From: Corynebacterium coyleae
GTDB lineage: Bacteria > Actinomycetota > Actinomycetes > Mycobacteriales > Mycobacteriaceae
Assembly (NCBI RefSeq): GCF_030408635.1
Contig: NZ_CP047198.1
Coordinates: forward strand, 1,860,001-1,924,000
Direction of reading: 5' to 3'
DNA: 64,000 bases
The position numbers were made by a program, and so were the translations under genes. Below the pieces are notes generated by a model. The model was not told the DNA's origin. It ran no database searches and was given only the letters and a program-made list of their open reading frames with translations. This document shows positions 1-64,000 of the stretch, in pieces; the first letter of the stretch is position 1; each line of letters begins with the position of its first letter.

Positions 1-206
1 TCATCATCGACGACGCCACCGGCTTCGATTCCGACTTCGGTTTCCCCGAAGACACACGCGCCTCCTGGACTTCGCACCACAACTTCCCGACAGTGCGCTG
101 GGACTTCTCAGATCTGTTCTTCAGACCGGACCTTTTCATGAGGGAAGTAGGCCGGGCGCGTAATGCCGTCATATATAAGCACTCGCTGCCAAAGTGGGAG
201 TGGTGA
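1..206 (+). CDS. C-terminal fragment of an unrecognised protein (cut by window start)
   Basis: An open frame runs from base 3 to a TGA at 204-206 and encodes the last 67 residues of a protein, ending in LPKWEW. It is rich in Phe, Asp, Arg and Trp and carries no motif I recognise. The start codon lies outside the window. Codons are mostly G or C at the third position, as in real genes here. It is followed by the noncoding repeat region 207-532 and faces a leftward gene. I cannot assign a function. Confidence 0.5.
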   Translation, partial: IIDDATGFDSDFGFPEDTRASWTSHHNFPTVRWDFSDLFFRPDLFMREVGRARNAVIYKHSLPKWEW

Positions 207-280
207 GGCGGTCGCCGGCTGTGTGAGCGCGTTGTGTGGGCGGTGTGTGAGCGCTGTTTGAGCGCGGTGAGGCGACCGCC
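202..280. repeat. short direct and inverted repeats in a noncoding gap
   Basis: GGTGAGGCGGTCGCC (202-216) returns as GGTGAGGCGACCGCC (266-280). The inner ten bases of the two copies are also reverse complements, so the pair could fold into a hairpin with a long loop. GTGTGAGCGC occurs twice (221-230 and 245-254). No gene is visible between 207 and 532. This gap holds these repeats, the larger inverted repeat at 309-422 and one copy of the dispersed 13-mer at 489-501. Confidence 0.5.
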
Positions 281-308
281 CTGAGGGGTGAAAGGTGTCC
301 GATTGGCA

Positions 309-422
309 GCTTAGGGGCAAACCCGAACTCGGATGCGCGGCACGACCACAGTGGACCGCAGTGGAACGCAGTGAAGGCCGGTAGGAATCGCCGTCGGTGC
401 GAGTTCGGGTTTGCCCCTAAGC
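309..422. repeat. inverted-repeat element, copy 1
   Basis: A 22-base arm (309-330, GCTTAGGGGCAAACCCGAAC + TC) has an exact reverse complement at 401-422, separated by a 70-base loop. The arm and the bases before it (292-330) are repeated at 3928-3966, and the right side (401-433) is repeated with two changes at 3997-4029. It lies between two convergent genes and could act as a bidirectional terminator or be a non-autonomous palindromic repeat. No coding function is seen. Translated on the minus strand the arms read SLGANPNS. Confidence 0.85.
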
Positions 423-532
423 TCAGTTTTCGCACATGTGCACCCCGGCGGGGGATGTGGCCCGGTGTGGACGCTCCGGGGTGGAGGGGTCGTCGACAAG
501 CAAAATGCGCGCAGTGTTTGAGGAAGAAGGGG

Positions 533-757
533 TCACGCTGGTCGCGTAACCACGCACGCGTCATCTGACGGGTCGAGCCACTCCAACTCTTTGCAATCAA
601 CCCCCTCGGCTATAGCAGTCGCAGTTTCCTTCCATGCTGTGAACTCGGCTGCCAGCAGGCTGGGGTCTTCCGAAGTAATCGCTTCTCGAAGGTCACGCGC
701 GCACGCCTCTCGGTCGTCCGGGGAAAGCGAGACCATCCACGGAAACGCTCGAGTCAT
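533..757 (-). CDS. small acidic protein, possible antitoxin-type remnant
   Basis: 74 residues from ATG at 757; a TTG at 778 would add seven. It reads FPWMVSLSPDDRE ... FTAWKETATAIAEG ... ELEWLD. This resembles small actinobacterial proteins, and C-terminal parts of antitoxins, with an FPWL-x-LLPxxDR start and a WxxTAxAxA motif. I infer a stand-alone or decayed toxin-antitoxin component, because no partner gene is visible on either side. The region is less G+C-rich than its neighbours. It is divergent from cstA and convergent with the fragment at 1-206. Confidence 0.5.
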   Translation of the reverse strand: MTRAFPWMVSLSPDDREACARDLREAITSEDPSLLAAEFTAWKETATAIAEGVDCKELEWLDPSDDACVVTRPA

Positions 758-927
758 TCGTTCCACGCGATCAAACAAATGCCTTCGCCTTTCGATACAG
801 CTAGAAAAGTTCTACTACGCAAACTTATGCGGTCATCGCGCGGAAGTCGAGGGGTATCAGACATCCCGTTCACATAAAACAGCGCATAAAAACACCCCAA
901 ATGGAAACTTAAAAGTGTGCTGTGTGT

Positions 928-965
928 CATAATTCGCAAACTGTGAACCACGACACGAATGGAGG
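928..965 (+). promoter_or_regulatory. cstA promoter region and ribosome binding site
   Basis: CATAAT at 928-933 is a good -10 hexamer in an A+T-rich stretch (about 830-940); no convincing -35 is seen. GGAGG at 961-965 sits six bases before the cstA ATG, so cstA has a proper leader, unlike many genes here. TGTGA at 942-946 is half of a CRP/GlxR-type site, but the second half is poor. Confidence 0.5.
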
Positions 966-971
966 ACGCCC

Positions 972-2705
972 ATGAGCTCGCTCATCCTAGTGCTCGTCGG
1001 CCTCGCGATGATGGCCGCCGGCTACCTGCTGTACTCGAAGTTCCTGGGCAAAAAGGTGTATCAACTCTCGGACGCCTACTCCACGCCCGCCCACACCATG
1101 GAAGACGGCGTGGACTACGTGCCCACCAACAAATACGTCCTGTGGGGCCACCACTTCACCTCCGTGGCGGGCGCAGCACCGATCATCGGCCCGGCCGTCG
1201 CGGTGATTTGGGGTTGGGTGCCGGCGTTCCTGTGGGTGACGCTCGGCACGGTGTTCTTTGCGGGGATGCATGACATGGGGGCGCTGTGGGCGTCGCAACG
1301 CCACCGCGGGCACTCCATTGGCACGCTGTCCGGGCGCTACATCGGCGCGCGCGGACGCAACCTGTTCCTCATCGTGATCTTCCTGCTGCTGCTCATGGTC
1401 AACACGGCCTTCGCGGTGGTGATCTCCAACCTGCTGATCTCCACCCCAACCGCCGTCATCCCCACCTGGGGCGCGATCCTGGTCGCCCTGTTGATCGGCC
1501 AGGCGATCTACCGCTTCAACTGGAACTTGCCGCTAGTGTCCTTCGTCGGTGTGGCGGCGCTCTACGGCCTGATGATCCTCGGCGACCGCATGCCACTCGC
1601 CCTGCCCGAAGTCATGCTGGGCATCCCGGATCGCGGCTGGTGGATCATCTTCCTGTTCCTCTACGCGTTCATCGCCTCGCTGCTGCCGGTGTGGGTGCTG
1701 CTGCAGCCGCGTGACTACATCAACGGCCTGCAACTGTTCGTCGGTCTGATCATTCTGTACGGCTCGTTCTTCATCGTCCGCCCGGAAGTTGTCGCCCCGA
1801 CACTTCGCGACACCGTCCCCGACGGCACCCCCGGCATCTTCCCACTCCTGTTTGTCACCATCGCATGCGGTGCGATCTCGGGCTTCCACGGCATTGTGTC
1901 CTCGGGTACGTCGTCGAAGCAGATCGATAAGGAAACCGACGTGCGCTTCGTCGGCTACTTCGGCGCAGTCGGCGAAGGCCTGCTCGCGCTGGGCACCATC
2001 ATCGCGACGACCGCCGGCTTCAAAACCATCACGGATTGGGAAACCATCTACAGCGAATGGAACGCCGGCGGCGTCAACGCCTTCATCCAAGGCGGCGGCG
2101 CGCTAATGAACGAAGGCCTGGGCATCCCGCAGTCCCTGTCCGCAACAATCTTGGCGACGATGGCCGTCCTCTTCGCCGCCACCACCATGGACTCGGGTAT
2201 CCGCCTGCAGCGTTTCGTCGTCTCCGAAATCGGCGAACTGATGGGCTTCAAACTTTCCGGCCTCGTCGCCACGATCATCGCAGTCGGCTGCGCACTCGGC
2301 CTGACATTCTCCATGGGCATCGACGGCTCCGGCGGCATGCTCATCTGGCCACTGTTCGGCACCACCAACCAACTCATGGCCGGCCTGACCCTGTCCATCG
2401 TGGCGATCATGCTCACCCAACTGCGACGCCCCTCCTGGCCAGTGCTCGTCCCGCTGGTGTTCGTCACCATCATGTCCCTGTGGGCTGCCGTGCTGCAGGT
2501 GCGCACGTTCTACAACTCCGGCAACTGGCTGCTACTCGTCCTCGACGTGATCATCATCTGCTGCGCAATCTGGGTCATCGTCGAAGCGTTCACGGCGATC
2601 GCGAAGGCACGCCGCGAGCCCGCAGTGATCTGGCGTGACGACGAAACCATGCCCGGCGAACACGCTGCCGCCGACGCGGACGCTGCCGATGCTCGAGCGC
2701 TTTAA
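972..2705 (+). CDS. cstA: CstA/BtsT-family carbon starvation membrane protein
   Basis: 577 residues, almost wholly hydrophobic, with many membrane segments starting at residues 4-24. Family hallmarks are visible: the early HHFTSVAGAAPIIGPAVA region and FFAGMHDMGALWAS. In E. coli CstA and its paralogue BtsT import pyruvate, and CstA has also been linked to peptide use. The protein is shorter than E. coli CstA (about 700), as is common in actinobacteria. The start is fixed by GGAGG six bases upstream. Its last 17 bases overlap the next gene, which suggests one transcript with the Arg-Cys-Cys small protein and the ArsA-like ATPase. Confidence 0.93.
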   Translation: MSSLILVLVGLAMMAAGYLLYSKFLGKKVYQLSDAYSTPAHTMEDGVDYVPTNKYVLWGHHFTSVAGAAPIIGPAVAVIWGWVPAFLWVTLGTVFFAGMHDMGALWASQRHRGHSIGTLSGRYIGARGRNLFLIVIFLLLLMVNTAFAVVISNLLISTPTAVIPTWGAILVALLIGQAIYRFNWNLPLVSFVGVAALYGLMILGDRMPLALPEVMLGIPDRGWWIIFLFLYAFIASLLPVWVLLQPRDYINGLQLFVGLIILYGSFFIVRPEVVAPTLRDTVPDGTPGIFPLLFVTIACGAISGFHGIVSSGTSSKQIDKETDVRFVGYFGAVGEGLLALGTIIATTAGFKTITDWETIYSEWNAGGVNAFIQGGGALMNEGLGIPQSLSATILATMAVLFAATTMDSGIRLQRFVVSEIGELMGFKLSGLVATIIAVGCALGLTFSMGIDGSGGMLIWPLFGTTNQLMAGLTLSIVAIMLTQLRRPSWPVLVPLVFVTIMSLWAAVLQVRTFYNSGNWLLLVLDVIIICCAIWVIVEAFTAIAKARREPAVIWRDDETMPGEHAAADADAADARAL

Positions 2706-2946
2706 AGCCTTCGCGGCCGGCCTGGACGAGTTCTACAAGGCGCCCTATCGTCGAGAATTTGCCCGCGCCGCCCGCGAAGAAGACGACCTGTTCACGCTGC
2801 TCGTCGCCTCCGAAACGCTCGGCATCCCCAACCCCGCCTCCTTTTACACCCTCGAGCTCATGCCTTTGCTTTACGACGAATTCCACGCCTGGCACACCCG
2901 CATGGGCATGTCCCACTCCCCCTTGGATGGCGTGCGATGCTGCTAG
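2689..2946 (+). CDS. small CstA-linked protein ending in Cys-Cys (cory-CC-star type)
   Basis: 85 residues starting MLERFKAFAAGLDEFYKAP and ending DGVRCC immediately before the stop. I believe this is the family NCBI calls cory-CC-star. An in-frame ATG at 2635 exists, but the 2689 start fits the family better and overlaps the cstA end by 17 bases. From memory, E. coli YbdD and YjiX, the small partners of CstA and BtsT, also end in Arg-Cys-Cys, so I infer an equivalent partner role. It overlaps the ArsA-like gene by ten bases, so translation is probably coupled. Confidence 0.8.
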   Translation: MLERFKAFAAGLDEFYKAPYRREFARAAREEDDLFTLLVASETLGIPNPASFYTLELMPLLYDEFHAWHTRMGMSHSPLDGVRCC

Positions 2947-3899
2947 AAACCGCACCCGTGATGTTCTTCGGCGGCAAAGGCGGGGTTGGCAAAACAACCG
3001 TCTCCGCCGCCACCGCGGTACGCCTCGCCGAAGCCGGCCGGCGCGTACTGCTGGTGTCCACCGACCCGGCGCACAACCTCGGCCACATCTGGTCGGTGTC
3101 GCTCTCCGACACGCCGACCGAACTCGAACCCGGCTTGAGCGTCGTCGAACTCGACCCCGCCACCACCACCGAACGCCACCTCGCCGAAGTCGAGCAGTCC
3201 ATGCGGGCGATGATGCCGGAGCGCATGCACCCCGAAATCCGCCGCCACCTGGACCTGTCACACAACTCCCCCGGCATGCACGAGGCAGCGATGCTGGAAC
3301 GCGTGGCGGAACTTGTGGACACGCAAGGCGTCGACCACATCATTTTCGACACCGCCCCCTCCGGCCACACCTCCCGCCTGCTCGCCCTGCCCGAGTTGAT
3401 GGCGGCATACACCGGCGGGCTGATGCAACGGCGCGAACAGTCCGACAAGTTCTCCCGCGCCCTGCGTGGCCTCGGTGGCGCGGACGAGGACCCGGTGCAG
3501 CGCCGCAACCAGCAGATCCGCACCACATTGTTGCGCCGTCGCCGCAAGTTCGAGCGCCTCCGCGACATTCTTACCGACCCGGCCCGCTGCACGTTCACCA
3601 TCGTGCTCACCGCCGAGCGGCTGCCGGTCCTCGAGAGCACCGAACTTTACGACGACCTCACCCAACACCACATCCGCGTCTCCGGCCTCGTCGTCAATCG
3701 CCGCAGCCCCGCCGACACTGCTGGGGCTGGCGCTGGCTCGAGCGCTGGCGAGTTCTTGGCCGCCCGGCGCGCCGTGGAAGACGAAGCGCTGGCTCTTCTG
3801 GACGCGAAACTGCCCAACGTGCCGCGCGTGGAACTGCCGTGGCTGCCCGGGGAGATCGGCACCCGCGCCGCGCTCGCCGACATCGCCGCGCGCCTGTAG
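2937..3899 (+). CDS. ArsA/GET3-like P-loop ATPase
   Basis: 320 residues. The deviant Walker A GGKGGVGKTT lies at residues 12-21, followed by the LLVSTDPAHN switch motif and the FDTAPSGHT motif, all classic for ArsA/Get3. One ATPase domain is present, so it would act as a dimer. There is no arsB or arsenite regulator nearby; instead the gene overlaps the Cys-Cys protein and follows cstA. That context argues against arsenic export and for a role in handling or controlling the CstA partner. Annotation as an arsenite pump would be misleading. Confidence 0.85.
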   Translation: MLLETAPVMFFGGKGGVGKTTVSAATAVRLAEAGRRVLLVSTDPAHNLGHIWSVSLSDTPTELEPGLSVVELDPATTTERHLAEVEQSMRAMMPERMHPEIRRHLDLSHNSPGMHEAAMLERVAELVDTQGVDHIIFDTAPSGHTSRLLALPELMAAYTGGLMQRREQSDKFSRALRGLGGADEDPVQRRNQQIRTTLLRRRRKFERLRDILTDPARCTFTIVLTAERLPVLESTELYDDLTQHHIRVSGLVVNRRSPADTAGAGAGSSAGEFLAARRAVEDEALALLDAKLPNVPRVELPWLPGEIGTRAALADIAARL

Positions 3900-3944
3900 C
3901 CTCCCCGAGCCCCGCTCCGAGGAGTGGAAGGTGTCCGATTGGCA

Positions 3945-4018
3945 GCTTAGGGGCAAACCCGAACTCGCTTCGAAGCCCTTTTTCATCTGGCCAGCTGAGT
4001 TCGGGTTTGCTCCTAAGC
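3945..4018. repeat. inverted-repeat element, copy 2
   Basis: The left arm at 3945-3966 is identical to that of copy 1. The right arm at 3997-4018 pairs with it with one mismatch (a T at 4011). The loop is 30 bases and unrelated to the copy 1 loop. Upstream identity begins at 3928 and downstream similarity runs to about 4029. It lies 45 bases after the ArsA-like gene and could serve as its terminator. Confidence 0.85.
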
Positions 4019-4090
4019 TCACTTTTCGCCGTATTCCACCTCGGCGCGGTATAGGCTCACTCGCAATATCTGTAAGCGAGAGGAACACCG

Positions 4091-4258
4091 ATGTGCCGTC
4101 CCGTCCCCTGTAAAACCTGCGGTAAGACCACCTGGGCAGGCTGCGGCAACCACGTTGACCAGGTCAAGGCTGGCGTCGCGCCGGGGCAATGGTGCGAATG
4201 CCCACGCGACGCGGGCAAGACGAGCAAGCGCGGCTTCTTCAGCCGGCTCTTCGGCTAA
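4091..4258 (+). CDS. small cysteine-rich zinc-ribbon-like protein
   Basis: 55 residues: MCRPVPCKTCGKTTWAGCG, then HVDQ, WCEC and a basic FFSRLFG tail. Six Cys and one His (C2, C7, C10, C18, C35, C37, H21) look like metal ligands. Similar small proteins with the KTCGKTTWAGCG motif are widespread in actinobacteria and have no known role. AGAGGAACACC upstream (GAGG about 8 bases before ATG) is a usable ribosome site. It converges with dgt, 20 bases apart. Confidence 0.75.
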   Translation: MCRPVPCKTCGKTTWAGCGNHVDQVKAGVAPGQWCECPRDAGKTSKRGFFSRLFG

Positions 4259-4278
4259 TCTACCGCGACCGCGCGGGC

Positions 4279-5616
4279 TTAGTAGAAGCCTTCGAAGGCG
4301 CTGGCTTTCTTCGCGGTGCGTTCGAGGCGCGACTCGGTCATGGAGGCGATTTGGTCGATGATCACGCGCTCGCGCTCGGCGTCGGTGTCGGCCGCTTCGA
4401 ACCAGGCACGGAACATCGTGTCCAGGGTGCCCGGGGCGCCGGCGCGCAGGTACTCGTGGACGCGGTAGATGCGGTCGCGCTGGCGGTCCTGGCGCGCAAG
4501 ATGGGCGGGCACGTCCATGACGTAGAGCACCGCGACGGTTTTCAGCAGGCGAACCTCGGCCTCGACGTCGGGCGGGACGATGAGGCGGCCGTGCTGGCGC
4601 CCCATCAGGCCCGAGGCACCCGCAGCGCTCGCAGCGCCCGGGGCTGCAGCAGGACCCGAGGCGCCCGCAGTGCCAGCGCCCGCAATGCCAGCGCCCGCAG
4701 CGTTCCCCTCGAGGGTCGCCTTGGTCACGCCGCCGATGTAGCGCCCCACCAACTGCGACGTCAGCCCCTTCAGGCGAACCCAAGAGGACAAGGTGTAGTC
4801 GAAGTCGGCGGCGGCTGCGATGGCGGGCAGGGCGCGGAGGCGGTCGGCGGCGTCGACGAGTGAGTCGGCGTCGCCACCAAAGGCGGCGGCGCCCTTCTCG
4901 GCAAGGGCGGCGAGTTCGACGAAGTCCCACAACACCTGCAGGGAGACGCGCCCGGAGACGATGCCGTCTTCGACGTCGTGGACGGAGTAGGCGATGTCGT
5001 CGGAAAAGTCCATCACCTGCGCCTCCATCGGCGGCATGTCGTCGGTGTGGCCTTCGCGCGCCCACGCAAGCACCGCTGCATCCTCGTCGTAGGCGGAGTA
5101 CTTGCGGTTCAGGGTGCCGTCTGGGTTGGTGCGGGTCACGGGGTATTTCACGGCGGCATCGAGGGAGGCGCGGGTGAGGTTGAGGCCGTACGAGTGGTCG
5201 TCGATAAGCACTTTGGGCTCAAGGCGCGACAGGATGCGCAACGTCTGCGCATTGCCCTCGAAGCCGTGGGGCGCGACCTCGTTGAGGGCCACTTCGCCGT
5301 TGTGGCCGTACGGCGGGTGGCCGATGTCGTGGGTGAGCCCGGCCATCTCGCACAGGTCGGGGTTCAGGCCAAGCCCTTCGCCGATGCCGCGCGAAATCTG
5401 GGCGACCTCCAGCGAGTGCGTCAGGCGCGTGCGCGGGGTGTCACCGTCGCGCGGGCCAACAACCTGGGTCTTGTCTGCTAATCGACGAAGCGCCGCCGAA
5501 TGCAGCACCCGGGCCCGGTCACGCGCAAACGCACCGCGCGAATCCGGCGCGAGCTGCGCCCCCTTCGGCCCCTCAGCGGTGCGGCGTTTCGTATCGTCGG
5601 CGTTATAGGCGTACAC
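4279..5616 (-). CDS. dgt: deoxyguanosinetriphosphate triphosphohydrolase-like protein
   Basis: 445 residues from a GTG at 5616. HD-domain metal ligands are clear: the His of RLTHSLEVAQ and the HD of THDIGHPPYGHNGE. The family cleaves dGTP or other dNTPs to nucleoside plus triphosphate. Near residues 300-340 there is an Ala/Gly-rich insertion encoded partly by a 15-base tandem repeat. The start has no ribosome site but lies eight bases from TAGGGT, which fits a leaderless message. A copy of the dispersed 13-mer (5197-5209) encodes LIDDH. Confidence 0.92.
   Translation of the reverse strand: MYAYNADDTKRRTAEGPKGAQLAPDSRGAFARDRARVLHSAALRRLADKTQVVGPRDGDTPRTRLTHSLEVAQISRGIGEGLGLNPDLCEMAGLTHDIGHPPYGHNGEVALNEVAPHGFEGNAQTLRILSRLEPKVLIDDHSYGLNLTRASLDAAVKYPVTRTNPDGTLNRKYSAYDEDAAVLAWAREGHTDDMPPMEAQVMDFSDDIAYSVHDVEDGIVSGRVSLQVLWDFVELAALAEKGAAAFGGDADSLVDAADRLRALPAIAAAADFDYTLSSWVRLKGLTSQLVGRYIGGVTKATLEGNAAGAGIAGAGTAGASGPAAAPGAASAAGASGLMGRQHGRLIVPPDVEAEVRLLKTVAVLYVMDVPAHLARQDRQRDRIYRVHEYLRAGAPGTLDTMFRAWFEAADTDAERERVIIDQIASMTESRLERTAKKASAFEGFY
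4661..4705 (-). repeat. 15-base tandem repeat inside dgt
   Basis: The plus-strand unit GCGCCCGCARTGCCA occurs at 4661-4675 and 4676-4690, with a diverged third copy at 4691-4705. It encodes a five-residue GIAGA/GTAGA repeat within the Ala/Gly-rich insertion of the dGTPase. The repeat length keeps the frame, so copy number could vary between strains without breaking the gene. Confidence 0.85.
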
Positions 5617-5623
5617 GAAGCGC

Positions 5624-5630
5624 TACCCTA
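5624..5630. promoter_or_regulatory. overlapping divergent -10 elements for dgt and the TPM gene
   Basis: TACCCTA holds TACCCT (5624-5629) on the plus strand, six bases before the ATG at 5636. It also holds TAGGGT (5630-5625) on the minus strand, eight bases before the GTG at 5616. The two starts are only 19 bases apart, so both messages should be leaderless and the two promoters should compete for one polymerase. Confidence 0.65.
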
Positions 5631-5635
5631 GTCGC

Positions 5636-7645
5636 ATGACTAGCCGTTACCTTCGCGTCCTCGCCGTCGGCGGCATGCTGTTTCTCGCAGCGCCCGCCTC
5701 AGGTTTTGCCGAAACGCCCGCGCTTGCGCAAGGCGTAGCCACGGAAACTAGCGTCCAGCCAGGGCTTTTGACCAAGCCTGTGACCGACGACGCCGGCGTG
5801 CTCACCGATAGCGAGCGCGCCGAGATTGAGCAGGCGATTCAGCAGGTCAGCCAGTCCCAGGGCAAGTCGGTGCGGGTGGTGTTCCTGCGTACCTTTGGCG
5901 ACATCACCCCGTCCGACTGGGTCGACCAGGCCGTCGCCGCGAACGGTTCCAACACCGCCGTGCTGGTGATTTCCCCCGACGAACGCGCCTACAACGTCGG
6001 CGGTGGCGAAGAATGGACCCAGGCCGAGATCGACCGGATGAACGACGCCGCCTACGCGCAGCTAACCCAACTCAATTGGTCGCAGGCGGCGCTGAATGCG
6101 GTTGAGTCGGTGGGTGGGTCGTCGTCAAGCAACGGTGACGGCGTGGGCTGGGTCGCAGGCGGCCTCGGTGTCGCGGCGCTCGCCGGCGGCGGCATGTACG
6201 CGGCAACACGCAAGGGCTCGCGCAAGCAGCAAGCGAAGCAGATCGCGTCTGCGAAGGCGCTCGACCCGGCGGATACTGACTCGCTCGGCCGCCTGCCCAC
6301 CGCGACCCTGGAGGAGGTCGCACGCGACGCGCTCGTGTCCGCCGACGAATCCATCACGCAAGGCAAGGAGGAGCTGAAACTGGCCACCTCCGAATTCGGC
6401 GCCGAGCGCGTCCGCCCGTTCACCTCCGCCATGAACGAGGCCACCCGCACCCTGCAGCGCGCGTTTTCCACGCACCAGAAACTTTACGACGCCATCCCCG
6501 AAACCGAACCCGAAAAACGCGCCATGCTCGTCGACATCATCTCCTCGTCAGGAAAGGCTGAACAGGCACTTCGCGACAAAACCGCTGAGTTCAACGACAT
6601 GCGCGGCGTGCTCATGCGCGCCCCCGACGAGGTGGACAAGATCCTCGCCCGCACCGTAGACATCCGCGCGCGCCTCGAGCCGGCCCGCGCCACCCTTGCG
6701 CAACTGCGGGAGACGCACGCGCCGGAGATGTTGTCGTCGATCGTGGACAACGTCGATGTTGCGCAGGCCTCCCTCGACGAAGCCGAGAAGGCACTTAACG
6801 ACGCCCGCACCCTCGCCGCCCAGCCCGCCGGCCGCCAAGGCGCGCTGCTGGACACGCTCGCCGCGGCGTCGCACGCCGTCGAGGTCTCCGACACGAACCT
6901 CAACGCGATCGAGCACGCGGAAGAGAACATCCGGGCGGCGAAAACCAATTTGCCAGCGCTTATCGACGAAATCCGCGCCGAACTCCGCGACATCGAAGCA
7001 GTCAAGGGCGCCCGTGAGCAGGGCGCGCGTATCGACGTCGCCGCCCTGGACGCCGTCTCCGCCAAGGCCCAGCGCATGCTCGACGCGATGGGCAACCGCG
7101 CCGAGACCGACCCACTTGCCCTCTACGAGGAACTGGCGAACATGGACGCCGAAATCGACGATGCTCTCGACCGTGCCCGCGGCGTCGCCGGCGACCAGGC
7201 CCGCGCGCTGCAACTGTTCGATCAGCAAATGCAGGTCTGTGCCGCGCAGATCCAGCGCGCCGAGGACCTGATCCGCTCGCGTGGCCGCATCATCGGCTCC
7301 GACGCCCGCACCCTGCTCGCCGAGGCGAAGCGCCAGCACGCCCAAGCGATCCAGCTGCGTGTGCGCGACACGCGTGCAGCTATCGACGCCGCCCGCACCG
7401 CCACCGACACCGCCCGCCGCGCCGAAAACTCCGCCAACGACGACGTGCGCCGCTACCAAGCGGCCCGCAACCGCCAAACCGCCGACTCGCTGGCCAGGGC
7501 TGTGCTGTGGGGCACGCTGCTCTCCGGCGGCGGAGGCGGTGGGGGCTACAGCGGCGGATCCCGCGGCGGCGGGGGTGGCTTCGGCGGCGGTGGTGGCGGA
7601 GGTTTCTCCGGCGGGCGCCCCTCCAACCGCGGCGGAACCTTCTAG
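5636..7645 (+). CDS. secreted or anchored TPM-domain protein with coiled coil and glycine-rich tail
   Basis: 669 residues. Signal peptide at about 1-25. TPM (YgcG/DUF477) domain at about 45-165, with TKPVTDDAGVLTDSE and the VGGGEEWT stretch. A membrane segment follows at about 172-192, then a long Ala/Glu-rich helical or coiled-coil part to about 600, and a tail of Gly runs with Ser, Arg and Phe. The domain order is typical of corynebacterial TPM proteins. TPM domains face the cell exterior and occur in proteins linked to membrane-protein quality control; the exact role is unknown. It is read from the shared leaderless promoter with dgt. A dispersed-motif copy (6958-6969) encodes LIDE. Confidence 0.85.
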   Translation: MTSRYLRVLAVGGMLFLAAPASGFAETPALAQGVATETSVQPGLLTKPVTDDAGVLTDSERAEIEQAIQQVSQSQGKSVRVVFLRTFGDITPSDWVDQAVAANGSNTAVLVISPDERAYNVGGGEEWTQAEIDRMNDAAYAQLTQLNWSQAALNAVESVGGSSSSNGDGVGWVAGGLGVAALAGGGMYAATRKGSRKQQAKQIASAKALDPADTDSLGRLPTATLEEVARDALVSADESITQGKEELKLATSEFGAERVRPFTSAMNEATRTLQRAFSTHQKLYDAIPETEPEKRAMLVDIISSSGKAEQALRDKTAEFNDMRGVLMRAPDEVDKILARTVDIRARLEPARATLAQLRETHAPEMLSSIVDNVDVAQASLDEAEKALNDARTLAAQPAGRQGALLDTLAAASHAVEVSDTNLNAIEHAEENIRAAKTNLPALIDEIRAELRDIEAVKGAREQGARIDVAALDAVSAKAQRMLDAMGNRAETDPLALYEELANMDAEIDDALDRARGVAGDQARALQLFDQQMQVCAAQIQRAEDLIRSRGRIIGSDARTLLAEAKRQHAQAIQLRVRDTRAAIDAARTATDTARRAENSANDDVRRYQAARNRQTADSLARAVLWGTLLSGGGGGGGYSGGSRGGGGGFGGGGGGGFSGGRPSNRGGTF

Positions 7646-7660
7646 GCGGCACGTTTTAGG

Positions 7661-7687
7661 CCCGCGCGACTAGGTTGGTCGCGCGGG
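7661..7687. terminator. G+C-rich hairpin between convergent genes
   Basis: CCCGCGCGAC (7661-7670) pairs exactly with GTCGCGCGGG (7678-7687) around a 7-base loop. It lies between the TPM gene end (7645) and the leftward gene ending at 7717. There is no strong T run on either side, so it may not be a classical intrinsic terminator. Confidence 0.6.
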
Positions 7688-7716
7688 TCTGGCGCTGCGA
7701 TAGGCGCTGTGCTGCG

Positions 7717-8157
7717 CTAGATGCGGGTGCGGCGCGTCGGCGTGTCCACGAAGGTCAACGCCCACGTCATGAAAACAAGATCCTCCATGGGCAGGTCGGC
7801 CTCGGCCGCAGCGTCAACACCGGCCTTGATGTCGACGTGGAGGTCGCCAGAGGCCTTCCCGCGGGTCACGGCGACAAGCGTGCCGGCGGCGTCGCGGATC
7901 TCGCGGTGCAGGCCGGAACGGTTCAGGGTGTAGCGGCGCCCGTCGCAATCCGCGGTGTAGCGCGCCACCGTAAACCCGGCCTTGCGCAGAACATACTCCC
8001 CGCCCGTATCCACATCGACGGCCTTAAACCGGCGCGCGCTGCCGGCAGTGATGCGCAGCACGGCGCTCGGCAATGCCCCACCGACGGTGATGGTGTCGGT
8101 GGTGGCGGTGGCGCGGGTGCGGGAGTCGTCGAGAAGCGTGGCGCCCTGCCAAATCAC
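7717..8157 (-). CDS. conserved-looking hypothetical protein
   Basis: 146 residues with no recognised motif. It is mostly beta-prone with alternating hydrophobic residues (VLRITAGSARRFKAVDVD), and no signal peptide or membrane segment is seen. The start overlaps the stop of the gene before it by four bases (ATGA), so the two are probably co-translated. Both follow glyS. Its overall pattern resembles the soluble part of its neighbour, which may point to an old duplication, but I cannot show this by eye. Confidence 0.7.
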   Translation of the reverse strand: MIWQGATLLDDSRTRATATTDTITVGGALPSAVLRITAGSARRFKAVDVDTGGEYVLRKAGFTVARYTADCDGRRYTLNRSGLHREIRDAAGTLVAVTRGKASGDLHVDIKAGVDAAAEADLPMEDLVFMTWALTFVDTPTRRTRI

Positions 8158-8660
8158 AGCATCGCCACCACAACAATAAACAGCGACAAGAACACCAAGG
8201 TGCTGATCAGCGCGGTCGAGTTGACCATCTTGCGGGCCTCAAGCACCTCGCGGGTCAACCACGCAAGGCCCGCGACCTGCGTGAGCGGCAGGTCGGTCTC
8301 GCCCTCGAACTCGAGGATCGCCTTACGCACACCGTTGTGGTCCTGGGTGAACTGGCCGACCTTTTCGCCGTGCGCGTCTTCAACCACCCAGTTCTTGGAG
8401 GTCTCCGGGATAAAGGCGTAGGCGCGGCCCTCGATCACCACATCGATGCGCTTCGCGCGCTTCAAACTGTTCGACGTGCGCACGATCTCCTCGCCGCGGC
8501 GCGTCGCCACCGCACCCGATTCGGGGTGCGACACCAACTGCCACTCGTCGCCGCCCACAACGGCGTGGTCGTGCGAGAACACACCCAACACCTCGGGTCC
8601 GGCCTCCGCGAGCAACTTCGGCGCGTCGCGGTCCGTGCGATCCCAGCTGACGTAGTGCAT
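8154..8660 (-). CDS. hypothetical protein with one C-terminal membrane segment
   Basis: 168 residues: a soluble, beta-rich N-terminal part and a hydrophobic C-terminus (ALISTLVFLSLFIVVVAML), giving a tail-anchored topology. The start shares one base with the glyS stop (TAATG), so it is translationally coupled to glyS, and it overlaps the next gene by four bases. No function recognised. Confidence 0.72.
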   Translation of the reverse strand: MHYVSWDRTDRDAPKLLAEAGPEVLGVFSHDHAVVGGDEWQLVSHPESGAVATRRGEEIVRTSNSLKRAKRIDVVIEGRAYAFIPETSKNWVVEDAHGEKVGQFTQDHNGVRKAILEFEGETDLPLTQVAGLAWLTREVLEARKMVNSTALISTLVFLSLFIVVVAML

Positions 8661-10042
8661 TAGCAGCCGATCAGGCGGGCGGCCAGGTAGGCCTCCAGCT
8701 CGTCGAGAGGCACGCGCTCCTGCTCCATCGTGTCGCGCTCGCGAACGGTCACAGCGTTGTCCTCGAGGGTGTCAAAGTCGTAGGTCACGCAGAACGGGGT
8801 GCCGGTCTCGTCCTGACGACGGTAACGACGACCAATCGCACCCGACGTGTCAAAGTCCACGTTCCAGTACTGGCGCAGCTTGGTGGCCAGCTCCTCGGCG
8901 GGGCCGGCGAGTTCCGGCTTCTTCGACAGTGGCAGCACGGCAACCTTCACCGGCGCGAGGCGACGGTCCAGGCGCAGCACGACGCGGGTGTCGGTGCCGC
9001 CCTTGGCGTTGGGTGCTTCTTCTTCATCGTAGGCGTCGATAAGAAATGCCATCATGGCGCGGCCCAGGCCAGCGGCCGGCTCGATGCAGTACGGGATCCA
9101 ACGCTCCTCGTTCTGCTGGTCGTAGTACGACAGGTCCTCGCCGGACGCCTCGGAGTGGGTCTTCAGATCGTAATCCGTACGGTTGGCCACCCCCTCGAGT
9201 TCGCCCCACTTGGAGCCGGTGAAGCCGAACGCGTACTCGATGTCCACGGTGCGCTTGGAGTAGTGCGACAGCTTCTCCTGCGGGTGCTCGTACAGGCGCA
9301 GGTTATCCGGGTTGATGCCCAGGTCGACGTACCAGTTGAAGCGGTTTTCAATCCAGTACTCGTGCCACGTCTCGTCCTCGCCTGGCTTGACGAAGAATTC
9401 CATCTCCATTTGCTCGAACTCGCGGGTGCGGAAGATGAAGTTGCCCGGGGTGATTTCGTTGCGGAACGACTTACCAATGTTGGCGATGCCGAACGGCGGC
9501 TTGAGGCGCGCGGACGTCATCACGTTTTTGAAGTTAACGAAGATGCCCTGCGCGGTCTCCGGGCGCAGGTAGTGCAGGCCTTCCTTGTCGTCGACGGGGC
9601 CGAGGTAGGTCTTCATCAAACCGGAGAATTCCTTCGGCTCGGTCCAGTTGCCCGGCTGGCCGGTCTCCGGGTCGTTGATGTCGGCGAGCCCGTTTGCTGG
9701 CGGGTGGCCGTGCTTCTCCTCGTACGCTTCGATCAGATGGTCGGCACGGTAGCGCTTGTTGGTGTACAGCGACTCAACGAGCGGGTCGGTGAACACCTCG
9801 ACGTGACCGGAGGCTTCCCACACGCGGGTGGGCAGGATGATAGAGGTGTCGACGCCGACGGTGTCGGGGCGGGAGGTCACCATGTGCTTCCACCACTGGC
9901 GCTTGAGATTTTCTTTCAGCTCGACGCCGAGTGGGCCGTAGTCCCACGCGGAGCGTGTTCCGCCGTAAATCTCACCTGCGGGGTACACCAAACCACGGCG
10001 TTTGCAGAGGTTGACGACGGTTTCGATCTTGGATGCGGGCAT
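8660..10042 (-). CDS. glyS: glycyl-tRNA synthetase (class II, single-chain type)
   Basis: 460 residues. Charges tRNA-Gly with glycine. Class II signatures are visible: [17 protein letters not shown] near the N-terminus, motif 2 [19 protein letters not shown], and the anticodon-binding domain at the C-terminus. The frame is open to 10318, but I start at the ATG at 10042 because the protein then begins [17 protein letters not shown] like its relatives and AGGAG lies seven bases upstream. It is divergent from znr-zur. Confidence 0.96.
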
Positions 10043-10206
10043 CACAATCTCCTGCGTGTAATACGGTTGCCAAAATACGTCGATCAGTCTAGCCGTTTCA
10101 CTTTGCGACGACGCAGACGACCCTTTGGACATAAGTCCCACCTTTACGCCTGCTTCGAGTAAACTGTGTGACAACTGTGTAGGACTGTCGTCGAAAGGGG
10201 CCGCCC

Positions 10207-10560
10207 ATGCGTGACGACCTTCGCTTTTCGCCGGAGGAGTTAGACCACACTGCCGCACTGATCCGAGTGCTGGATTCGGAGATGCGTCTTCGGATTTTGC
10301 TGCTGCTGCACGATTCACAGCGCGCGGTCCATGAGTTGGTGGGGATTTTGGGGAAGTCGCAGCCGCTGGTGTCGCAGCATTTGCGGGTGCTTCGCGACGA
10401 AGGCCTAGTCGCCGCCAAACGCTGCGGCCGCGAAGTCGCCTACGAACTTGCCAACCCCACCGTGATCCGGATTATCCACGCGCTCGTAGACCATGCCTGC
10501 GAGTTCTACGCGCCGGCCGCTGACACAACCCGGCGCACGTCGGTGCCGGGCCAGGACTAG
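10207..10560 (+). CDS. znr: ArsR/SmtB-family metal-sensing repressor
   Basis: 117 residues. A winged helix with recognition region [20 protein letters not shown] at about 48-67. The C-terminal helix [10 protein letters not shown] holds Asp, His and Cys that fit the zinc site of SmtB/Znr. It directly precedes zur, next to glyS, as in C. glutamicum (znr-zur) and M. tuberculosis (smtB-furB). I infer a zinc-sensing repressor of its own operon. GAAAGGGG upstream is the ribosome site. Confidence 0.88.
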
Positions 10561-10620
10561 CCCGAATCAGCACTAGGCAAGATCCGGCTAGGCCTCGTCC
10601 CAGTCGAGCGCCATCCCGGC

Positions 10621-10626
10621 TAAGCT
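10621..10626 (+). promoter_or_regulatory. possible internal leaderless promoter for zur
   Basis: TAAGCT is eight bases before the zur ATG and 60 bases after the znr stop. It would give a message starting at or very near the start codon, in addition to read-through from znr. Confidence 0.4.
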
Positions 10627-10634
10627 GGCCCGGT

Positions 10635-11066
10635 ATGAAACACCGCCCACACAGCACGCGTCCGGTCCCGAAGCTTGGCCCGAGGATGACTAAGCAGCGC
10701 GCGGCGGTCGTCGATACGCTGCGTGGCTTAGACAAATTCGCCTCCGCACAGACCATCCACGAGATCCTCACCGACAACGGCGAATCCGTGGGGCTGACCA
10801 CTGTCTACCGCACCCTGCAATCACTCGCGGAGGTCGACGCGGTGGACGTGCTGTACTCCCCCGAAGGCGAAACGCTCTACCGCGACTGCGTCGCCGACCA
10901 CCACCACCATCACCTGCTGTGCTCCAAATGCGGCCGCAGCGAGGAAATCGAAGGCGGCCCGGTAGAAAGATGGGCCGAGGTGATGGCGAAGCACTACGGC
11001 TACGAACTCGTCGGCCACGACGCCGAAATCTACGGCGTGTGCCGCGACTGCCAGGCCAAACGCTAG
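10635..11066 (+). CDS. zur: Fur-family zinc uptake regulator
   Basis: 143 residues. A winged helix is followed by the histidine cluster [13 protein letters not shown] and a closing CRDC, which supply the structural Cys4 zinc and the regulatory zinc sites. The N-terminus MKHRP...[10 protein letters not shown] allows an alternative start at 10686, but the KLG segment is usual in actinobacterial Zur, so the longer form is kept. Represses zinc uptake genes when zinc is plentiful. Its stop codon interlocks with that of uppS in a single CTAG. Confidence 0.94.
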
Positions 11067-11788
11067 TTATCGAACTTATCTACCGCACCACCAAAGCGCC
11101 GGTCGCGCTTCGCGTACTCCAGCACCGCGTCCCACAGGTCCTGCTTAGTAAAGTCCGGGAACAGCACGTCCTGGTACACCATCTCCGCGTAGGCCGACTG
11201 CCACAGCAGGAAGTTTGAGGTGCGCTGCTCCCCCGACGGGCGCAAGAACAGGTCCACGTCCGGCATGTCGGCGCGATACAGGTAGCGCTGGATGGTTTTT
11301 TCGTCGACGTGGCGCACGTTGTCGTCGATAAGCGCCTGCACTGCGTCGGTGAGCTCGGCGCGACCGCCATAATTCACGCACATCGCAAGGGTGAGCCCCG
11401 TGTTGTGCTTCGTGAGCTCCTCAGCGACCTCAAGCTCCTCAATCACGCTGCCCCACAGTTTCGGGCGACGCCCGCACCACACCACGCGCACGTTCTTCTC
11501 ATGCAACTCGTCACGCTGGCGGCGCAACACGTCGCGGGTGAAGTTCATCAAAAAATGCACCTCGGAAGGGCTGCGCTTCCAATTCTCCGTAGAAAACGCG
11601 TAGGCGGACAGCCACTCCACCCCACCAAGTTCGATGCAGGCATCGACGGCGTCCATGAGCTTTTCCTCGCCCACCTTGTGCCCCTCCGTGCGCTTCAAGC
11701 CCCGTTGCTGCGCCCAACGGCCGTTGCCGTCCATCACCAGTGCGATGTGTTTCGGGATGAACTTCTTGTCAATCTTCGGTGCGCCCAT
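11063..11788 (-). CDS. uppS: cis-prenyl transferase (decaprenyl/undecaprenyl diphosphate synthase)
   Basis: 241 residues. The signature [12 protein letters not shown] (pyrophosphate and Mg site), the [10 protein letters not shown] motif and the C-terminal [19 protein letters not shown] are all intact. Makes the polyprenyl diphosphate that becomes the lipid carrier for peptidoglycan and arabinogalactan. Mycolata have two such enzymes; this full-length copy beside recO corresponds to the long-chain one. A dispersed-motif copy (11321-11333) encodes LIDDN. Confidence 0.94.
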
Positions 11789-11797
11789 GGGCGTTTA

Positions 11798-12514
11798 TTA
11801 TGCCTGCTCCATGATCTTCAGACTCTTCAGCCCGGCCTCAAGGTTGTGCTGCACGTGCGCCACGGTCGCGCGGTGAATTTGCGCAACGCGTATCGACGAC
11901 ACCCCGTAACCTCCCCGCAACAACCACATATCGTGCAGCGTCTCCGGATCCACATCCATCGAGCCGGTGGGCCGGCAGTTGTTGCACACCGCCCCGCCGA
12001 CGGTGGCGTTGAACGCCTTGTGTGGGCCCGGGGCCTGGCAGTCCGCGCAGTTGAACAGGCTTAAACCCCAGCCGGCGTGCTCGGTGGCCTTGAGCATAAA
12101 CGCGTCGAGCACCAGCGTCGGGTGCTGGTCGGTCTGCAGGTTGGTTAGCGCCTCCTGCACAAGCGCGAACAGTTCCGGATCACCCTGGTCGTAGGAGAGC
12201 TTCTCGGCGACCTCCATGACGGCGCAGGCGGCGGCGTAGCGGTCGAAGTCGTCGATGATGCGGGCGCCGTAGTAGGTGACGGTGTCGGCGCCGGTGATCG
12301 TCGATAAGCCTCTGCCCGGATAGACCTGCACATCCACATCCACGAACGGCTGCAGGCGCGAGCCGAAGCGGCTTTTCACCTTGCGCACGCCCTTCGCCAC
12401 CCCGCGCACCAGGCCGTGGTTGCGGGTCAGCAGGACGATCACGCGATCCGCCTCACCGAAATCGTAGGTGCGAACCACAAAGGCGCGATCGCGCCAGGAC
12501 GGCCTAGAAGCCAA
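11798..12514 (-). CDS. recO: DNA repair protein RecO
   Basis: 238 residues from a TTG at 12514, which lies inside the end of era (11-base overlap), so coupled to it. N-terminal OB fold (AFVVRTYDFGEADRVIVLLT), a helical domain, and a zinc knuckle CADC ... CNNC. Works with RecF/RecR to load RecA on gapped DNA. A dispersed-motif copy at 12300-12309 encodes GLSTI. Confidence 0.94.
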   Translation of the reverse strand: MASRPSWRDRAFVVRTYDFGEADRVIVLLTRNHGLVRGVAKGVRKVKSRFGSRLQPFVDVDVQVYPGRGLSTITGADTVTYYGARIIDDFDRYAAACAVMEVAEKLSYDQGDPELFALVQEALTNLQTDQHPTLVLDAFMLKATEHAGWGLSLFNCADCQAPGPHKAFNATVGGAVCNNCRPTGSMDVDPETLHDMWLLRGGYGVSSIRVAQIHRATVAHVQHNLEAGLKSLKIMEQA

Positions 12515-13466
12515 GCCGGCCCAACGCCTTCGGATCCTGCTGCCAGTTCTTCAGGATTTTCACGCGCACGTCCAGGTAGATGTTCTGGCCAACCAGGTCG
12601 ATGATCTGCTTGCGCGCACGGTGCACAATGCCGCTTAAGCGCCGTCCGTCCGGGCCCTCAATGATGCGCTTTTGGCCCGGGCGCTCCAGATACAGCACCG
12701 CGTAGATCATGGTGCGCTCCGGGTTGTTCGGGTCCGGGTACATTTCGTCGATTTGTACGGCGACGGAGTGCGGGAGCTCGTCGCGAAGACCGCGCAGCGC
12801 CTCCTCACGGATCAACTCGGCGATACGCGTCTCCACATCCTCATCCGTGGTGTGGCCCTCCGGGTAGAAACGCGGACCTTCCGGCAGATGCTCGATCAGG
12901 ATGTCCAGCAGCGTGTCCGTCTGCACACCAGCGGTTGCAGAAACCGGCACGACCTCGCTGTCAGGCCCGAGCAGGTCGTGCAGTTCGAGCAGGCGCTCGC
13001 CGACAGCGTCCTTGCCGGTCTTGTCCAGTTTGGTCACAATGCCCACGATCGGCGTGTTCGGTTTCGTTTTGCGGATCTCCTCGAGGATGAAGCGGTCGCC
13101 GGGTCCGATCTTCTCGTCCGCCGGCACGGTAAAGCCGATCACGTCGACGTCCGCGAACGTGTCCTTGACAATGTCGTTGAGGCGCTCGCCCAGCAGCGTG
13201 CGCGGGCGGTGAATCCCCGGCGTGTCCACCACAATGACCTGCGCGCCGTCGCGGTTGATCACGCCGCGGATCGGGTGGCGCGTGGTTTCCGGCTGGTCGG
13301 CCATGATGGCGATCTTCTCCCCCACCAGCGCGTTGGTCAGCGTGGATTTGCCGGTGTTCGGCCGGCCGACGAAGCTGACAAAGCCCGACTTGAACCCGTC
13401 CGGCGTGTTTGTGAAACCGCCGTGAGCGATCGCGTCTTCTGGCAGGTTGTCCGGGAAATCAATCAT
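12504..13466 (-). CDS. era: GTPase Era
   Basis: 320 residues. G1 GRPNTGKST, G3 DTPG and G4 TKLD are visible, with a C-terminal KH domain that binds the 3' end of 16S rRNA during 30S maturation. The frame is open to 13520, but ATG 13466 gives the usual start; the upstream part crosses DnaA boxes and is unlikely coding. In related genomes era follows the CBS protein and ybeY; here three other genes intervene. Confidence 0.95.
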   Translation of the reverse strand: MIDFPDNLPEDAIAHGGFTNTPDGFKSGFVSFVGRPNTGKSTLTNALVGEKIAIMADQPETTRHPIRGVINRDGAQVIVVDTPGIHRPRTLLGERLNDIVKDTFADVDVIGFTVPADEKIGPGDRFILEEIRKTKPNTPIVGIVTKLDKTGKDAVGERLLELHDLLGPDSEVVPVSATAGVQTDTLLDILIEHLPEGPRFYPEGHTTDEDVETRIAELIREEALRGLRDELPHSVAVQIDEMYPDPNNPERTMIYAVLYLERPGQKRIIEGPDGRRLSGIVHRARKQIIDLVGQNIYLDVRVKILKNWQQDPKALGRLGF

Positions 13467-13483
13467 GGTGCGCATCCTACCGT

Positions 13484-13521
13484 TGTGGATAACTTTTTCG
13501 GTGGTGTGGGAGTTATCCACA
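13484..13521. promoter_or_regulatory. head-to-head pair of consensus DnaA boxes
   Basis: TGTGGATAA at 13484-13492 and TTATCCACA at 13513-13521 are exact consensus DnaA boxes in opposite orientation, 20 bases apart. They lie between the divergent era and HNH genes. This is not an origin: no dnaA, dnaN or A+T-rich unwinding region is nearby. Confidence 0.75.
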
Positions 13522-13560
13522 GATTTTTTGTGGGGTCTTGTGGGGGTTGCGGTGGGTTTC

Positions 13561-13566
13561 TAGCGT
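13561..13566 (+). promoter_or_regulatory. leaderless -10 of the HNH gene
   Basis: TAGCGT is seven bases before the ATG at 13574, and no ribosome site is present. An upstream TTATCCACA DnaA box would sit just before the -35 zone. Confidence 0.45.
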
Positions 13567-13573
13567 CGGGTGC

Positions 13574-14611
13574 ATGGATTTTTTGGAGTTTTGTCAAGCG
13601 GGCGTGGGGATGCTCGCCGGGTTCTCGCGGGAGGCCGCAGTTGCAGCTGGCTTATCGACGACACGAGCGCGCGACCTCGCCCGCGTCTTCGATACGTACT
13701 ATGGCCCGACCAAGTTCACGCGCAAGCAGGCTGATGCGCTGGCGTTGGCGGAGGGGTTGCCGATCGACCAGTTGGTGCTCATCGAGAAGAAGTTGGTTGT
13801 GGTGGGCTCGGCTGCTGAGCGGTGGCGCATCCGGTTGGATCTGGTGCGGCATCGTGGTTCGTTTCGCTCGTTGTCGAAGCGCATCAGCAGGCTTATCGAT
13901 GTCCCCGTGACCGCCCCCAAACCCTCCTGCCGGTTCACGCGCTCGCGTGAGGGCATGCGTACCATGACGCTGACGTACAACGAGCGCGATCTGGCCGACT
14001 TGGAGCACACGCTGCGTTCCATGATCGATGAGGATCGGCCGGCTGCGGAGCAGATGGCCGGCTCACTGTTCCGCCTGTTGCGCGAGGGCGGCGGGGTGCC
14101 GCGCGCGGCGCTGCGGCCGATGATTTTGGTGCCGATCCAGGCCTACACCCGCATCATGGACGGCTGCGGCGACGACGTCGAACTTGTACTTACCGACGGC
14201 ACCACGATGACCGGCGCCGAGTTTCTCACCCGTGAGTTCGGCGACGTGCTCGAGGTGGCCGCCTTCCACCCGCAGAAAGGTGCGGTGAACCTGTACCGGA
14301 CGCAGCGGCTGGCGAATGGGAAGCAGCGGACGATGTCGAAGTTGATGTCGCCACGTTGCGCCTTCCCCGACTGCCGGCATTCCGCCGAAACCACCCAAAC
14401 CCACCACATGCACGCCTGGAAGCACGGCGGGATGACCAACATAGACAATCTGGCGCAACTGTGCGCCTACCACAACGGAGTCAACGACGACGACCGGTGG
14501 CGGGCGATCCGCGGGCACATCGACAACCCGAACGGGCGCATCTGCTGGATCGCACCCAACGGGACCGAAGTGCCGACCGTGACGGGGGCGATGGAGCTGC
14601 TGTTCGACTGA
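13574..14611 (+). CDS. HNH endonuclease-like protein, DUF222/13E12 type
   Basis: 345 residues. The C-terminal zinc/HNH module has CAFPDCRHSAETTQTHHMHA, HGG, N and CAYHN, in the arrangement seen in the actinobacterial DUF222/13E12 family; the N-terminal half is a helical region of unknown function. Such genes are multicopy and often associated with mobile regions. The start at 13574 is chosen for its TAGCGT box; the frame is open from 13538. It lies in a three-gene block that separates era from the CBS protein. A dispersed-motif copy (13650-13662) encodes GLSTTRAR. Confidence 0.85.
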   Translation: MDFLEFCQAGVGMLAGFSREAAVAAGLSTTRARDLARVFDTYYGPTKFTRKQADALALAEGLPIDQLVLIEKKLVVVGSAAERWRIRLDLVRHRGSFRSLSKRISRLIDVPVTAPKPSCRFTRSREGMRTMTLTYNERDLADLEHTLRSMIDEDRPAAEQMAGSLFRLLREGGGVPRAALRPMILVPIQAYTRIMDGCGDDVELVLTDGTTMTGAEFLTREFGDVLEVAAFHPQKGAVNLYRTQRLANGKQRTMSKLMSPRCAFPDCRHSAETTQTHHMHAWKHGGMTNIDNLAQLCAYHNGVNDDDRWRAIRGHIDNPNGRICWIAPNGTEVPTVTGAMELLFD

Positions 14612-14637
14612 TCGATTCACCCGGCCCCGAAAACGCG

Positions 14638-14661
14638 AAAAACCCGCCCGGGTGAGCGGGT
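14638..14661 (-). terminator. intrinsic terminator of pdxY
   Basis: On the minus strand ACCCGC (from 14661) pairs with GCGGGT (to 14642) around an 8-base loop and is followed by TTTTT (14642-14638). It lies 22 bases past the pdxY stop and also separates pdxY from the convergent HNH gene. Confidence 0.6.
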
Positions 14662-14683
14662 GACGCGGTGTGCCTGAAACCGG

Positions 14684-15535
14684 TTAGAGGGCTTCGACCT
14701 CGAACTGGAGTTGCGGGTTGGCGTAAAACTCCTGGGCCTCGACGAGCTGGAGTTCGTTGGTCTCGGCCTCGAAGGTGAGGCGCAGCATGTCGTAGACCGA
14801 GGAGGCGGTCTTTGCCAACGCGTCCTTTGCGTCGTGGCTGCGCACGTAGTGGCCGGTAAACAGCGCTGCAGTAACATCGCCGGAGCCGTTGCGCTTAAAC
14901 GGCAGGCGCGGGGTGCGCACGATCCACTTGCCGTTGTCGTCCACGGCGATCATCTCGATCGCATCCTCGGGCGTTTCGGGGCGCTCCACCGAAGTCACCA
15001 GCACGGTCGACGGGCCCATCTCACGGGCCGCGTCCACGGCGGCAAGGGTCGAATCCAGGTCGGTGACGTCGCGCTCGGTGAGGTAGCCCAACTCGAACTG
15101 GTTCGGCGTAATGATGTCCGCCGCCGGCACGATCGTCGAGCGGAACAGCGGCGGGATCGTATCCGCCACGAAGCAGCCCGACTTCGCCGAACCCATCACC
15201 GGATCGCACGCATAGAGCGCATCCGGGTTTTCAGCCTTGATGTCGCGCACGGTGCTGACGATCACGTCGGCGATTTCCGGGGAGGCCTGGTAGCCGGTGA
15301 GGATGGCGTCGATAAGCGGGAACGCATTGCGGTCGCGGATGCCCTTGAGCACCGCCGCAACGTCGGCGGCCGGAATGATCGGCCCCTCCCACGCACCATA
15401 ACCCGTGTGATTGGAGTAGTTCACCGTGTACACCGGCCACACCTCGTGGCCGATGCGCTGCAAAGGAAAGACCGCCGCCGAGTTGCCAACATGGCCAAAC
15501 GCGACGGCGGACTGGATCGAGAGAATATTGCTCAT
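14684..15535 (-). CDS. pdxY: pyridoxal/pyridoxamine kinase
   Basis: 283 residues of the ribokinase-like fold. Features: ILSIQSAVAFGHVGNSAA at the start, the YACDPVMG stretch, TPNQFELGYL, and the C-terminal RNGSGDVTAALF that holds the anion hole and catalytic Asp. Phosphorylates pyridoxal in B6 salvage. It follows the dehydrogenase gene by nine bases, and no clear ribosome site is seen, so it may be coupled. A dispersed-motif copy at 15308-15317 encodes LIDA. Confidence 0.92.
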   Translation of the reverse strand: MSNILSIQSAVAFGHVGNSAAVFPLQRIGHEVWPVYTVNYSNHTGYGAWEGPIIPAADVAAVLKGIRDRNAFPLIDAILTGYQASPEIADVIVSTVRDIKAENPDALYACDPVMGSAKSGCFVADTIPPLFRSTIVPAADIITPNQFELGYLTERDVTDLDSTLAAVDAAREMGPSTVLVTSVERPETPEDAIEMIAVDDNGKWIVRTPRLPFKRNGSGDVTAALFTGHYVRSHDAKDALAKTASSVYDMLRLTFEAETNELQLVEAQEFYANPQLQFEVEAL

Positions 15536-15544
15536 AGGAGCATT

Positions 15545-16609
15545 TTAGAGCTCCGGCGACACCAGAATCTTCACTGCGGTCTCGTTGCGGTTAATCAGGG
15601 TGTCAAAGCCCTCGTCGACGACACCGTCGAAGCCGATCTTGCCGGTGATGAACGGCTTCAGATCAATCTTGCCGGACTCCACCAACTTGATGGTCTGCGG
15701 GTGATCGTGGGCGTAGCCGATGATGCCGCGGATGGTCAGTTCCTTCATCACGAGCGCGTGGATGTCCAGCTCGGCCTTCTTCGACCAGATGGACTCGACG
15801 ACCAGGGTGCCCTTGAGCTTCAGGCAGTCGATCAGCTGGTCGAGCACGACGTTGACGGAGGTGCACTCGAATGCGACGTCGACGCCCTTGCCGTCGGTGA
15901 TCTTGTCAACCTCTGCCTTGAGGTCGGTTGCGCTCGGGTCGATCGCGTAGTCGGCGACACCTGCGTCAAGCGCCTTCTGGCGACGCAGCTCCGAGAGCTC
16001 GGAGACGATAACCGTCAGGCCGTACGCCTTCGCTACAGCAGCGGTGAGGACACCGATCGGGCCAGCGCCACCGATCAGGGCGACGTCGCCTTCCTTCGCC
16101 TCAGACGCAACGAATGCGTGGTGGGCGACAGACAGCGGCTCGATGAGCGCAGCCTCGTCGAGCGGAACATCGTTGGAAATCGGGTGAACCCAGCGACGCT
16201 GCACAGCGATCTTCTCGGAGAGGCCGCCGCCACCACCTGCGAGGCCGATGAAGTTCACGTCCGGGTGGAGGTTGTACGGGCCCGGCTCCTTCGGGTCGAC
16301 GTCGTCCGGCAGGACGTACGGCTCGACGACAACGTGCTGGCCGACCTCGAGGTCGTCGACACCCTCGCCGAGCGCCGAAACAACGCCGGAGAACTCGTGG
16401 CCGAGGGTGATCGGCGGCTCCTCACCGGTGATGGGGTGCGGATGGCCAGGCTTCGGGCAGAAGATCGGGCCTTCGAGGTACTCGTGCAGGTCAGTGCCGC
16501 AGATGCCGCACCAGGCGACGTCGATGAGCACCTCTCCCTTGCCTGCAACCGGGGCGTCGATTTCCTCGACGCGGATGTCCTTCTGGCCGTAGTAGCGAAC
16601 TGCTCGCAT
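15545..16609 (-). CDS. zinc-type alcohol dehydrogenase, 2,3-butanediol dehydrogenase type
   Basis: 354 residues. Medium-chain dehydrogenase: catalytic zinc region CGICGTDLHEYLEGP and GHEFSG, and Rossmann GGAGPIGVL. The CGICGTDLHEYL-GPIF pattern is typical of (R,R)-butanediol dehydrogenases interconverting acetoin and butanediol. The structural-zinc lobe, normally four Cys, is replaced by VLPDDVDPKEPGPYN with no Cys. AAAGGAG precedes the ATG. Substrate is inferred only; sorbitol or threonine dehydrogenase activity is possible. Confidence 0.8.
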   Translation of the reverse strand: MRAVRYYGQKDIRVEEIDAPVAGKGEVLIDVAWCGICGTDLHEYLEGPIFCPKPGHPHPITGEEPPITLGHEFSGVVSALGEGVDDLEVGQHVVVEPYVLPDDVDPKEPGPYNLHPDVNFIGLAGGGGGLSEKIAVQRRWVHPISNDVPLDEAALIEPLSVAHHAFVASEAKEGDVALIGGAGPIGVLTAAVAKAYGLTVIVSELSELRRQKALDAGVADYAIDPSATDLKAEVDKITDGKGVDVAFECTSVNVVLDQLIDCLKLKGTLVVESIWSKKAELDIHALVMKELTIRGIIGYAHDHPQTIKLVESGKIDLKPFITGKIGFDGVVDEGFDTLINRNETAVKILVSPEL

Positions 16610-16639
16610 GGTGGAACTCCTTTCGGTTGGTTACAGGTG

Positions 16640-17953
16640 CTACGATACCCCGTTTTCGGGTTCCTCGCCGACGGCGACGAGGACGGTCCGGGTCTTGATG
16701 CGCCCGCGTCGGTCGCGGCCGCCTTCTGCGGTGTAGCGGATGCCGTCGCGCAGGATGGAGGCGCCGGGAAGGGGCACGCGGCCGAGTTCGTACGACAGCA
16801 GGCCGGCGACGGTGTCCACATTGTCGACGACCTCCTCCGAGTACTCCAGCGTGTAGTCGAGGTGGTCGGCGAGGTAGTGCACGAGGTCGTCGAGAGGCAG
16901 GCGCGCTTGGACGCGGAAGACGCGCTCGTCGATTTCTTCGATGGGGGCTTCTTCGTCTTCGTCGTATTCGTCGGTGATCTCTCCGACGATTTCTTCAAGC
17001 AGGTCTTCCATGGTGAGCAGGCCTGCGACGTTGCCGAACTCGTCGATAACCACCGCGATGTGGGTGTTCTGCTGCTGCATCGCGCGCAACAGCAGGTCGA
17101 GCGGCTTGGAGTCCGGGATGAACATCGGTTGGCGCATCAACTCGGTCAGTGGCGTGTTCGGGTCGACGGGCGCGCCGCGGTCGGTGAACATGTCTTTGAG
17201 GTAGGCGACGCCGATGATTTCGTCGACGTTTTCGCCGATGACGGGCACGCGGGAGTGGCCGGAGCGCACCATGAGTGCGGTGGCTTGGCGGGCGAGTTTT
17301 TCGCCTTCGATCCACACCATTTCGGGTCGCGGCACCATGACTTGGCGGGCGGTGGTGGAGGCGAGGTCGAAGATGTTTTGGATCATGCGGCCTTCGGTGG
17401 TTTCCACCACGCCTTTTTCTTGGGCGACTTCGACCATTTCGCGCAGTTCGATTTCGGTGGCGTATGGCCCGTTGCGGAAGTCTTCGCCTGGGTGGAACAG
17501 GTTGCCGATCCAGATGAGCAGTTTCGCCACTGGTCCGAGCACGGTGTGGAAGATGTGCAGGCCTTGGGCGGATTTGAGCGAGATGGTGTACGGGTTACGT
17601 TTGCCGGCGGTGCGTGCGAACACGCCGATGATGGAAAATTGCAGCAGCGTCACGACGATTACCGCCACCGCAATCGCCCACGCATCTGACGCGATGACGT
17701 CCATGGCCAGCATCGCCGCTGAGACTGCCGCCATGACATCTAAGACGGTGCGCAGCAGCACGAGGGTGTTGATGTGATTCGCGCGATTATCGACGACGCG
17801 CAGCAACGCATCTGCACCCGGCGTCTCATCCTTGACCATGCCTTCCACGCGGGCACGCGAGATGGGGGCCAGGGCAGATTCGACGGAACCGAGCAGGCCG
17901 GAGAGCAGTAGCGCAACGACGGTGATCGTTGCGAAGGTGATGGTGAGTGTCAC
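16640..17953 (-). CDS. CNNM/CBS-domain membrane protein (HlyC/CorC family)
   Basis: 437 residues. An N-terminal transmembrane DUF21 domain (to about 145), two CBS domains at about 200-330 ([14 protein letters not shown] ... GVAYLKDMF, then [26 protein letters not shown]), and a C-terminal CorC_HlyC domain. Related proteins act in Mg/Co transport. It begins with a GTG that overlaps the ybeY stop by four bases. Confidence 0.9.
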
Positions 17954-18516
17954 TCGGCGCCCTTCATCAGCTTGTCTAGCTCGTCGCGGTCAGCTGCGGA
18001 CGGGAAGGCGTGCGGGCCGGTCGGCTTCGGCTGGTATGCCACCCCGCGGCGGGCCAGGTCGTCGTACCAGTCGGCGAGGATCTCGTTTTGCAGCGCGAAC
18101 ATTTCCCGTTCGTCTTTCGGCTCGATGTGGTCGTAGCCGAGCAGGTGCAGCACGCCGTGGACGGTCAGCAGTGCCATTTCGTGGGCGAGGTCGTGGCCGG
18201 CCATCTCTGCCTGTTTGCGGTCGTAGGCCGGGCACAGGATGATGTCGCCGAGCATCGCAGGCCCCGGCATGTCCGCGTCGGGCCGTCCCCCACCCGGGGT
18301 GAGCTCGTCCATGGGGAAACTCATCACATCGGTGGGGCCTTCGAGGTCCATCCAGCGGACGTGGAGGTCGGCCATGGTGGCTTCGTCGACAAGCGTGATT
18401 GTTGCTTCGGTGTCGGGGTGGACGTCCACGGCGCGTAGGGCGTAGGAGGCGACGTCGATAAGCATTTGCTCGTTGACTTCCGCCTCGCCGGACTCGTTTA
18501 AGACTTCAATGCTCAC
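17950..18516 (-). CDS. ybeY: endoribonuclease YbeY
   Basis: 188 residues with the zinc motif [11 protein letters not shown] near the C-terminus. Processes the 3' end of 16S rRNA and takes part in ribosome quality control. The C-terminal tail beyond the metal site is longer than in E. coli. Overlaps phoH by four bases and the CBS gene by four. A dispersed-motif copy at 18454-18463 encodes MLIDV. Confidence 0.95.
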
Positions 18517-19535
18517 TGCGCTGCCTCCGCTTCGCGCTCTGCTTCAATCTTCTGCTGCCGCTTTTCGTAGCGCAGCGCGTTCTGGGCATCGTGGTGGTCG
18601 TAGGCGGCCACGATGCGGGAAATCAGGTGGTGGCGCACAACGTCGTCGGCGCGCATCTCCTGGAACGAAATGTCCGGAATGTCGCTCAAGATACGACGCG
18701 CCACACGCAGGCCCGAGACGGTGCCGCGCGGCAGATCCACCTGGGAGGTATCACCCGTGACCACCATCTTCGAACCAAACCCGAGGCGGGTGAGGAACAT
18801 TTTCATCTGGGCGCCGGTGGTGTTCTGGGCCTCGTCAAGGATGACGAACGCGTCCGACAGGGTGCGCCCGCGCATGTAGGCCAGGGGCGCGACCTCGATG
18901 ATGCCGGCCTCGATGAGTTTCGGGATGGCTTCCGGGTCCATCATGTCGCGCAGCGAGTCGTACAGCGGGCGCAGGTACGGGTCGATCTTGTCGGAAAGCG
19001 TGCCGGGGAGGAAGCCGAGTTTCTCACCGGCCTCTACGGCGGGACGCGTCAGGATGATGCGTTTGACCTGCTTGTTCTGCAGTGCCTGCACGGCCTTCGC
19101 CACCGCAAGGTACGTCTTGCCGGAGCCGGCAGGCCCGATACCGAAGGTGATCGTGTTCTCGTCGATCGCATCCACATAGCGGCGCTGACCGGCAGTCTTC
19201 GGGCGGATAACCTTGCCGCGCCGCGCAATGATCTCCTCGCCGAGGATGTCCGCGACCGAGCCGGGGGCTTCCATCTCCATGAGTTTCACCGCCTCCACGA
19301 CGGTGTCAGGGCGAAGCGGCACCCCGCGGCGCGCCATGGACTCCAGCTCCTCTACCACGCGCAGCGCGTGCGCCACGTGGGCGGCCGTGCCGCGCACCGA
19401 CAAGGTGGTGCCGCGGGCGTGGAAACTCACGTCCAGGTAGCGGTCCAGTAGTTGGAGGTTGTTGTCGTTGATGCCGAGGACGGATTGTGCGTACGCCGAG
19501 TCGAGTTCGACCTTGCGCGTCACCATTTCTTCCAT
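18513..19535 (-). CDS. phoH: PhoH-family ATPase
   Basis: 340 residues. Walker [10 protein letters not shown] and Walker [12 protein letters not shown] are clear. It belongs to the short PhoH group that travels with ybeY and is thought to act in RNA metabolism. Four-base overlap with ybeY; 11 bases after rsmE. Confidence 0.94.
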
Positions 19536-19546
19536 GTGCGTTTACC

Positions 19547-20257
19547 CTACCAGCGGTTTGTCAGCGCGCCGATCGCGCTGAGCGCCGCGAACGCTGCTGT
19601 TGCGGTGCGCAGGACTTCGGGGCCGAGTTTCACGGCGTCCGCGCCGAGCAGTTCGAGTTCGTCTTGCCCGATGCCGCCTTCGGGGCCAACGATGAGCCAG
19701 ATGTCCTCGCCGAAGGTAACCTCACGCAGCGCTACGGTGGCGTCTTCATGCAACACGAGCGCGTGACGCTCGTCCCTCGCATCACGCAGTATTTCGGACA
19801 ACTGGTTCGTGGTCACCGGCTCGTGGATCTCGGGCACCCACGCGCGGCGCGCCTGCTTCGCGCTCGACAGCGCTTGCGAGCGCCACTTTTCCACCTGTTT
19901 CGCCTGCTTGTTCGCCGGCCAGCGCGCAATCGTGCGGTGCGAAATCCACGGCACGATCGCGTCCGCCCCGCCTTGGACTGCCAGGTCGACGGCAAGTTCC
20001 GCACGCTCACTTTTCGGGATCGCCTGCACAACCGTCACGCGCGGCGTGGGACGCTCCACGAACTCATGCTTATCGACGACCCCCTCAACCCTTGAGGCAT
20101 CCACCCGCGTAACGGTGATTTCGGCGCGGTTGCCGGCGCCGTCGAAAAGCATGATGCGCTCACCCGGCTGGATGCGCTTGACGTGGGCGTGTTTGGCCTC
20201 GGGGCCTTCGATGATGCCGGAGGTGGGGTCGTCGCTAAGAAAATAGGGCAAGCTCAT
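19547..20257 (-). CDS. rsmE: 16S rRNA (uracil-1498-N3)-methyltransferase
   Basis: 236 residues. A PUA-like N-terminus and a SPOUT knot with [16 protein letters not shown] and [16 protein letters not shown], the SAM-binding loops. Overlaps the dnaJ stop by four bases. A dispersed-motif copy (20068-20080) sits in the linker and encodes GVVDKHEF. Confidence 0.94.
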
Positions 20258-21387
20258 CGGCGGAAACGATCACGCATCCGGGAGAAGAAACCATCGCCGT
20301 GCTCGCCGCCCTCGGAGTGGATCTTGGGGTCCTCCGGGTGGCCGGCGCGCAGGTCCTCGAGCGCGGCGCGCTCCTCGTTGGACAGTGCAGTAGGCACGGT
20401 GACCTCGATATGGGCGATCATGTCGCCGGCCCCCTCCTGGCGCAGGCGCGGCATACCCTCGCCGGAAAGCACGACGCGGTCGTCCGGCTGGGTGCCGGCG
20501 GGGACCTCGATGCGGGTCTCGTCGCCCGTGAGATTCTCCACGGTGAGCTCGGTGCCCAGCGCCGCGTCATACATGGGCACAGTCAGGCGCAGGTGCAAGT
20601 CGTTGTTGTCGCGCACGAACACCGGGTGCGGCTCGACGTGCACCTCGACGTACAGGTCGCCGGCGGGACCGCCGCCGTGGCCGACCTCGCCCTGGTCCGC
20701 CATGCGGATGCGCATGCCGTTATTAATGCCGGCCGGGATGTTGACCACCAGGTCGCGGGTGGCGCGCACGCGGCCGTCGCCGGCGCACTGGGCGCACGGG
20801 TCGGTGATCACTTCGCCGAAGCCATGGCACTTGGGGCACTCGCGGGTGGTCATCACGTTGCCCAGGAAGGACTGCTGCATCTCCTGGACCGCACCCTGGC
20901 CCTGACAGACGTCACAGGTCACCGGCTTGGCTTCAGACTTGGAGCCGGAGCCGTGGCACTTGTCGCACAGCACCGCGGTATCCACGGTGACGTCCTGCTT
21001 CACGCCCGTGAACGCCTCCGCGAGCGTGATCGAGGTGCGCAGCAGCGCGTCGTTGCCCGGCTGCACGCGCGAGCGCGGCTGGCGAGCACCACCGCCGCCG
21101 CCGAAGAACGCCTCGAAGATATCGCCGAGGCCACCGCCGCCGAAACCGGCGCCGCCCATGCCGCCGCCGGCCTCCATCGGGTCGCCGCCGCGGTCCACGA
21201 TGGAACGCTTCTGCGGATCCAGCAGCACCTCTTGGGCTGCTGCGATCTCCGCGAACTTCTCGGCGGCCTCCTCGGACGGGTTCACGTCCGGGTGGTACTT
21301 GCGTGCGAGCTTGCGGTACGCCCGTTTGATCTCCTGCTCGGTGGCGTCCTTGTCCACGCCGAGGATGCCGTAGTAATCGCGAGCCAT
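20254..21387 (-). CDS. dnaJ2: chaperone DnaJ (second copy type)
   Basis: 377 residues. J domain [11 protein letters not shown] ... HPD, a Gly-rich linker, four CxxCxGxG-type zinc repeats ([32 protein letters not shown]), then the substrate-binding domain. Co-chaperone of DnaK. The start at 21387 is set by the J domain, although the frame opens at 21444. It follows hrcA by ten bases, as in other actinobacteria. Confidence 0.96.
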
Positions 21388-21397
21388 ATCTTCCCTT

Positions 21398-22411
21398 CTA
21401 TTCACCCCGCAGTGTGCGGCTGATGTAACGAGCCACGGTGGCAACCTTCTGCATGGTACCGGGGTAGTCCATGTGGGTTGGACCGACTACCCCGAGGCCG
21501 CCGAGTGCTGCGTCGCCTGCCCCGTACGCTGTTGTAACAATTGAGGCGCTGGATAATTCCTCGTCTTCGTTTTCGCGGCCGATGCGCACGGAGACACGTT
21601 CGAGTTCTTGGGCGCCGGCGAGCAGTTTCAGTACGACAACTTGCTGCTCGAGGGCGTCGATGACGTCCTGGAGGCCGCCGGAGGGCACGAGCAGGTTTGA
21701 GGAGCCTGCGATGATGAGGCGGTCGGGGGCGGCGTCGACAAGTGTGGTGATGAGCACTTCGGCGGCGCGCGTGGTGGGTTCGGTCAGGTGCGGCGGGGCG
21801 CTGACGGCCACGCCGGCGAGGGAGGCGGACGCGTCGCGCATGGTCTTGCCCACAAGTGCGTCGTTGAGGAGGTCGCGCAGGATGCGCACGCCGTCGTCGC
21901 CAATTGGCGCGGCGAGATCAACGTTGCGTTGGTCAACGCGGCCGGCGTCGGTGATCAGCACGAGCAGCAGGCGCGTTGGTGTGAGTTCGACTACCTCACA
22001 GTGTTTCACGCGCGAGGCGGACAGGTTCGGCAGTTGCACCACGGCGGCTTGGTGGGTCAGCTGCGACAGCAGTTGCACGGAGCGGCGTAGCACGTCTTCG
22101 AGGTCCACCCCGTCTTCGAGGAAGTCCAAAATCGCGTGGCGCTCGGCGGCGGACAGTGGCTTGACGTCGTGGAGCGCATCCACGAACTTGCGGTAGCCGG
22201 CCTCGGTCGGGATGCGCCCGGACGAGGCGTGCGTCTGCGAGATGTAGCCCTGCTGCTCAAGCACCGCCATGTCGTTGCGGATCGTGGCCGACGACACCCC
22301 CATGTTGTGCCGCTCCACCAGCGCTTTGGATCCGACGGGTTCTTGGCTGGCGATGTAGTCCGCCACGATCGCCCGCAGCACCTTTTGGCGCCGCTCGTCT
22401 GCTGCGCTCAT
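21398..22411 (-). CDS. hrcA: heat-inducible transcription repressor HrcA
   Basis: 337 residues starting [20 protein letters not shown], with a winged helix ([26 protein letters not shown] region) and the HrcA effector domain. Represses groE-type genes through CIRCE elements. I saw no CIRCE sequence in front of this operon, so its targets lie elsewhere. The frame opens at 22462, but ATG 22411 matches the family. Confidence 0.95.
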
Positions 22412-22421
22412 GATCGCCTCC

Positions 22422-23540
22422 TTACTCGGCTGCCAGGATATCGGTGATGATGCCGTCTGCAAGCAGTCTGCCGGTATCCGTCACGCGCAAGCGCTCTCCC
22501 CGCTCTAGGAGCCCCGCGCGCACATGCTTATCGACGACCCCACGCGCCCGATCCCCAACCCACCCGGCCGGAATCCCCTCACGCAGGCGAAGCCCGAGCA
22601 TGATCGCCTCCATGTGGGCTTCGTCTGCGGTGATGGTTTCGGTGTCCTGGATGGGCAGGGTGTCGTCGTGAAGCAATTGCGCGTAGCGCTCGGGTCGCTT
22701 GACGTTAAAGAAGCGCTCGCCGTCGACGAAGCTGTGCGCGCCGGGGCCTGCGCCCCACCAATTCTGGTTGTGCCAGTAGATGAGGTTGTGGCGACACTCG
22801 CCGCCGGGTTTGGCCCAGTTGGAGACCTCGTACCAGTCGTAGCCGTTGGCCTCCAGTGTTGCGGCGATGATCTCGTAGCGGTCCGCGTAGACGTCCTCTT
22901 GCGGCGCGGGCAGTTCGCCGCGGCGGATCTTGCGCGCCATGGCGGTGCCATCTTCCACGATGAGCGAATACGCGCTGACGTGGTCGACGCCGGTTGCAAG
23001 GATGGCATCCAGGGTGCGGCGTACGTCGTCGTCGGTTTCGGTGGGCGTGCCGTAGATCATGTCCAGGTTCACGTGCTCGAACCCGGCCGAAAGTGCCTCG
23101 CGGGCGGCGGCGACGGCGCGGCCCGGGGTGTGCTGGCGGTCCAGGACTTTGAGCACCGGTGTGGAGGCGGACTGCATGCCGAGCGAGACGCGGGTAAAGC
23201 CAGCATCGCGCAGGCCCGCGAAGTAGTCGGGGCTAGTGGATTCCGGGTTGGACTCGGTGGTGATCTCCGCGCCGGCCACGATGCCGAAGGTGTTGCGGAT
23301 GGCGCCCAGGATGCGGCCGAGGCCTTGCGCGCCGAGCAGGCTCGGGGTGCCGCCGCCGATGAACACGGTTTGGGCTTCCGGCAGGCCGCGGGCGGCGGCG
23401 AGCTCGAGTTCGCGCTCCAGCGCGTCGAGGTACTGCGCGTGCGAGGAATCCACCTCGGTGGGCGTATACGTGTTGAAGTCACAGTAGCCGCAGCGCGTCG
23501 CACAAAACGGCACGTGGATATACACGCCGAAGGAATCCAT
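22422..23540 (-). CDS. hemW: radical SAM heme chaperone HemW
   Basis: 372 residues from ATG 23540; the preceding codon is a GTG that could also start. The radical SAM cluster CATRCGYC (Cys13, Cys17, Cys20) is followed by Asp/Phe, the CxxxCxxCDF pattern of HemW. GGGTPSLL and [10 protein letters not shown] are typical. It probably inserts heme into proteins rather than acting as HemN oxidase. A dispersed-motif copy (22526-22538) encodes VVDKHVR. Confidence 0.93.
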
Positions 23541-23554
23541 CACGGAACCCCCAC

Positions 23555-24223
23555 CTAAGCCCCGCGCAGAGAACGCTTCGCCGCCACCTTCGCCACAATG
23601 CGGTCGATGCGGGCGCGCTCCTCCAAAAACTCCGGCGGGTTGGATCCGCGCATCGTGCGCACGAACGCCGGGTGGTCCAAGCAGACGGTTTCCACCCAGC
23701 CGATCACGGCTTCCTCGACGATCTCGCCGACCCGCGCGTACAGGTGCGGAAGCGAGACCACGCCGAGTTCGCGGGCGACCATGTCGGTCTGCTCGAGCGT
23801 AAACGAGACGATCTCCTCCAAGTGCTGCACCACCAGTTCGGTGCGGCCAACGAGCGCGTCGTGCATCGTCTGCACCGAGAACGGCGCTTTCAGTGGGAAG
23901 AGGTCTTTGAGGCCGGCGGCGTCGAGAAGTTCAGGCTGCGGGATGCGCTCCTCTGGACGCACCCCCACCGACAGGTAGCCGGCGGCGCGGCCCGAGGTGA
24001 GCGCTTGGCGCAGGCCGATTAACTCGGCGACGATGCGGCGGGCGTCCTGGCGGGCGTCGTCGACAATCTCCTCGAACTCTGCCAGGCAATCTTCAGTGAG
24101 CTCACCGTCATAGTCCGCAATCGACTCGGCGACGTGCTCGATGTACTCCGCAACCTCGTCACCGATGTTGTAAATCTCCTGGGTAAGTTCACGGTGACGC
24201 AGCACGGCTGCAGTTTTGTGCAC
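23555..24223 (-). CDS. conserved hypothetical acidic helical protein
   Basis: 222 residues from a GTG at 24223, chosen because AAGGGGG lies eight bases upstream; the frame itself opens at 24361. It is almost all alpha-helical and acidic (EIYNIGDEVAEYIEHVAESIADYDGE), with no signal or membrane part. A similar gene occupies this place between hemW and fadD in other corynebacteria as I recall. Function unknown. Confidence 0.75.
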   Translation of the reverse strand: MHKTAAVLRHRELTQEIYNIGDEVAEYIEHVAESIADYDGELTEDCLAEFEEIVDDARQDARRIVAELIGLRQALTSGRAAGYLSVGVRPEERIPQPELLDAAGLKDLFPLKAPFSVQTMHDALVGRTELVVQHLEEIVSFTLEQTDMVARELGVVSLPHLYARVGEIVEEAVIGWVETVCLDHPAFVRTMRGSNPPEFLEERARIDRIVAKVAAKRSLRGA

Positions 24224-24308
24224 GGCGTGAACCCCCTTAAAACGGACTGTGGAAGTGACAAAACGGGATGCTATGTCACACCGTGAGCCGATGAGGGTAG
24301 GCGCGCCG

Positions 24309-26147
24309 TTAACGCTGATACAGCTTGTCGATGTCCTCCTGGAAACGCTGGAACACCACATTGCGCTTCACCTTCATCGTCGGCGTCATCTCGTCGTGCT
24401 GCTCCGACAAGTCGCGGTCGAGGATGCGGAACTTCTTAATCGCCTCCGCGCGCGAGACGGTCGCGTTTGCCATGTTCACCGCGTCTTGCACCTCGGCGCG
24501 CAACGCTGGGTCCTGCGCAAGGTCGGACACCTTCTTGTTCGCCGGAATGTTGTGGTTCGCCTTCCAACGCTTCAGTTCCTCCTCGTCGAGGGTGACCAGC
24601 ACGCCGACGAACGGTTTGCCGTCGCCGACCACCAACGCGTTAGAGATCAGCGGGTCCTGGCGGATGATCTCCTCCAGCGGGCCCGGGGAGATGTTCTTGC
24701 CGCCGGCGGTGACGATGAGGTCCTTCTTACGGCCGGTGATGGACACGAAGCCGTCCTCGTCGACCTCGCCAAGATCGCCGGTGTTGAACCAGCCATCCGT
24801 AAGCGCTTCCTCGGTTGCGGCCGGGTTGCGCCAGTACTGGGAGAACACGCCGGGGCCTTTGAATTCGATCTCGCCGTCGTCGTTAATCCGCACCGAGTAG
24901 CCATTGACCGGGCGGCCAACGGTGCCGATCTTGTTGCTGTGCGCGTTGTTCACACACGCCGCCGCACACGTTTCGGTCAGGCCGTAGCCCTCGTAGATCG
25001 GCACGCCCATGCCACGGAAGAAGTGCGACAGGTCCGAGCTCATCGCCGACCCGCCGGTGATGCCGTACCAGACGGAACCACCCATGGCCTCCTTGATCTT
25101 GGCGTAGACCAGTTTGTCGTAGAGCTTCACCTTCGCCTTTTGCACGCGCGACGGGCCGTCCGGCGTATCCAGCGCCTTGGAGTACTCAATCGCGGCCTTT
25201 TCAGCTTCGAGGAAGATGCGCTTGCCCACCGCAGACCCGTCGGCGGCCTTGTTGTACGCACCCTCGCGCACCTTTTCAAACACGCGCGGCACGCCGATGA
25301 CCAGGTTGGGACGTGCGCGCTGCAGCTCCACGGTCAACGTCGAAGTATCCGACCAGTGCGACTGGGTCGCGCCCGAAATCGTCCACGCCAGCGCCACCGC
25401 GCGCGCGAGCACGTGCGCCAGCGGCAAAAACGTCACCATGCGCTGGCCCGGGAAGGACACGGAGCCGATCTCGTTTTCCAGCAGCGCCCACGCCTGGTAC
25501 GCCCAGTTGCCGTGGGTGATCTCCACACCTTTGGGGCGGCCGGTGGTGCCGGAGGTGTACACGATGGAGCCCAGATCGGGGTGGCGGGTGGCGGCAACGC
25601 GGTCGTCGATAAGCGACTGCTCCACCTCACGGCCCTCAAACTTGATCTGCTCCACGGCGGCCGAGTTGAACTCGTAGATGCGCTGCAGCTGCGAGGTCGA
25701 GTCGGCCATGCGCGGGGTGCCGTCCTCGCCGAGGAGGAACGGGCTCATAAGCATGGTGTGGTCGCGCGTTTCCGTGAACGCGATTTTCGCGCCGGAGTCT
25801 TCGAGGATCCACTGGATTTGGTGCATCGACGACGACGGGTAAATCGGCACAGATGCGGCGCCGGCGGCCCAGATGGCGAAGTCGAGCAGCGCCCATTCGT
25901 AGCGCGTGCTGGACAGGATGGCCACGCGATCGCCGGGTTCGATACCTGCGGCAACAAGGCCCTTGGCTACGTCGTAGACCTCTTGCAGGAACTCCCCTGC
26001 CGTGACCGATACCCATTCGTAGTTGCGGGGGCGCGAAAACAGCACGAGGTGCGGGTGTGTCTCGCACGTCTCGATGAGCCGGTTCAGACACGTGTCGGTG
26101 TCTTTGAGGGTGAATCCAAGTTCCGTCGTGTGAGAAGTCGATGGCAT
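24309..26147 (-). CDS. fadD: long-chain fatty acid-CoA/AMP ligase
   Basis: 612 residues from ATG 26147. The AMP-binding motif YTSGTTGRPKGV, the adenylate motif YGLTETCA and the GRKKDLIVTAGGKNISP loop identify a long-chain acyl-CoA synthetase (FadD15 type). Activates fatty acids for lipid synthesis or breakdown. TAATGT at 26161-26156 is eight bases upstream, consistent with a leaderless message. A dispersed-motif copy (25602-25614) encodes SLIDDR. Confidence 0.94.
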   Translation of the reverse strand: MPSTSHTTELGFTLKDTDTCLNRLIETCETHPHLVLFSRPRNYEWVSVTAGEFLQEVYDVAKGLVAAGIEPGDRVAILSSTRYEWALLDFAIWAAGAASVPIYPSSSMHQIQWILEDSGAKIAFTETRDHTMLMSPFLLGEDGTPRMADSTSQLQRIYEFNSAAVEQIKFEGREVEQSLIDDRVAATRHPDLGSIVYTSGTTGRPKGVEITHGNWAYQAWALLENEIGSVSFPGQRMVTFLPLAHVLARAVALAWTISGATQSHWSDTSTLTVELQRARPNLVIGVPRVFEKVREGAYNKAADGSAVGKRIFLEAEKAAIEYSKALDTPDGPSRVQKAKVKLYDKLVYAKIKEAMGGSVWYGITGGSAMSSDLSHFFRGMGVPIYEGYGLTETCAAACVNNAHSNKIGTVGRPVNGYSVRINDDGEIEFKGPGVFSQYWRNPAATEEALTDGWFNTGDLGEVDEDGFVSITGRKKDLIVTAGGKNISPGPLEEIIRQDPLISNALVVGDGKPFVGVLVTLDEEELKRWKANHNIPANKKVSDLAQDPALRAEVQDAVNMANATVSRAEAIKKFRILDRDLSEQHDEMTPTMKVKRNVVFQRFQEDIDKLYQR

Positions 26148-26155
26148 GGTGCCCA

Positions 26156-26161
26156 ACATTA
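26156..26161 (-). promoter_or_regulatory. leaderless -10 of fadD
   Basis: TAATGT read on the minus strand, eight bases before the fadD ATG. It lies in the 40-base gap facing malQ, so the two genes have closely packed divergent promoters. Confidence 0.45.
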
Positions 26162-26187
26162 CCGACGTTTTGGCAGAATGCGGAAGC

Positions 26188-28299
26188 GTGACCAACGTGG
26201 AACTGCTGCACGCCCTCGCCGAGTCCTATGGCTTTGGCACCTCCTATCGCGCGACTGACGGCCGGATGGTGTCGCCGCCGCCGGAGTCGTTTGTGGCGTT
26301 GTTGCGGGCGTTGGGACTTTCGCTTGACGACGACCCCACCGACGAGGAACTCCACTTCCACCTCGATGCCCGGCGCGAACACTGGGCGACGCGCCCCTTG
26401 CCGCCGACGGTGGTGGCCACCGAGGGACACGAGCAGCACTTCAACGTGCACGTGCACGACGGGCACCCGGCGCATTGTTGGATCCGGCTGGAGGATGGTT
26501 CCTCGCGGGAGTGCTACCAGGATGAGAATTGGGCGCCGCCGTTTACGGCTTCAGATGGTGTGGTGTGGGGCGAGGCGACGTTTCATACGCCTGGGGATCT
26601 GCCGCCGGGCTGGCACGAGCTGCACTTGGAGTCGGACAATTTTGATGCGGTGTGCACGTTGCTCGTGGTGCCCGATTGCTTGTCGACGAACTCCCGTGTC
26701 GTCCAGCACCCCGTCTGGGGCGTGATGGCGCAGTTGTATTCGGTGCGCTCGGCTGCCTCGTGGGGGTTGGGCGATTTTGGGGATCTGGCGTTGCTCGCGG
26801 AGACGGTCGCCGCGCAGGGGGCCGATTATTTGCTGATCAATCCGGGGCACGCCGCCCAGCCGGTGCCGCCGGTGGAGGATTCGCCATATTTGCCCACCTC
26901 GCGCCGGTTTATCAACCCGCTCTACATCGCGGTGGAGCAGGTGCCGGAGTTCGAGCTGGTGGACGACAATCTTCGTGCGGCGATCGCCGAGTTGGCCGCG
27001 CCGTTGAAGGACCTGAACACTTCGCCGGCGCCGCTGGATCGCGACCGGGTGTTCGCCGCGAAGTTGGCGGCGCTGCGCGAGCTGTTCTGGGCCTCGCAGG
27101 CCGATGCCGCGCGCACCCACGACTTTGAGCTGTTCTGTCTGGACGAGGGCGAGGGCCTCCGCGAGTTTGCCACCTGGTGCGCCGCCCAGGCAGCCGAGTC
27201 GGAGCACCACCCGGAGCACCACCCGGAGCATCGCTCGCGGCACGCCGGCGACGACATCGAGGACCTCGTGCAGTTCTACATGTGGCTGCAGTTCATCGCC
27301 GACGAGCAGCTGCGCCTCGCCCAGGAGCGTGCGAAGGCTGCCGGGATGTCGATCGGCATCATGACGGACCTTGCGGTGGGCATCCACCCTGGCGGCGCGG
27401 ACGCGGCGACACTGCGCGAGGTGTTGGTGTCCGATGCGTCGGTGGGAGCTCCCCCGGACCAGTACTCGCAAAAAGGCCAAGACTGGTCGCAGCCGCCATG
27501 GAACCCGCAGCAGCTCGCCGAGGCCGGCTACGGGCCGTGGCGCGACCTGTTGCGCACGGCGCTGCGCCACAGCGGCGGGATCCGCGTCGACCATGTACTC
27601 GGACTGTTCCGCCTGTTCTGGGTGCCGCGCGCCGGCACACCCGCTGGCGGGGTGTACATGAACTACGACTTTGAGGCCATGGTGGGCACCCTCGTGTTGG
27701 AGGCGCAGCGCGCCGGGGCAGTCGTCGTCGGCGAGGACTTAGGCACGTTCGAGCCGTGGGTGCAGGACTTCCTTCGCGACAAGGGCATTTTGGGCACCTC
27801 GGTGCTGTGGTTCGAATCCATCCCGCCGGGCGTGCCGCGCCCCTCGCAGCAGTACCGCCACCTGGCGCTTACGGCTGTGGGCACGCACGACCTGCCGCCC
27901 ACCGCTGGCTACCTCAAGGGTGCACACAACGAATTGCGCCATGAGCTCGGGCTTGTCGACGACCCCGTGGAGCACCTCAACGCCACCGACCGCACCTGGA
28001 TCGACCAGGTGCTGTCACTCGCGAAGGAGGAAGGTGCGCTGACCTGCGCCGGGGACACTGACGCACTGATCACGGGACTGACTCGCTTCGTCGCCTCCAC
28101 CCCATCGGCGATGACGTGTACGAACCTGGTGGACATGGTTGGCGACGAGCGCATTCAAAACCAGCCCGGCACCAACGGCGAGCAGTACACCAACTGGCGC
28201 ATGCCGCTTTGCGACGCCACCGGCACCCCCGTGCTCATCGAACACCTACCGGAGATGGAGTTGTTTAAGGCGGTGGCGGAGGCGTCGATACGCAACTAA
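26188..28299 (+). CDS. malQ: 4-alpha-glucanotransferase
   Basis: 703 residues from a GTG at 26188; an ATG at 26146 would overlap the fadD start and is less likely. Family 77 features include HAAQPVPPVEDSPYLPTSRRF, the nucleophile region GGIRVDHVLGLFRLFWVP, the acid region VVGEDLGTFEPW and GTHDLPPT. Transfers alpha-glucan chains in maltodextrin and glycogen metabolism. A His/Glu/Pro repeat near residue 340 is unusual. Two dispersed-motif copies (26678, 27951) encode CLSTN and LVDDP. Its stop interlocks with that of the next gene. Confidence 0.94.
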   Translation: MTNVELLHALAESYGFGTSYRATDGRMVSPPPESFVALLRALGLSLDDDPTDEELHFHLDARREHWATRPLPPTVVATEGHEQHFNVHVHDGHPAHCWIRLEDGSSRECYQDENWAPPFTASDGVVWGEATFHTPGDLPPGWHELHLESDNFDAVCTLLVVPDCLSTNSRVVQHPVWGVMAQLYSVRSAASWGLGDFGDLALLAETVAAQGADYLLINPGHAAQPVPPVEDSPYLPTSRRFINPLYIAVEQVPEFELVDDNLRAAIAELAAPLKDLNTSPAPLDRDRVFAAKLAALRELFWASQADAARTHDFELFCLDEGEGLREFATWCAAQAAESEHHPEHHPEHRSRHAGDDIEDLVQFYMWLQFIADEQLRLAQERAKAAGMSIGIMTDLAVGIHPGGADAATLREVLVSDASVGAPPDQYSQKGQDWSQPPWNPQQLAEAGYGPWRDLLRTALRHSGGIRVDHVLGLFRLFWVPRAGTPAGGVYMNYDFEAMVGTLVLEAQRAGAVVVGEDLGTFEPWVQDFLRDKGILGTSVLWFESIPPGVPRPSQQYRHLALTAVGTHDLPPTAGYLKGAHNELRHELGLVDDPVEHLNATDRTWIDQVLSLAKEEGALTCAGDTDALITGLTRFVASTPSAMTCTNLVDMVGDERIQNQPGTNGEQYTNWRMPLCDATGTPVLIEHLPEMELFKAVAEASIRN
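27202..27237 (+). repeat. 12-base tandem repeat in malQ encoding His-rich stretch
   Basis: GAGCACCACCCG occurs at 27202-27213 and 27214-27225, with a third diverged unit at 27226-27237. It encodes EHHPEHHPEHRS within the middle of MalQ. The number of units could vary in frame. Confidence 0.8.
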
Positions 28300-28568
28300 A
28301 GCGCGCCGATCACCGCAGCAACAATGACAAGAGCGATGAGCACCCACATTGCTTGGGTCACCCGCGACTGCGGGTACTTACGCTGCGGCTTGGGCAGCTG
28401 TTGATCCTGCTTGCGCAGCTCTTCAGGGTTGGCCATGGTGCCCAAGCCTAGACCGAGCCGGTCGACGACCCAAAGCAGCACATAGGACACCGCCGCGCAC
28501 GCCGGCAGCGCCAGCACCACAATCAGCGGCACCTGCAACCACGGGCTCAACCCCATTAACCAGCCCAT
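28296..28568 (-). CDS. small two-span membrane protein
   Basis: 90 residues with a long hydrophobic N-terminal region (residues about 5-38), a polar middle (NPEELRKQDQQLPKPQRKYP) and a C-terminal span AMWVLIALVIVAAVIGAL. It directly abuts the S1 protease gene upstream (no gap), so it probably belongs to that operon and may assist or anchor it. No family recognised. Confidence 0.7.
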   Translation of the reverse strand: MGWLMGLSPWLQVPLIVVLALPACAAVSYVLLWVVDRLGLGLGTMANPEELRKQDQQLPKPQRKYPQSRVTQAMWVLIALVIVAAVIGAL

Positions 28569-29585
28569 TTAGACCGCTTTCAACGCCATCATCACGATCG
28601 GGCTCACCGCGGCAACAACCACCAAAATGCCGATAATGATCCCGATAACTTGCGACGCCGACGGGCCCGACGGCGCCTGCTCCACCGCCTTCTGCCTTGG
28701 TGCCACCGTCGGCACACTCGTCGGCGTCGCGGCACCAGACTCAAACGTCGCCTGCGCAGGCGTCCTTCGCGGCACCAAGGTCGGCGTCAACGTGATCGTG
28801 CCACCCGGCGGGTTGGTGATCGTCGTGGAGTAGCGCAGCGAATACTGGTACTCCAAAAAGTCGTCGAGCTGCTCCTCCCCGTACACCGGGCCACTGTCGA
28901 GCGAACTGGCGCGCTGGAACCCAATCAACTGATGGTTATCCTCGCCCGCGACATAGTTCGCGCCCGAGATCACCCCCACCAGGCCGCGGCCCGGGATGTA
29001 CACCGGCCCACCGGAGTCACCTGGCACCGGCATCTTCGGCGCGTCGAAGTACGTGGTGTTTTCAACCGTGCCGACGAACTTGCCGCACGTCGAGGCATCC
29101 GAGCGCCCATGGGTGGAGTACCCGCGGAAGCAGATCGTGTCGGTGCTGCTGATCTTTTCCACCGGCACAACCGTCCCGCCATACGGGTTGCCGCCAACAC
29201 GAACGTCTTCGAACCAGTAGATCACCGCCCAGTCGTTGGCGGACGTCTTCGGCGAATACGCCCGCGCGGGGAAGATCAACCCTGCGGGCTCGTCGATTTG
29301 TTTGCCGGCGCTATCTGCAAGGTAGACCAGCGCACCCTGGGGGAAGTACTGCTCGTTTTGTACCACGCAGTGGGCGGCGGTGTAACTGCGACGGTGCTCG
29401 ACGTCGTTGAAACCAAGCGTGCAGGCAGTGAGGCGGTCCGAGCCTAAATTATCGACGAAAATCCGCCCACCCTGCGCCGCATTCAACGCAGGCGAAGCAG
29501 GCGCGACTGCAGGAACCACCGACGCCGCAAGCGTCGTGGCAACCACCGCAGCCGCGCACCAATGCTTCACACTTCCGCGGGACAT
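28569..29585 (-). CDS. secreted, C-terminally anchored trypsin-like serine protease
   Basis: 338 residues. Signal peptide at about 1-30. Catalytic triad His72 (YTAAHCV), Asp118 (SANDWAVI) and Ser191 (PGDSGGP). Cys55/73 and Cys152/167 could form disulfides. A Pro/Thr-rich linker precedes a C-terminal membrane span (about 312-337). The protein should sit outside the membrane facing the cell wall. It lies in a leftward run with an M3 peptidase, a lipoprotein and a small membrane protein. Confidence 0.88.
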   Translation of the reverse strand: MSRGSVKHWCAAAVVATTLAASVVPAVAPASPALNAAQGGRIFVDNLGSDRLTACTLGFNDVEHRRSYTAAHCVVQNEQYFPQGALVYLADSAGKQIDEPAGLIFPARAYSPKTSANDWAVIYWFEDVRVGGNPYGGTVVPVEKISSTDTICFRGYSTHGRSDASTCGKFVGTVENTTYFDAPKMPVPGDSGGPVYIPGRGLVGVISGANYVAGEDNHQLIGFQRASSLDSGPVYGEEQLDDFLEYQYSLRYSTTITNPPGGTITLTPTLVPRRTPAQATFESGAATPTSVPTVAPRQKAVEQAPSGPSASQVIGIIIGILVVVAAVSPIVMMALKAV

Positions 29586-29615
29586 GCCGCCAGCGTAGCG
29601 CAGGCCGTTAACCGG

Positions 29616-31577
29616 CTATGCCGATACGTCGGAGCCCGCCAGGCCGCGACGCTCCAGCAGCGGACGCGTGTCCTTGTCGCGGCCACGGAACGCACGGTAG
29701 GCCTCGGCGTAGTCGCGCGAGGACCCCTTGGACAGGATGGTCTCGCGGAACTTCGCGCCGGTGTCGCGGTTGATGCCTTCCTGTTCGACCAACTGGTAGC
29801 CGTCGGCGTCGAGAGCTTCTGCCCACAGGTAGGAGTAGTAGCCCGCCGAGTAGCCGCCGGCGAAGATGTGGTTGAACCAGGTGGAGCGGTAGCGCGGCTC
29901 GAGCCCGTCGATGTCCAGGCCAACCTCGCGCAGGGCTTCTTCCTCGAAGGTTTGGATGTCGGACGGGGTGTCCTCGGTGATCGAGTGCCACGCCAGGTCG
30001 ATCGCGCTGGCCGCGAGGTACTCGGCGGTGAGGAAGCCCTGGCCGAACTGACGCGAGGCCTTCAGGGCGGCAAGTTGTTCGTCGGAAATGACCTCGCCGG
30101 TGTCCACGTGGCGCGCGTAGTTGCGGGCGATCTCCGGGGCGAACGCGTAGTTCTCGTTGATTTGGGAGGGGAACTCCACCCAGTCGCGCGGCACGTTGGT
30201 GCCGGAGTTCGACGGGTAGCGCACGTCCGACAGCAGGCCGTGCAGAGCATGGCCGAACTCGTGGAACAGGGTGGTCACTTCGTCGATAGTGAGCAGGTTC
30301 GAGGTGATCGACATGACGTTGACCACCACCGGCTTCGTGCCCGCCAGGTGCGACTGGTCCACAAAGGAGCTCATCCAGGCGCCGCCGCGTTTCGACGAAC
30401 GCGCGTTGTAGTCCGTCAGCAATAACCCAATGCCAGTGCCGTCTTCTTCCTTCACCTCCCAGACGTCCACGTCGTCGCGGTAACCGTTGAGGTCCTCGCG
30501 CTTTTCCACCGTGATGCCGTAAAGGAGGTTGGCGGCGTAGAACACGCCGTCGGTGAGCACCTGCTCGAGCGGGAAGTACTTGCGGATCTCCGCTTCGTCG
30601 ATGCCCAGTTCCTGCTCGCGACGCTTCGCCTGCCAGTAGGGCCAGTCCGCGCCGTCGAGGTCTTCACCGGCGAGTTCGGAGGCGAGCTTGCGCTCCGCCT
30701 CGGCGTTCGCAGCGGCGGCAGGCGCCAGGTCCGCGATCAGTTGGCGGGCGGCGGCCGCGTTGCCTGCGGTCTCCTCGGCGATGACGTAGTCGGCGTGCGA
30801 ATCGAAGCCGAGCAGCTTCGCACGCTCGAGGCGCAGCTTCACCGACTCGGCGACGATGTCGGCGTTGGTGTCGCGGCCGCGGGCGCGGGAGGCGTCGAAA
30901 AGCTTGTGGCGCGCGCCCGAGTTTTCGAGTTCGGCCTGCAGGGACTGGGTGGTCGGCAGTTCGATCGGCACGACGAAGCGCTCGCCGTCCTGGTAGGCCT
31001 CGATCTGTGCCTCGGACAGGCCCTCAAGTTCCTCGCGGGTCAGTTCCACGGCGAGTTTCTTCGTATCCGCCAGCAGGTTGCGGCCGAAGAGTTCGGACAG
31101 TTCGGACAGGCGCTGGTTGATCTCCTGCAGGCGCGTCTTGCCGGCCGCGTCCAAATCGGCGCCGCGGCGTGCGAACCGGCGCTTGAGTTCGTCGTGAAGC
31201 CGCTGCGATTCCTCATCCTCCGGCGTCGTGACCTGCTGGATGCGGGAGTAGAGCTCGCTGTTTTGGTAGATCGAGTCCACGTGCGCAGACAACTTCGGCA
31301 CGATCCGGTCGGCGACGGCGTCGAACTCGTCGGTGGAATCGGTGCCCTGCAGGTTGAAGAACCACGCCATGACACGGTCCAGGTCCGCACCGGCGAGCTC
31401 GAAGGCCTCGACGGTGTTCTCCCAGGTTGGGGTGTCTTGGGTGGTGATGTCCGCAATTTCCTGCGCGTGGTTGACCAACGCCTGTTCAAAGGCGGGTTCC
31501 ACGTGCTCAAGCCGGATTGCGGCGAAGTCCGGCAGGTTGTAGGGCAACGTCGATGGCGCAAGCAAAGGATTTGTCAT
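29616..31577 (-). CDS. dcp: M3-family oligopeptidase (peptidyl-dipeptidase/oligopeptidase A type)
   Basis: 653 residues. Zinc motif HEFGHALHGLL with the downstream glutamate typical of the thimet oligopeptidase family. There is no signal peptide, so it is cytosolic, degrading short peptides. Full length for the family. It follows the lipoprotein gene by ten bases. The split between Dcp and oligopeptidase A cannot be settled by eye. Confidence 0.9.
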   Translation of the reverse strand: MTNPLLAPSTLPYNLPDFAAIRLEHVEPAFEQALVNHAQEIADITTQDTPTWENTVEAFELAGADLDRVMAWFFNLQGTDSTDEFDAVADRIVPKLSAHVDSIYQNSELYSRIQQVTTPEDEESQRLHDELKRRFARRGADLDAAGKTRLQEINQRLSELSELFGRNLLADTKKLAVELTREELEGLSEAQIEAYQDGERFVVPIELPTTQSLQAELENSGARHKLFDASRARGRDTNADIVAESVKLRLERAKLLGFDSHADYVIAEETAGNAAAARQLIADLAPAAAANAEAERKLASELAGEDLDGADWPYWQAKRREQELGIDEAEIRKYFPLEQVLTDGVFYAANLLYGITVEKREDLNGYRDDVDVWEVKEEDGTGIGLLLTDYNARSSKRGGAWMSSFVDQSHLAGTKPVVVNVMSITSNLLTIDEVTTLFHEFGHALHGLLSDVRYPSNSGTNVPRDWVEFPSQINENYAFAPEIARNYARHVDTGEVISDEQLAALKASRQFGQGFLTAEYLAASAIDLAWHSITEDTPSDIQTFEEEALREVGLDIDGLEPRYRSTWFNHIFAGGYSAGYYSYLWAEALDADGYQLVEQEGINRDTGAKFRETILSKGSSRDYAEAYRAFRGRDKDTRPLLERRGLAGSDVSA

Positions 31578-31587
31578 GCGCGACAGT

Positions 31588-32142
31588 CTAATAGCTCAAA
31601 TTGCCCTTGAATGTGACGTTGCCAACAGTGAACTCGGCGTCCCACAGGTTGCCCTGCGCGACCTCGAAGGGGAACTTCGCGTTCGTGGTGGCACCCGGGC
31701 CGAGCGGCATATCGATGCCGACGACATCCACCTGGGCCTTCTCCGCATTGGAGATATACGTGGCGTCGGTGTAGGAGGAGCCGTCGGTGCTGTAGCGCAG
31801 TTCCGGCTTCAGGGCGTCGACAGGCAGTGGCGCGTCGGACGTGTTGGTCACCGCGATAACGACCACGGTGCCCACGCCTGTCGACGACGTCCCCTGCCAC
31901 TTGTACGACAACTCCATCGCCGGATCCTTGACGGACTTGCCGGTGAGCTCGTCGGTGACCTTCGGGTCGGTTTCCTCAACGTTGAAGGTGGGCTTGTCGT
32001 TGACCTTCGATTCGACGGATTCTTCGAGGTTCTGGCTGGTTTCGTCGCCAATCGGGTCTTCTTGTTGGTCCACGCAAGCTGCCAGCGGCATGGTCGTGGC
32101 CAGGATGACGGCGGCAAGCCGGGTGCTCGTGCGGATGGACAT
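31588..32142 (-). CDS. lipoprotein with DUF4352-like beta domain
   Basis: 184 residues. A signal peptide ends in the lipobox MPLAAC (Cys23). The mature part has an acidic linker then a beta-rich domain (VVVIAVTNTSDAPLPVDALKPEL), the pattern of DUF4352/Telokin-like extracellular proteins. The start at 32142 is fixed by the signal peptide and by GAGG upstream. It is the first gene of the leftward peptidase operon. Function unknown. Confidence 0.82.
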   Translation of the reverse strand: MSIRTSTRLAAVILATTMPLAACVDQQEDPIGDETSQNLEESVESKVNDKPTFNVEETDPKVTDELTGKSVKDPAMELSYKWQGTSSTGVGTVVVIAVTNTSDAPLPVDALKPELRYSTDGSSYTDATYISNAEKAQVDVVGIDMPLGPGATTNAKFPFEVAQGNLWDAEFTVGNVTFKGNLSY

Positions 32143-32242
32143 GTGCGCCTCGTTTTCTGTCGCGTAACTAGTGCTTCGCTGCACACAATACCGCGCAGGT
32201 ACCCTGTGGAAATTATGCAGTCTTTGATGCGCGTCGTTCGCA

Positions 32243-34108
32243 GTGCTTCCGCGTTGTGGCCGTTTTATATCGCGGTTGTGGTGTGTGTCGTCGATAGTCG
32301 CGGGGCTTGGGCTTATCTCCCCGTTCCTCATTCGGGAGGCAACCGACACGATCATTGCGGCGCTTGGCGACGAGCCCGTGCCCGACGCAACCCGCACCGT
32401 CGTCTGGCTCGCCATCGCGCTGTTTGTCGCAGAGGCGTCCGCTTCCATGCTGCACAACGTGTCCGGATACCTGGGCGATGTGATGGTGGCGCGCATCCGC
32501 CAGATTCTGTCTACGCGCTACTTTGCCAAGTTGCTCGCACTACCGCAGCGTTACTACGACAACCAGGTCACCGGCACGATCATCGCGCGGCTGGACCGCT
32601 CGATTGCGAACGTCACGCAGTTCATCCAATCCTTTACCAATAATTTCCTGCCGATGCTGCTGCAGGTCGTGGCCATTTTGGGCATCACGGCCTACTACTA
32701 CTGGCCGCTGACGGTGCTGCTGGCGCTGCTGTTCCCGCTGTATACGTGGCTGACGGCGTTGACGTCGAAACGCTGGCAGGTTTTCGAGCAGGAAAAGAAC
32801 GCCAATATCGACGAGGGCAACGGGCGTTTCGCCGAGGTCGTTGGCCAGGTGAAGGTGACCAAGTCCTACGGTGCCGAGGTGCGCGAGTTAGAAAAGTTCG
32901 GCCGCCACTACACCAACACGGTGGACATCACACGGCCACAGTCGCGCTGGTGGCACTCCATGGATACCGCGCGCGGCGTGGCCATGAACCTGATCTTTTT
33001 GGGGATTTACCTGATCCTGTTCACGCGCACGCTCGATGGGCATTTCACGGTTGGTGAGATGGTCATGCTCATCCAGATGGTGACCATGGCGCGCCAGCCG
33101 GTGACCATGATGAGCTGGATCGTCGATTCTGCGCAGCGCGCCATCGCGGGCTCGCGCGACTACTTCAAGGTGATGGACGAGCCGGTGGAGCCGACAGCGA
33201 ACCGCCAGCTGGTGTCCGCGACGGAGGCCTCGGGCATGCCGGCGCTCGACGCGACGCAGCAGACGCCGCTGAAGGTGCGCGAACCTGTCGTCGCGTTTGA
33301 GAACGTCACTTTCGAGTACATGCCGGGTGAGCCTGTGCTGCACGACGTGACGTTTACCGCGCGCGAGGGCGAGAAGATCGCACTGGTGGGCGAATCGGGC
33401 GGCGGCAAGTCCACGATTGTGAACCTGCTGCTTGGCCTCTACCCCATCACGCGTGGCCGCCTTGAGGTGTGCGGCGAGGAGATCTCGCACCTGGACGTGG
33501 AGAAGCTGCGCGCCACCACGGGTGTGGTGTTCCAGGAGGCTGCGCTGTTTTCCGGCTCGGTGTTTGAAAACATCGCCTACGGCAAGCCGGACGCGACGAT
33601 GGAAGAGGTCGTTGCCGTGGCCAAGCGTGCGAACGCGCACGACTTCATCATGAAGTTCACCGATGGTTATGACACGATCATCGGCGAGCGCGGCCTGCGC
33701 CTATCCGGTGGTCAGCGCCAGCGTGTGGCGGTGGCGCGCGCGATGCTCAAGGACGCCCCGCTGTTGATCCTCGACGAGGCCACCTCCGCCCTGGACACCA
33801 AAGCCGAGCGCGCCGTCCAAGCGGGCCTGGATGAACTTATGCGGGATCGCACGACGATCATGATCGCGCACCGCTTATCGACGATCGCCGGCGTGGACAC
33901 CATCATCACCCTGCGCGACGGACGTATCGACGAGATCGGCTCGCCGGCAGATCTGGCTGTCTCTGGCGGTATTTATTCAGAGCTGTTGCGCCTGACGGCA
34001 TCCTCTTCTGCTGCAGATAGGAAGCGGTTGAAGGCGTTCGGTTTCGCCGCCGACGGGGGCGATGACGACGAGTACGACGAAGATGAAGACGAGGGCGCAA
34101 CGGACTAA
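32243..34108 (+). CDS. ABC exporter, fused membrane and ATPase domains (5' end apparently frameshifted)
   Basis: The long frame from GTG 32243 gives 621 residues: a type IV exporter membrane domain to about 310, then an ATPase with Walker A GESGGGKST, signature LSGGQRQR, Walker B LLILDEATSALD and switch His in AHRLST, and an acidic tail. However, a better N-terminus lies one frame away. ATG 32215, nine bases after TACCCT, encodes MQSLMRVVRSASALWPFYIA, a normal exporter start, and runs into this frame only after a shift at the GT repeat 32281-32288. As sequenced, the first membrane helix is damaged. A dispersed-motif copy (33873) encodes RLSTI. Confidence 0.85.
   Translation: MLPRCGRFISRLWCVSSIVAGLGLISPFLIREATDTIIAALGDEPVPDATRTVVWLAIALFVAEASASMLHNVSGYLGDVMVARIRQILSTRYFAKLLALPQRYYDNQVTGTIIARLDRSIANVTQFIQSFTNNFLPMLLQVVAILGITAYYYWPLTVLLALLFPLYTWLTALTSKRWQVFEQEKNANIDEGNGRFAEVVGQVKVTKSYGAEVRELEKFGRHYTNTVDITRPQSRWWHSMDTARGVAMNLIFLGIYLILFTRTLDGHFTVGEMVMLIQMVTMARQPVTMMSWIVDSAQRAIAGSRDYFKVMDEPVEPTANRQLVSATEASGMPALDATQQTPLKVREPVVAFENVTFEYMPGEPVLHDVTFTAREGEKIALVGESGGGKSTIVNLLLGLYPITRGRLEVCGEEISHLDVEKLRATTGVVFQEAALFSGSVFENIAYGKPDATMEEVVAVAKRANAHDFIMKFTDGYDTIIGERGLRLSGGQRQRVAVARAMLKDAPLLILDEATSALDTKAERAVQAGLDELMRDRTTIMIAHRLSTIAGVDTIITLRDGRIDEIGSPADLAVSGGIYSELLRLTASSSAADRKRLKAFGFAADGGDDDEYDEDEDEGATD
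32281..32288 (+). other. (GT)4 repeat at the frameshift site of the ABC exporter
   Basis: GTGTGTGT sits exactly where the frame starting at 32215 must pass to the long frame. Adding one GT unit (or losing one base) would join the two into a continuous protein. This could be slippage in the cell or an assembly error. Confidence 0.65.
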
Positions 34109-34500
34109 ACCGAAATCACGTTCAAAAGTTCTTCAAGACCTCTAAAGTCCTGCGGATTCCTCGTATACAAATCAAGCCCTTCCGCCACAGCAGTGCTTGC
34201 GATCAAGAGATCAAACGCACGCCCTCGTGGCTTTCGCCCGGCACGGATCACTGCCCCATATACAAGGGCATAGGCTTGTGCTGCACGATCGTCGAACGGA
34301 ATACACTCAACTAGTTCAGCGATTGCACGGGTCTGATTTGATCGGCGGGCACGCTCCAAAGGATCCTGCGCTGCAACAGGGCCGACAGCCAGCTCAGCGA
34401 AAGCGATAGACGAGATTGTCCACTGCTCTGGCAGTAGATTTGGATCTATTTCATCGAGATCGAGGAGCACTGATGTATCCAACAAGCCTCTGCTAGTCAC
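34105..34500 (-). CDS. vapC: PIN-domain ribonuclease toxin, VapC type
   Basis: 131 residues from a GTG at 34500 that overlaps the antitoxin stop (GTGACTAG); a TTG at 34509 is also possible. Acidic PIN residues are in place: Asp8 (LLDTSVL), Glu36, Asp97 (FDLLIA) and Asp118 (NPQDF). Expected to cut RNA and stop growth when free of antitoxin. The pair is less G+C-rich than its surroundings, suggesting acquisition. Its stop interlocks with that of the ABC exporter. Confidence 0.88.
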   Translation of the reverse strand: MTSRGLLDTSVLLDLDEIDPNLLPEQWTISSIAFAELAVGPVAAQDPLERARRSNQTRAIAELVECIPFDDRAAQAYALVYGAVIRAGRKPRGRAFDLLIASTAVAEGLDLYTRNPQDFRGLEELLNVISV

Positions 34501-34747
34501 GCGGATCAATTCGTTGGTCTACATACTCGTCAATATCGGCCCGGAACTCTTCAAACTTAACTTTCGGAAGCCGCTTGACCGTTGCTAGCAAGTCTTCTTT
34601 TCGTGCGAATCGTGGCTTCCTTAATGGTCGCAATTCACCTACCGGATGCGAGTTGCTTGTAATCACAAATGTCTCCCCCTCGTCGAGCGCTCGCATGATG
34701 CGCCCGCTTTCATTTCGCAGCTCTCGCTGGCTGATTGTCTCCGTCAT
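34493..34747 (-). CDS. vapB: Phd/YefM-like antitoxin paired with the PIN toxin
   Basis: 84 residues from ATG 34747: MTETISQRELRNESGRIMRAL ... GETFVITSNSHPVGELRPL is the Phd/YefM DNA-binding fold; the acidic C-terminus (EEFRADIDEYVDQ) would wrap the toxin. It probably represses its own promoter. The frame opens at 34927 but the upstream part is not antitoxin-like. Confidence 0.88.
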   Translation of the reverse strand: MTETISQRELRNESGRIMRALDEGETFVITSNSHPVGELRPLRKPRFARKEDLLATVKRLPKVKFEEFRADIDEYVDQRIDPRD

Positions 34748-34753
34748 GCACCG

Positions 34754-34759
34754 ACCGTA
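34754..34759 (-). promoter_or_regulatory. leaderless -10 of the toxin-antitoxin operon
   Basis: TACGGT on the minus strand, six bases before the antitoxin ATG. Confidence 0.45.
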
Positions 34760-34807
34760 GCACCACGCGCTACGGCATAAAAGGGTCCGCGAAAGAAAAA
34801 ATCCCAC

Positions 34808-34813
34808 TACCGT
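34808..34813 (+). promoter_or_regulatory. leaderless -10 of aecD
   Basis: TACCGT, seven bases before the ATG at 34821; no ribosome site is present between them. Confidence 0.45.
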
Positions 34814-34820
34814 AGGGCGC

Positions 34821-35942
34821 ATGCAATTTCCCAGCCTTGAAACCCTGCAAGCCCGCGGCACGCGTAAGTGGACGCAGTTCGACGCTGACGTGCTGCCGTT
34901 GTTCATCGCGGAAAGCGACTTCCCCACCGCCCCGGCGGTAAAGGAAGCGATTGCGGATGCGGTGGAGCGCGAGATGTTCGGCTACACCCCGGCGCCGCAC
35001 GCGCACCATTTGGGTGAAGCGGTGGCTGGGTTCTACGAGCACCGCTACGGCTGGCGCCCGGATGCAGCAAAGATCTTCCCGGTCGCGGACGTGGTGCGCG
35101 GCGTGATGCTTGCGATCAAGTACTTCACCGAGGGTGATGTGATTGTGCCGGTGCCGGCGTACTTCCCGTTCCTGGAAGTTGCCCAGGTTGCGGGCCGCAA
35201 GCGTGTGGATGTCTCCAGCGCGGGCGGGCTCGACCTGGATGAGGTGGACGCAGCGTTTGCAGGCGGCGCGGGCAGCATCATCGTGACCAACCCGTTCAAC
35301 CCGGGCGGCTACGTGTTCACGGCCGACGAGTTGGATGCCGTCTGCGAGGTCGCACGCAAGCATGGCGCGCGGGTGATTGTCGACGAAATCCACGCGCCCT
35401 TGGTCTTCGACGGCGCCCACGTGTGCGCCGCGGCGAACAACCCGGACGTGTGCATCACGGTAACGGCGACGTCGAAGGCGTGGAACGTCGCGGGCTTAAA
35501 GTGCGCGCAGATGATCTTCAGCAACGACGAGGACGCCCGTACGTGGAATGCGTTGTCGGGGGTAGCCAAAGACGGTGTGGGCACCCTCGGCATTGTGGCC
35601 GCGGAGGCCTGCTACACGCATGGTCGTGAGTTCCTCGACGAAGAGATAGAGCAGCTGCGGGCCAACCGCGACTGGCTGGTGGAGCACCTCCCCAAGGCCG
35701 TGCCGGGTATTGCAATTGAGGTGCCGCAGGCGACCTATTTGATGTTCCTGGACTTCTCAAAGACCAAGCTTGTGGATGAAAAACCGGCGGCGTGGCTTCG
35801 TCGTCACGCAAAAGTTGCGATGAATGAGGGCGTGGACTTTGGCCCTGGCGGAGAGCACCGTGCGAGGATGAACTTTGCCACCTCCCCGGAGATTCTCCAG
35901 GAGGCTGTCAAACGGATCGGGGACGCCATCAACACCATCTAA
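34821..35942 (+). CDS. aecD: PLP-dependent cystathionine beta-lyase (C-S lyase)
   Basis: 373 residues of the MalY/PatB aminotransferase-fold group. The PLP lysine lies in [24 protein letters not shown] and the DEIHAPLVF stretch are typical. Cleaves cystathionine and related C-S bonds in methionine synthesis. In C. glutamicum aecD is followed by brnQ exactly as here. The downstream gap has its own promoter-like sequence, so brnQ may also be read separately. Confidence 0.92.
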
Positions 35943-35955
35943 CGTCCCACCTATT

Positions 35956-35994
35956 GGAACTTAGTTCCCATCTAGCGGGCGTGTGGTCTATGCT
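35956..35994 (+). promoter_or_regulatory. brnQ promoter with overlapping palindrome
   Basis: TATGCT (35989-35994) is a good -10, with TTCCCA (35966-35971) 17 bases upstream as a weak -35. A perfect palindrome GGAACTTAGTTCC (35956-35968) overlaps that -35 and could be an operator. AGAGAGG before the brnQ ATG supplies a ribosome site. Confidence 0.5.
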
Positions 35995-36029
35995 AAGGCA
36001 ACTGCACACTAGCTAGAGAGGTTCTCCCA

Positions 36030-37460
36030 ATGGGTTCCACAGCGATTTCACGGGCAGACGGCCAGTCAACGAATGGACGCTCCACCAGCGCCATCATCGT
36101 GACTGGGCTCGCCCTGTTCTCAATGTTCTTCGGCGCGGGAAACCTCATCTTCCCGCCAATGCTGGCCGTCCAAGCCGGCGACAACTTCTGGCCGGCACTC
36201 ATCGGCTTCCTTGTCACCGCATCGCTACTGCCGGTGCTCGCCGTGATCGCGATTGCGCTGTCCGGCTCGAACCTGCGCGACCTCGCGCAGCGCGCCGGCA
36301 CCGCATTCGGCGTGGTCTTCCCGGTCCTGGCATACCTTTCCATCGGCGCGTTCTACGCACTGCCGCGTACCGGCGCCGTCTCGTTTGAAACCGCGATCAC
36401 CCCGCTGTTCGGCTTTGACTCGCTGGTTGCCTCGGGCATCTTCAACGTCGTGTTCTTCGGCATCGCCCTGGCGCTGTCTTGGAACCCGACCACCATCATG
36501 GAGAAACTGGGCAAGTTCCTCACCCCGGCGCTGCTCGTACTGCTGATCGTCATGATCTCCGTGTCCGCATTCCGCTGGAGCGCCGAGCCGGCCACCCCGC
36601 AGGAGCCGTACGACAACGGCCCGCTGACCTCCGGCCTGCTCGAGGGCTACCTGACCATGGACTCCATTGCCGCACTGGCGTTTTCCATCGTGGTGATTTC
36701 CACCCTGCGTGGCCGCGGCTTCAAGGAAGGCGCCCCGCTGGTCAGCGGCACCATCTATGCAGGTGTTGGCGCCGGTGCCATGCTTGCGCTGGTGTACGTC
36801 GGTCTTGGCGTCATTGGCCGTGTCATGCCGGGCGCATCCAACTTTGACAACGGCGCAGGCTTGCTCGCTGAGGCCTCCAACCTGACCATGGGTGGTGCTG
36901 GACAGGCAGTGTTCTCCGCCATCGTGCTGCTCGCCTGCCTGACCACTGCTGTCGGCCTGATCACCGCAACCGCCGAGTACTTCTCGGAGCAGTTCCCGGG
37001 TTCCTACCACGTGTGGGCTGTCATCTTCGCTGTCGCTTCCATGATCATGGCAACCCAGGGCCTGGACTTCGTTATGGCGATCGCTGCTCCGGTGATCGGC
37101 TTCCTGTACCCGCCGGCGATTACCCTGATTGCCCTGACGCTCATCGAGCCGGCCTTCCGTGCACGTACCCGCTTCAGCTGGGCGTTCTTCGTCCCGCTGT
37201 GGGTCGCCGTGGTCTGGTCCGCGATCGAGACCTTCATCTCCTTGGACTGGGCAGCCGATGCACTGCGCCCGATTGTGCAGTGGGCCCCGTTGGCCGCTGA
37301 GGGCCTCGGCTGGGTTGTTCCGGTTGTTGTGGCCTTCATCATCGGTTTGATCGTGGACCTGGCCAAGCCGAAGCCTGCGATGATCCCGGGCACCATGGAG
37401 TCCATCGAAGGCGAAGACCTCTCCGCCGAAGGTGACGCTGCACCGGTGCTGCAGTCGTAG
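36030..37460 (+). CDS. brnQ: branched-chain amino acid carrier (LIVCS family)
   Basis: 476 residues with about 12 membrane segments. The N-terminal ALFSMFFGAGNLIFPPMLAVQAG is the LIVCS signature, and the YLSIGAFYALPRTGAVSFE stretch is also typical. Imports Leu, Ile, Val and probably Met with a cation. Follows aecD with its own promoter-like region. Confidence 0.94.
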   Translation: MGSTAISRADGQSTNGRSTSAIIVTGLALFSMFFGAGNLIFPPMLAVQAGDNFWPALIGFLVTASLLPVLAVIAIALSGSNLRDLAQRAGTAFGVVFPVLAYLSIGAFYALPRTGAVSFETAITPLFGFDSLVASGIFNVVFFGIALALSWNPTTIMEKLGKFLTPALLVLLIVMISVSAFRWSAEPATPQEPYDNGPLTSGLLEGYLTMDSIAALAFSIVVISTLRGRGFKEGAPLVSGTIYAGVGAGAMLALVYVGLGVIGRVMPGASNFDNGAGLLAEASNLTMGGAGQAVFSAIVLLACLTTAVGLITATAEYFSEQFPGSYHVWAVIFAVASMIMATQGLDFVMAIAAPVIGFLYPPAITLIALTLIEPAFRARTRFSWAFFVPLWVAVVWSAIETFISLDWAADALRPIVQWAPLAAEGLGWVVPVVVAFIIGLIVDLAKPKPAMIPGTMESIEGEDLSAEGDAAPVLQS

Positions 37461-37504
37461 TCGCACCTGGCTCTCCTGCGAGGCCCCACTGTTCGCAAAA
37501 CGCG

Positions 37505-37510
37505 TACGGT
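37505..37510 (+). promoter_or_regulatory. leaderless -10 of the flavin monooxygenase gene
   Basis: TACGGT, eight bases before the ATG at 37519 and 45 bases after the brnQ stop. Confidence 0.4.
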
Positions 37511-37518
37511 GGGGCCTT

Positions 37519-38505
37519 ATGCGTACGCCACTTTCTCTGATCGATTTTTGCACCCGCTACCCCGACGAGTCCGTCGGCGAGGCGATGAAGCGCTCCGTTA
37601 CTTTCGCGCAAAAGGCGGAAGGGTTGGGCTACGACCGGATTTGGTACGCGGAGCACCACAACATGTCGAGCATTGTGTCGTCCTCACCCGCGGTGCTCAT
37701 TAGCCACATCGGCGCGAAGACCGAGCGCATTCGCCTCGGTTCGGGCGGTGTGATGCTGCCAAACCACTCCCCGTACGTGATTGCGGAGCAGTTCGGCATG
37801 CTCGAGGAGCTCTATCCCGGCCGCATCGACCTTGGCTTGGGCCGCGCGCCCGGTACTGATCAGCAGACGCTGGGCCGTGCTTTGCGACGAGACCCTGCCG
37901 CCGCCGAACGCTTCCCCGAAGACGTTCTCGAGCTGCAGGCGTGGCTGTCCAACGAGTCCCCACTGCCAGGCGTGACCGCGATGCCCGGGTTTAACACGAA
38001 CGTACCGCTGATCATTCTGGGTTCGTCCATGTTCGGCGCATCCCTGGCCGCGAAGCTGGGCCTGCCGTACGCGTTCGCCTCTCACTTCGCGCCGCAGCAC
38101 TTGGAGCAGGCCACCACCTATTACAAGGAGAACTACCAGCCTTCGGAGCGCCACCCCGAGCCGTACTGCATCGCCGCGGTCAACGTCACAGCTGCCGATT
38201 CCGAGCAGGAAGCCGAGGAACAAACCCGTATCGTGCACCGCAACCGCGTGCGCGCGTTCATGGGGCGGCGCGGAACGATGCTTTCGGACGACCAACTTGA
38301 CGCCGTGGTCAATTCCCACCAGGGCCGCCAGATCACGGACATGCTGCGCTACACGGCGAAGGGCACCGGCGAGCAGGTTGCGGAATACCTCGAGGCGTTC
38401 CAAAAACTGGCCAATGCGGACGAGTTGATGATTTCGCTGCAGTCCGGCAGCCACGACGCAACCCTGCGGAATATGGAAATTCTTGCCGGTTCCTGGGGAA
38501 AGTAA
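37519..38505 (+). CDS. luciferase-like flavin monooxygenase (LLM class)
   Basis: 328 residues, TIM-barrel bacterial luciferase type. YAEHHNMSSIVSSSPAVL and RIRLGSGGVMLPNHSPY, IDLGLGRAPGTD are group-typical. The start at 37519 gives MRTPLSLIDFCTR; the frame opens at 37432 inside the brnQ end. Substrate unknown. Same position after brnQ as in C. glutamicum. Confidence 0.88.
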   Translation: MRTPLSLIDFCTRYPDESVGEAMKRSVTFAQKAEGLGYDRIWYAEHHNMSSIVSSSPAVLISHIGAKTERIRLGSGGVMLPNHSPYVIAEQFGMLEELYPGRIDLGLGRAPGTDQQTLGRALRRDPAAAERFPEDVLELQAWLSNESPLPGVTAMPGFNTNVPLIILGSSMFGASLAAKLGLPYAFASHFAPQHLEQATTYYKENYQPSERHPEPYCIAAVNVTAADSEQEAEEQTRIVHRNRVRAFMGRRGTMLSDDQLDAVVNSHQGRQITDMLRYTAKGTGEQVAEYLEAFQKLANADELMISLQSGSHDATLRNMEILAGSWGK

Positions 38506-38527
38506 AATTCTGGTGAACAGTGGTCTA

Positions 38528-38547
38528 GGATTTGGCTATACAAATCC
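38528..38547 (+). promoter_or_regulatory. inverted repeat, probable GntR operator over the -10
   Basis: GGATTTG-GCTATA-CAAATCC has seven-base perfect arms. The central TATACA could be the -10 of the regulator gene that starts 28 bases further on. Position and symmetry fit autoregulation by the GntR protein. Confidence 0.55.
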
Positions 38548-38574
38548 GCTTCGACCACGAAAGAACTGACCCTC

Positions 38575-39354
38575 ATGGCTCAATTGCCCACCGGTCCACT
38601 CCGTCGCCCACAGCAGCACGAGGAGATCGCTGACTACCTTCGCGACGAGATTTTCGCAGGCCACATCCCTGCAGGCGAATCGTTGCCAAGCGAGGTCGAG
38701 TTGTGTGAGCAGTTCAACACCTCCCGCGGACCGGTACGCCAGGCGGTAGCGACGCTTCGCGCGGAGGGCCTGCTCTCCTCGGGCCGCGGGCGTCGCTCCC
38801 TGGTGCTGTCCAATACCCGCACCGAGACGTTCGAGGAGATCCTGTCCACCACCTCGTGGCTGTACCGGATGGGCAAGAACCCGGGCGAGGTGGTCAACCG
38901 CCGCGGCATCATCCAGGCCGACGAGACCGTCGCCGAGAAGATGCGCATCACTCCTGGCACAGACGTCTACGTGCTCGACCGGGTGCGCAGCGCCGACGAC
39001 GAGCCGCTCGTGGCCGAAGTGATGTACTTCGACGCGTCGCTGACTGATGTGATTGAGACGGTGGATACCTCCGAGGATTCCATCCACCGCGAACTCATTC
39101 GCGCGGGCGCGGACTTTAACAACCTGTCGCGTTCCTTCACGGTGGAGCGCGCCGATGCACAGCTGGCAACGCAACTCGGCATCGAGGAAAACGACCCGGT
39201 AGTTGCGGTGGCGCTGAAGGCGCTGACACACAACGGTGACGTGCTCGAATACGCCGTGCACATCTTCCGCGCGGACAAGGTGTCCTTCGGATTGAACAAT
39301 GTTCGGGGGCACTCGTCCCCCCTGTGGTTCCAGGTGGAATCCGACATCCACTAA
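38575..39354 (+). CDS. GntR/HutC-family regulator with UTRA ligand domain
   Basis: 259 residues. Winged helix at about 15-80 (LPSEVELCEQFNTSRGPVRQA) followed by a UTRA effector domain to the end. It is immediately followed by a transporter-ribokinase set whose first gene starts 10 bases later, so it probably controls that set and itself through the inverted repeat at 38528-38547. The ligand is unknown. Confidence 0.9.
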   Translation: MAQLPTGPLRRPQQHEEIADYLRDEIFAGHIPAGESLPSEVELCEQFNTSRGPVRQAVATLRAEGLLSSGRGRRSLVLSNTRTETFEEILSTTSWLYRMGKNPGEVVNRRGIIQADETVAEKMRITPGTDVYVLDRVRSADDEPLVAEVMYFDASLTDVIETVDTSEDSIHRELIRAGADFNNLSRSFTVERADAQLATQLGIEENDPVVAVALKALTHNGDVLEYAVHIFRADKVSFGLNNVRGHSSPLWFQVESDIH

Positions 39355-39357
39355 TCT
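39352..39357 (+). promoter_or_regulatory. leaderless -10 of the transporter operon
   Basis: TAATCT overlaps the GntR stop codon and lies six bases before the ATG at 39364. Confidence 0.5.
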
Positions 39358-39363
39358 CACAGC

Positions 39364-40785
39364 ATGCTTTCAAGGACGCTGGTCGCAGCCACCGTCTCCC
39401 TTTCACTTGCGTTGGCTGCTTGCACCAATTCCGAGGCCCGCGATGAGGTGGTGGTTGCGGCTTCCGCAGCACCTGCTGGCTTGGACTTCACCACCGTTGG
39501 CGGCGCTGCTGCACCCCAGGCTCTCGTGGGCAATGTGTACGAGACGCTGGTGCGTATCGACGACAACGGCCAGCCCATCCCCCACCTCGCCTCCTCGTGG
39601 GACCGCGACGGCGACACATTCATCTTCCACCTACGCGACGACGTGACGTTCTCCAACGGCAAAGCGTTTACCGCCGAGGACGCCGCGTTCTCAATCGATT
39701 ACGTGCAAAACGAGTGGACGAATGGGTTGAAGGCCCAGATGGCTCCGGTCGTCGATACGCACGTGCTCGACGAGCACACCTTGGCCGTCACCATCGAGGG
39801 TGACGCGGACGCGTGGCTGTGGTCCATGGCAACGCTGACCGGCGCGATGATGACCCCGGCGAGCATCGAGCGCCTGGCCACCGACCCGCTGGGAACCGGC
39901 CCATACACAGTGCAGCGCTTCGACATCGGCGAGAAGATCGTCTTCGAGGCACGCGAGGACTACTGGGACGGCTCCGTCGAGCGCAACGCCGTGATGCGTT
40001 ACTTCGACGACCCGGTCTCCGCCGTCAACGCGCTGCGCGTGGGTGACGCGGACGTGGTGTGGGCGATGCAAGCCCCGCAATTGATCGAGACGCTGCCCGA
40101 GGACATCCGGGTGGAAGTGGGCACCACCAACGGCGAAGTGCTACTGAGCATGAACAACCAACGCGCCCCCTTCGACGACCCCGACATCCGCCGCGCGGTG
40201 GCGTACGCAATCGACCGCGACGCGATCAACGAGGTGGTCTACAACGGGCTGGCCACCGACACCGGCGGCGCACCCGTCCCGCCGACCGACCCGTGGTTCA
40301 CCGGGCACAACTACTACCCCTTCGACCCCGACAAGGCCCGCAAACTGCTCGCCGGGCGCACCCCGGAGGTCACCATCACGGTGCCCAACCTGCCGTACGC
40401 ACAGACCGCATCGGAGCTGCTCTTCTCGCAACTTCGCGACGTCGGCTTCAACATCAAACTGGAAACCGTCGAGTTCCCCGCCGTGTGGCTCAGCCAAGTG
40501 CACAAGGGCCACGACTACCAGGCGTCACTCATCGCCCACGTGGAGCCGCGCGACGCCGCCCAACTGTTCGGCAACCCGGACTACTACCTGGGCTACGACT
40601 CGCCCGAGGCCCAGCAGCACTTCGCGGACGGCGACATCAAAGCCGCCATCGACCAAGTCATGGCCGACGCGGCGTCGCTGACCCTGGTCAACGCGCCCAA
40701 TATCGTGCTCTACGCCCCAGGCGTGAGTGGACTCAACCCCAACGTGGTCACTGACTCGCTACGGCTGAACGAGGTGAAGAAATGA
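39364..40785 (+). CDS. ABC importer substrate-binding lipoprotein, oligopeptide/nickel type
   Basis: 473 residues. Signal peptide with lipobox LALAAC (Cys20). SBP family 5 features: VYETLVRIDDNGQPIPHLA, WDRDGDTFIFHLRDDVTFSNG and the GTGPYTV stretch. Family members bind peptides, nickel, glutathione or opines. It heads a four-gene importer with overlapping frames; the neighbouring ribokinase hints at a sugar- or nucleoside-containing ligand, but this is only context. Confidence 0.9.
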   Translation: MLSRTLVAATVSLSLALAACTNSEARDEVVVAASAAPAGLDFTTVGGAAAPQALVGNVYETLVRIDDNGQPIPHLASSWDRDGDTFIFHLRDDVTFSNGKAFTAEDAAFSIDYVQNEWTNGLKAQMAPVVDTHVLDEHTLAVTIEGDADAWLWSMATLTGAMMTPASIERLATDPLGTGPYTVQRFDIGEKIVFEAREDYWDGSVERNAVMRYFDDPVSAVNALRVGDADVVWAMQAPQLIETLPEDIRVEVGTTNGEVLLSMNNQRAPFDDPDIRRAVAYAIDRDAINEVVYNGLATDTGGAPVPPTDPWFTGHNYYPFDPDKARKLLAGRTPEVTITVPNLPYAQTASELLFSQLRDVGFNIKLETVEFPAVWLSQVHKGHDYQASLIAHVEPRDAAQLFGNPDYYLGYDSPEAQQHFADGDIKAAIDQVMADAASLTLVNAPNIVLYAPGVSGLNPNVVTDSLRLNEVKK

Positions 40786-41705
40786 TCCGCACCATCAGCA
40801 AACATCTGCTGCGCTTTGTGCTGCTGCTCGTCGCCGCCAGCCTGATCATCTTTACGCTGCTGCGCGCAGTGCCGGGCGACCCGGCGCGCATCGCGCTCGG
40901 CGTGGCGGCAACCGAGGCAGACATCGCAGAGCTCAACACCCGCCTCGGGCTCGACCGCCCGTTGCCAGCGCAGTACTTCGACTGGATTTCAGGGCTGATC
41001 ACCGGCGACTTTGGTGTTTCGTTGTCTTCGGGCAAGGAGATCACCGAATCCGTCATTGAACGCGCCGGGGTATCGCTGACGCTTACGGTGCTTGCGATGA
41101 CGGTGTCGCTGCTCGTCGCGGTACCCGCCGGTGTGTACATCGCGGGCCGGCGCCGCTCCGCGGGCTCGGCGGTGGTCAGTGGCCTGTCGCAGGTGGGCAT
41201 CATCGTCCCGTCGTTTTTGGTCGGTATCGCGCTGGTGGCGTTGTTCTCCGTACGCTTAGGCTGGCTGCCCGCCAACGGGTGGGGCACGCCTGCGCACGTG
41301 GTGCTGCCGGTGGCGGCGCTTTCACTTGTGCAGGCGTCGATTCTGACCCGCTACATTGCGGCGTCGGTGCGCGAGGAGCTGGGGAAGGATTATGTGCGTA
41401 CGGGACGGGCGCAGGGGTCGTCGATACGCGCAGTGCTCTACTCCTCTGCCCTGCGCAACGCGGCACTGCCGGTGATAACGGTCGTCGGTGTGCAGCTGGC
41501 GTCGCTGGTCGTTGGCGCGGTGGTCATCGAGCGCGTGTTCACGATCCCGGGGTTGGGCACAATGCTTCTCGACGCCGTAGGCAACCGCGACCTCACCACC
41601 GTTCAAACTGTGATGATGCTGGTCGTGGCCTTCACGCTGGTGGTCAACCTCATTGTGGATCTGACGTACACGGTGGTCGACCCGCGGGTTCGGAGGCAAG
41701 CATGA
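40782..41705 (+). CDS. ABC importer permease, DppB type
   Basis: 307 residues, six membrane segments. RAVPGDPAR near the start and the EAA-like loop YVRTGRAQGSS are DppB hallmarks. Start overlaps the binding protein stop by four bases (ATGA). A TACGC-type dispersed motif at 41417-41429 lies in the EAA loop. Confidence 0.92.
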   Translation: MIRTISKHLLRFVLLLVAASLIIFTLLRAVPGDPARIALGVAATEADIAELNTRLGLDRPLPAQYFDWISGLITGDFGVSLSSGKEITESVIERAGVSLTLTVLAMTVSLLVAVPAGVYIAGRRRSAGSAVVSGLSQVGIIVPSFLVGIALVALFSVRLGWLPANGWGTPAHVVLPVAALSLVQASILTRYIAASVREELGKDYVRTGRAQGSSIRAVLYSSALRNAALPVITVVGVQLASLVVGAVVIERVFTIPGLGTMLLDAVGNRDLTTVQTVMMLVVAFTLVVNLIVDLTYTVVDPRVRRQA

Positions 41706-42481
41706 CAACACAACGCAAAATCGGCGGGCTGATCGTCCTGGCCGTCGCGGCAGTTGCGCTGCTGTCGCTGGTGTGGACGCCGTTCGACCCGCTACAGGCC
41801 GACGTTCAGAACCGACTCCAGGGCACTTCGGCAGCGCACTGGATGGGCACCGACCAGTTCGGCCGCGACATCACCTCGCGCGTCATGGACGGTGCGCGCC
41901 TGACCCTAACGGTGGCTATCGGCGCAGTTGGGCTTTCCGCGTTGGTCGGCGTGCCGCTGGGCATCTGGGCCGGCATGCGCCGCGGTGCGGCCCGATTCGT
42001 CATGGCCGGCGCCGACCTTCTGCTCGCCTTCCCCGCGCTGCTGCTGGCCATCGTGTTCACCGCCGTGTTCGGTGCGTCGATCTGGATCGTCGTGCTAGCC
42101 ATCGGCATCGCCGGCATCCCGGGATTCGTCCGCGTCGCCCGCGCCGGCACGCTGCAGGTGATGCAAAACGACTACATCCTGGCCGCGCGCATTGCCAAGG
42201 TGTCCGGGCCTGCAATCGCGTGGCGCCACGTCCTGCCGAATATCTGGCCGATCGTGCTCACACAGGTCTCCGTCGCCGTGGCCCTTGCCATTCTCGCCGA
42301 GGCTGGCCTGTCCTTCCTCGGCCTCGGCTCCCCCGCCCCGTACGCGTCGTGGGGCCGCATGCTGCAGGCCTCGCAGCCGTTCTTGGCCACCTCCCCGCAC
42401 CTCGCACTGTGGCCGGGCCTGGCCATCGCGGTGACCGTGCTGGGATTTAACCTGCTCGGAGGCACCGATGATCGACGTTAA
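41702..42481 (+). CDS. ABC importer permease, DppC type
   Basis: 259 residues. [16 protein letters not shown] and the EAA loop [12 protein letters not shown] are typical of DppC. The C-terminus stops at [11 protein letters not shown], short of the usual D-x-LRD-x-LDPR ending, because the ATPase gene starts 14 bases before the stop. The open frame extends upstream to 41279, but the start at 41702 (ATGA overlap) is clear. Confidence 0.91.
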
Positions 42482-43799
42482 GCACCTCAGCATCGACGGC
42501 ATTCTCCACGACATCACCTTCCACATCGCCCCCGGCGAGCGCGTGGGCATCATCGGTGAATCCGGCTCCGGCAAGTCCATCACCGCCTTAAGCATCATGG
42601 GGTTGAGTGATCTGCCCGCGACCGGATCCATCACCGTCAACGGCACCGAGATGGTGGGCACCCGCGACCGCGTGCGCCGCCGCGTGCGCGGCAAAAACGT
42701 CGCCATGGTGTTCCAAGAACCCATGACCGCGCTCGATCCGCTGAAGAAGATCGGCCGGATCGTTGCCCGCGACCTGCTCCGAGACGTCGGCGTGGACCGC
42801 CCCGACGCCTACCCGCACGAACTCTCCGGCGGCCAGCGCCAGCGTGTGCTCATCGCGCTCGCGCTATCCCAGAACCCGGACGTGCTCATTTGCGACGAGC
42901 CCACCACCGCCCTCGACGCCATCGTCCAGTCCGACATCCTCGACCTGCTCGACCGGCTTGTCCGCGAGCGCGGCATGGGCCTTTTGTTCATCTCCCACGA
43001 CCTTGCCGTGGTACGCCGCATGACCGACCGCGTACTGGTGTTCAAGGACGGCCGCATCGTCGCACCCGACTCCGACTACGCCAAGGCTCTCGCCGCCGCA
43101 GCCGAGCCCGGCGCGCCCGCTGCCCCTGTCGCCCTCGGCGAGCCGGTCGTCGAACTGGATGGTGTCTCGCTGCAGCGCGGCGCCACCATGGCGGTGGACA
43201 ACGTCACCCTCACCGTGCGCGAAGGCGAGCGTCTGGCCATCGTGGGCGGGTCTGGCTCGGGCAAGACCTCGCTGCTCCACCTGATTGCGGGGCTGCGCGA
43301 GGCCACATCCGGCACCGTGACAGTCGCAGGGGATGTGCAGATGGTGTTCCAGGACCCCTACTCCTCCCTTGACCCACGTATGGAGGTTGGGGCGTCGATT
43401 CGTGAGGTAGGCGTCGATAAGCAACGCTCCGACGAAATGCTCGAGCGCGTCGGCCTTGCCGGCGCCGGCCACCGCAAGCCCGCACAATTTTCCGGCGGGC
43501 AGCGCCAACGCATCTCTATTGCGCGCGCCGCAGCCCCTCGCCCGAGCATTTTGCTTGCCGACGAACCCGTGTCCGCCCTCGACGCCACCATCCAAAACCA
43601 GGTGCTTGACCTGCTTCGCGACACCGTCGGCAACCACACCCTCATCTTCGTCACCCACGACTTAAACGTCGCGCGTGAACTGTGCCCCACCGTTGCCGTC
43701 ATGCAGTCCGGGCGCATCGTCGAACAGGGTGCGACCGAGGAGATCTGGGCCAACCCACAGCACCACTACACCCGGGAGCTGCTCGCCGCCGTACTATAG
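42468..43799 (+). CDS. fused double ATPase of the importer (DppD-DppF type)
   Basis: 443 residues with two complete ATPase domains. First: Walker A GESGSGKS, signature LSGGQRQR, Walker [12 protein letters not shown]. Second: Walker A GGSGSGKT, signature FSGGQRQR, Walker [12 protein letters not shown]. One chain thus powers both permeases. It overlaps the dppC-type gene by 14 bases. A dispersed-motif copy (43413) encodes GVDKQRS in the second domain. Confidence 0.92.
43792..43797 (+). promoter_or_regulatory. leaderless -10 of rbsK
   Basis: TACTAT overlaps the ATPase stop and is eight bases before the ATG at 43806. Confidence 0.45.
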
Positions 43800-43805
43800 G
43801 CACCC

Positions 43806-44711
43806 ATGAGTGCCGCAAAAATCTGCGTGGTCGGATCCATCAACGCCGACCTCACCGTCAATGTTGACCGACACCCCACCCCAGGCGAAACGCTACTCGG
43901 CTCCGGCGGAGGCATCACCGCCGGCGGCAAGGGCGCGAACCAAGCCTGCGCCGCCGCACGCCTCGGCGCCCCCGTCGCACTGGTCGGCGCGGTAGGCACC
44001 GACTCGAACGCCATCCCGGCAACTGCACTGCTGCGCGAGGCGGGCGTCGACCTCACCCACGTCGAAGAAGTCACTGAGGTCACCGGTCTTGCCGTGATCA
44101 CCGTCGCAGCCAACGGCGAAAACACCGTCCAGGTCGTCCCCGGCGCCAACGCACTGGTCGACGCCGACTTCGTCTCCCGCCACGCCGAACCCGTCGAAGC
44201 CGCCGAAGTTGTCCTGCTGCAGGGCGAAATCCCGGCCGACGGCTTCGCCCGCGCCGTCGAACTGGCAAAGGGTCGCGTGGTGATCAACCTCGCCCCCGTC
44301 GTCGACGTACCACGCGAGGCCCTGCTCGCCGCCGATCCCCTGATGGCCAACGAACACGAAGCGGGCCTGATCCTCGATCAGCTTGGCTACGACTCCACCG
44401 GCACCCCCGAGGACCTCGCACGCCGCCTGAAGGACGCGGGCTTCGCCTCCGTCGTGCTCACCCTCGGCGCGGCAGGTGCGCTCGTGGTTGAAGGCGACGC
44501 GCTGACCCACATCCCCTCCCCACAAGTCGAGGCCGTAGACACCGTCGGCGCCGGCGACTCCTTCGCAGGTGCGTTCTGTGCCCGCATCATCGAGGGCGAC
44601 ACGCTCGTCGAGGCCTCCACCTATGCGTGCCGCGTCGGCGCGTTCTCCGTCACCCGCCCCGGGGCACAACCGTCCTACCCGACCGCCGCCGACACCCTGC
44701 CTGGAGCGTAA
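43806..44711 (+). CDS. rbsK: ribokinase
   Basis: 301 residues, PfkB fold. VVGSINADLTVNVDRHPTPGET, GGKGANQACAAARLGA and the catalytic DTVGAGDSFAGAF motif point to ribokinase. Phosphorylates ribose (or deoxyribose) to the 5-phosphate. It follows the importer by six bases, probably in the same transcription group. Confidence 0.92.
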   Translation: MSAAKICVVGSINADLTVNVDRHPTPGETLLGSGGGITAGGKGANQACAAARLGAPVALVGAVGTDSNAIPATALLREAGVDLTHVEEVTEVTGLAVITVAANGENTVQVVPGANALVDADFVSRHAEPVEAAEVVLLQGEIPADGFARAVELAKGRVVINLAPVVDVPREALLAADPLMANEHEAGLILDQLGYDSTGTPEDLARRLKDAGFASVVLTLGAAGALVVEGDALTHIPSPQVEAVDTVGAGDSFAGAFCARIIEGDTLVEASTYACRVGAFSVTRPGAQPSYPTAADTLPGA

Positions 44712-44717
44712 ACCCAA

Positions 44718-46643
44718 ATGAGCCCTCAGATGATGCCGCGACGGTCGTCGTCGACAAGCAATAAACGCCCCATGCGCGTCCAACGCACACAAGGCGTCTA
44801 CCCCGACGACATGCACCCCGGCCTCGTCCCGGGCATCAGCGTCGAAGAATCACGCCACAACTTCAGCCTGGACAAAGTCGTTTTCGGCGTGACCGCCGCA
44901 GCGATCCTTGCCTTCATCATCTGGGGCGTGACCTCCCCAGAACGGGTCGGCTCGAGCGCCTCCAGCGCACTGTCATGGGGCCTTCGCAACTTCGGCTGGC
45001 TCTTCAACATCGTGCTCGTCGCCTGCGTCATCATCATGGCAGTGCTGGCGTTCTCTCGCTTCGGCAACATCACACTGGGCAAAGACGACGAAGAACCCGA
45101 ATACTCGTTCTTCTCCTGGGTCGCCATGATGTTCGCTGCAGGCATCGGCGTAGGCATCTTCTTCTTCGGCCCCTCCGAACCACTGACCATGTACCTCGAC
45201 CCGCCACCGCTGACCGTCGAGGCCGAAACCGAAGAAGCACTGCACCACGCAATCGCCCAAGCCAACTTCCACTGGGGCCTCTCCCCGTGGGCGCTCTACG
45301 CACTGGTCGGTGGCGCCATGGCCTACTCCTGCTACCGCCGCGGACGACCCACGCTTATGTCGTCGCTGTTTACCCCGGTGTTCAAGCGCTCAGGCCCTTT
45401 CGGCACCATCATCGACATCCTGGCGATCGTGGCCACCCTGTTCGGCACCGCGGCCACGCTGGGTATTTCTACCCTGCAGATCGGCGACGGCATCGCCATC
45501 ATGCGCAGCGGCGACTCCGCCCCCATGGGCGTGCTGCTGACCGTCATGGGCGTGCTCACCATCGGCTTTGTTATCTCCGCCGTCTCTGGTGTGGGCAAAG
45601 GCATCCGCATCCTGTCGAATATCAACATCTCGTTGACGTCGGCGGCCATCCTGTTCATCTTCGCCACCGGGCCAACCCTGCTGCTGGTCAACCTACTGCC
45701 GTCAGGCACCCTGGTCTACGCCGACCGCTTCTTCGACATGGCGTCGCGCTCCTTGTCCTGGGGTGAAGACACCCTCGACTTCCAGTCTGCCTGGACTGCC
45801 TTCTACTGGGCGTGGTGGATCGCCTGGGCACCGTTCGTCGGCATGTTCATCGCACGAATCTCCCGCGGACGCACTCTGCGCCAATTCGCGGTAGTGACCA
45901 CGCTCGTCCCCACCGCCGTGCTCATCTGCGCGTTCACTATCTTCGGTGGCACCGCAATCACCTTCTCCCGCGAAGGCCGCGAAGGCTTCGACGGCACCGC
46001 CACCCCGCAGCAAGTGCTCTTCAACATGTTCGGCGAAATGCCGCTGGCGGAGATCACCCCGTACATCCTCATCGGCATCCTCTCGGTGTTCTTCATCACC
46101 TCCGCAGACTCCGCCTCCACGATCATGGGCTCCATGTCGTCCAAGGGCGACCCCGAGCCGAACAAACTCGTGGTGGTCTTCTGGGGACTGGCCATGATGG
46201 GCATCGCTGTGGTCATGCTGCTCTCCGGCGGCGAAGACGCCCTGTCCGGCCTGCAGTCCCTGACCATCCTGTCCGCAATGCCGTTCTCAGTGGTCATCCT
46301 GTTGCTGATGTACTCGTTTATCAAGGACCTCTCCACCGACCCCATCGCCATCCGCAATTCCTACGCCCGCAACGCGGTGAAGTCCGCCGTCATCCGAGGT
46401 ATCGAAGAATACGGCGACGACTTTGAAATCGTGGTCGAGCCCTCCGCAGCAGGCGAAGGCGCAGGTGCCGAGTTCGATTCCACGTCCGACGAATACACCG
46501 ACTGGTATCGACGCACCGACGAAGAAGGCACCCCCGTCGGCTACGACTACGAAACCGGCGAATGGTCCGACGGCTACCAGCCCGAAGAGGAAGACAGCAC
46601 AACCGCCGAGAACGACGGCGCCGCCGAAGACAACCGCGGCTAG
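44718..46643 (+). CDS. BCCT-family compatible-solute carrier
   Basis: 641 residues with 12 membrane spans, the AAGIGVGIFFFGPSEPL region, the tryptophan segment WAWWIAWAPFVGMFIARISRGR and a long acidic C-terminal tail (about 100 residues). Imports betaine, ectoine or proline with sodium. Position in the gene order recalls C. glutamicum lcoP rather than betP; specificity cannot be read by eye. GGAG before the ATG. A dispersed-motif copy (44747) lies in the N-terminal cytosolic part. Its stop abuts that of the next gene. Confidence 0.92.
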   Translation: MSPQMMPRRSSSTSNKRPMRVQRTQGVYPDDMHPGLVPGISVEESRHNFSLDKVVFGVTAAAILAFIIWGVTSPERVGSSASSALSWGLRNFGWLFNIVLVACVIIMAVLAFSRFGNITLGKDDEEPEYSFFSWVAMMFAAGIGVGIFFFGPSEPLTMYLDPPPLTVEAETEEALHHAIAQANFHWGLSPWALYALVGGAMAYSCYRRGRPTLMSSLFTPVFKRSGPFGTIIDILAIVATLFGTAATLGISTLQIGDGIAIMRSGDSAPMGVLLTVMGVLTIGFVISAVSGVGKGIRILSNINISLTSAAILFIFATGPTLLLVNLLPSGTLVYADRFFDMASRSLSWGEDTLDFQSAWTAFYWAWWIAWAPFVGMFIARISRGRTLRQFAVVTTLVPTAVLICAFTIFGGTAITFSREGREGFDGTATPQQVLFNMFGEMPLAEITPYILIGILSVFFITSADSASTIMGSMSSKGDPEPNKLVVVFWGLAMMGIAVVMLLSGGEDALSGLQSLTILSAMPFSVVILLLMYSFIKDLSTDPIAIRNSYARNAVKSAVIRGIEEYGDDFEIVVEPSAAGEGAGAEFDSTSDEYTDWYRRTDEEGTPVGYDYETGEWSDGYQPEEEDSTTAENDGAAEDNRG

Positions 46644-47822
46644 CTACTTCCCCGCCATGTCCAGCAGGCGGCCAAGCACCGCCTTGCCGTGGCGGCGCAG
46701 CCCGTCGTGCTGGAACTGGTCCGTCTCAAACACCTTCGCACCGATGACATCCGCAGTTTCCAGCGACAGCTCGCGCGGCACATAGATGTCGTCGGTGTAC
46801 ACCGCCGCGTATGCATCGTGGCCGGAATCGAGCCCGGCGTACAGGTTGTCCCAGTCGTCCTTCTTTGCCAACGCCTCTGCCACAGCCTTGAACGGGCGTA
46901 GCTCCGGATCCTCGTCGAATTGGAACGGGAAGATGTGCTCGCCGGTGAGGTAGAACTCCTCGTCGTTAGGGCTGGCGTCCGGCGCGAACCCTGTAAGTTC
47001 GCGGGAGACCCGCTCCGCCGCCCAGTTCGTCGCCCCCGGCACCGTGCCGCCGTAGATCGACTCATGTACCGCCGCATACAGCGGGCCTTTGGCGAAACTC
47101 ACACGCTCCCCCACCGACGCCAAAAAGTCCGTGCGCAGCCTGCCGTTCGGGTGAAACGGCGCCTCAAACAACTGCGCCAGCGACGCGAACCCATCCTCGC
47201 GCCCCAACTCAATGCCGAGGGTGCGCAGGCGCCGCGCGCTCAGCCGCTCTCCGGTGGGCAGCAGCTCCTCCTCCGACTCCAGGTGGCGGCACACCTCACG
47301 GATCGTCCGCTCGGCCTCCGGGTACTGCTCGTTGAACTGCAGATGGCGGTGCTTCAGCTTGGCAAACGTCGCACGGTAGACACCATCCGCGCCCTCGCTT
47401 ATCGACGGCAACCCACCCGTAAACAACGCCCTCCCCACACTCTCCGGGTGCATGGCCAAATAATGCGTCAGGCAGAACCCGCCGAAGGACTGGCCCAGCA
47501 CATCCCACTGCTTCAGCCCCATCTCCTCACGCAAGGCTTCCGCATCGGCGATGATGTCGCTGGCGCGAAGCTGGGTGAGCACGGTGTCGTCGATAAGCGA
47601 AGGCGTCGCGGAATCAACCCTGGTCGAGCGCCCCGTACCCCGCTGATCCAACATGACCACCTGGTAGCCGCGCTCGAGCGCAGTTTCCACCCACTCGAAC
47701 CGCTCACGCGGCGCCGGAAAACCCGGGCCACCCTGCAGGAACAACAACGCCGGGGCATCCGCCTCACCGAAGATGCGGGCGAAGATGGAAAAGCCGCCAC
47801 GGTTCAACACAATTTCACGCAT
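46644..47822 (-). CDS. proline iminopeptidase-like alpha/beta hydrolase (S33)
   Basis: 392 residues. Oxyanion region LQGGPGFPAPR, LDQRGTGRST, and nucleophile elbow GQSFGGF are typical of prolyl aminopeptidases; a His near the C-terminus (GLDSGHDAY) completes the triad. Releases N-terminal proline from peptides. TACAAT six bases before the ATG indicates a leaderless message. Carries two dispersed-motif copies (47397, 47586). Confidence 0.88.
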   Translation of the reverse strand: MREIVLNRGGFSIFARIFGEADAPALLFLQGGPGFPAPRERFEWVETALERGYQVVMLDQRGTGRSTRVDSATPSLIDDTVLTQLRASDIIADAEALREEMGLKQWDVLGQSFGGFCLTHYLAMHPESVGRALFTGGLPSISEGADGVYRATFAKLKHRHLQFNEQYPEAERTIREVCRHLESEEELLPTGERLSARRLRTLGIELGREDGFASLAQLFEAPFHPNGRLRTDFLASVGERVSFAKGPLYAAVHESIYGGTVPGATNWAAERVSRELTGFAPDASPNDEEFYLTGEHIFPFQFDEDPELRPFKAVAEALAKKDDWDNLYAGLDSGHDAYAAVYTDDIYVPRELSLETADVIGAKVFETDQFQHDGLRRHGKAVLGRLLDMAGK

Positions 47823-47828
47823 ACGGCG

Positions 47829-47834
47829 ATTGTA
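47829..47834 (-). promoter_or_regulatory. leaderless -10 of the iminopeptidase gene
   Basis: TACAAT on the minus strand, six bases before the ATG at 47822. Confidence 0.55.
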
Positions 47835-47868
47835 GGAACCGGGGCGAGAGTTTCCACGTCAAATAGTT

Positions 47869-48837
47869 ATGTACGACGGAATGAACATCGAATTCCCGCC
47901 AACCATCGTCAATGCGTCCCAGATGGAACGCGGACAAAACTACCTGCCTGTTAGCAAACAACGCTTCATCCACGAGCGCCACAGCCTGGAACAATGGGCA
48001 GTCCAACTCGCGGCACGACACCACCCGCACAACCAGAAATACGACGTGCCCGCAGCCGTGCGCGCCGTCGTCCACGCGTACGAACGCCCAGGCAGCGTGG
48101 TGTGCGGATTCTCCGCGCTCGCTCTCTACGGATTGCCGTATCTCGTTGAAGGCGCAGACACTACTCTGCGAGCACCCACACCCCAAAAACTCAGCGCTTC
48201 CGCTATACGTCCCTCCGTCGCACGACTCCACGCCCCACACACAGAAACATGGACCCTCACCCACCGCGGTGTGCCCATCCGCGTTTCTCGACCATTACGT
48301 GCAACCGTGCAGGCTCTGCAACAGATTCGACGAGGCGAACACTCGTGGCAGACAGAGCCAATCCCCGGTGTGAGCCCAGAAATGGTCAAGGCTGTACAAC
48401 TTGTCGACTGCGCCCGTCGACACCTCGGACTACAGGCGGAAGACATTCGCGCCAGCGCCCTTCGGCAAATCAATCAACGGTGGCTGTCTCGGGTGCTCGA
48501 TCTGTCCCGTTCAACTGCCGATTCGCCGAAAGAAACCGAACTGCGGTTGCTCCTCCAGCCAGTGGTTCGCAACTACGGCCACACGCTCGTAGAGCAGTAT
48601 CCGCTGACAGTGGGCGGCAAAGCCATTACGACCTTTGATTTTGCCATCCCCGAACTCAAGATCGGGATCATGTTCGACGGCCGACACCACTGGGAGTACG
48701 ACCAACGACAGTTAGATACGTCCATCAACCTCACATCGATGCTTCATGGTTGGACGGTTCCCCGGGCGGGGTCGAAAACCATGCAGCAATGCGTCGAGGT
48801 CGTGGAGAAAACGATCCGGCAGGCGCGTCGGCCCTAG
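47869..48837 (+). CDS. DUF559-type protein with C-terminal nuclease-like fold
   Basis: 322 residues; a second ATG at 47881 is possible. The C-terminal FDFAIPELKIGIMFDGRHHW is the DUF559/VSR-like endonuclease core (Asp, Glu-x-Lys, Asp-Gly). The middle part contains VVCGFSALALYGLPYL, as in AbiEi-like proteins with a transcriptional regulator head. Such genes are common and variable in actinobacteria. Its codons are less G+C-rich than the flanking genes. Role unknown; defence or mobile association is possible. Confidence 0.75.
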   Translation: MYDGMNIEFPPTIVNASQMERGQNYLPVSKQRFIHERHSLEQWAVQLAARHHPHNQKYDVPAAVRAVVHAYERPGSVVCGFSALALYGLPYLVEGADTTLRAPTPQKLSASAIRPSVARLHAPHTETWTLTHRGVPIRVSRPLRATVQALQQIRRGEHSWQTEPIPGVSPEMVKAVQLVDCARRHLGLQAEDIRASALRQINQRWLSRVLDLSRSTADSPKETELRLLLQPVVRNYGHTLVEQYPLTVGGKAITTFDFAIPELKIGIMFDGRHHWEYDQRQLDTSINLTSMLHGWTVPRAGSKTMQQCVEVVEKTIRQARRP

Positions 48838-48883
48838 CGCGATGCAAGATGTTACAAGGCCCACGGTAGCGACCTGGGCAAAG

Positions 48884-48919
48884 TGTAAAACCACGCAGGC
48901 GGTACTGCGTGGTTTTACA
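48884..48919. terminator. 15-bp perfect hairpin between convergent genes
   Basis: TGTAAAACCACGCAG (48884-48898) pairs fully with CTGCGTGGTTTTACA (48905-48919) around a 6-base loop. It carries TTTTACA on the plus-strand exit and the matching sequence on the minus strand, so it should end both the DUF559 gene and lepA. Confidence 0.85.
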
Positions 48920-48937
48920 TCAAACTAGGGCGCCGAA

Positions 48938-50794
48938 CTACTCCTCGTCGGTGGACAGCGCTGCCACGAACGCTTCCTGCGGCACGGTGACCGAACCGAT
49001 GGACTTCATGCGCTTCTTACCGGCCTTCTGCTTCTCCAGCAGCTTGCGCTTACGGGAAATGTCGCCGCCGTAGCACTTCGACAGCACGTCCTTACGCAGG
49101 GCGCGGATGTTTTCACGGGCGATGATCTTCGAGCCGATCGCGGCCTGGACGGGCACCTCGAACTGCTGGCGTGGGATGAGCTCTTTGAGCTTCTTGGTCA
49201 TCTTGTTGCCGTACCACTGGGCGGAGTCCTTGTGCACGATGGCGGAGAACGCATCGACGGGTTCGCCCTGGAGCAGGATGTCCACCTTGACCAGGTCGGC
49301 TTGCTGCTCGCCGGCTTCTTCGTAGTTGAGCGATGCGTAGCCCTTGGTGCGGGACTTCAGCATGTCGAAGAAGTCGAAGATGATCTCGCCGAGCGGCATG
49401 AGGTAGCGCAGCTCCACGCGGTCCTCGGAGAGGTATTCCATGTTCTTCATCTGGCCGCGCTTGGACTGGCACAGTTCCATGGTGGAGCCGACGAACTCCT
49501 GGGGCACGATGATCGTCATGTTCACGATCGGCTCGTACACCTCGGGGATTTTGCCGCCGGGCCAGTCGGACGGGTTGTGCACCATCTGTTCGGTGCCGTC
49601 TTCGGCGATCACGCGGTAGGTGACCGACGGCGCAGTGGAGATCAGGTCCAGGTCGAATTCGCGCTCGAGGCGGGTGCGGGTGATCTCCATGTGGAGCAGG
49701 CCCAAGAAGCCGCAGCGGAAACCGAAGCCCAGGGCGACGGAGGTTTCGGGCTCCCAGGTGAGGGAGGCGTCGTTAAGCTGCAGCTTCTCTAGCGACTCGC
49801 GCAAGGCCGGGAAGTCCTCCTGGGAGACTGGGAACAGGCCCGAGTACACCATCGGCTTCACTTCCTCGAAGCCTTCCAACGGCTCCGAAGCGCCCTTGGA
49901 AGCCCAGGTGACGGTGTCACCGACGCGGGTCTCGCGCACGTCCTTCACGCCGGTGATCACGTAGCCGACCTCGCCCGGGCCAAGCCCCTTGGTCTTCTTC
50001 ATCGTGGGTGAGACCACGCCGATTTCCAGGATCTCGAGCGTGGTGCCGGTGTTCATCATCTGCACCTTCTGGTTCGGCTCGAGGCGGCCGTCCATCATGC
50101 GCACATACGTGACGACGCCACGGTAGGTGTCGTAGACGGAATCGAAAATCAGGGCGCGGGCCGGCGCCTCTGCGCCGTGCTCGGACTCGGGAGCCGGAAT
50201 CAGCTCAACGACGCGGTCGAGCAGTTCCGGCACGCCCTCGCCCGTCTTGCCGGACACGCGCAGCACGTCTTCCGGTTCGCAGCCGATGATGTTGGCGATC
50301 TCCAGTGCATACTTTTCCGGGTCGGCTGCCGGCAGGTCGATCTTGTTCAGCACCGGGATGATCTCCAGGTCATTGTCGATGGCCATGTAGAGATTGGCCA
50401 GCGTTTGGGCTTCGATGCCTTGGGCGGCGTCGACAAGCAAAATTGCGCCCTCACACGCGTCGAGGGAGCGGGCGACCTCGTAGGAAAAGTCCACGTGGCC
50501 TGGGGTGTCGATCATCTGCAACACCATCTCTTCACCCGCGTGCGCGCCGGTCTTGGGCACCCACGGCAGGCGAACGTTTTGGGCCTTGATGGTGATGCCG
50601 CGTTCGCGCTCGATGTCCATGTTGTCGAGGTACTGGTCGCGCATCTCACGCTCGTCCACCACGTTGGACAGCTGCAAAATGCGGTCTGCCAGCGTGGACT
50701 TACCATGGTCGATGTGGGCGATAATGCAGAAGTTACGGATGCGGGCGGGGTCCGTGAACGTATTTTCCGCGAAGTTCGTCGATTTGGCAGCCAT
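48938..50794 (-). CDS. lepA: elongation factor 4 (LepA)
   Basis: 618 residues. GTPase domain with [12 protein letters not shown] and [11 protein letters not shown]-like domains II, III and V, and the LepA-specific C-terminal domain ending near [19 protein letters not shown]. Acts on ribosomes under stress or during initiation. TAAGAT lies nine bases before the ATG (50809-50804). A dispersed-motif copy (50429) encodes LLVDAAQ in the GTPase domain. Confidence 0.97.
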
Positions 50795-50826
50795 AATTGC
50801 TTCATCTTACGTGTCGCGCGACGCGC

Positions 50827-50832
50827 TAACGT
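50827..50832 (+). promoter_or_regulatory. leaderless -10 of the CPBP gene
   Basis: TAACGT, six bases before the ATG at 50839, in the 44-base gap divergent from lepA. Confidence 0.5.
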
Positions 50833-50838
50833 GTGGGC

Positions 50839-51714
50839 ATGCCAACTGAGTTTCACAGAGCTGGTTTAACGCACCGTTTGCGCAAGCCTGCGTGGTGGCG
50901 TCCGCTCGTCGAGTTCGTGGTGCTTGCTGTGTGCATCGCAGCGTTCACGATGGCGATGGCGGTGCCGATCGGCCTTGCCGCTGGGTTCTACGGGCTGGGC
51001 GATCTTTTCGACGAAACCTCCTCCGACCCGCTTGCCTCCCTGGTGCAGGTGTTGTTCATCGCGGCTTGGCTGCCTGCGCCGTTTATTGCCGCGCGGGTGG
51101 TGGGGCGCAAACCCGGTGCGCTCTCCAGCGTCGAGGGGCGATTCCGCTGGGGCGTTGCCGGGCGCGCGTTCGTGGTGGTCGGCGCGATCTATGGGGCGCA
51201 GGTGCTTCTCGACGCCCTCCCGTTCGGGACCGGCGACCTTTCGCTGAGTCCTCGCGAATGGATGCTGCTCGCCGCCTTTGTCGTCGTCGTCCCGCTGCAG
51301 GCCGCGGCCGAGGAGTACGTCTTCCGCGCGAGCCTGCCGCAGATCCTCGGCCAGTGGATCTCACCTGGCTGGATTTGCTACGGGCTGCCCGCCGCCGTGT
51401 TCGTGGCGTTGCACTTGTACAACTGGATCGGTCTGCTCGACATCGCCATTTTCGCCCTGTGCGCCGCACTGCTGACCTGGCGCACCCGCGGCGTGGAGGC
51501 GGCCGTAGTTTTGCACGCGGTGTCCAACACCATCGTGTTTTCCTACGGCACGCTGGGGTTGACTGATCCAGGCGAAACAGAAATCACCCTGCCCCAAACG
51601 GCCGTCTCCGCGTTGCTCACCATCGGAACGACCGCGCTACTCATGTGGGTGCTGCGCGACGTAGGGAAACATTCGCAGCAAAAAGTGGTTGTTCCATCCC
51701 CCGCGAAGGCTTAG
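50839..51714 (+). CDS. CPBP-family intramembrane metalloprotease
   Basis: 291 residues, about eight membrane segments. Motif 1 AEEYVFR (Glu158, Glu159, Arg163), motif 2 FVALHL (His192) and motif 3 HAVSNT are intact, so the enzyme should be active. Relatives process prenylated CAAX proteins in eukaryotes or act in bacteriocin immunity. ATG 50839 is preferred over GTG 50833 because of TAACGT. Confidence 0.9.
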   Translation: MPTEFHRAGLTHRLRKPAWWRPLVEFVVLAVCIAAFTMAMAVPIGLAAGFYGLGDLFDETSSDPLASLVQVLFIAAWLPAPFIAARVVGRKPGALSSVEGRFRWGVAGRAFVVVGAIYGAQVLLDALPFGTGDLSLSPREWMLLAAFVVVVPLQAAAEEYVFRASLPQILGQWISPGWICYGLPAAVFVALHLYNWIGLLDIAIFALCAALLTWRTRGVEAAVVLHAVSNTIVFSYGTLGLTDPGETEITLPQTAVSALLTIGTTALLMWVLRDVGKHSQQKVVVPSPAKA

Positions 51715-51747
51715 AGTGGCCAGTGACCATAAACCGGAGGTGAAACC

Positions 51748-52242
51748 GTGGCGTTTGAGCGCTTTAAGCGAAAGAGGAAACCCGTCCTCGACCACGGTTT
51801 TACGCTGTTTGGCGATCGACTGACATCCCAGATCCAGCAACGCCGTGGTCGTGCCCCGCAAGTCTCGGTGCGCCCCACCGACTCCGTGTGTCGCAGCATC
51901 TACTACGCCCCGGACATGGACGGCACCGCCGAACCAGGCGAGGTTGTTTGGGTCACCGTCCCTTCACATCCGCCGCGGCAGCGCTCGATCCTGATCGTGG
52001 GCCGCGAGCGCCACGACGTGTTGGGGTTGCTGATCTCCCCCGAGCGGGAACACGAAAACGACGAGCGGTGGTTTGAAATCGGTCCGGGCGATTGGGAATC
52101 CTCCGGCCAGCCATGCTGGGTACGGCTAGACAAGACTCTGGTCGTGCCGGAATCAGACGTGGAACGTCGCGGCACCACCGTCCCGCCACGCCGCTTCCAG
52201 CGGGTGGCCAACACGCTGCGCGAACGCTTCAACTGGTCGTAA
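51748..52242 (+). CDS. PemK/MazF-like protein
   Basis: 164 residues from a GTG with GGAGG six bases upstream. The core EPGEVVWVTVP ... RSILIVGRERHDVLGLLISPE follows the PemK/MazF beta-barrel, with a long actinobacterial C-terminal extension (ERRGTTVPPRRFQRV). No antitoxin gene is adjacent, and a similar gene sits near rpsT in related genomes, so it may be a fixed chromosomal protein rather than an active toxin. Confidence 0.75.
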   Translation: MAFERFKRKRKPVLDHGFTLFGDRLTSQIQQRRGRAPQVSVRPTDSVCRSIYYAPDMDGTAEPGEVVWVTVPSHPPRQRSILIVGRERHDVLGLLISPEREHENDERWFEIGPGDWESSGQPCWVRLDKTLVVPESDVERRGTTVPPRRFQRVANTLRERFNWS

Positions 52243-52252
52243 CTCCAACAGT

Positions 52253-52281
52253 TTGGTTTGTGCAGTTCACACTGTTATTCT
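52253..52281 (+). promoter_or_regulatory. rpsT promoter
   Basis: TTGGTT (52253-52258), a 17-base spacer and TATTCT (52276-52281) form a good sigma-A promoter. The leader to rpsT would be about 150 bases and contains TTGGGT...ACCCAA, which could fold. AAGAGG precedes the rpsT ATG. Confidence 0.55.
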
Positions 52282-52436
52282 TTCGGGGTTGTTCGCATCC
52301 GGCGCTCAATAGGGTGTGCGGTGCTACGCGGACAGGACCTTGGGTTCGCGTTTGATACCCAAAGCACTGCACGCAATGCCCTGCCAGATGCCGCGACATG
52401 TACATGTTCGATTGAGAAACCAAGAGGTATTTCACG

Positions 52437-52700
52437 ATGGCAAACATCAAGCAGCAGAAGAAGCGCGTTCTCACCAACGAGAAGCGTCGTCAGCGCAACA
52501 AGTCCTTCCGTTCCGCTACCCGCACGGAGATCCGTAAGTTCCGTGAGGCTGTGGAGTCCGGCGACAAGGCTGCCGCTGAGGCACAGCTGCGCGTTGCTTC
52601 CCGCAAGCTGGATAAGGCTGTGACCAAGGGCGTCTTCCACCGCAACTCTGCGGCGAACAAGAAGTCCAACATGGCTCGCGCCCTGAACAAGATGGACTAA
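52437..52700 (+). CDS. rpsT: 30S ribosomal protein S20
   Basis: 87 residues, strongly basic: [20 protein letters not shown] and the [18 protein letters not shown] end are typical S20. Binds 16S rRNA early in assembly. Codon use is biased as in highly expressed genes. Flanked by its own promoter and an intrinsic terminator. Confidence 0.98.
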
Positions 52701-52720
52701 TTGCCGTTGTTCACAGGTTG

Positions 52721-52758
52721 ATCCCGCCCAGGTTTATTCGGGGCGGGATTTACTTGTT
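52721..52758 (+). terminator. rpsT terminator
   Basis: ATCCCGCCC (52721-52729) pairs with GGGCGGGAT (52741-52749) around an 11-base loop, followed by the T-rich TTACTTGTTT. Confidence 0.85.
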
Positions 52759-52796
52759 TCTAACGCCGCGTGCGGCCCGACAAAAGAGGAACTTCC

Positions 52797-53822
52797 GTGA
52801 AAATTAAAAAGCGTGCGGTTGCGGCCGCGCTGACGTTTAGCCTGATGGCATCCCCTGCAATCGCTCCAGAGGCGAAGGCTGCAGACCCGTCCGTTTCGGC
52901 ATCCGTGGATGCAGCTGAGCTCGTTTCGGCATTGTCGAAACTCCTTCCGATGAATAACCCGCAGGTCAAGCAGGCGCTTGGCGTGTTGACGTTGATCATC
53001 GCCGGTATTTTGGTAGCGGTGCCGATGGCGGAAGCGGGGTCGTCGATACGCAATGGCGCCGTGGGCGACAAGGCTCCGGGCAAGCACACGCGCCGCATCG
53101 TGGTGGATGGCACCTCGCGCTCCTACGATGTGGTCCTGCCGTCGAACTACTCCGAGGGCGTCGCCTACCCGGTGATTCTTGGTTTTGGTGGCTGGCAGCA
53201 CACCGCAAGCCAGACGCGTGACTACCAGAAGTTCGAGACCGCAATCGACAACACGATTGTGATCTACGCGCAGGGTGTTGACAACGCGTGGGCTGGAGCG
53301 CCGTATGCCCGCACGTCGCTGAATGAGGACATCGCCTACACGCGCGCCATTATCGACGACGCCGCCACCCAGTACGGCGCCGACCCGAACCGTGTCGTCG
53401 CAGCCGGCCTGTCCAACGGCGGCGGATTTGCGGCCGCACTTGCCTGCCACGCCCCCGACACCGTCAAGGCGGTCGCCTCCGTCGCTGGTGCGTTTTACAA
53501 CCCGACCGTGACCGGCTGTACCTCCGGATCGGTGCCCACGCTGATCATGCACGGCACCAACGACAACGTAGTGGGATACAACGGCGGTATCCGGCACGGT
53601 GCGTTCTACGAGTCGGTGGATAGCGTCATGCGCACCATGGCCTCGAAGAACAAGTGCTTGGGCACGACCACCCGTTCGCGCTCCGACAACGTGACCACGT
53701 TTGAGGCGCAGGGCTGCGACGCGGCCACGCGCGTGGAGCGCATCGAGGGTGGCATCCACACCTGGTTCACCGACCCGAGCGCAACCGCCCACACGGTGCG
53801 CTTCCTCCTGCCCTACCTGTAA
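52797..53822 (+). CDS. secreted esterase of the PHB-depolymerase/LpqC family
   Basis: 341 residues from a GTG preceded by AAAAGAGG. Signal peptide at about 1-28; a hydrophobic stretch at about 60-80 may be a membrane anchor. Alpha/beta hydrolase core: nucleophile elbow GLSNGGG, Asp in MHGTNDNVV, His in EGGIHTWF. Related proteins cleave polyesters or feruloyl/acetyl esters; the native substrate is unknown. A TACGC-type dispersed motif lies at 53039-53051. Confidence 0.85.
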   Translation: MKIKKRAVAAALTFSLMASPAIAPEAKAADPSVSASVDAAELVSALSKLLPMNNPQVKQALGVLTLIIAGILVAVPMAEAGSSIRNGAVGDKAPGKHTRRIVVDGTSRSYDVVLPSNYSEGVAYPVILGFGGWQHTASQTRDYQKFETAIDNTIVIYAQGVDNAWAGAPYARTSLNEDIAYTRAIIDDAATQYGADPNRVVAAGLSNGGGFAAALACHAPDTVKAVASVAGAFYNPTVTGCTSGSVPTLIMHGTNDNVVGYNGGIRHGAFYESVDSVMRTMASKNKCLGTTTRSRSDNVTTFEAQGCDAATRVERIEGGIHTWFTDPSATAHTVRFLLPYL

Positions 53823-53840
53823 ACGGCGAGCCGTTTACAG
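53817..53840. terminator. hairpin spanning the esterase stop codon
   Basis: CTGTAAACGG (53817-53826) pairs with CCGTTTACAG (53831-53840) around CGAG. The stem includes the stop codon of the esterase gene and lies five bases from the stop of the convergent LysE gene, so it can serve both. There is no T run. Confidence 0.65.
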
Positions 53841-53845
53841 GGCGG

Positions 53846-54490
53846 TTAGAGCGCCAGCGCCCCGCGCACGATCAAGGTCAGGCCGACGATAACGAAGAAC
53901 GCGCCTGCACCGATGTCGATGTAGGGGCCGGCGCTCAGGAACTTGCGCCGCACCCGCTGGGTAGAGATCACCTGGACGAAGACGGCGAACAGGACGAAGG
54001 AGCTCAGCCACAGCGCAAACGTCACGATGAGGGCGGTGCTCAGGCTGGGGCTGGGCGGCAGCAGTGGGGCGATCATGGCGGACAGCGCGATGACGATCTT
54101 GGGGTTGGCGAGGTTCGTTGCTAAGCCACGCATGTATGCAGAGCGCACCGTGCCGAGCCGCTGCTCCGCCTCTTCGAGGGTCATTGGTGGGTTGTGCCGA
54201 TCCGCGAGACCACCACGAACGTTGCTCGCACCCATCGCGATCAGCACTGCACCACCCACCAGTTGGACGTAGGTCAGCGCGTCTGGGAACGCGTTGAGCA
54301 GCGCCGCAGCGCCAAAGACAGTGAGCGCGCACCACATGAGCACGCCAGTTTGGATGCCGATGGCGGTTGCCCACCCGTGGCGGCGCGAGCGCGTCGCTGT
54401 GCGGGTAATCAGCACCACGTCGGGACCTGGCGCGGCGGCACCGATGACGTTGAGGCCGATGATGACGGCGAGATCTCCCGGCGCGATCAT
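53846..54490 (-). CDS. LysE/RhtB-family amino acid exporter
   Basis: 214 residues, six membrane segments. APGPDVVLITRTA near the start is the family signature, as is the LATNLANPK loop. Exports an amino acid or related metabolite; specificity unknown. Start overlaps the holA stop by four bases, so it belongs to the end of the leftward com operon. Confidence 0.9.
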   Translation of the reverse strand: MIAPGDLAVIIGLNVIGAAAPGPDVVLITRTATRSRRHGWATAIGIQTGVLMWCALTVFGAAALLNAFPDALTYVQLVGGAVLIAMGASNVRGGLADRHNPPMTLEEAEQRLGTVRSAYMRGLATNLANPKIVIALSAMIAPLLPPSPSLSTALIVTFALWLSSFVLFAVFVQVISTQRVRRKFLSAGPYIDIGAGAFFVIVGLTLIVRGALAL

Positions 54491-55422
54491 ACGAGCTCCG
54501 CGATGCGTCGCACGGCGTTTTCCAGGGCGAACTCGGCGTCGCCGCCTTGGCCTTTCACCTCTGCGTCGAGGTCAGCCACGATGATCACCGCTTCGGACAC
54601 CGCTCGGCCGGACCAGTGGCGCGCCACCTGCATGGTTTTCTTGGCCACGTACGGGTGCATGCCTACGGTGCGTGCGATCTGGTCGGGGTTGCCGCGCACG
54701 CCGTAAAGTTTCGCGATGTCGCCGACTTTGTGGGCGAGCGCTGCGGCGATGGTGGCCGGTTTGACGCCCAGTTGAAGCGCCCGGCGCGTCGATGCGAGTG
54801 CGCGGTCGGCGCGGCCGGCGACCATTTGGTCGGCGATGTCAAAGCCTGCGACCTCCGCGACGCCAACGTAGTATTCGCGCACTGCGGCGACGGTGATTTC
54901 CCCGTCGGTGTCGGCGACAAGCTGGCTAACGGCGGAGGCAAGTTCGCGCAGGTCTGAGCCGACGGATTCCAAGAGTGCAGCAACCACATCGGGGGTAGGG
55001 CGCACGCCGTGGGAGCGGAACTCTTCGGTGACCCAGGTGCGCCGTTGGCCGTCGTTAAGCGGATTGGCCTCGTGCACATCGGCGAGTTTTTTGAACTTGG
55101 GCACCAGCGATTTCTGCCGCCCACCACCGGTGTGCTGGATGATGATCACGATGCCGGGCGCAGGATCCACGCACGCTTTCAGCAGTACCTCGGTGGGTTC
55201 TTTGCCTGCGAGTTCTGCGTGTTTGACCAGTACGACGCGGTCTTCGGCGAACAGTGACGGGCTGGTTGTCATGGCGATTTCGCCTTCGGTGACGTCGCCT
55301 GCGCGCAGTGTGGTCACTTCGATGCCGTCGCCAGCGTCGGCAATGATCTTTTTTGTGGCACGCTCGGCGAGGAATTCGTCTTCGCCTAAGACAAGGTGCA
55401 CGGGGTTGAGCATGACGACCAT
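54487..55422 (-). CDS. holA: DNA polymerase III subunit delta
   Basis: 311 residues from ATG 55422 (ATG 55413 also possible). HLVLGEDEFLAERATKKI at the N-terminus and the C-terminal helical collar domain mark HolA, part of the clamp loader. It starts one base after the comEC stop. The ComEC-HolA order is conserved across actinobacteria. Confidence 0.92.
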   Translation of the reverse strand: MVVMLNPVHLVLGEDEFLAERATKKIIADAGDGIEVTTLRAGDVTEGEIAMTTSPSLFAEDRVVLVKHAELAGKEPTEVLLKACVDPAPGIVIIIQHTGGGRQKSLVPKFKKLADVHEANPLNDGQRRTWVTEEFRSHGVRPTPDVVAALLESVGSDLRELASAVSQLVADTDGEITVAAVREYYVGVAEVAGFDIADQMVAGRADRALASTRRALQLGVKPATIAAALAHKVGDIAKLYGVRGNPDQIARTVGMHPYVAKKTMQVARHWSGRAVSEAVIIVADLDAEVKGQGGDAEFALENAVRRIAELV

Positions 55423-55423
55423 C

Positions 55424-57061
55424 TTAAAACTCTCGCCGCGGCAGCACTTGGGTGCCATCCGGGTAGATGGCAACGTTGCCGTCGCGGTTGGGAAAGATCA
55501 CGGGGATGCCCTGGTCAGTGACCACGGGTCTTCGGTGGGGGCGGCCCTTTTCAAGCACGACAACAAGCTGCGTGCCCGGCGGAATGGGCAGGGCATCTTC
55601 TTGCTTTTCGACGACATGAGCACGCAACCTGCCCACATCCACCGGCGTGCCCGCCGGCGCCTGCGACAGGACCACACCAAACCCGCACACAAGCGCCGCC
55701 GCCAGAGTGGTCTTCGGGTATCCGGCAAACAAGCCCGCGAGGAACCATCCGTAGACAACCACGACGACGATGGGTTCCGTCTCTACCGTGGCACCGGGAA
55801 ACCGTGCACCGTTTTCTGCGACCACACGCACCCAATAGGCCATGGGTTCCACCACCCACAGCACAGGTGCAGCCAACCCGCCGTGGATGAGGCTGAGCAA
55901 CACCGCCGCAAGGCCGAGCACAGTCACCGGGCCGGTCACCGGTGCGACGATGACGTTTGCCACCACAGAGACTAAAGAAGCCCGGCCGGCCATCATGGCG
56001 ACAATCGGCATCGTCGCTACGTCGGCGGCAACCGCAACGGCAAGTGCACGCACGAGAATGTCGGGCCAGCCCGTGGCAGCAAGGACGCGGTACAACAGCG
56101 GAAACAGCGCGACGATGCCCGCGGTCGCCGCTACCGAGAGCGCGAACCCGTAATGCACCGCCAGGTCTGAATCCACCAGCACTAGGCCGATCACCGATAA
56201 ACACAGCGCGTGGATCGGCTCGGACTGGCGTGACGCCAACACCGCAGTCAACCCCACCAACCCAGACACGGAAGCGCGCAGCACGCTCGGCTCGGGTCCG
56301 ACCAGCGAGGCGTAGAGCAACAGCGCCGCAGCCGACGCCACGATACGACCCCGCAGCCCCAAGCCCACTGCCGCTGCGGCAATCGCTGCGAACGTGGTCA
56401 CGATTGCCACGTTCGCACCAGAGACTGCTGACAGGTGCGAGAGGCCAGTGTCGATGTAATCCTGCTGTTCTTGGCTGGTTTGCAACGAGACGTCCCCGAG
56501 CACCATGCCCGAGATCAGCCCTTGGGCGGACTCCCCCACGGTGGCCTGGACAACGCCGGCAAACGTTTCCCGGGTGTGCTGCGCAAACGCAGCCAACCCC
56601 TGCGGTGGGGAGACCACCTCAACTGACCCGTTGACCGCAATCGGGTTGATCCCAGCCATCTCCGATTCCTTCACCACGCCGCGCACAACCACCTGGGCGC
56701 CGGACACGGCAGTGTCCGGCACTTCATCGACAAACACGGGCGTCAGCGTCGGGTTGCCGTCTACCTGCACGCGGACGATGAACCCGCCGGTGCTCGTCTG
56801 CTTCGGCGCGCCCGATACCCGGCCCACGAACTGACCCGCGGGCTCCCACGCCCGCGCAATGCGCAGTCGCACCCCGGTGGTCACGACGGCGGCCGCACCC
56901 ATCCCCGCAATGAACACCGCCTGCCCGTAGGCGCGCAGCACCACAGCACCGATAACGGCCACCAGCACCACAACCACCGCGATGCCCACTCCGAGGGTGA
57001 TCGCCACCGCAGCCGCTGCCCACACCACCAGCGCCGCCGGGACAAGCCTGATCTCCCCCAC
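55424..57061 (-). CDS. comEC: ComEC-type DNA translocation channel
   Basis: 545 residues from a GTG. A DUF4131-like N-terminus, then the Competence domain with HLSAVSGANVAIV and GPEPSVLRASVSG. The C-terminal metallo-beta-lactamase nuclease domain of longer ComEC proteins is absent: no HxHxDH motif, as in other short actinobacterial forms. Would carry single-stranded DNA across the membrane during uptake. Confidence 0.9.
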   Translation of the reverse strand: MGEIRLVPAALVVWAAAAVAITLGVGIAVVVVLVAVIGAVVLRAYGQAVFIAGMGAAAVVTTGVRLRIARAWEPAGQFVGRVSGAPKQTSTGGFIVRVQVDGNPTLTPVFVDEVPDTAVSGAQVVVRGVVKESEMAGINPIAVNGSVEVVSPPQGLAAFAQHTRETFAGVVQATVGESAQGLISGMVLGDVSLQTSQEQQDYIDTGLSHLSAVSGANVAIVTTFAAIAAAAVGLGLRGRIVASAAALLLYASLVGPEPSVLRASVSGLVGLTAVLASRQSEPIHALCLSVIGLVLVDSDLAVHYGFALSVAATAGIVALFPLLYRVLAATGWPDILVRALAVAVAADVATMPIVAMMAGRASLVSVVANVIVAPVTGPVTVLGLAAVLLSLIHGGLAAPVLWVVEPMAYWVRVVAENGARFPGATVETEPIVVVVVYGWFLAGLFAGYPKTTLAAALVCGFGVVLSQAPAGTPVDVGRLRAHVVEKQEDALPIPPGTQLVVVLEKGRPHRRPVVTDQGIPVIFPNRDGNVAIYPDGTQVLPRREF

Positions 57062-57077
57062 TTACCCCACGCCCCGT

Positions 57078-57806
57078 CTATAAGCCGACCTGGTCGCGCA
57101 TTGCCGCAAGTTTCGCCGGTCCAATTCCTTTCACGTCAGTCAACGCATCTACCGACGCAAACGGCCCGTTTGCCTCACGGTGCGCCACGATCGCGGCTGC
57201 GGTTGACGGGCCGACTCCGGTAATCGTCGTCAATTCCTGCACCGATGCGGAGTTGATCGACACCACCCCACCCGCCGAAGCGCCAGCAGCGCCAGCACCG
57301 CCACCGGAATCCGTAGCGGCCGGTGGGGCGTGTTGGGAGCGGACGTGGATCTGTTGGCCGTCGACAAGCAATTGCGCATGATTGATCGAGATCAAGTCAG
57401 CATCCGGCAATGGCCGGGCCGTCTGCAGCGCATCCGCGACCCGTGCACCCTGGTTCAACGTGATCAGGCCCGGGTTTTCCACCTCACCAACAACAGAGAC
57501 CACCACGGTGCCTGTGACCTCGGTGGGAGAGGCGACCTGCTCCCACGCAACGCCCTCATCATCCATGGGGCCGGATCGGGTCACCGCCCATCCGCCGACG
57601 GCGAGCAGCACTGCACCGGCGGCGGCCGCAGCTTGTTTCACAGGGATGCGCACCCGCGGCTCCGGGTAGCGCACCGTCAGGAGGTCTTCTTCCCCGGTGG
57701 GCCGGGTGAGCTCCTTGAGTCGTTCAGTGGCGTTCACACCAAAAACGCTATAAACCCCCGGCGCACTCGCCAAGGGGTCAGAAAAAATCTGTGGATAATC
57801 CGCCAT
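57078..57806 (-). CDS. comEA: ComEA-type DNA-binding protein
   Basis: 242 residues from ATG 57806; an in-frame GTG at 57737 (giving VNATERLKELTRPTGE) is a strong alternative. One N-terminal membrane span, an SLBB-like domain (VVVSVVGEVENPGLI), a Gly/Ala linker, and a C-terminal helix-hairpin-helix pair (SINSASVQELTTITGVGPS, DVKGIGPAKL). Binds incoming DNA at the cell surface. A dispersed-motif copy (57360) encodes LLVDGQQ. If ATG 57806 is right, a DnaA box is inside the coding start. Confidence 0.9.
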   Translation of the reverse strand: MADYPQIFSDPLASAPGVYSVFGVNATERLKELTRPTGEEDLLTVRYPEPRVRIPVKQAAAAAGAVLLAVGGWAVTRSGPMDDEGVAWEQVASPTEVTGTVVVSVVGEVENPGLITLNQGARVADALQTARPLPDADLISINHAQLLVDGQQIHVRSQHAPPAATDSGGGAGAAGASAGGVVSINSASVQELTTITGVGPSTAAAIVAHREANGPFASVDALTDVKGIGPAKLAAMRDQVGL

Positions 57807-57837
57807 CTACGGGCGACGAAAACAACAGTTATCCACA
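57790..57837. promoter_or_regulatory. second head-to-head pair of consensus DnaA boxes
   Basis: TGTGGATAA at 57790-57798 and TTATCCACA at 57829-57837 are exact consensus boxes in the same arrangement as the pair near era, with a 30-base spacer. The right one forms the last codons and stop of degV; the left one lies at the N-terminal codons of comEA or just before them. Confidence 0.75.
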
Positions 57838-58626
57838 ATTACGAGATGAGAACACCACCGACAGGCCGATTGCCCCTTCGCCGGTATGCATCGCGATCAC
57901 CTTCACCAGCGGCTCGACCATGACCCGTGAGCCTTCCGGAAGTGTTTCGCGCAGCAGATCCGCGAGTTGCTCGGCGGCGTCCGGCACGTCCGCGTGCTGC
58001 ACTGCGGCGAAAACGGGCTCGCCGCACGCGCGCTCTTCTACCAACTCGGTGAGTTTGGCAAACGCCTTCGACTGTGTGCGAGTCTTGCCCGCGAGTTCGA
58101 GCTTGCCTTCCCGAATGTGCAGGATCGGCTTGTTTGCCAGCAGCGCAGCCGAGAGCATCGCAGTGCCGGCAGGCAGGCGGCCGGACTTGCGCAAATCGTC
58201 GAGTTGGTGCAGGTACAACCACGTTTCGGAGCGCGCAATGGTGGACTTCGCCATCGCTTCGCACTCGTCTAACGTGCCGCCTTCCGCCGCAACAGTCGCG
58301 GCTGCCATCGCTGCGGCACCGATCGCCATGCCCGCAGAGTGCGTCTCCACGACACGGACCGTGCCTGGGAACACCGCAGACGCGGCCACCGCAGCCGACC
58401 AGGTGGACGAGAACGTCTTGGCAAGGTGGAGGGCGATCACGCCGTCGTCGCCACCACGCTCGAGCTGGCGGGCATAACAGGCGGCGAGTTCCAGCGACGA
58501 CAACCCGGACGAGGACTCCCCTTCTGCGCCCTCGACACGGTGCAGGTCAACGACGCAGATATCGAGTTCCTCCACGACCTCCTGCGGCAACCCCGCGGAG
58601 GAATCCACCACGACGCGAACACCCAT
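57829..58626 (-). CDS. DegV-family fatty-acid-binding protein
   Basis: 265 residues. VRVVVDSSAGLP at the start, the FSSTWSAAV segment and the DLRKSGRLPAGTA motif define DegV. Relatives (FakB) bind fatty acids for a kinase. Start shares one base with the gpgP stop (TAATG). The ATG is 58626; the end overlaps a DnaA box. Confidence 0.9.
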   Translation of the reverse strand: MGVRVVVDSSAGLPQEVVEELDICVVDLHRVEGAEGESSSGLSSLELAACYARQLERGGDDGVIALHLAKTFSSTWSAAVAASAVFPGTVRVVETHSAGMAIGAAAMAAATVAAEGGTLDECEAMAKSTIARSETWLYLHQLDDLRKSGRLPAGTAMLSAALLANKPILHIREGKLELAGKTRTQSKAFAKLTELVEERACGEPVFAAVQHADVPDAAEQLADLLRETLPEGSRVMVEPLVKVIAMHTGEGAIGLSVVFSSRNCG

Positions 58627-59258
58627 TAGTTACGGCCTCGGTTCCAGGCTTCGATGTACCACTGGGTCTTGGTGTCGTCGTCAATGCGCGGCATTGCCAC
58701 CAGCCGTGACGTGTTCGCGTTACCGAGCCCCTTGAACAGCGGATACTGAGACACCTGCAGGCCAAGCAGCGTGGCGGTCAGCGCGGCGATGGTGCCTCCG
58801 TGCGCCACGAGCAGGACAGCAGCATTGTCCCATTCATCGTGGTCACGCATGAGTTCCATGACCACTTCGCGGGAACGTTGCGCAACGTCGATGCGGCTTT
58901 CGCCCTCTGGCGGCGCCCAGGTGGGGTCGGTGCGCCACAACGCACGAGCCCCGTCGTGGGCGGTGTCCACTTCCTCGTGCGTCTTGCCTTGCCACTGGCC
59001 AAGGTGGGTTTCGCGCAGACGCTTATCGACGACAACCTCAAGGTCCAAATCCGCCGCCACCACATCAGCCGTATCCTTCGCACGGATGAGGTCAGATGAC
59101 ACGATCTTGTTAATACCCAAGTGCCGCAGGTCCTCTGCCGCAGCATGCGCCTGGGCGCGTCCGCGCTCGGACAGTTCAGTATCCAGCTGGCCCTGCATGC
59201 GGCGAGTTGCGTTATAGAGCGTCTCGCCGTGACGCAGCAAAATCAGTCGGCGCTGCAT
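58626..59258 (-). CDS. gpgP: histidine phosphatase, likely glucosyl-3-phosphoglycerate phosphatase
   Basis: 210 residues. RHGE (residues 9-12) and the second His in VAHGGTIAAL mark the phosphoglycerate mutase-like family. Position between rsfS and degV matches M. tuberculosis Rv2419c (GpgP), which makes glucosylglycerate for methylglucose polysaccharides; C. glutamicum calls the homologue gpm2. The substrate is therefore an inference from position. A dispersed-motif copy (59021) encodes VVDKRLRE. Confidence 0.8.
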   Translation of the reverse strand: MQRRLILLRHGETLYNATRRMQGQLDTELSERGRAQAHAAAEDLRHLGINKIVSSDLIRAKDTADVVAADLDLEVVVDKRLRETHLGQWQGKTHEEVDTAHDGARALWRTDPTWAPPEGESRIDVAQRSREVVMELMRDHDEWDNAAVLLVAHGGTIAALTATLLGLQVSQYPLFKGLGNANTSRLVAMPRIDDDTKTQWYIEAWNRGRN

Positions 59259-59263
59259 GGGTC

Positions 59264-59737
59264 TTAGTACTCGTCGTCCGCGGCTTCGGGTCCCTCACCT
59301 GCCAGGGGAAGGTCCTCGATGGTCTGGGCTTTGCGCAGGTCAGCTTCGTCGCCAAACGCTGCGGGACGCTCGTAAGGCTCGAGCCCTTCGACCTCAATGG
59401 CCGGGCAGTCTGCGTACAGGCGGTCCAGGCCGTAGAACTCGCGCTCGGCTTCGCGCTGGATATGGACCACGAAGTTGCCGTAGTCAAGCAACACCCAGCG
59501 GTTTTCGCGGTTGCCCTCACGGCGCTTCGGCTCAACACCCAGGTCGGTCAGGTCGCCTTCGACCTCTTCAACAATGGCGGCAACCTGGCGTTCGTTATCT
59601 GCAGAGACGATGACGAACACGTCGGTGATCGCCATGACGTTAGACACGTCGATAACAGCGATATTGGTGCCGAGCTTCTCGTCGGCGGCCTTCGCGGCTA
59701 CCTTGGCGCGGTCAATGGAGATCTGCGGGGCAGTCAA
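59264..59737 (-). CDS. rsfS: ribosomal silencing factor RsfS
   Basis: 157 residues from a TTG preceded by AAGGA. DVSNVMAITDVFVIVSADNERQV and RWVLLDYGNFVVHI are typical. Binds L14 and blocks subunit joining in starvation. An acidic C-terminal extension follows the conserved core. Sits between nadD and gpgP as in mycobacteria. Confidence 0.94.
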   Translation of the reverse strand: MTAPQISIDRAKVAAKAADEKLGTNIAVIDVSNVMAITDVFVIVSADNERQVAAIVEEVEGDLTDLGVEPKRREGNRENRWVLLDYGNFVVHIQREAEREFYGLDRLYADCPAIEVEGLEPYERPAAFGDEADLRKAQTIEDLPLAGEGPEAADDEY

Positions 59738-59823
59738 GTGGCAATCCTTATTCAGGTCATGGACAAATCAACTGGGCCATTGTCCCACGTATGACCGCAA
59801 CATTTCCAGTTCAGGGGTCGCGC

Positions 59824-60447
59824 CTAGGGTGCGTAGAGCGAATTCTTCGCGATGTACTGCACCACACCGTCCGGCACCAGGTACCAAACCGGGCGCCCGT
59901 TGGAGGCGCGCTCGCGGCAATCGGTCGAAGAAATCGCCATGGCGGGAATCTCCACGAGGTGCACGCGTTCCTGGATATCCGCAGGCAGCATGTCTTCGCG
60001 CAACTCGTAGCCGGGGCGCGTCACGCCGACGAATTCGGCGAGTTCAAACATTTCTTCCCAGTCGTGCCAGGACATGATCGACGCCAACGCGTCCGCGCCC
60101 GTGATAAAGAACAGGGCCTCGTCCGGGAATTGTTTTCGTAGGTCCCGCAGGGTGTCAATCGTGTAGGTGGGTCCCCCGCGGTCGATATCCACCCTTGAAA
60201 CGGAGAAGCGCGGGTTGGACGCGGTGGCCACCACGGTCATCAGATAGCGGTCTTCCGCCGGACTGATGTGCCGGTCGGCCTTCTGCCACGGCTGGCCGGT
60301 GGGTACGAAGATGACCTCGTCGAGGTTGAAGCGATCCGCCACCTCACTCGCGGCAACGAGGTGGCCGTGGTGGATCGGGTCGAACGTGCCACCCATCACC
60401 CCGATGCGCCGGGCGTTGTCCAGCGATGCCGCGTAGTGCTCAGCCAT
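59824..60447 (-). CDS. nadD: nicotinate-nucleotide adenylyltransferase
   Basis: 207 residues. [15 protein letters not shown] at the N-terminus and the ISSTDCRER motif near the C-terminus are diagnostic. Makes deamido-NAD. The 86-base gap to rsfS holds nothing I recognise. Confidence 0.95.
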
Positions 60448-60454
60448 TGGGTGT

Positions 60455-60829
60455 TTACCTCAGTCCTGGCAGTGGCTGGATGTTAATCGACTCAATAAAC
60501 AGCAAAGACATGCCGATGACGCCTGCGACCAGCGCGCCGAGAATACCCAGCACCGTGCCGATGATCACCGGACGATTCGACTCGTCAGCCCACTTTGCCT
60601 TGTTGGAGCTGCCCGGCTGGGACACGGTCTCCGTGACACAGATCTGCTCGCCCTTGCTGTTGGTCACCGGGACGGGGTTGCCGCCCTCCTCATCAACTTT
60701 CCACTGGCACGTTTCCTTGACGGTTTTCGTTTCCTCGGTCTTGCGCACAAACTCTGCGGCCGAGGCAACAGTAGGCGTCGCGCCAGCCAACAACGCGGCA
60801 GCGACAGTAGCGGAAATGATGCGGTTCAT
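60455..60829 (-). CDS. small exported protein with C-terminal membrane span
   Basis: 124 residues. Signal peptide to about Ala24 (VASAAEF), a charged middle with two Cys (ETCQW and EQICVTE) that could bond, and a C-terminal span ([25 protein letters not shown]). Its start codon shares one base with the cutinase stop (TAATG), so it is made together with the cutinase. No family recognised. Confidence 0.75.
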
Positions 60830-61767
60830 TAGCGGTAGCGTACCTGATCAACAAATCGGCCGAAAGCATCCGAGACTTGGTTGTCCCAGCGCGATGGCCA
60901 ACGGAAGTAACGCGCGTGGTTGCCACCAGTTGGCTGGGATGCCTGCAGCGTCTGAATGGACAGGTCACACACGGAGTCCTGCGGCAAGCAGTAGTTCACG
61001 CGGTTCGGGGTCGCCCCTGCGGTCTTGGTGTTAAACGGCAAGAAGCCAAGCATGCCTCCGGCACCACCTGCTGGCACGCCGACGGTGGACCAATCCCCCG
61101 CCGCCGTGTTCGGGTTGCCAAAGTAGACCACACCCGCCAACTGGCCACGGCGTGCCAGTTCGCGCTCGTGCTCAAGCAGAATCATCGCGCCTTGCGAGTA
61201 GCCGGACAGGATGTACTTCGGGCGGCAACCACTGCGATGCTCGTAGTCATTGACCATCTGCATCACACCGGTGCGTCCGATCTGGACCGAATCCACGAAC
61301 TCTGTGGCTACTCGCCTTGCCATCATCCACACCGGGTTGGCGTACTGCAGCGCAAGAGCCAGTGCCTGCAGGATGGTGCTTGGTACGGCAACCGACGGTA
61401 CGTCGTATTCGGGGAACGTCGCCGGGTAGTAGCGCGGCTCCAGGCCGATGACCTCGACGTCCTTCATCAGCGAGTTACCGCCGTGGGTGGCTGCGTAGCG
61501 ACGCTCCGCATGCTGCAGGAACGCACGAATCGTCTCACCCTCCCAACCGTTGGAGGTCCACGGCGCAGCCCACGAATACTTCGTGCGGTAAATCTGCGTG
61601 TTCTGGCCCGAGCCGCGGGCAGCGATGACGGCGACCGCCGGACAGCGCGTCTGCGCGTCTGCTTCGGGGGTCGGTGCGACGGGGCTCAACGTTGCGGTCA
61701 CAGCCGTCGCAATAGCCGTGGCAAACAGCGCAAACTTGGCGCGAATGGAGGTCCGGGATTTTAGCAC
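60829..61767 (-). CDS. cutinase-family secreted esterase
   Basis: 312 residues from a GTG. Signal peptide at about 1-37 (ending EADA). Nucleophile motif GYSQGA, Asp in DSVCDLS, and His in GGNHARYF form the triad; Cys pairs match cutinases and Culp proteins of mycolata. Acts on lipid esters at the envelope. TAGTCT, overlapping the proA stop, is six bases before the start. Confidence 0.9.
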   Translation of the reverse strand: MLKSRTSIRAKFALFATAIATAVTATLSPVAPTPEADAQTRCPAVAVIAARGSGQNTQIYRTKYSWAAPWTSNGWEGETIRAFLQHAERRYAATHGGNSLMKDVEVIGLEPRYYPATFPEYDVPSVAVPSTILQALALALQYANPVWMMARRVATEFVDSVQIGRTGVMQMVNDYEHRSGCRPKYILSGYSQGAMILLEHERELARRGQLAGVVYFGNPNTAAGDWSTVGVPAGGAGGMLGFLPFNTKTAGATPNRVNYCLPQDSVCDLSIQTLQASQPTGGNHARYFRWPSRWDNQVSDAFGRFVDQVRYR

Positions 61768-61773
61768 GCCGAT

Positions 61774-61779
61774 AGACTA
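61774..61779 (-). promoter_or_regulatory. leaderless -10 of the cutinase operon
   Basis: TAGTCT on the minus strand, six bases before the GTG at 61767, overlapping the end of proA. Confidence 0.5.
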
Positions 61780-63063
61780 GCGCACCTGGCCATTACCTTC
61801 CAGAATCCACTTCGTGGTGGTCAGCTCCGGTAACGCCATGGGTCCGCGCGCGTGAAGCTTCTGTGTAGAGATGCCGATCTCTGCACCCATGCCGTATTGC
61901 TCCCCATCCGTGAATGCGGTCGAGGCGTTGAGGACGACGGCGGCGGAGTCGACGGCGGCAGCAAATCGTCGCAAAGCATCTGCGTCTTGGGCTGCGATCG
62001 CATCCGTGTGGCCGCTGGAGTAACGCGCGATGTGCGTGGTCGCACCATCGACGCCGTCAACGATGGCGCTTGCGATGTCCATGCTGAGGTATTCCTCGGC
62101 GAAGTCCTCCTCCGTTGCGGGTTCTACGGTGGCACCGAACGCAGCATGCTTATCGACGTCACCATGCACCACCACACCAGCCTCCTGCAGCGTCGCGATG
62201 ATGGTGTGTTTGTCGGTCTCGGACAGGTGGGCGTCGATAAGCACCGTCTCTGTCGAGTTGCACACGCTGACCCGGCGCGTCTTGCCGTTGAGCAGCATCG
62301 CGATCGCCTTGTCCAGATCTGCGGACGCGTCGATGTAGAAGTGACAGTTGCCAGTGCCGGTCTCGATGGTGGGCACGATCGCGCCGGTCACCACCGCGTT
62401 GATCAAACGTGCACTTCCGCGCGGGATGACCACGTCCACCAGCCCGCGGGCGGTGATGAGATCCTGGACAGAATCGTGGCTCTCGCACGGCAGGAGCTGC
62501 ACCGCCTCACGCGGCAGGTCGTTGCCTGCGAGGACGTCCTGCAGCACTGCGACGAGCGCCTCGTTGGAGTGGCGCGCCGTCTTGGAGCCACGAAGCAGGG
62601 CCACGTTGCCCGACTTCAGCGCCAGACCGAACGCGTCGACGGTGACGTTCGGGCGTGCCTCGTAAACCATGCCCATCACGCCGAGCGGGACGCGCACCTT
62701 CTTCATCTGAATCCCGTTGGGCAGCGTACGTCCGGTAAGCACCTCGCCCACCGGATCCTGCAGGCCCGCAACCTGGCGCAGCCCCCCGGCGATGCCGTCG
62801 ATGCGTTCCTCGTCGAGCGCCAGCCGGTCCAACACCGACTCCGCCAGCCCGTTCGCGCGACCCTCTTCGATGTCGCGCGCGTTGGCTTGAAGGATTTCAC
62901 CTGCGCGCTCGGCCAGTGCCTCCGCTGCCGCCAACAGCACCGCATCCTTCGCCGGTGTCGGCAGCACCGCAATCGTCGGGGCAACATCCTTGGCACGCTG
63001 TGCTTTCTGCAGTACCTCGTCGCGCTCGGCTTGGCGTTGCTGATCAGTCTGTTGGGCAGTCAT
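61777..63063 (-). CDS. proA: gamma-glutamyl phosphate reductase
   Basis: 428 residues, aldehyde dehydrogenase fold. Catalytic Cys in [30 protein letters not shown] is typical. Second step of proline synthesis. TACGAT six bases before the ATG gives a leaderless start. It carries two dispersed-motif copies (62148 and 62233) only 75 bases apart, in opposite orientation, encoding DVDKHAA and VLIDAH. Confidence 0.96.
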
Positions 63064-63069
63064 GCGGCA

Positions 63070-63075
63070 ATCGTA
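63070..63075 (-). promoter_or_regulatory. leaderless -10 of proA
   Basis: TACGAT on the minus strand, six bases before the proA ATG. Confidence 0.5.
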
Positions 63076-63098
63076 GCGTTAATGCAACTGCCAAGGTC

Positions 63099-63127
63099 TT
63101 GACACCGACAGTGGGCTGGCGCACCAT
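63099..63127 (+). promoter_or_regulatory. promoter of the small ORF at 63134
   Basis: TTGACA (63099-63104) is a consensus -35; 17 bases later CACCAT (63122-63127) is a weak -10, six bases before the ATG. Confidence 0.4.
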
Positions 63128-63133
63128 TTTTTC

Positions 63134-63280
63134 ATGTCCGACAAGCACACGCCCGACCCTGAAAACGTAAAACGATCAGAAGCCTTAGCGCGACTTACCA
63201 AACTTCCCCGGGTGGACACCGGGCAAGAATCCGTCGCAGACGCGGTGCGCTCAGAGCGGGACTCTGCCGCACTGACGTAG
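63134..63280 (+). CDS. small charged hypothetical protein
   Basis: 48 residues, MSDKHTPDPENVKRSEALAR followed by LTKLPRVDTGQ and an acidic helix, ending AALT. No Cys, no membrane part. A consensus -35 and leaderless arrangement support expression. It lies in the only gap between proA and the dehydrogenase and converges with the latter, seven bases apart. Function unknown. Confidence 0.55.
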   Translation: MSDKHTPDPENVKRSEALARLTKLPRVDTGQESVADAVRSERDSAALT

Positions 63281-63287
63281 TGGTGAT

Positions 63288-64000
63288 CTAGTACCCGGCC
63301 TCGACGTCGACCTCGGTCGACATCTTCTCCCCCGCTTCGAAGAGGCCCCAGTTCTTCAACGCCAGCGCCCCGATGCGGCGTTCCATGTACCGCGGGATAT
63401 TCGCGGTGTGCGGCGTGATCACACAGTTATCCAGGTCCCACAGCTTGTGGTCCGCCGGCAGCGGCTCCGGCTCCGTCACGTCAAGACCAGCGCCACGGAG
63501 CTTGCCGTTGACCAGTGCGTCGGTGAGCGCCTCCGTATCAATCAGCGGACCGCGCCCAACATTGACGACGACCGCCGTGTCCTTCATCTGCTCAATCCGA
63601 TCAGTGTTCACCATGTGGCGGGTCTCCTCCGTCAACGGGGTAAGCAGGACAAAGTAATCGTGATCGGCCCAGACCTCGTCGGCATCCTTCATGGCAACGG
63701 TCCGGTCCGCACCGTCCACCGGGTTGCCCGAGCGGTTCACGGCGGTGATCTCCATACCGAACGGCTCCAAGAAGCGGATCAGGGTTTTACCGATACCACC
63801 AGCACCAATCAGGGCGAGCTTCTTGTTATCGAAGAGGTACTCCTTCTCTTTGAACAGCTGTGTGTTGTTCCACTCGCGGTCCACGGCCTTCATACGGTGC
63901 TCCACGGCAAGCAGGAGGGCGAGGGTGGATTCGGCCACGGTGTCGTCGTAAAGCCCACCCGCATTAGCAAAGCGCACACCGTTGGCCGCATGTTCAGCCA
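63288..64000 (-). CDS. D-isomer-specific 2-hydroxyacid dehydrogenase (N-terminus beyond window)
   Basis: The frame runs on through the right edge, so only the last 237 residues are visible. NAD-binding GAGGIGKT, catalytic Arg in NVGRGPLID, Glu in DVTEPEPLP and His in ITPHTAN are present. Reduces a 2-keto acid or oxidises a D-hydroxy acid; the substrate is unknown. The same type of gene follows proA in C. glutamicum. Confidence 0.9.
   Translation of the reverse strand, partial: AEHAANGVRFANAGGLYDDTVAESTLALLLAVEHRMKAVDREWNNTQLFKEKEYLFDNKKLALIGAGGIGKTLIRFLEPFGMEITAVNRSGNPVDGADRTVAMKDADEVWADHDYFVLLTPLTEETRHMVNTDRIEQMKDTAVVVNVGRGPLIDTEALTDALVNGKLRGAGLDVTEPEPLPADHKLWDLDNCVITPHTANIPRYMERRIGALALKNWGLFEAGEKMSTEVDVEAGY

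Follow-up and report, generated by a model that had tools for sequence, protein, structure and literature searches.

A short bipartite word, CGTCGNNAAGC (CGTCG-N2-AAGC), is dispersed through most of the Corynebacterium genomes that we sampled, in large excess over control patterns. We consider it probable that this word is a DNA uptake sequence of the genus, of the DUS/USS kind, with a function and a receptor that we infer from genome comparisons.

The word was detected through its core, GTCGAYAAGC, in a window of 64,000 nt (the whole stretch of DNA analysed). The window contains 24 copies of this core, compared with a mean of 0.40 and a maximum of 3 in 100 dinucleotide-preserving shuffles. 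Copies of the form GTCGACAAGC were found by word search on the plus strand at 492..501, 18385..18394, 44750..44759, 50429..50438 and 57360..57369, the last one within comEA, and on the minus strand at 26678..26687 and 27951..27960. Copies of the form GTCGATAAGC lie on the plus strand at 5200..5209, 11324..11333, 12300..12309, 15308..15317, 18454..18463, 25605..25614, 43413..43422, 47589..47598 and 62233..62242, and on the minus strand at 6958..6967, 13650..13659, 20068..20077, 22526..22535, 33873..33882, 47397..47406, 59021..59030 and 62148..62157. The same search gave 8 copies of a sister form, GTCGATACGC, for 0.14 expected: 10710..10719, 28284..28293, 39751..39760, 41420..41429 and 53042..53051 (plus strand), 7027..7036, 11888..11897 and 39552..39561 (minus strand). 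The first-pass annotation of the window had listed 23 copies of the core and these 8 of the sister form; all positions were exact, but the core copy at 18385 on the plus strand had been overlooked, and the G+C content, estimated at 62%, is in fact 63.9%. It had also placed all copies but one in coding sequence, and this holds: 22 of the 24 are within called genes, and the comEA copy at 57360 makes a 23rd, added separately as comEA escaped gene calling. For the called genes of the window, codon-preserving shuffles predicted 2.35 copies (maximum 8 over 500 shuffles), far from the 22 observed. Density in the window is 2.2 times the genome average (24 copies vs 10.9, P 0.0004), and the copies are more evenly spaced than at random (P 0.014).

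A cluster restricted to the window, which the annotation had named as a possible objection, is not what we see. The 2.5 Mb Corynebacterium chromosome carries 426 copies of GTCGAYAAGC, split evenly as 213 on each strand, whereas the reversed pattern occurs 7 times. In the same genome, the full word is present 1193 times, 612 on one strand and 581 on the other, against 88 for the reversed control. It is non-palindromic, and its 2-base spacer is needed, as spacers of 1 or 3 bases gave background counts. Taking the wider pattern CGTCG-N2-A[A/C]GC, the AAGC form is about 20-fold over-represented. GTCGAYAAGC is a portion of this wider word, which covers further forms absent from the first-pass annotation. 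For the CGTCG half, one-mismatch copies range from scarce to depleted. Apart from one or two flanking bases at either end and a codon periodicity of 3 bases, the position profile indicates little conservation outside the word, which speaks against copies of a mobile repeat. Over 464 kb, counts per 5 kb bin follow a Poisson-like distribution, in contrast to the even spacing in the window. No copy lies in a 20 kb polysaccharide island of low GC (L096), for 9.5 expected, and the three lowest-GC pieces together have 8 for 28.5 expected, low GC being taken here as an assumed sign of acquisition. Site conservation between species, a check put forward at first pass, was found to be elevated: in 75 of 148 site-comparisons all eight fixed columns were identical, while other 11-mers reached 17%.

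We then classified 151 sampled Corynebacterium genomes, using limits set after seeing the gap in counts (CGTCG at 3 times the control, CATCG at 600 copies). The CGTCG word was found in 106 genomes, one of which has both forms; 7 genomes have CATCG-N2-AAGC only, 2 a weak CATCG signal, and 36 neither. C. glaucum is one of the word-positive species. Copy number ranges from 115 to 1891 among the 106 CGTCG-positive genomes, and when these are summed the strands are at parity (56065 vs 56231). Among 298 sampled genomes of the order, the excess is confined to Corynebacterium, and in the 293 sampled from outside the genus the word is at background. The two dialects differ by a G to A change at base 2 of the word, and a LepA tree of 30 genomes suggests about four or five separate origins of CATCG. 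Preferences at the middle bases also differ by species. A possible third form, CGTC-N3-AAGA, was noticed in C. jeikeium and C. dentalis.

The source genome encodes the apparatus that an uptake sequence would serve, as ComEA, ComEC and a type IV-like pilus were all found, the latter as a Tad locus with TadE/TadF. The presence of comEA and comEC in the window, announced by the first-pass annotation, was upheld by Pfam and NCBIfam matches. The comEA gene (57078..57806, minus strand; Pfam HHH_3 and SLBB) encodes SLBB and helix-hairpin-helix domains and is a candidate reader of the word; with NCBIfam, its ComEA helix-hairpin-helix region is above cut-off and the whole-protein comE model below. The comEC gene, for the DNA channel (55424..57061, minus strand; Pfam Competence PF03772), matches ComEC_N-term above cut-off and ComEC_Rec2 below. 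Having this machinery is not enough to predict the word, because ComEC, and mostly the Tad genes too, occur in word-negative species. ComEC was present in 50/50 named genomes searched and has no discriminating power; in two genomes (L003, L004) it is missing near lepA, yet encoded elsewhere. Among 20 loci, Tad genes were common to word-positives and negatives, only TadB of C. jeikeium being undetected. Two detectable T2SSF (TadB/TadC) domains were found in 34 of 37 word-positive genomes, hand-picked rather than drawn at random from 113, against 19 of all 38 negative or weak ones, kinship being ignored. Weak Tad HMM matches may reflect the divergence of whole clades.

We also searched for columns co-varying with the dialect. 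The strongest, chosen after inspection and with kinship ignored, were in the N-terminal part of ComEA (0.89), at a Val of the ComEA hairpin (0.86), in ComEC (0.84) and at an Arg of TadE (0.74). The TadE Arg is present in 19 of 47 CGTCG rows and in 0 of 9 CATCG/both rows, the other CGTCG rows including 10 Ser, 7 Glu and 5 Thr (75 rows aligned, 70 used; G096, G080, G073, G100 and G094 were dropped as mis-extracted). As for the hairpin Val, in a set where 85 loci gave a sequence and 16 none, it is found at 10/10 CATCG/both loci, and also at 8/53 CGTCG loci (7/49 minus duplicate genomes), all but one of these 8 being from C. tuberculostearicum and presumed close relatives. No receptor stands out from the co-variation in ComEA and TadE, and we claim none, since the columns are post hoc and uncorrected for kinship, and those of ComEC are about as strong.

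Could codon usage, or protein motifs of the LIDD kind, produce the excess as a side effect? Of the 65 CGTCGAYAAGC sites in genes of a 464 kb sample, 49 share a reading frame (giving LID/LVD or VDK), as might be expected of such a side effect; the first-pass annotation was right that copies lie in different frames and in either orientation, but had not mentioned this preference. Codon-preserving shuffles of the sample predict only 4.6 copies for the 65 observed, the coding sites use both gene strands (25 and 40), 12 of 77 copies fall outside called genes, and base 2 changes from G to A between species. We give this explanation practically no credence: the artefact is contradicted by the codon shuffles in both sample and window. 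The claim that selection acts on the DNA word itself is supported, given shuffled counts far below those observed and an excess that is genome-wide and genus-wide; the two outcomes that the annotation had named as refuting it, a similar count after codon shuffling and a cluster confined to the window, were sought and did not appear.

Other functions of a short DNA word have to be weighed. Dispersed, mostly intragenic and strand-symmetric copies would be in keeping with a strand-independent binding site for a protein that organises or segregates the chromosome (nucleoid-associated, SMC-loading or MatP/Noc/SlmA-like). We hold this to be unlikely, even if it is the most serious of the rivals: no ori or ter gradient was visible in 21 sampled pieces, as judged without formal test, and absence of the word from 36/151 genomes, together with repeated switching at base 2, is unlike a core system. 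Core segregation proteins are moreover common to genomes of the order, 293 of which are at background. A recombination hot spot (Chi) or an FtsK-orienting sequence would also be short, non-palindromic and present in many copies. Such motifs are polar relative to replication, and we found no replichore bias in the 21 pieces (100 leading vs 114 lagging copies, P 0.37); these strand counts on both replichores disfavour any polar segregation or Chi motif, and we regard this reading as very improbable. Slightly better placed, and still improbable, is the idea that a widespread methyltransferase or restriction system recognises the word, or that it results from another process like that behind HIP1, itself an abundant intragenic word. 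The Corynebacterium word is non-palindromic, with 9 fixed bases arranged as 5 + 4 around a 2-base gap, a layout unlike Type I sites, which have a gap of 6-8 bases, or Type II sites; besides, genomes usually avoid restriction sites and do not accumulate them. Among the analogies offered at first pass, the uptake sequence fits best, its function being conjectural, whereas neither HIP1 nor polar motifs of the Chi or segregation type match.

If the word is an uptake sequence, a surface receptor of the competence apparatus would preferentially bind free DNA that carries it, the candidates being ComEA, which is anchored in the membrane and has a helix-hairpin-helix domain, and, in the Tad/Flp pilus, the minor pilins TadE and TadF. 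Bound DNA would enter via ComEC, then recombine. Word-bearing fragments would be copied into genomes more often, so that copies would accumulate by biased replacement, a form of drive. A change of receptor would shift the dialect, and the dialect would act as a partial barrier between species. With somewhat less assurance, we lean towards a broader proposal: most Corynebacterium may be naturally competent and police uptake via a bipartite, repeatedly dialect-switching word, with ComEA or a Tad minor pilin as its reader. Such a system would be without precedent in Actinobacteria and for a Tad pilus, and would have evolved independently of DUS and USS.

So far as we are aware, the established cases of uptake sequences are limited to Neisseriaceae and Pasteurellaceae. 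Among the literature matches listed, we found no experiment on transformation or DNA uptake in which Corynebacterium was the recipient, and no earlier report of such a word, or of an uptake sequence in the phylum. If the proposal is true, Corynebacterium would be a third case, Gram-positive and of independent origin, and self-recognition during DNA uptake would be seen to have evolved again and again. Natural competence would then be expected in this genus, which matters to industry and medicine; hard-to-handle species could gain a simple transformation route, and borders to gene flow among related species could be accounted for. The range of copy numbers over 106 genomes and the parallel dialect switches would make co-evolution of word and receptor testable.

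Compared with known systems, the Corynebacterium word is abundant, short and intragenic like HIP1 of cyanobacteria, but HIP1 is a perfect palindrome, GCGATCGC. Like the USS of Pasteurellaceae, e.g. Haemophilus influenzae, it is dispersed, mostly intragenic and has variants among related species; its sequence is different, and its profile lacks the AT-rich flanking tracts of USS. In Micrococcus luteus, another actinobacterium with comEA/comEC and tad genes, transformation requires the Tad genes (PMC4322843), and the phrase 'uptake sequence' is absent from that paper. The closest likeness is to the DUS of Neisseriaceae, of which eight dialects with an invariant core are described (PMC3630211), and 1474 canonical copies accompanied by 682 one-base variants in Neisseria strain 8013 (PMC3868556). 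As there, a short non-palindromic word reaches over a thousand copies per genome, its species dialects keep an invariant core, and the genomes that carry it also encode a type IV-like pilus. Unlike DUS, for which variants are plentiful and the receptor is ComP, the Corynebacterium word has few one-mismatch copies in its CGTCG half, is bipartite with a free 2-base middle, has dialects that vary in this middle and at base 2, and occurs in another phylum, with a Tad/Flp pilus and a putative receptor.

The window occupies positions 1860001-1924000 of a single contig of 2,508,772 bases, and its LepA (48938-50794, minus strand) is 92-96% identical to the LepA of the best eleven loci retrieved by a search of named genomes (L001-L011), all from Corynebacterium, which assigns the sequence to that genus. 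The first-pass annotation had reported 23 copies of GTCGAYAAGC in the window. The excess was real, and the exact total is 24 (a copy at 18385 had been overlooked), against 0.40 in shuffles. The sister form GTCGATACGC was likewise found in excess (8 copies, 0.14 expected). The phenomenon extends beyond the window: the whole genome contains 213 forward and 213 reverse copies of GTCGAYAAGC, where the reversed pattern occurs 4 and 3 times, the density in the window being 2.2 times the genome average.

It had also been proposed that selection acts on the DNA word itself. Genes were called with a simple codon-usage script, and synonymous codons were permuted inside them, leaving every protein and its codon usage unchanged. 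Such shuffles failed to reproduce the counts, in line with this proposal: genes of the window contain 22 copies of GTCGAYAAGC (shuffle mean 2.35, maximum 8 in 500), and genes of a 464 kb sample of the same chromosome (the window and a further 20 pieces, each 20 kb long) contain 65 copies of CGTCGAYAAGC (mean 4.6, maximum 10 in 200). These 65, out of 77 copies in the sample, comprise 25 on the strand of the gene and 40 on the opposite one.

In the same 464 kb, the word takes the form CGTCG-N2-A[A/C]GC, with two variable central bases and A or C as third-last base. Its AAGC form, CGTCGNNAAGC, is present in 214 copies for 10.4 expected and, genome-wide, in 612 + 581 copies versus 88 for the reversed control, or about one per 2.1 kb. 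Any substitution in its first five bases brings the count near background (0 to 2.2 times expectation), while the tail is more tolerant (for example, AAGT 6.1-fold and ACGC 5.4-fold above expectation). The central bases are partly constrained in this genome, GA, GC, GG and GT making up just 5 of the 214 copies, and spacers of one or three bases showed no excess, their counts being at background. In the position profile, T is favoured before the word and A after it; beyond that, mainly a 3-base coding rhythm is seen. Two words that differ by one base, GGTCGNNAAGC and CCTCGNNAAGC, fall short of the codon-shuffle expectation in genes of the sample (0 versus 10.4 and 1 versus 7.1, respectively).

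Among the analogies raised in the first-pass annotation, Chi and segregation motifs, being polar, fit poorly. Judged by where the GC skew changes sign, a signal that is noisy in places, the origin lies near the contig ends and the terminus near 1.3 Mb. With these landmarks, CGTCGNNAAGC has no replication polarity in the 464 kb sample (100 leading versus 114 lagging copies over both arms, P 0.37), and this parity counts against Chi-like and FtsK-orienting roles. The 59 relaxed-form copies of the window are more evenly spread than random (coefficient of variation 0.75 versus 0.98, P 0.014), but 5 kb bins across the 464 kb sample are Poisson-like (mean 3.20, variance 2.98). The three lowest-GC pieces together hold 8 copies for 28.5 expected. 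One piece of 52% G+C, just left of the window (L096, G000:C1:1820001-1840000), has none for 9.5 expected; this is a low-GC polysaccharide-biosynthesis island encoding glycosyltransferases and UDP-sugar dehydrogenases.

Conservation of the sites, suggested earlier as a check, was compared with that of other coding 11-mers in alignments between the window and 15 lepA loci of relatives. All eight fixed columns were kept in 75 of 148 site-comparisons, which are not independent because a given site recurs in several genomes, versus 17% for other in-gene 11-mers, unmatched in composition. A DnaA-box-like word, GTTATCCACA, was enriched in three pooled lepA loci (L035, L042, L048; 9 versus 0.05, orthologous copies being counted repeatedly).

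We then surveyed a sample of 151 Corynebacterium genomes from a larger group. In 106 of them CGTCGNNAAGC reached at least three times the control, with between 115 and 1891 copies (the median being 1081.5, against 65.5 for the control) and balanced strand totals (56065 forward, 56231 reverse); one of these genomes also carries a CATCG dialect, CATCGNNAAGC. This second dialect is found alone in 7 genomes (625 to 1080 copies) and weakly in 2 (213 and 159 copies), and 36 have neither. Outside the genus, within the same order, none of 293 sampled genomes reached twice the control, the top ratio, judged by eye, being 1.78 (G466).

Favoured middle bases, surveyed in roughly 120 kb of sequence from each of 16 named Corynebacterium species or strains, are AT in C. 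glaucum, AC and AG in C. gallinarum, TC, TA and CA in C. xerosis, TC and GC in C. amycolatum, GC and AC in C. pseudodiphtheriticum, and GC and AT in C. tuberculostearicum. Strain ACRPS prefers CATCGGCAAGC, and C. parakroppenstedtii has a weak excess in which the final GC is often missing. No member of the word family was in excess in 7 of the 16 samples. Of the seven, C. jeikeium (L148-L152, L053) and C. dentalis (L193-L197, L057) show a weaker excess of CGTC-N3-AAGA (18 and 15 copies, each versus 3.2), possibly a further dialect, so that some of the 36 negatives may hold further dialects, but similar words are in two- to four-fold excess in other negative species too. Two samples also contain other repeats: about 76 copies of one containing AAGTATATC and TAATGAGAA in the C. 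marambiense sample (L163-L167, L059), perhaps a large CRISPR array, and about 32 copies of one with GAGAGTTAAACCCC in Corynebacterium sp. HS2168-gen11 (L208-L212, L066), perhaps another.

A nucleotide tree of LepA from 30 genomes places those with CATCG as follows: G168 groups with G185; G127 and G212 adjoin the CGTCG genome G012; G006, G106 and G179 adjoin CGTCG genomes G004 and G005, with G217 (1337 CATCG and 352 CGTCG copies) branching beside them; and G218, with the weak G147, adjoins CGTCG genomes G000 (the genome of the window) and G002. Switches to CATCG would number four or five, as G217 and the G006 group can be counted as one or two, and the figure is approximate because it comes from a single gene tree with some weak nodes.

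Which machinery might read the word? ComEC (55424-57061, minus strand) and ComEA (57078-57806, minus strand) are encoded in the window, and ComEC was present in all 50 named Corynebacterium genomes searched. In G098 (C. urinipleomorphum) and G101 (C. lactis) its domain match is split into two adjoining pieces, which may reflect a broken gene or an error in sequencing; both still carry the word (634 and 138 copies of CGTCGAYAAGC). The chromosome of the window also has a Tad locus in an actinobacterial helicase/secretion neighbourhood, with a DEAH helicase, a CpaE homologue, TadA, two T2SSF proteins (TadB, TadC), a Flp-like pilin, an Rv3655c-like TadE (below the curated cut-off) and a TadE-like protein of the Rv3654c family, here termed TadF. 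With an E threshold of 0.001, all 50 named genomes gave T2SSF domains, and in 49 of them the match exceeded the cut-off. Among 75 genomes, 34 of 37 word-positive ones, hand-picked from 113, yielded two T2SSF domains, versus 19 of the complete set of 38 negative or weak ones (Fisher P 9e-5, uncorrected for relatedness). Loss of the pilus followed by decay of the word would fit the weak genomes G147 (no T2SSF domain) and G158 (partial), and is suggestive only, because three positives (G212, G021, G036) also have just one such domain. Word-negative species retain ComEA, ComEC and Tad genes.

Candidate readers are the helix-hairpin-helix domain of ComEA and the minor pilins TadE/TadF. All 10 loci with CATCG or with both dialects have a valine in the ComEA hairpin, as do 8 of 53 CGTCG loci. 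TadE has a C-terminal arginine in 19 of the 47 rows from CGTCG genomes and in none of the 9 rows from genomes with CATCG or both dialects. These are leads only, since ComEC columns co-vary with dialect about equally strongly.

The word is maintained against codon usage, and related species retain defined variants of it; a sequence-specific reader is therefore needed. By analogy with known systems, this reader would probably be part of DNA uptake. No earlier description of the word in Corynebacterium appeared among the matches listed, judged by title and start of abstract, when the full text of the open-access literature was queried. In another actinobacterium, Micrococcus luteus, transformation requires tad genes, a dependence that the authors consider likely to hold for other actinobacteria as well; their paper does not contain the phrase "uptake sequence" (PMC4322843). 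N. meningitidis 8013 has 1474 copies of the canonical DUS, which the minor pilin ComP reads (PMC3868556). Neisseriaceae possess eight DUS dialects with a common invariant core, and these dialects hinder transformation across species boundaries (PMC3630211); the overall pattern of this system is matched by the Corynebacterium word and its dialects.
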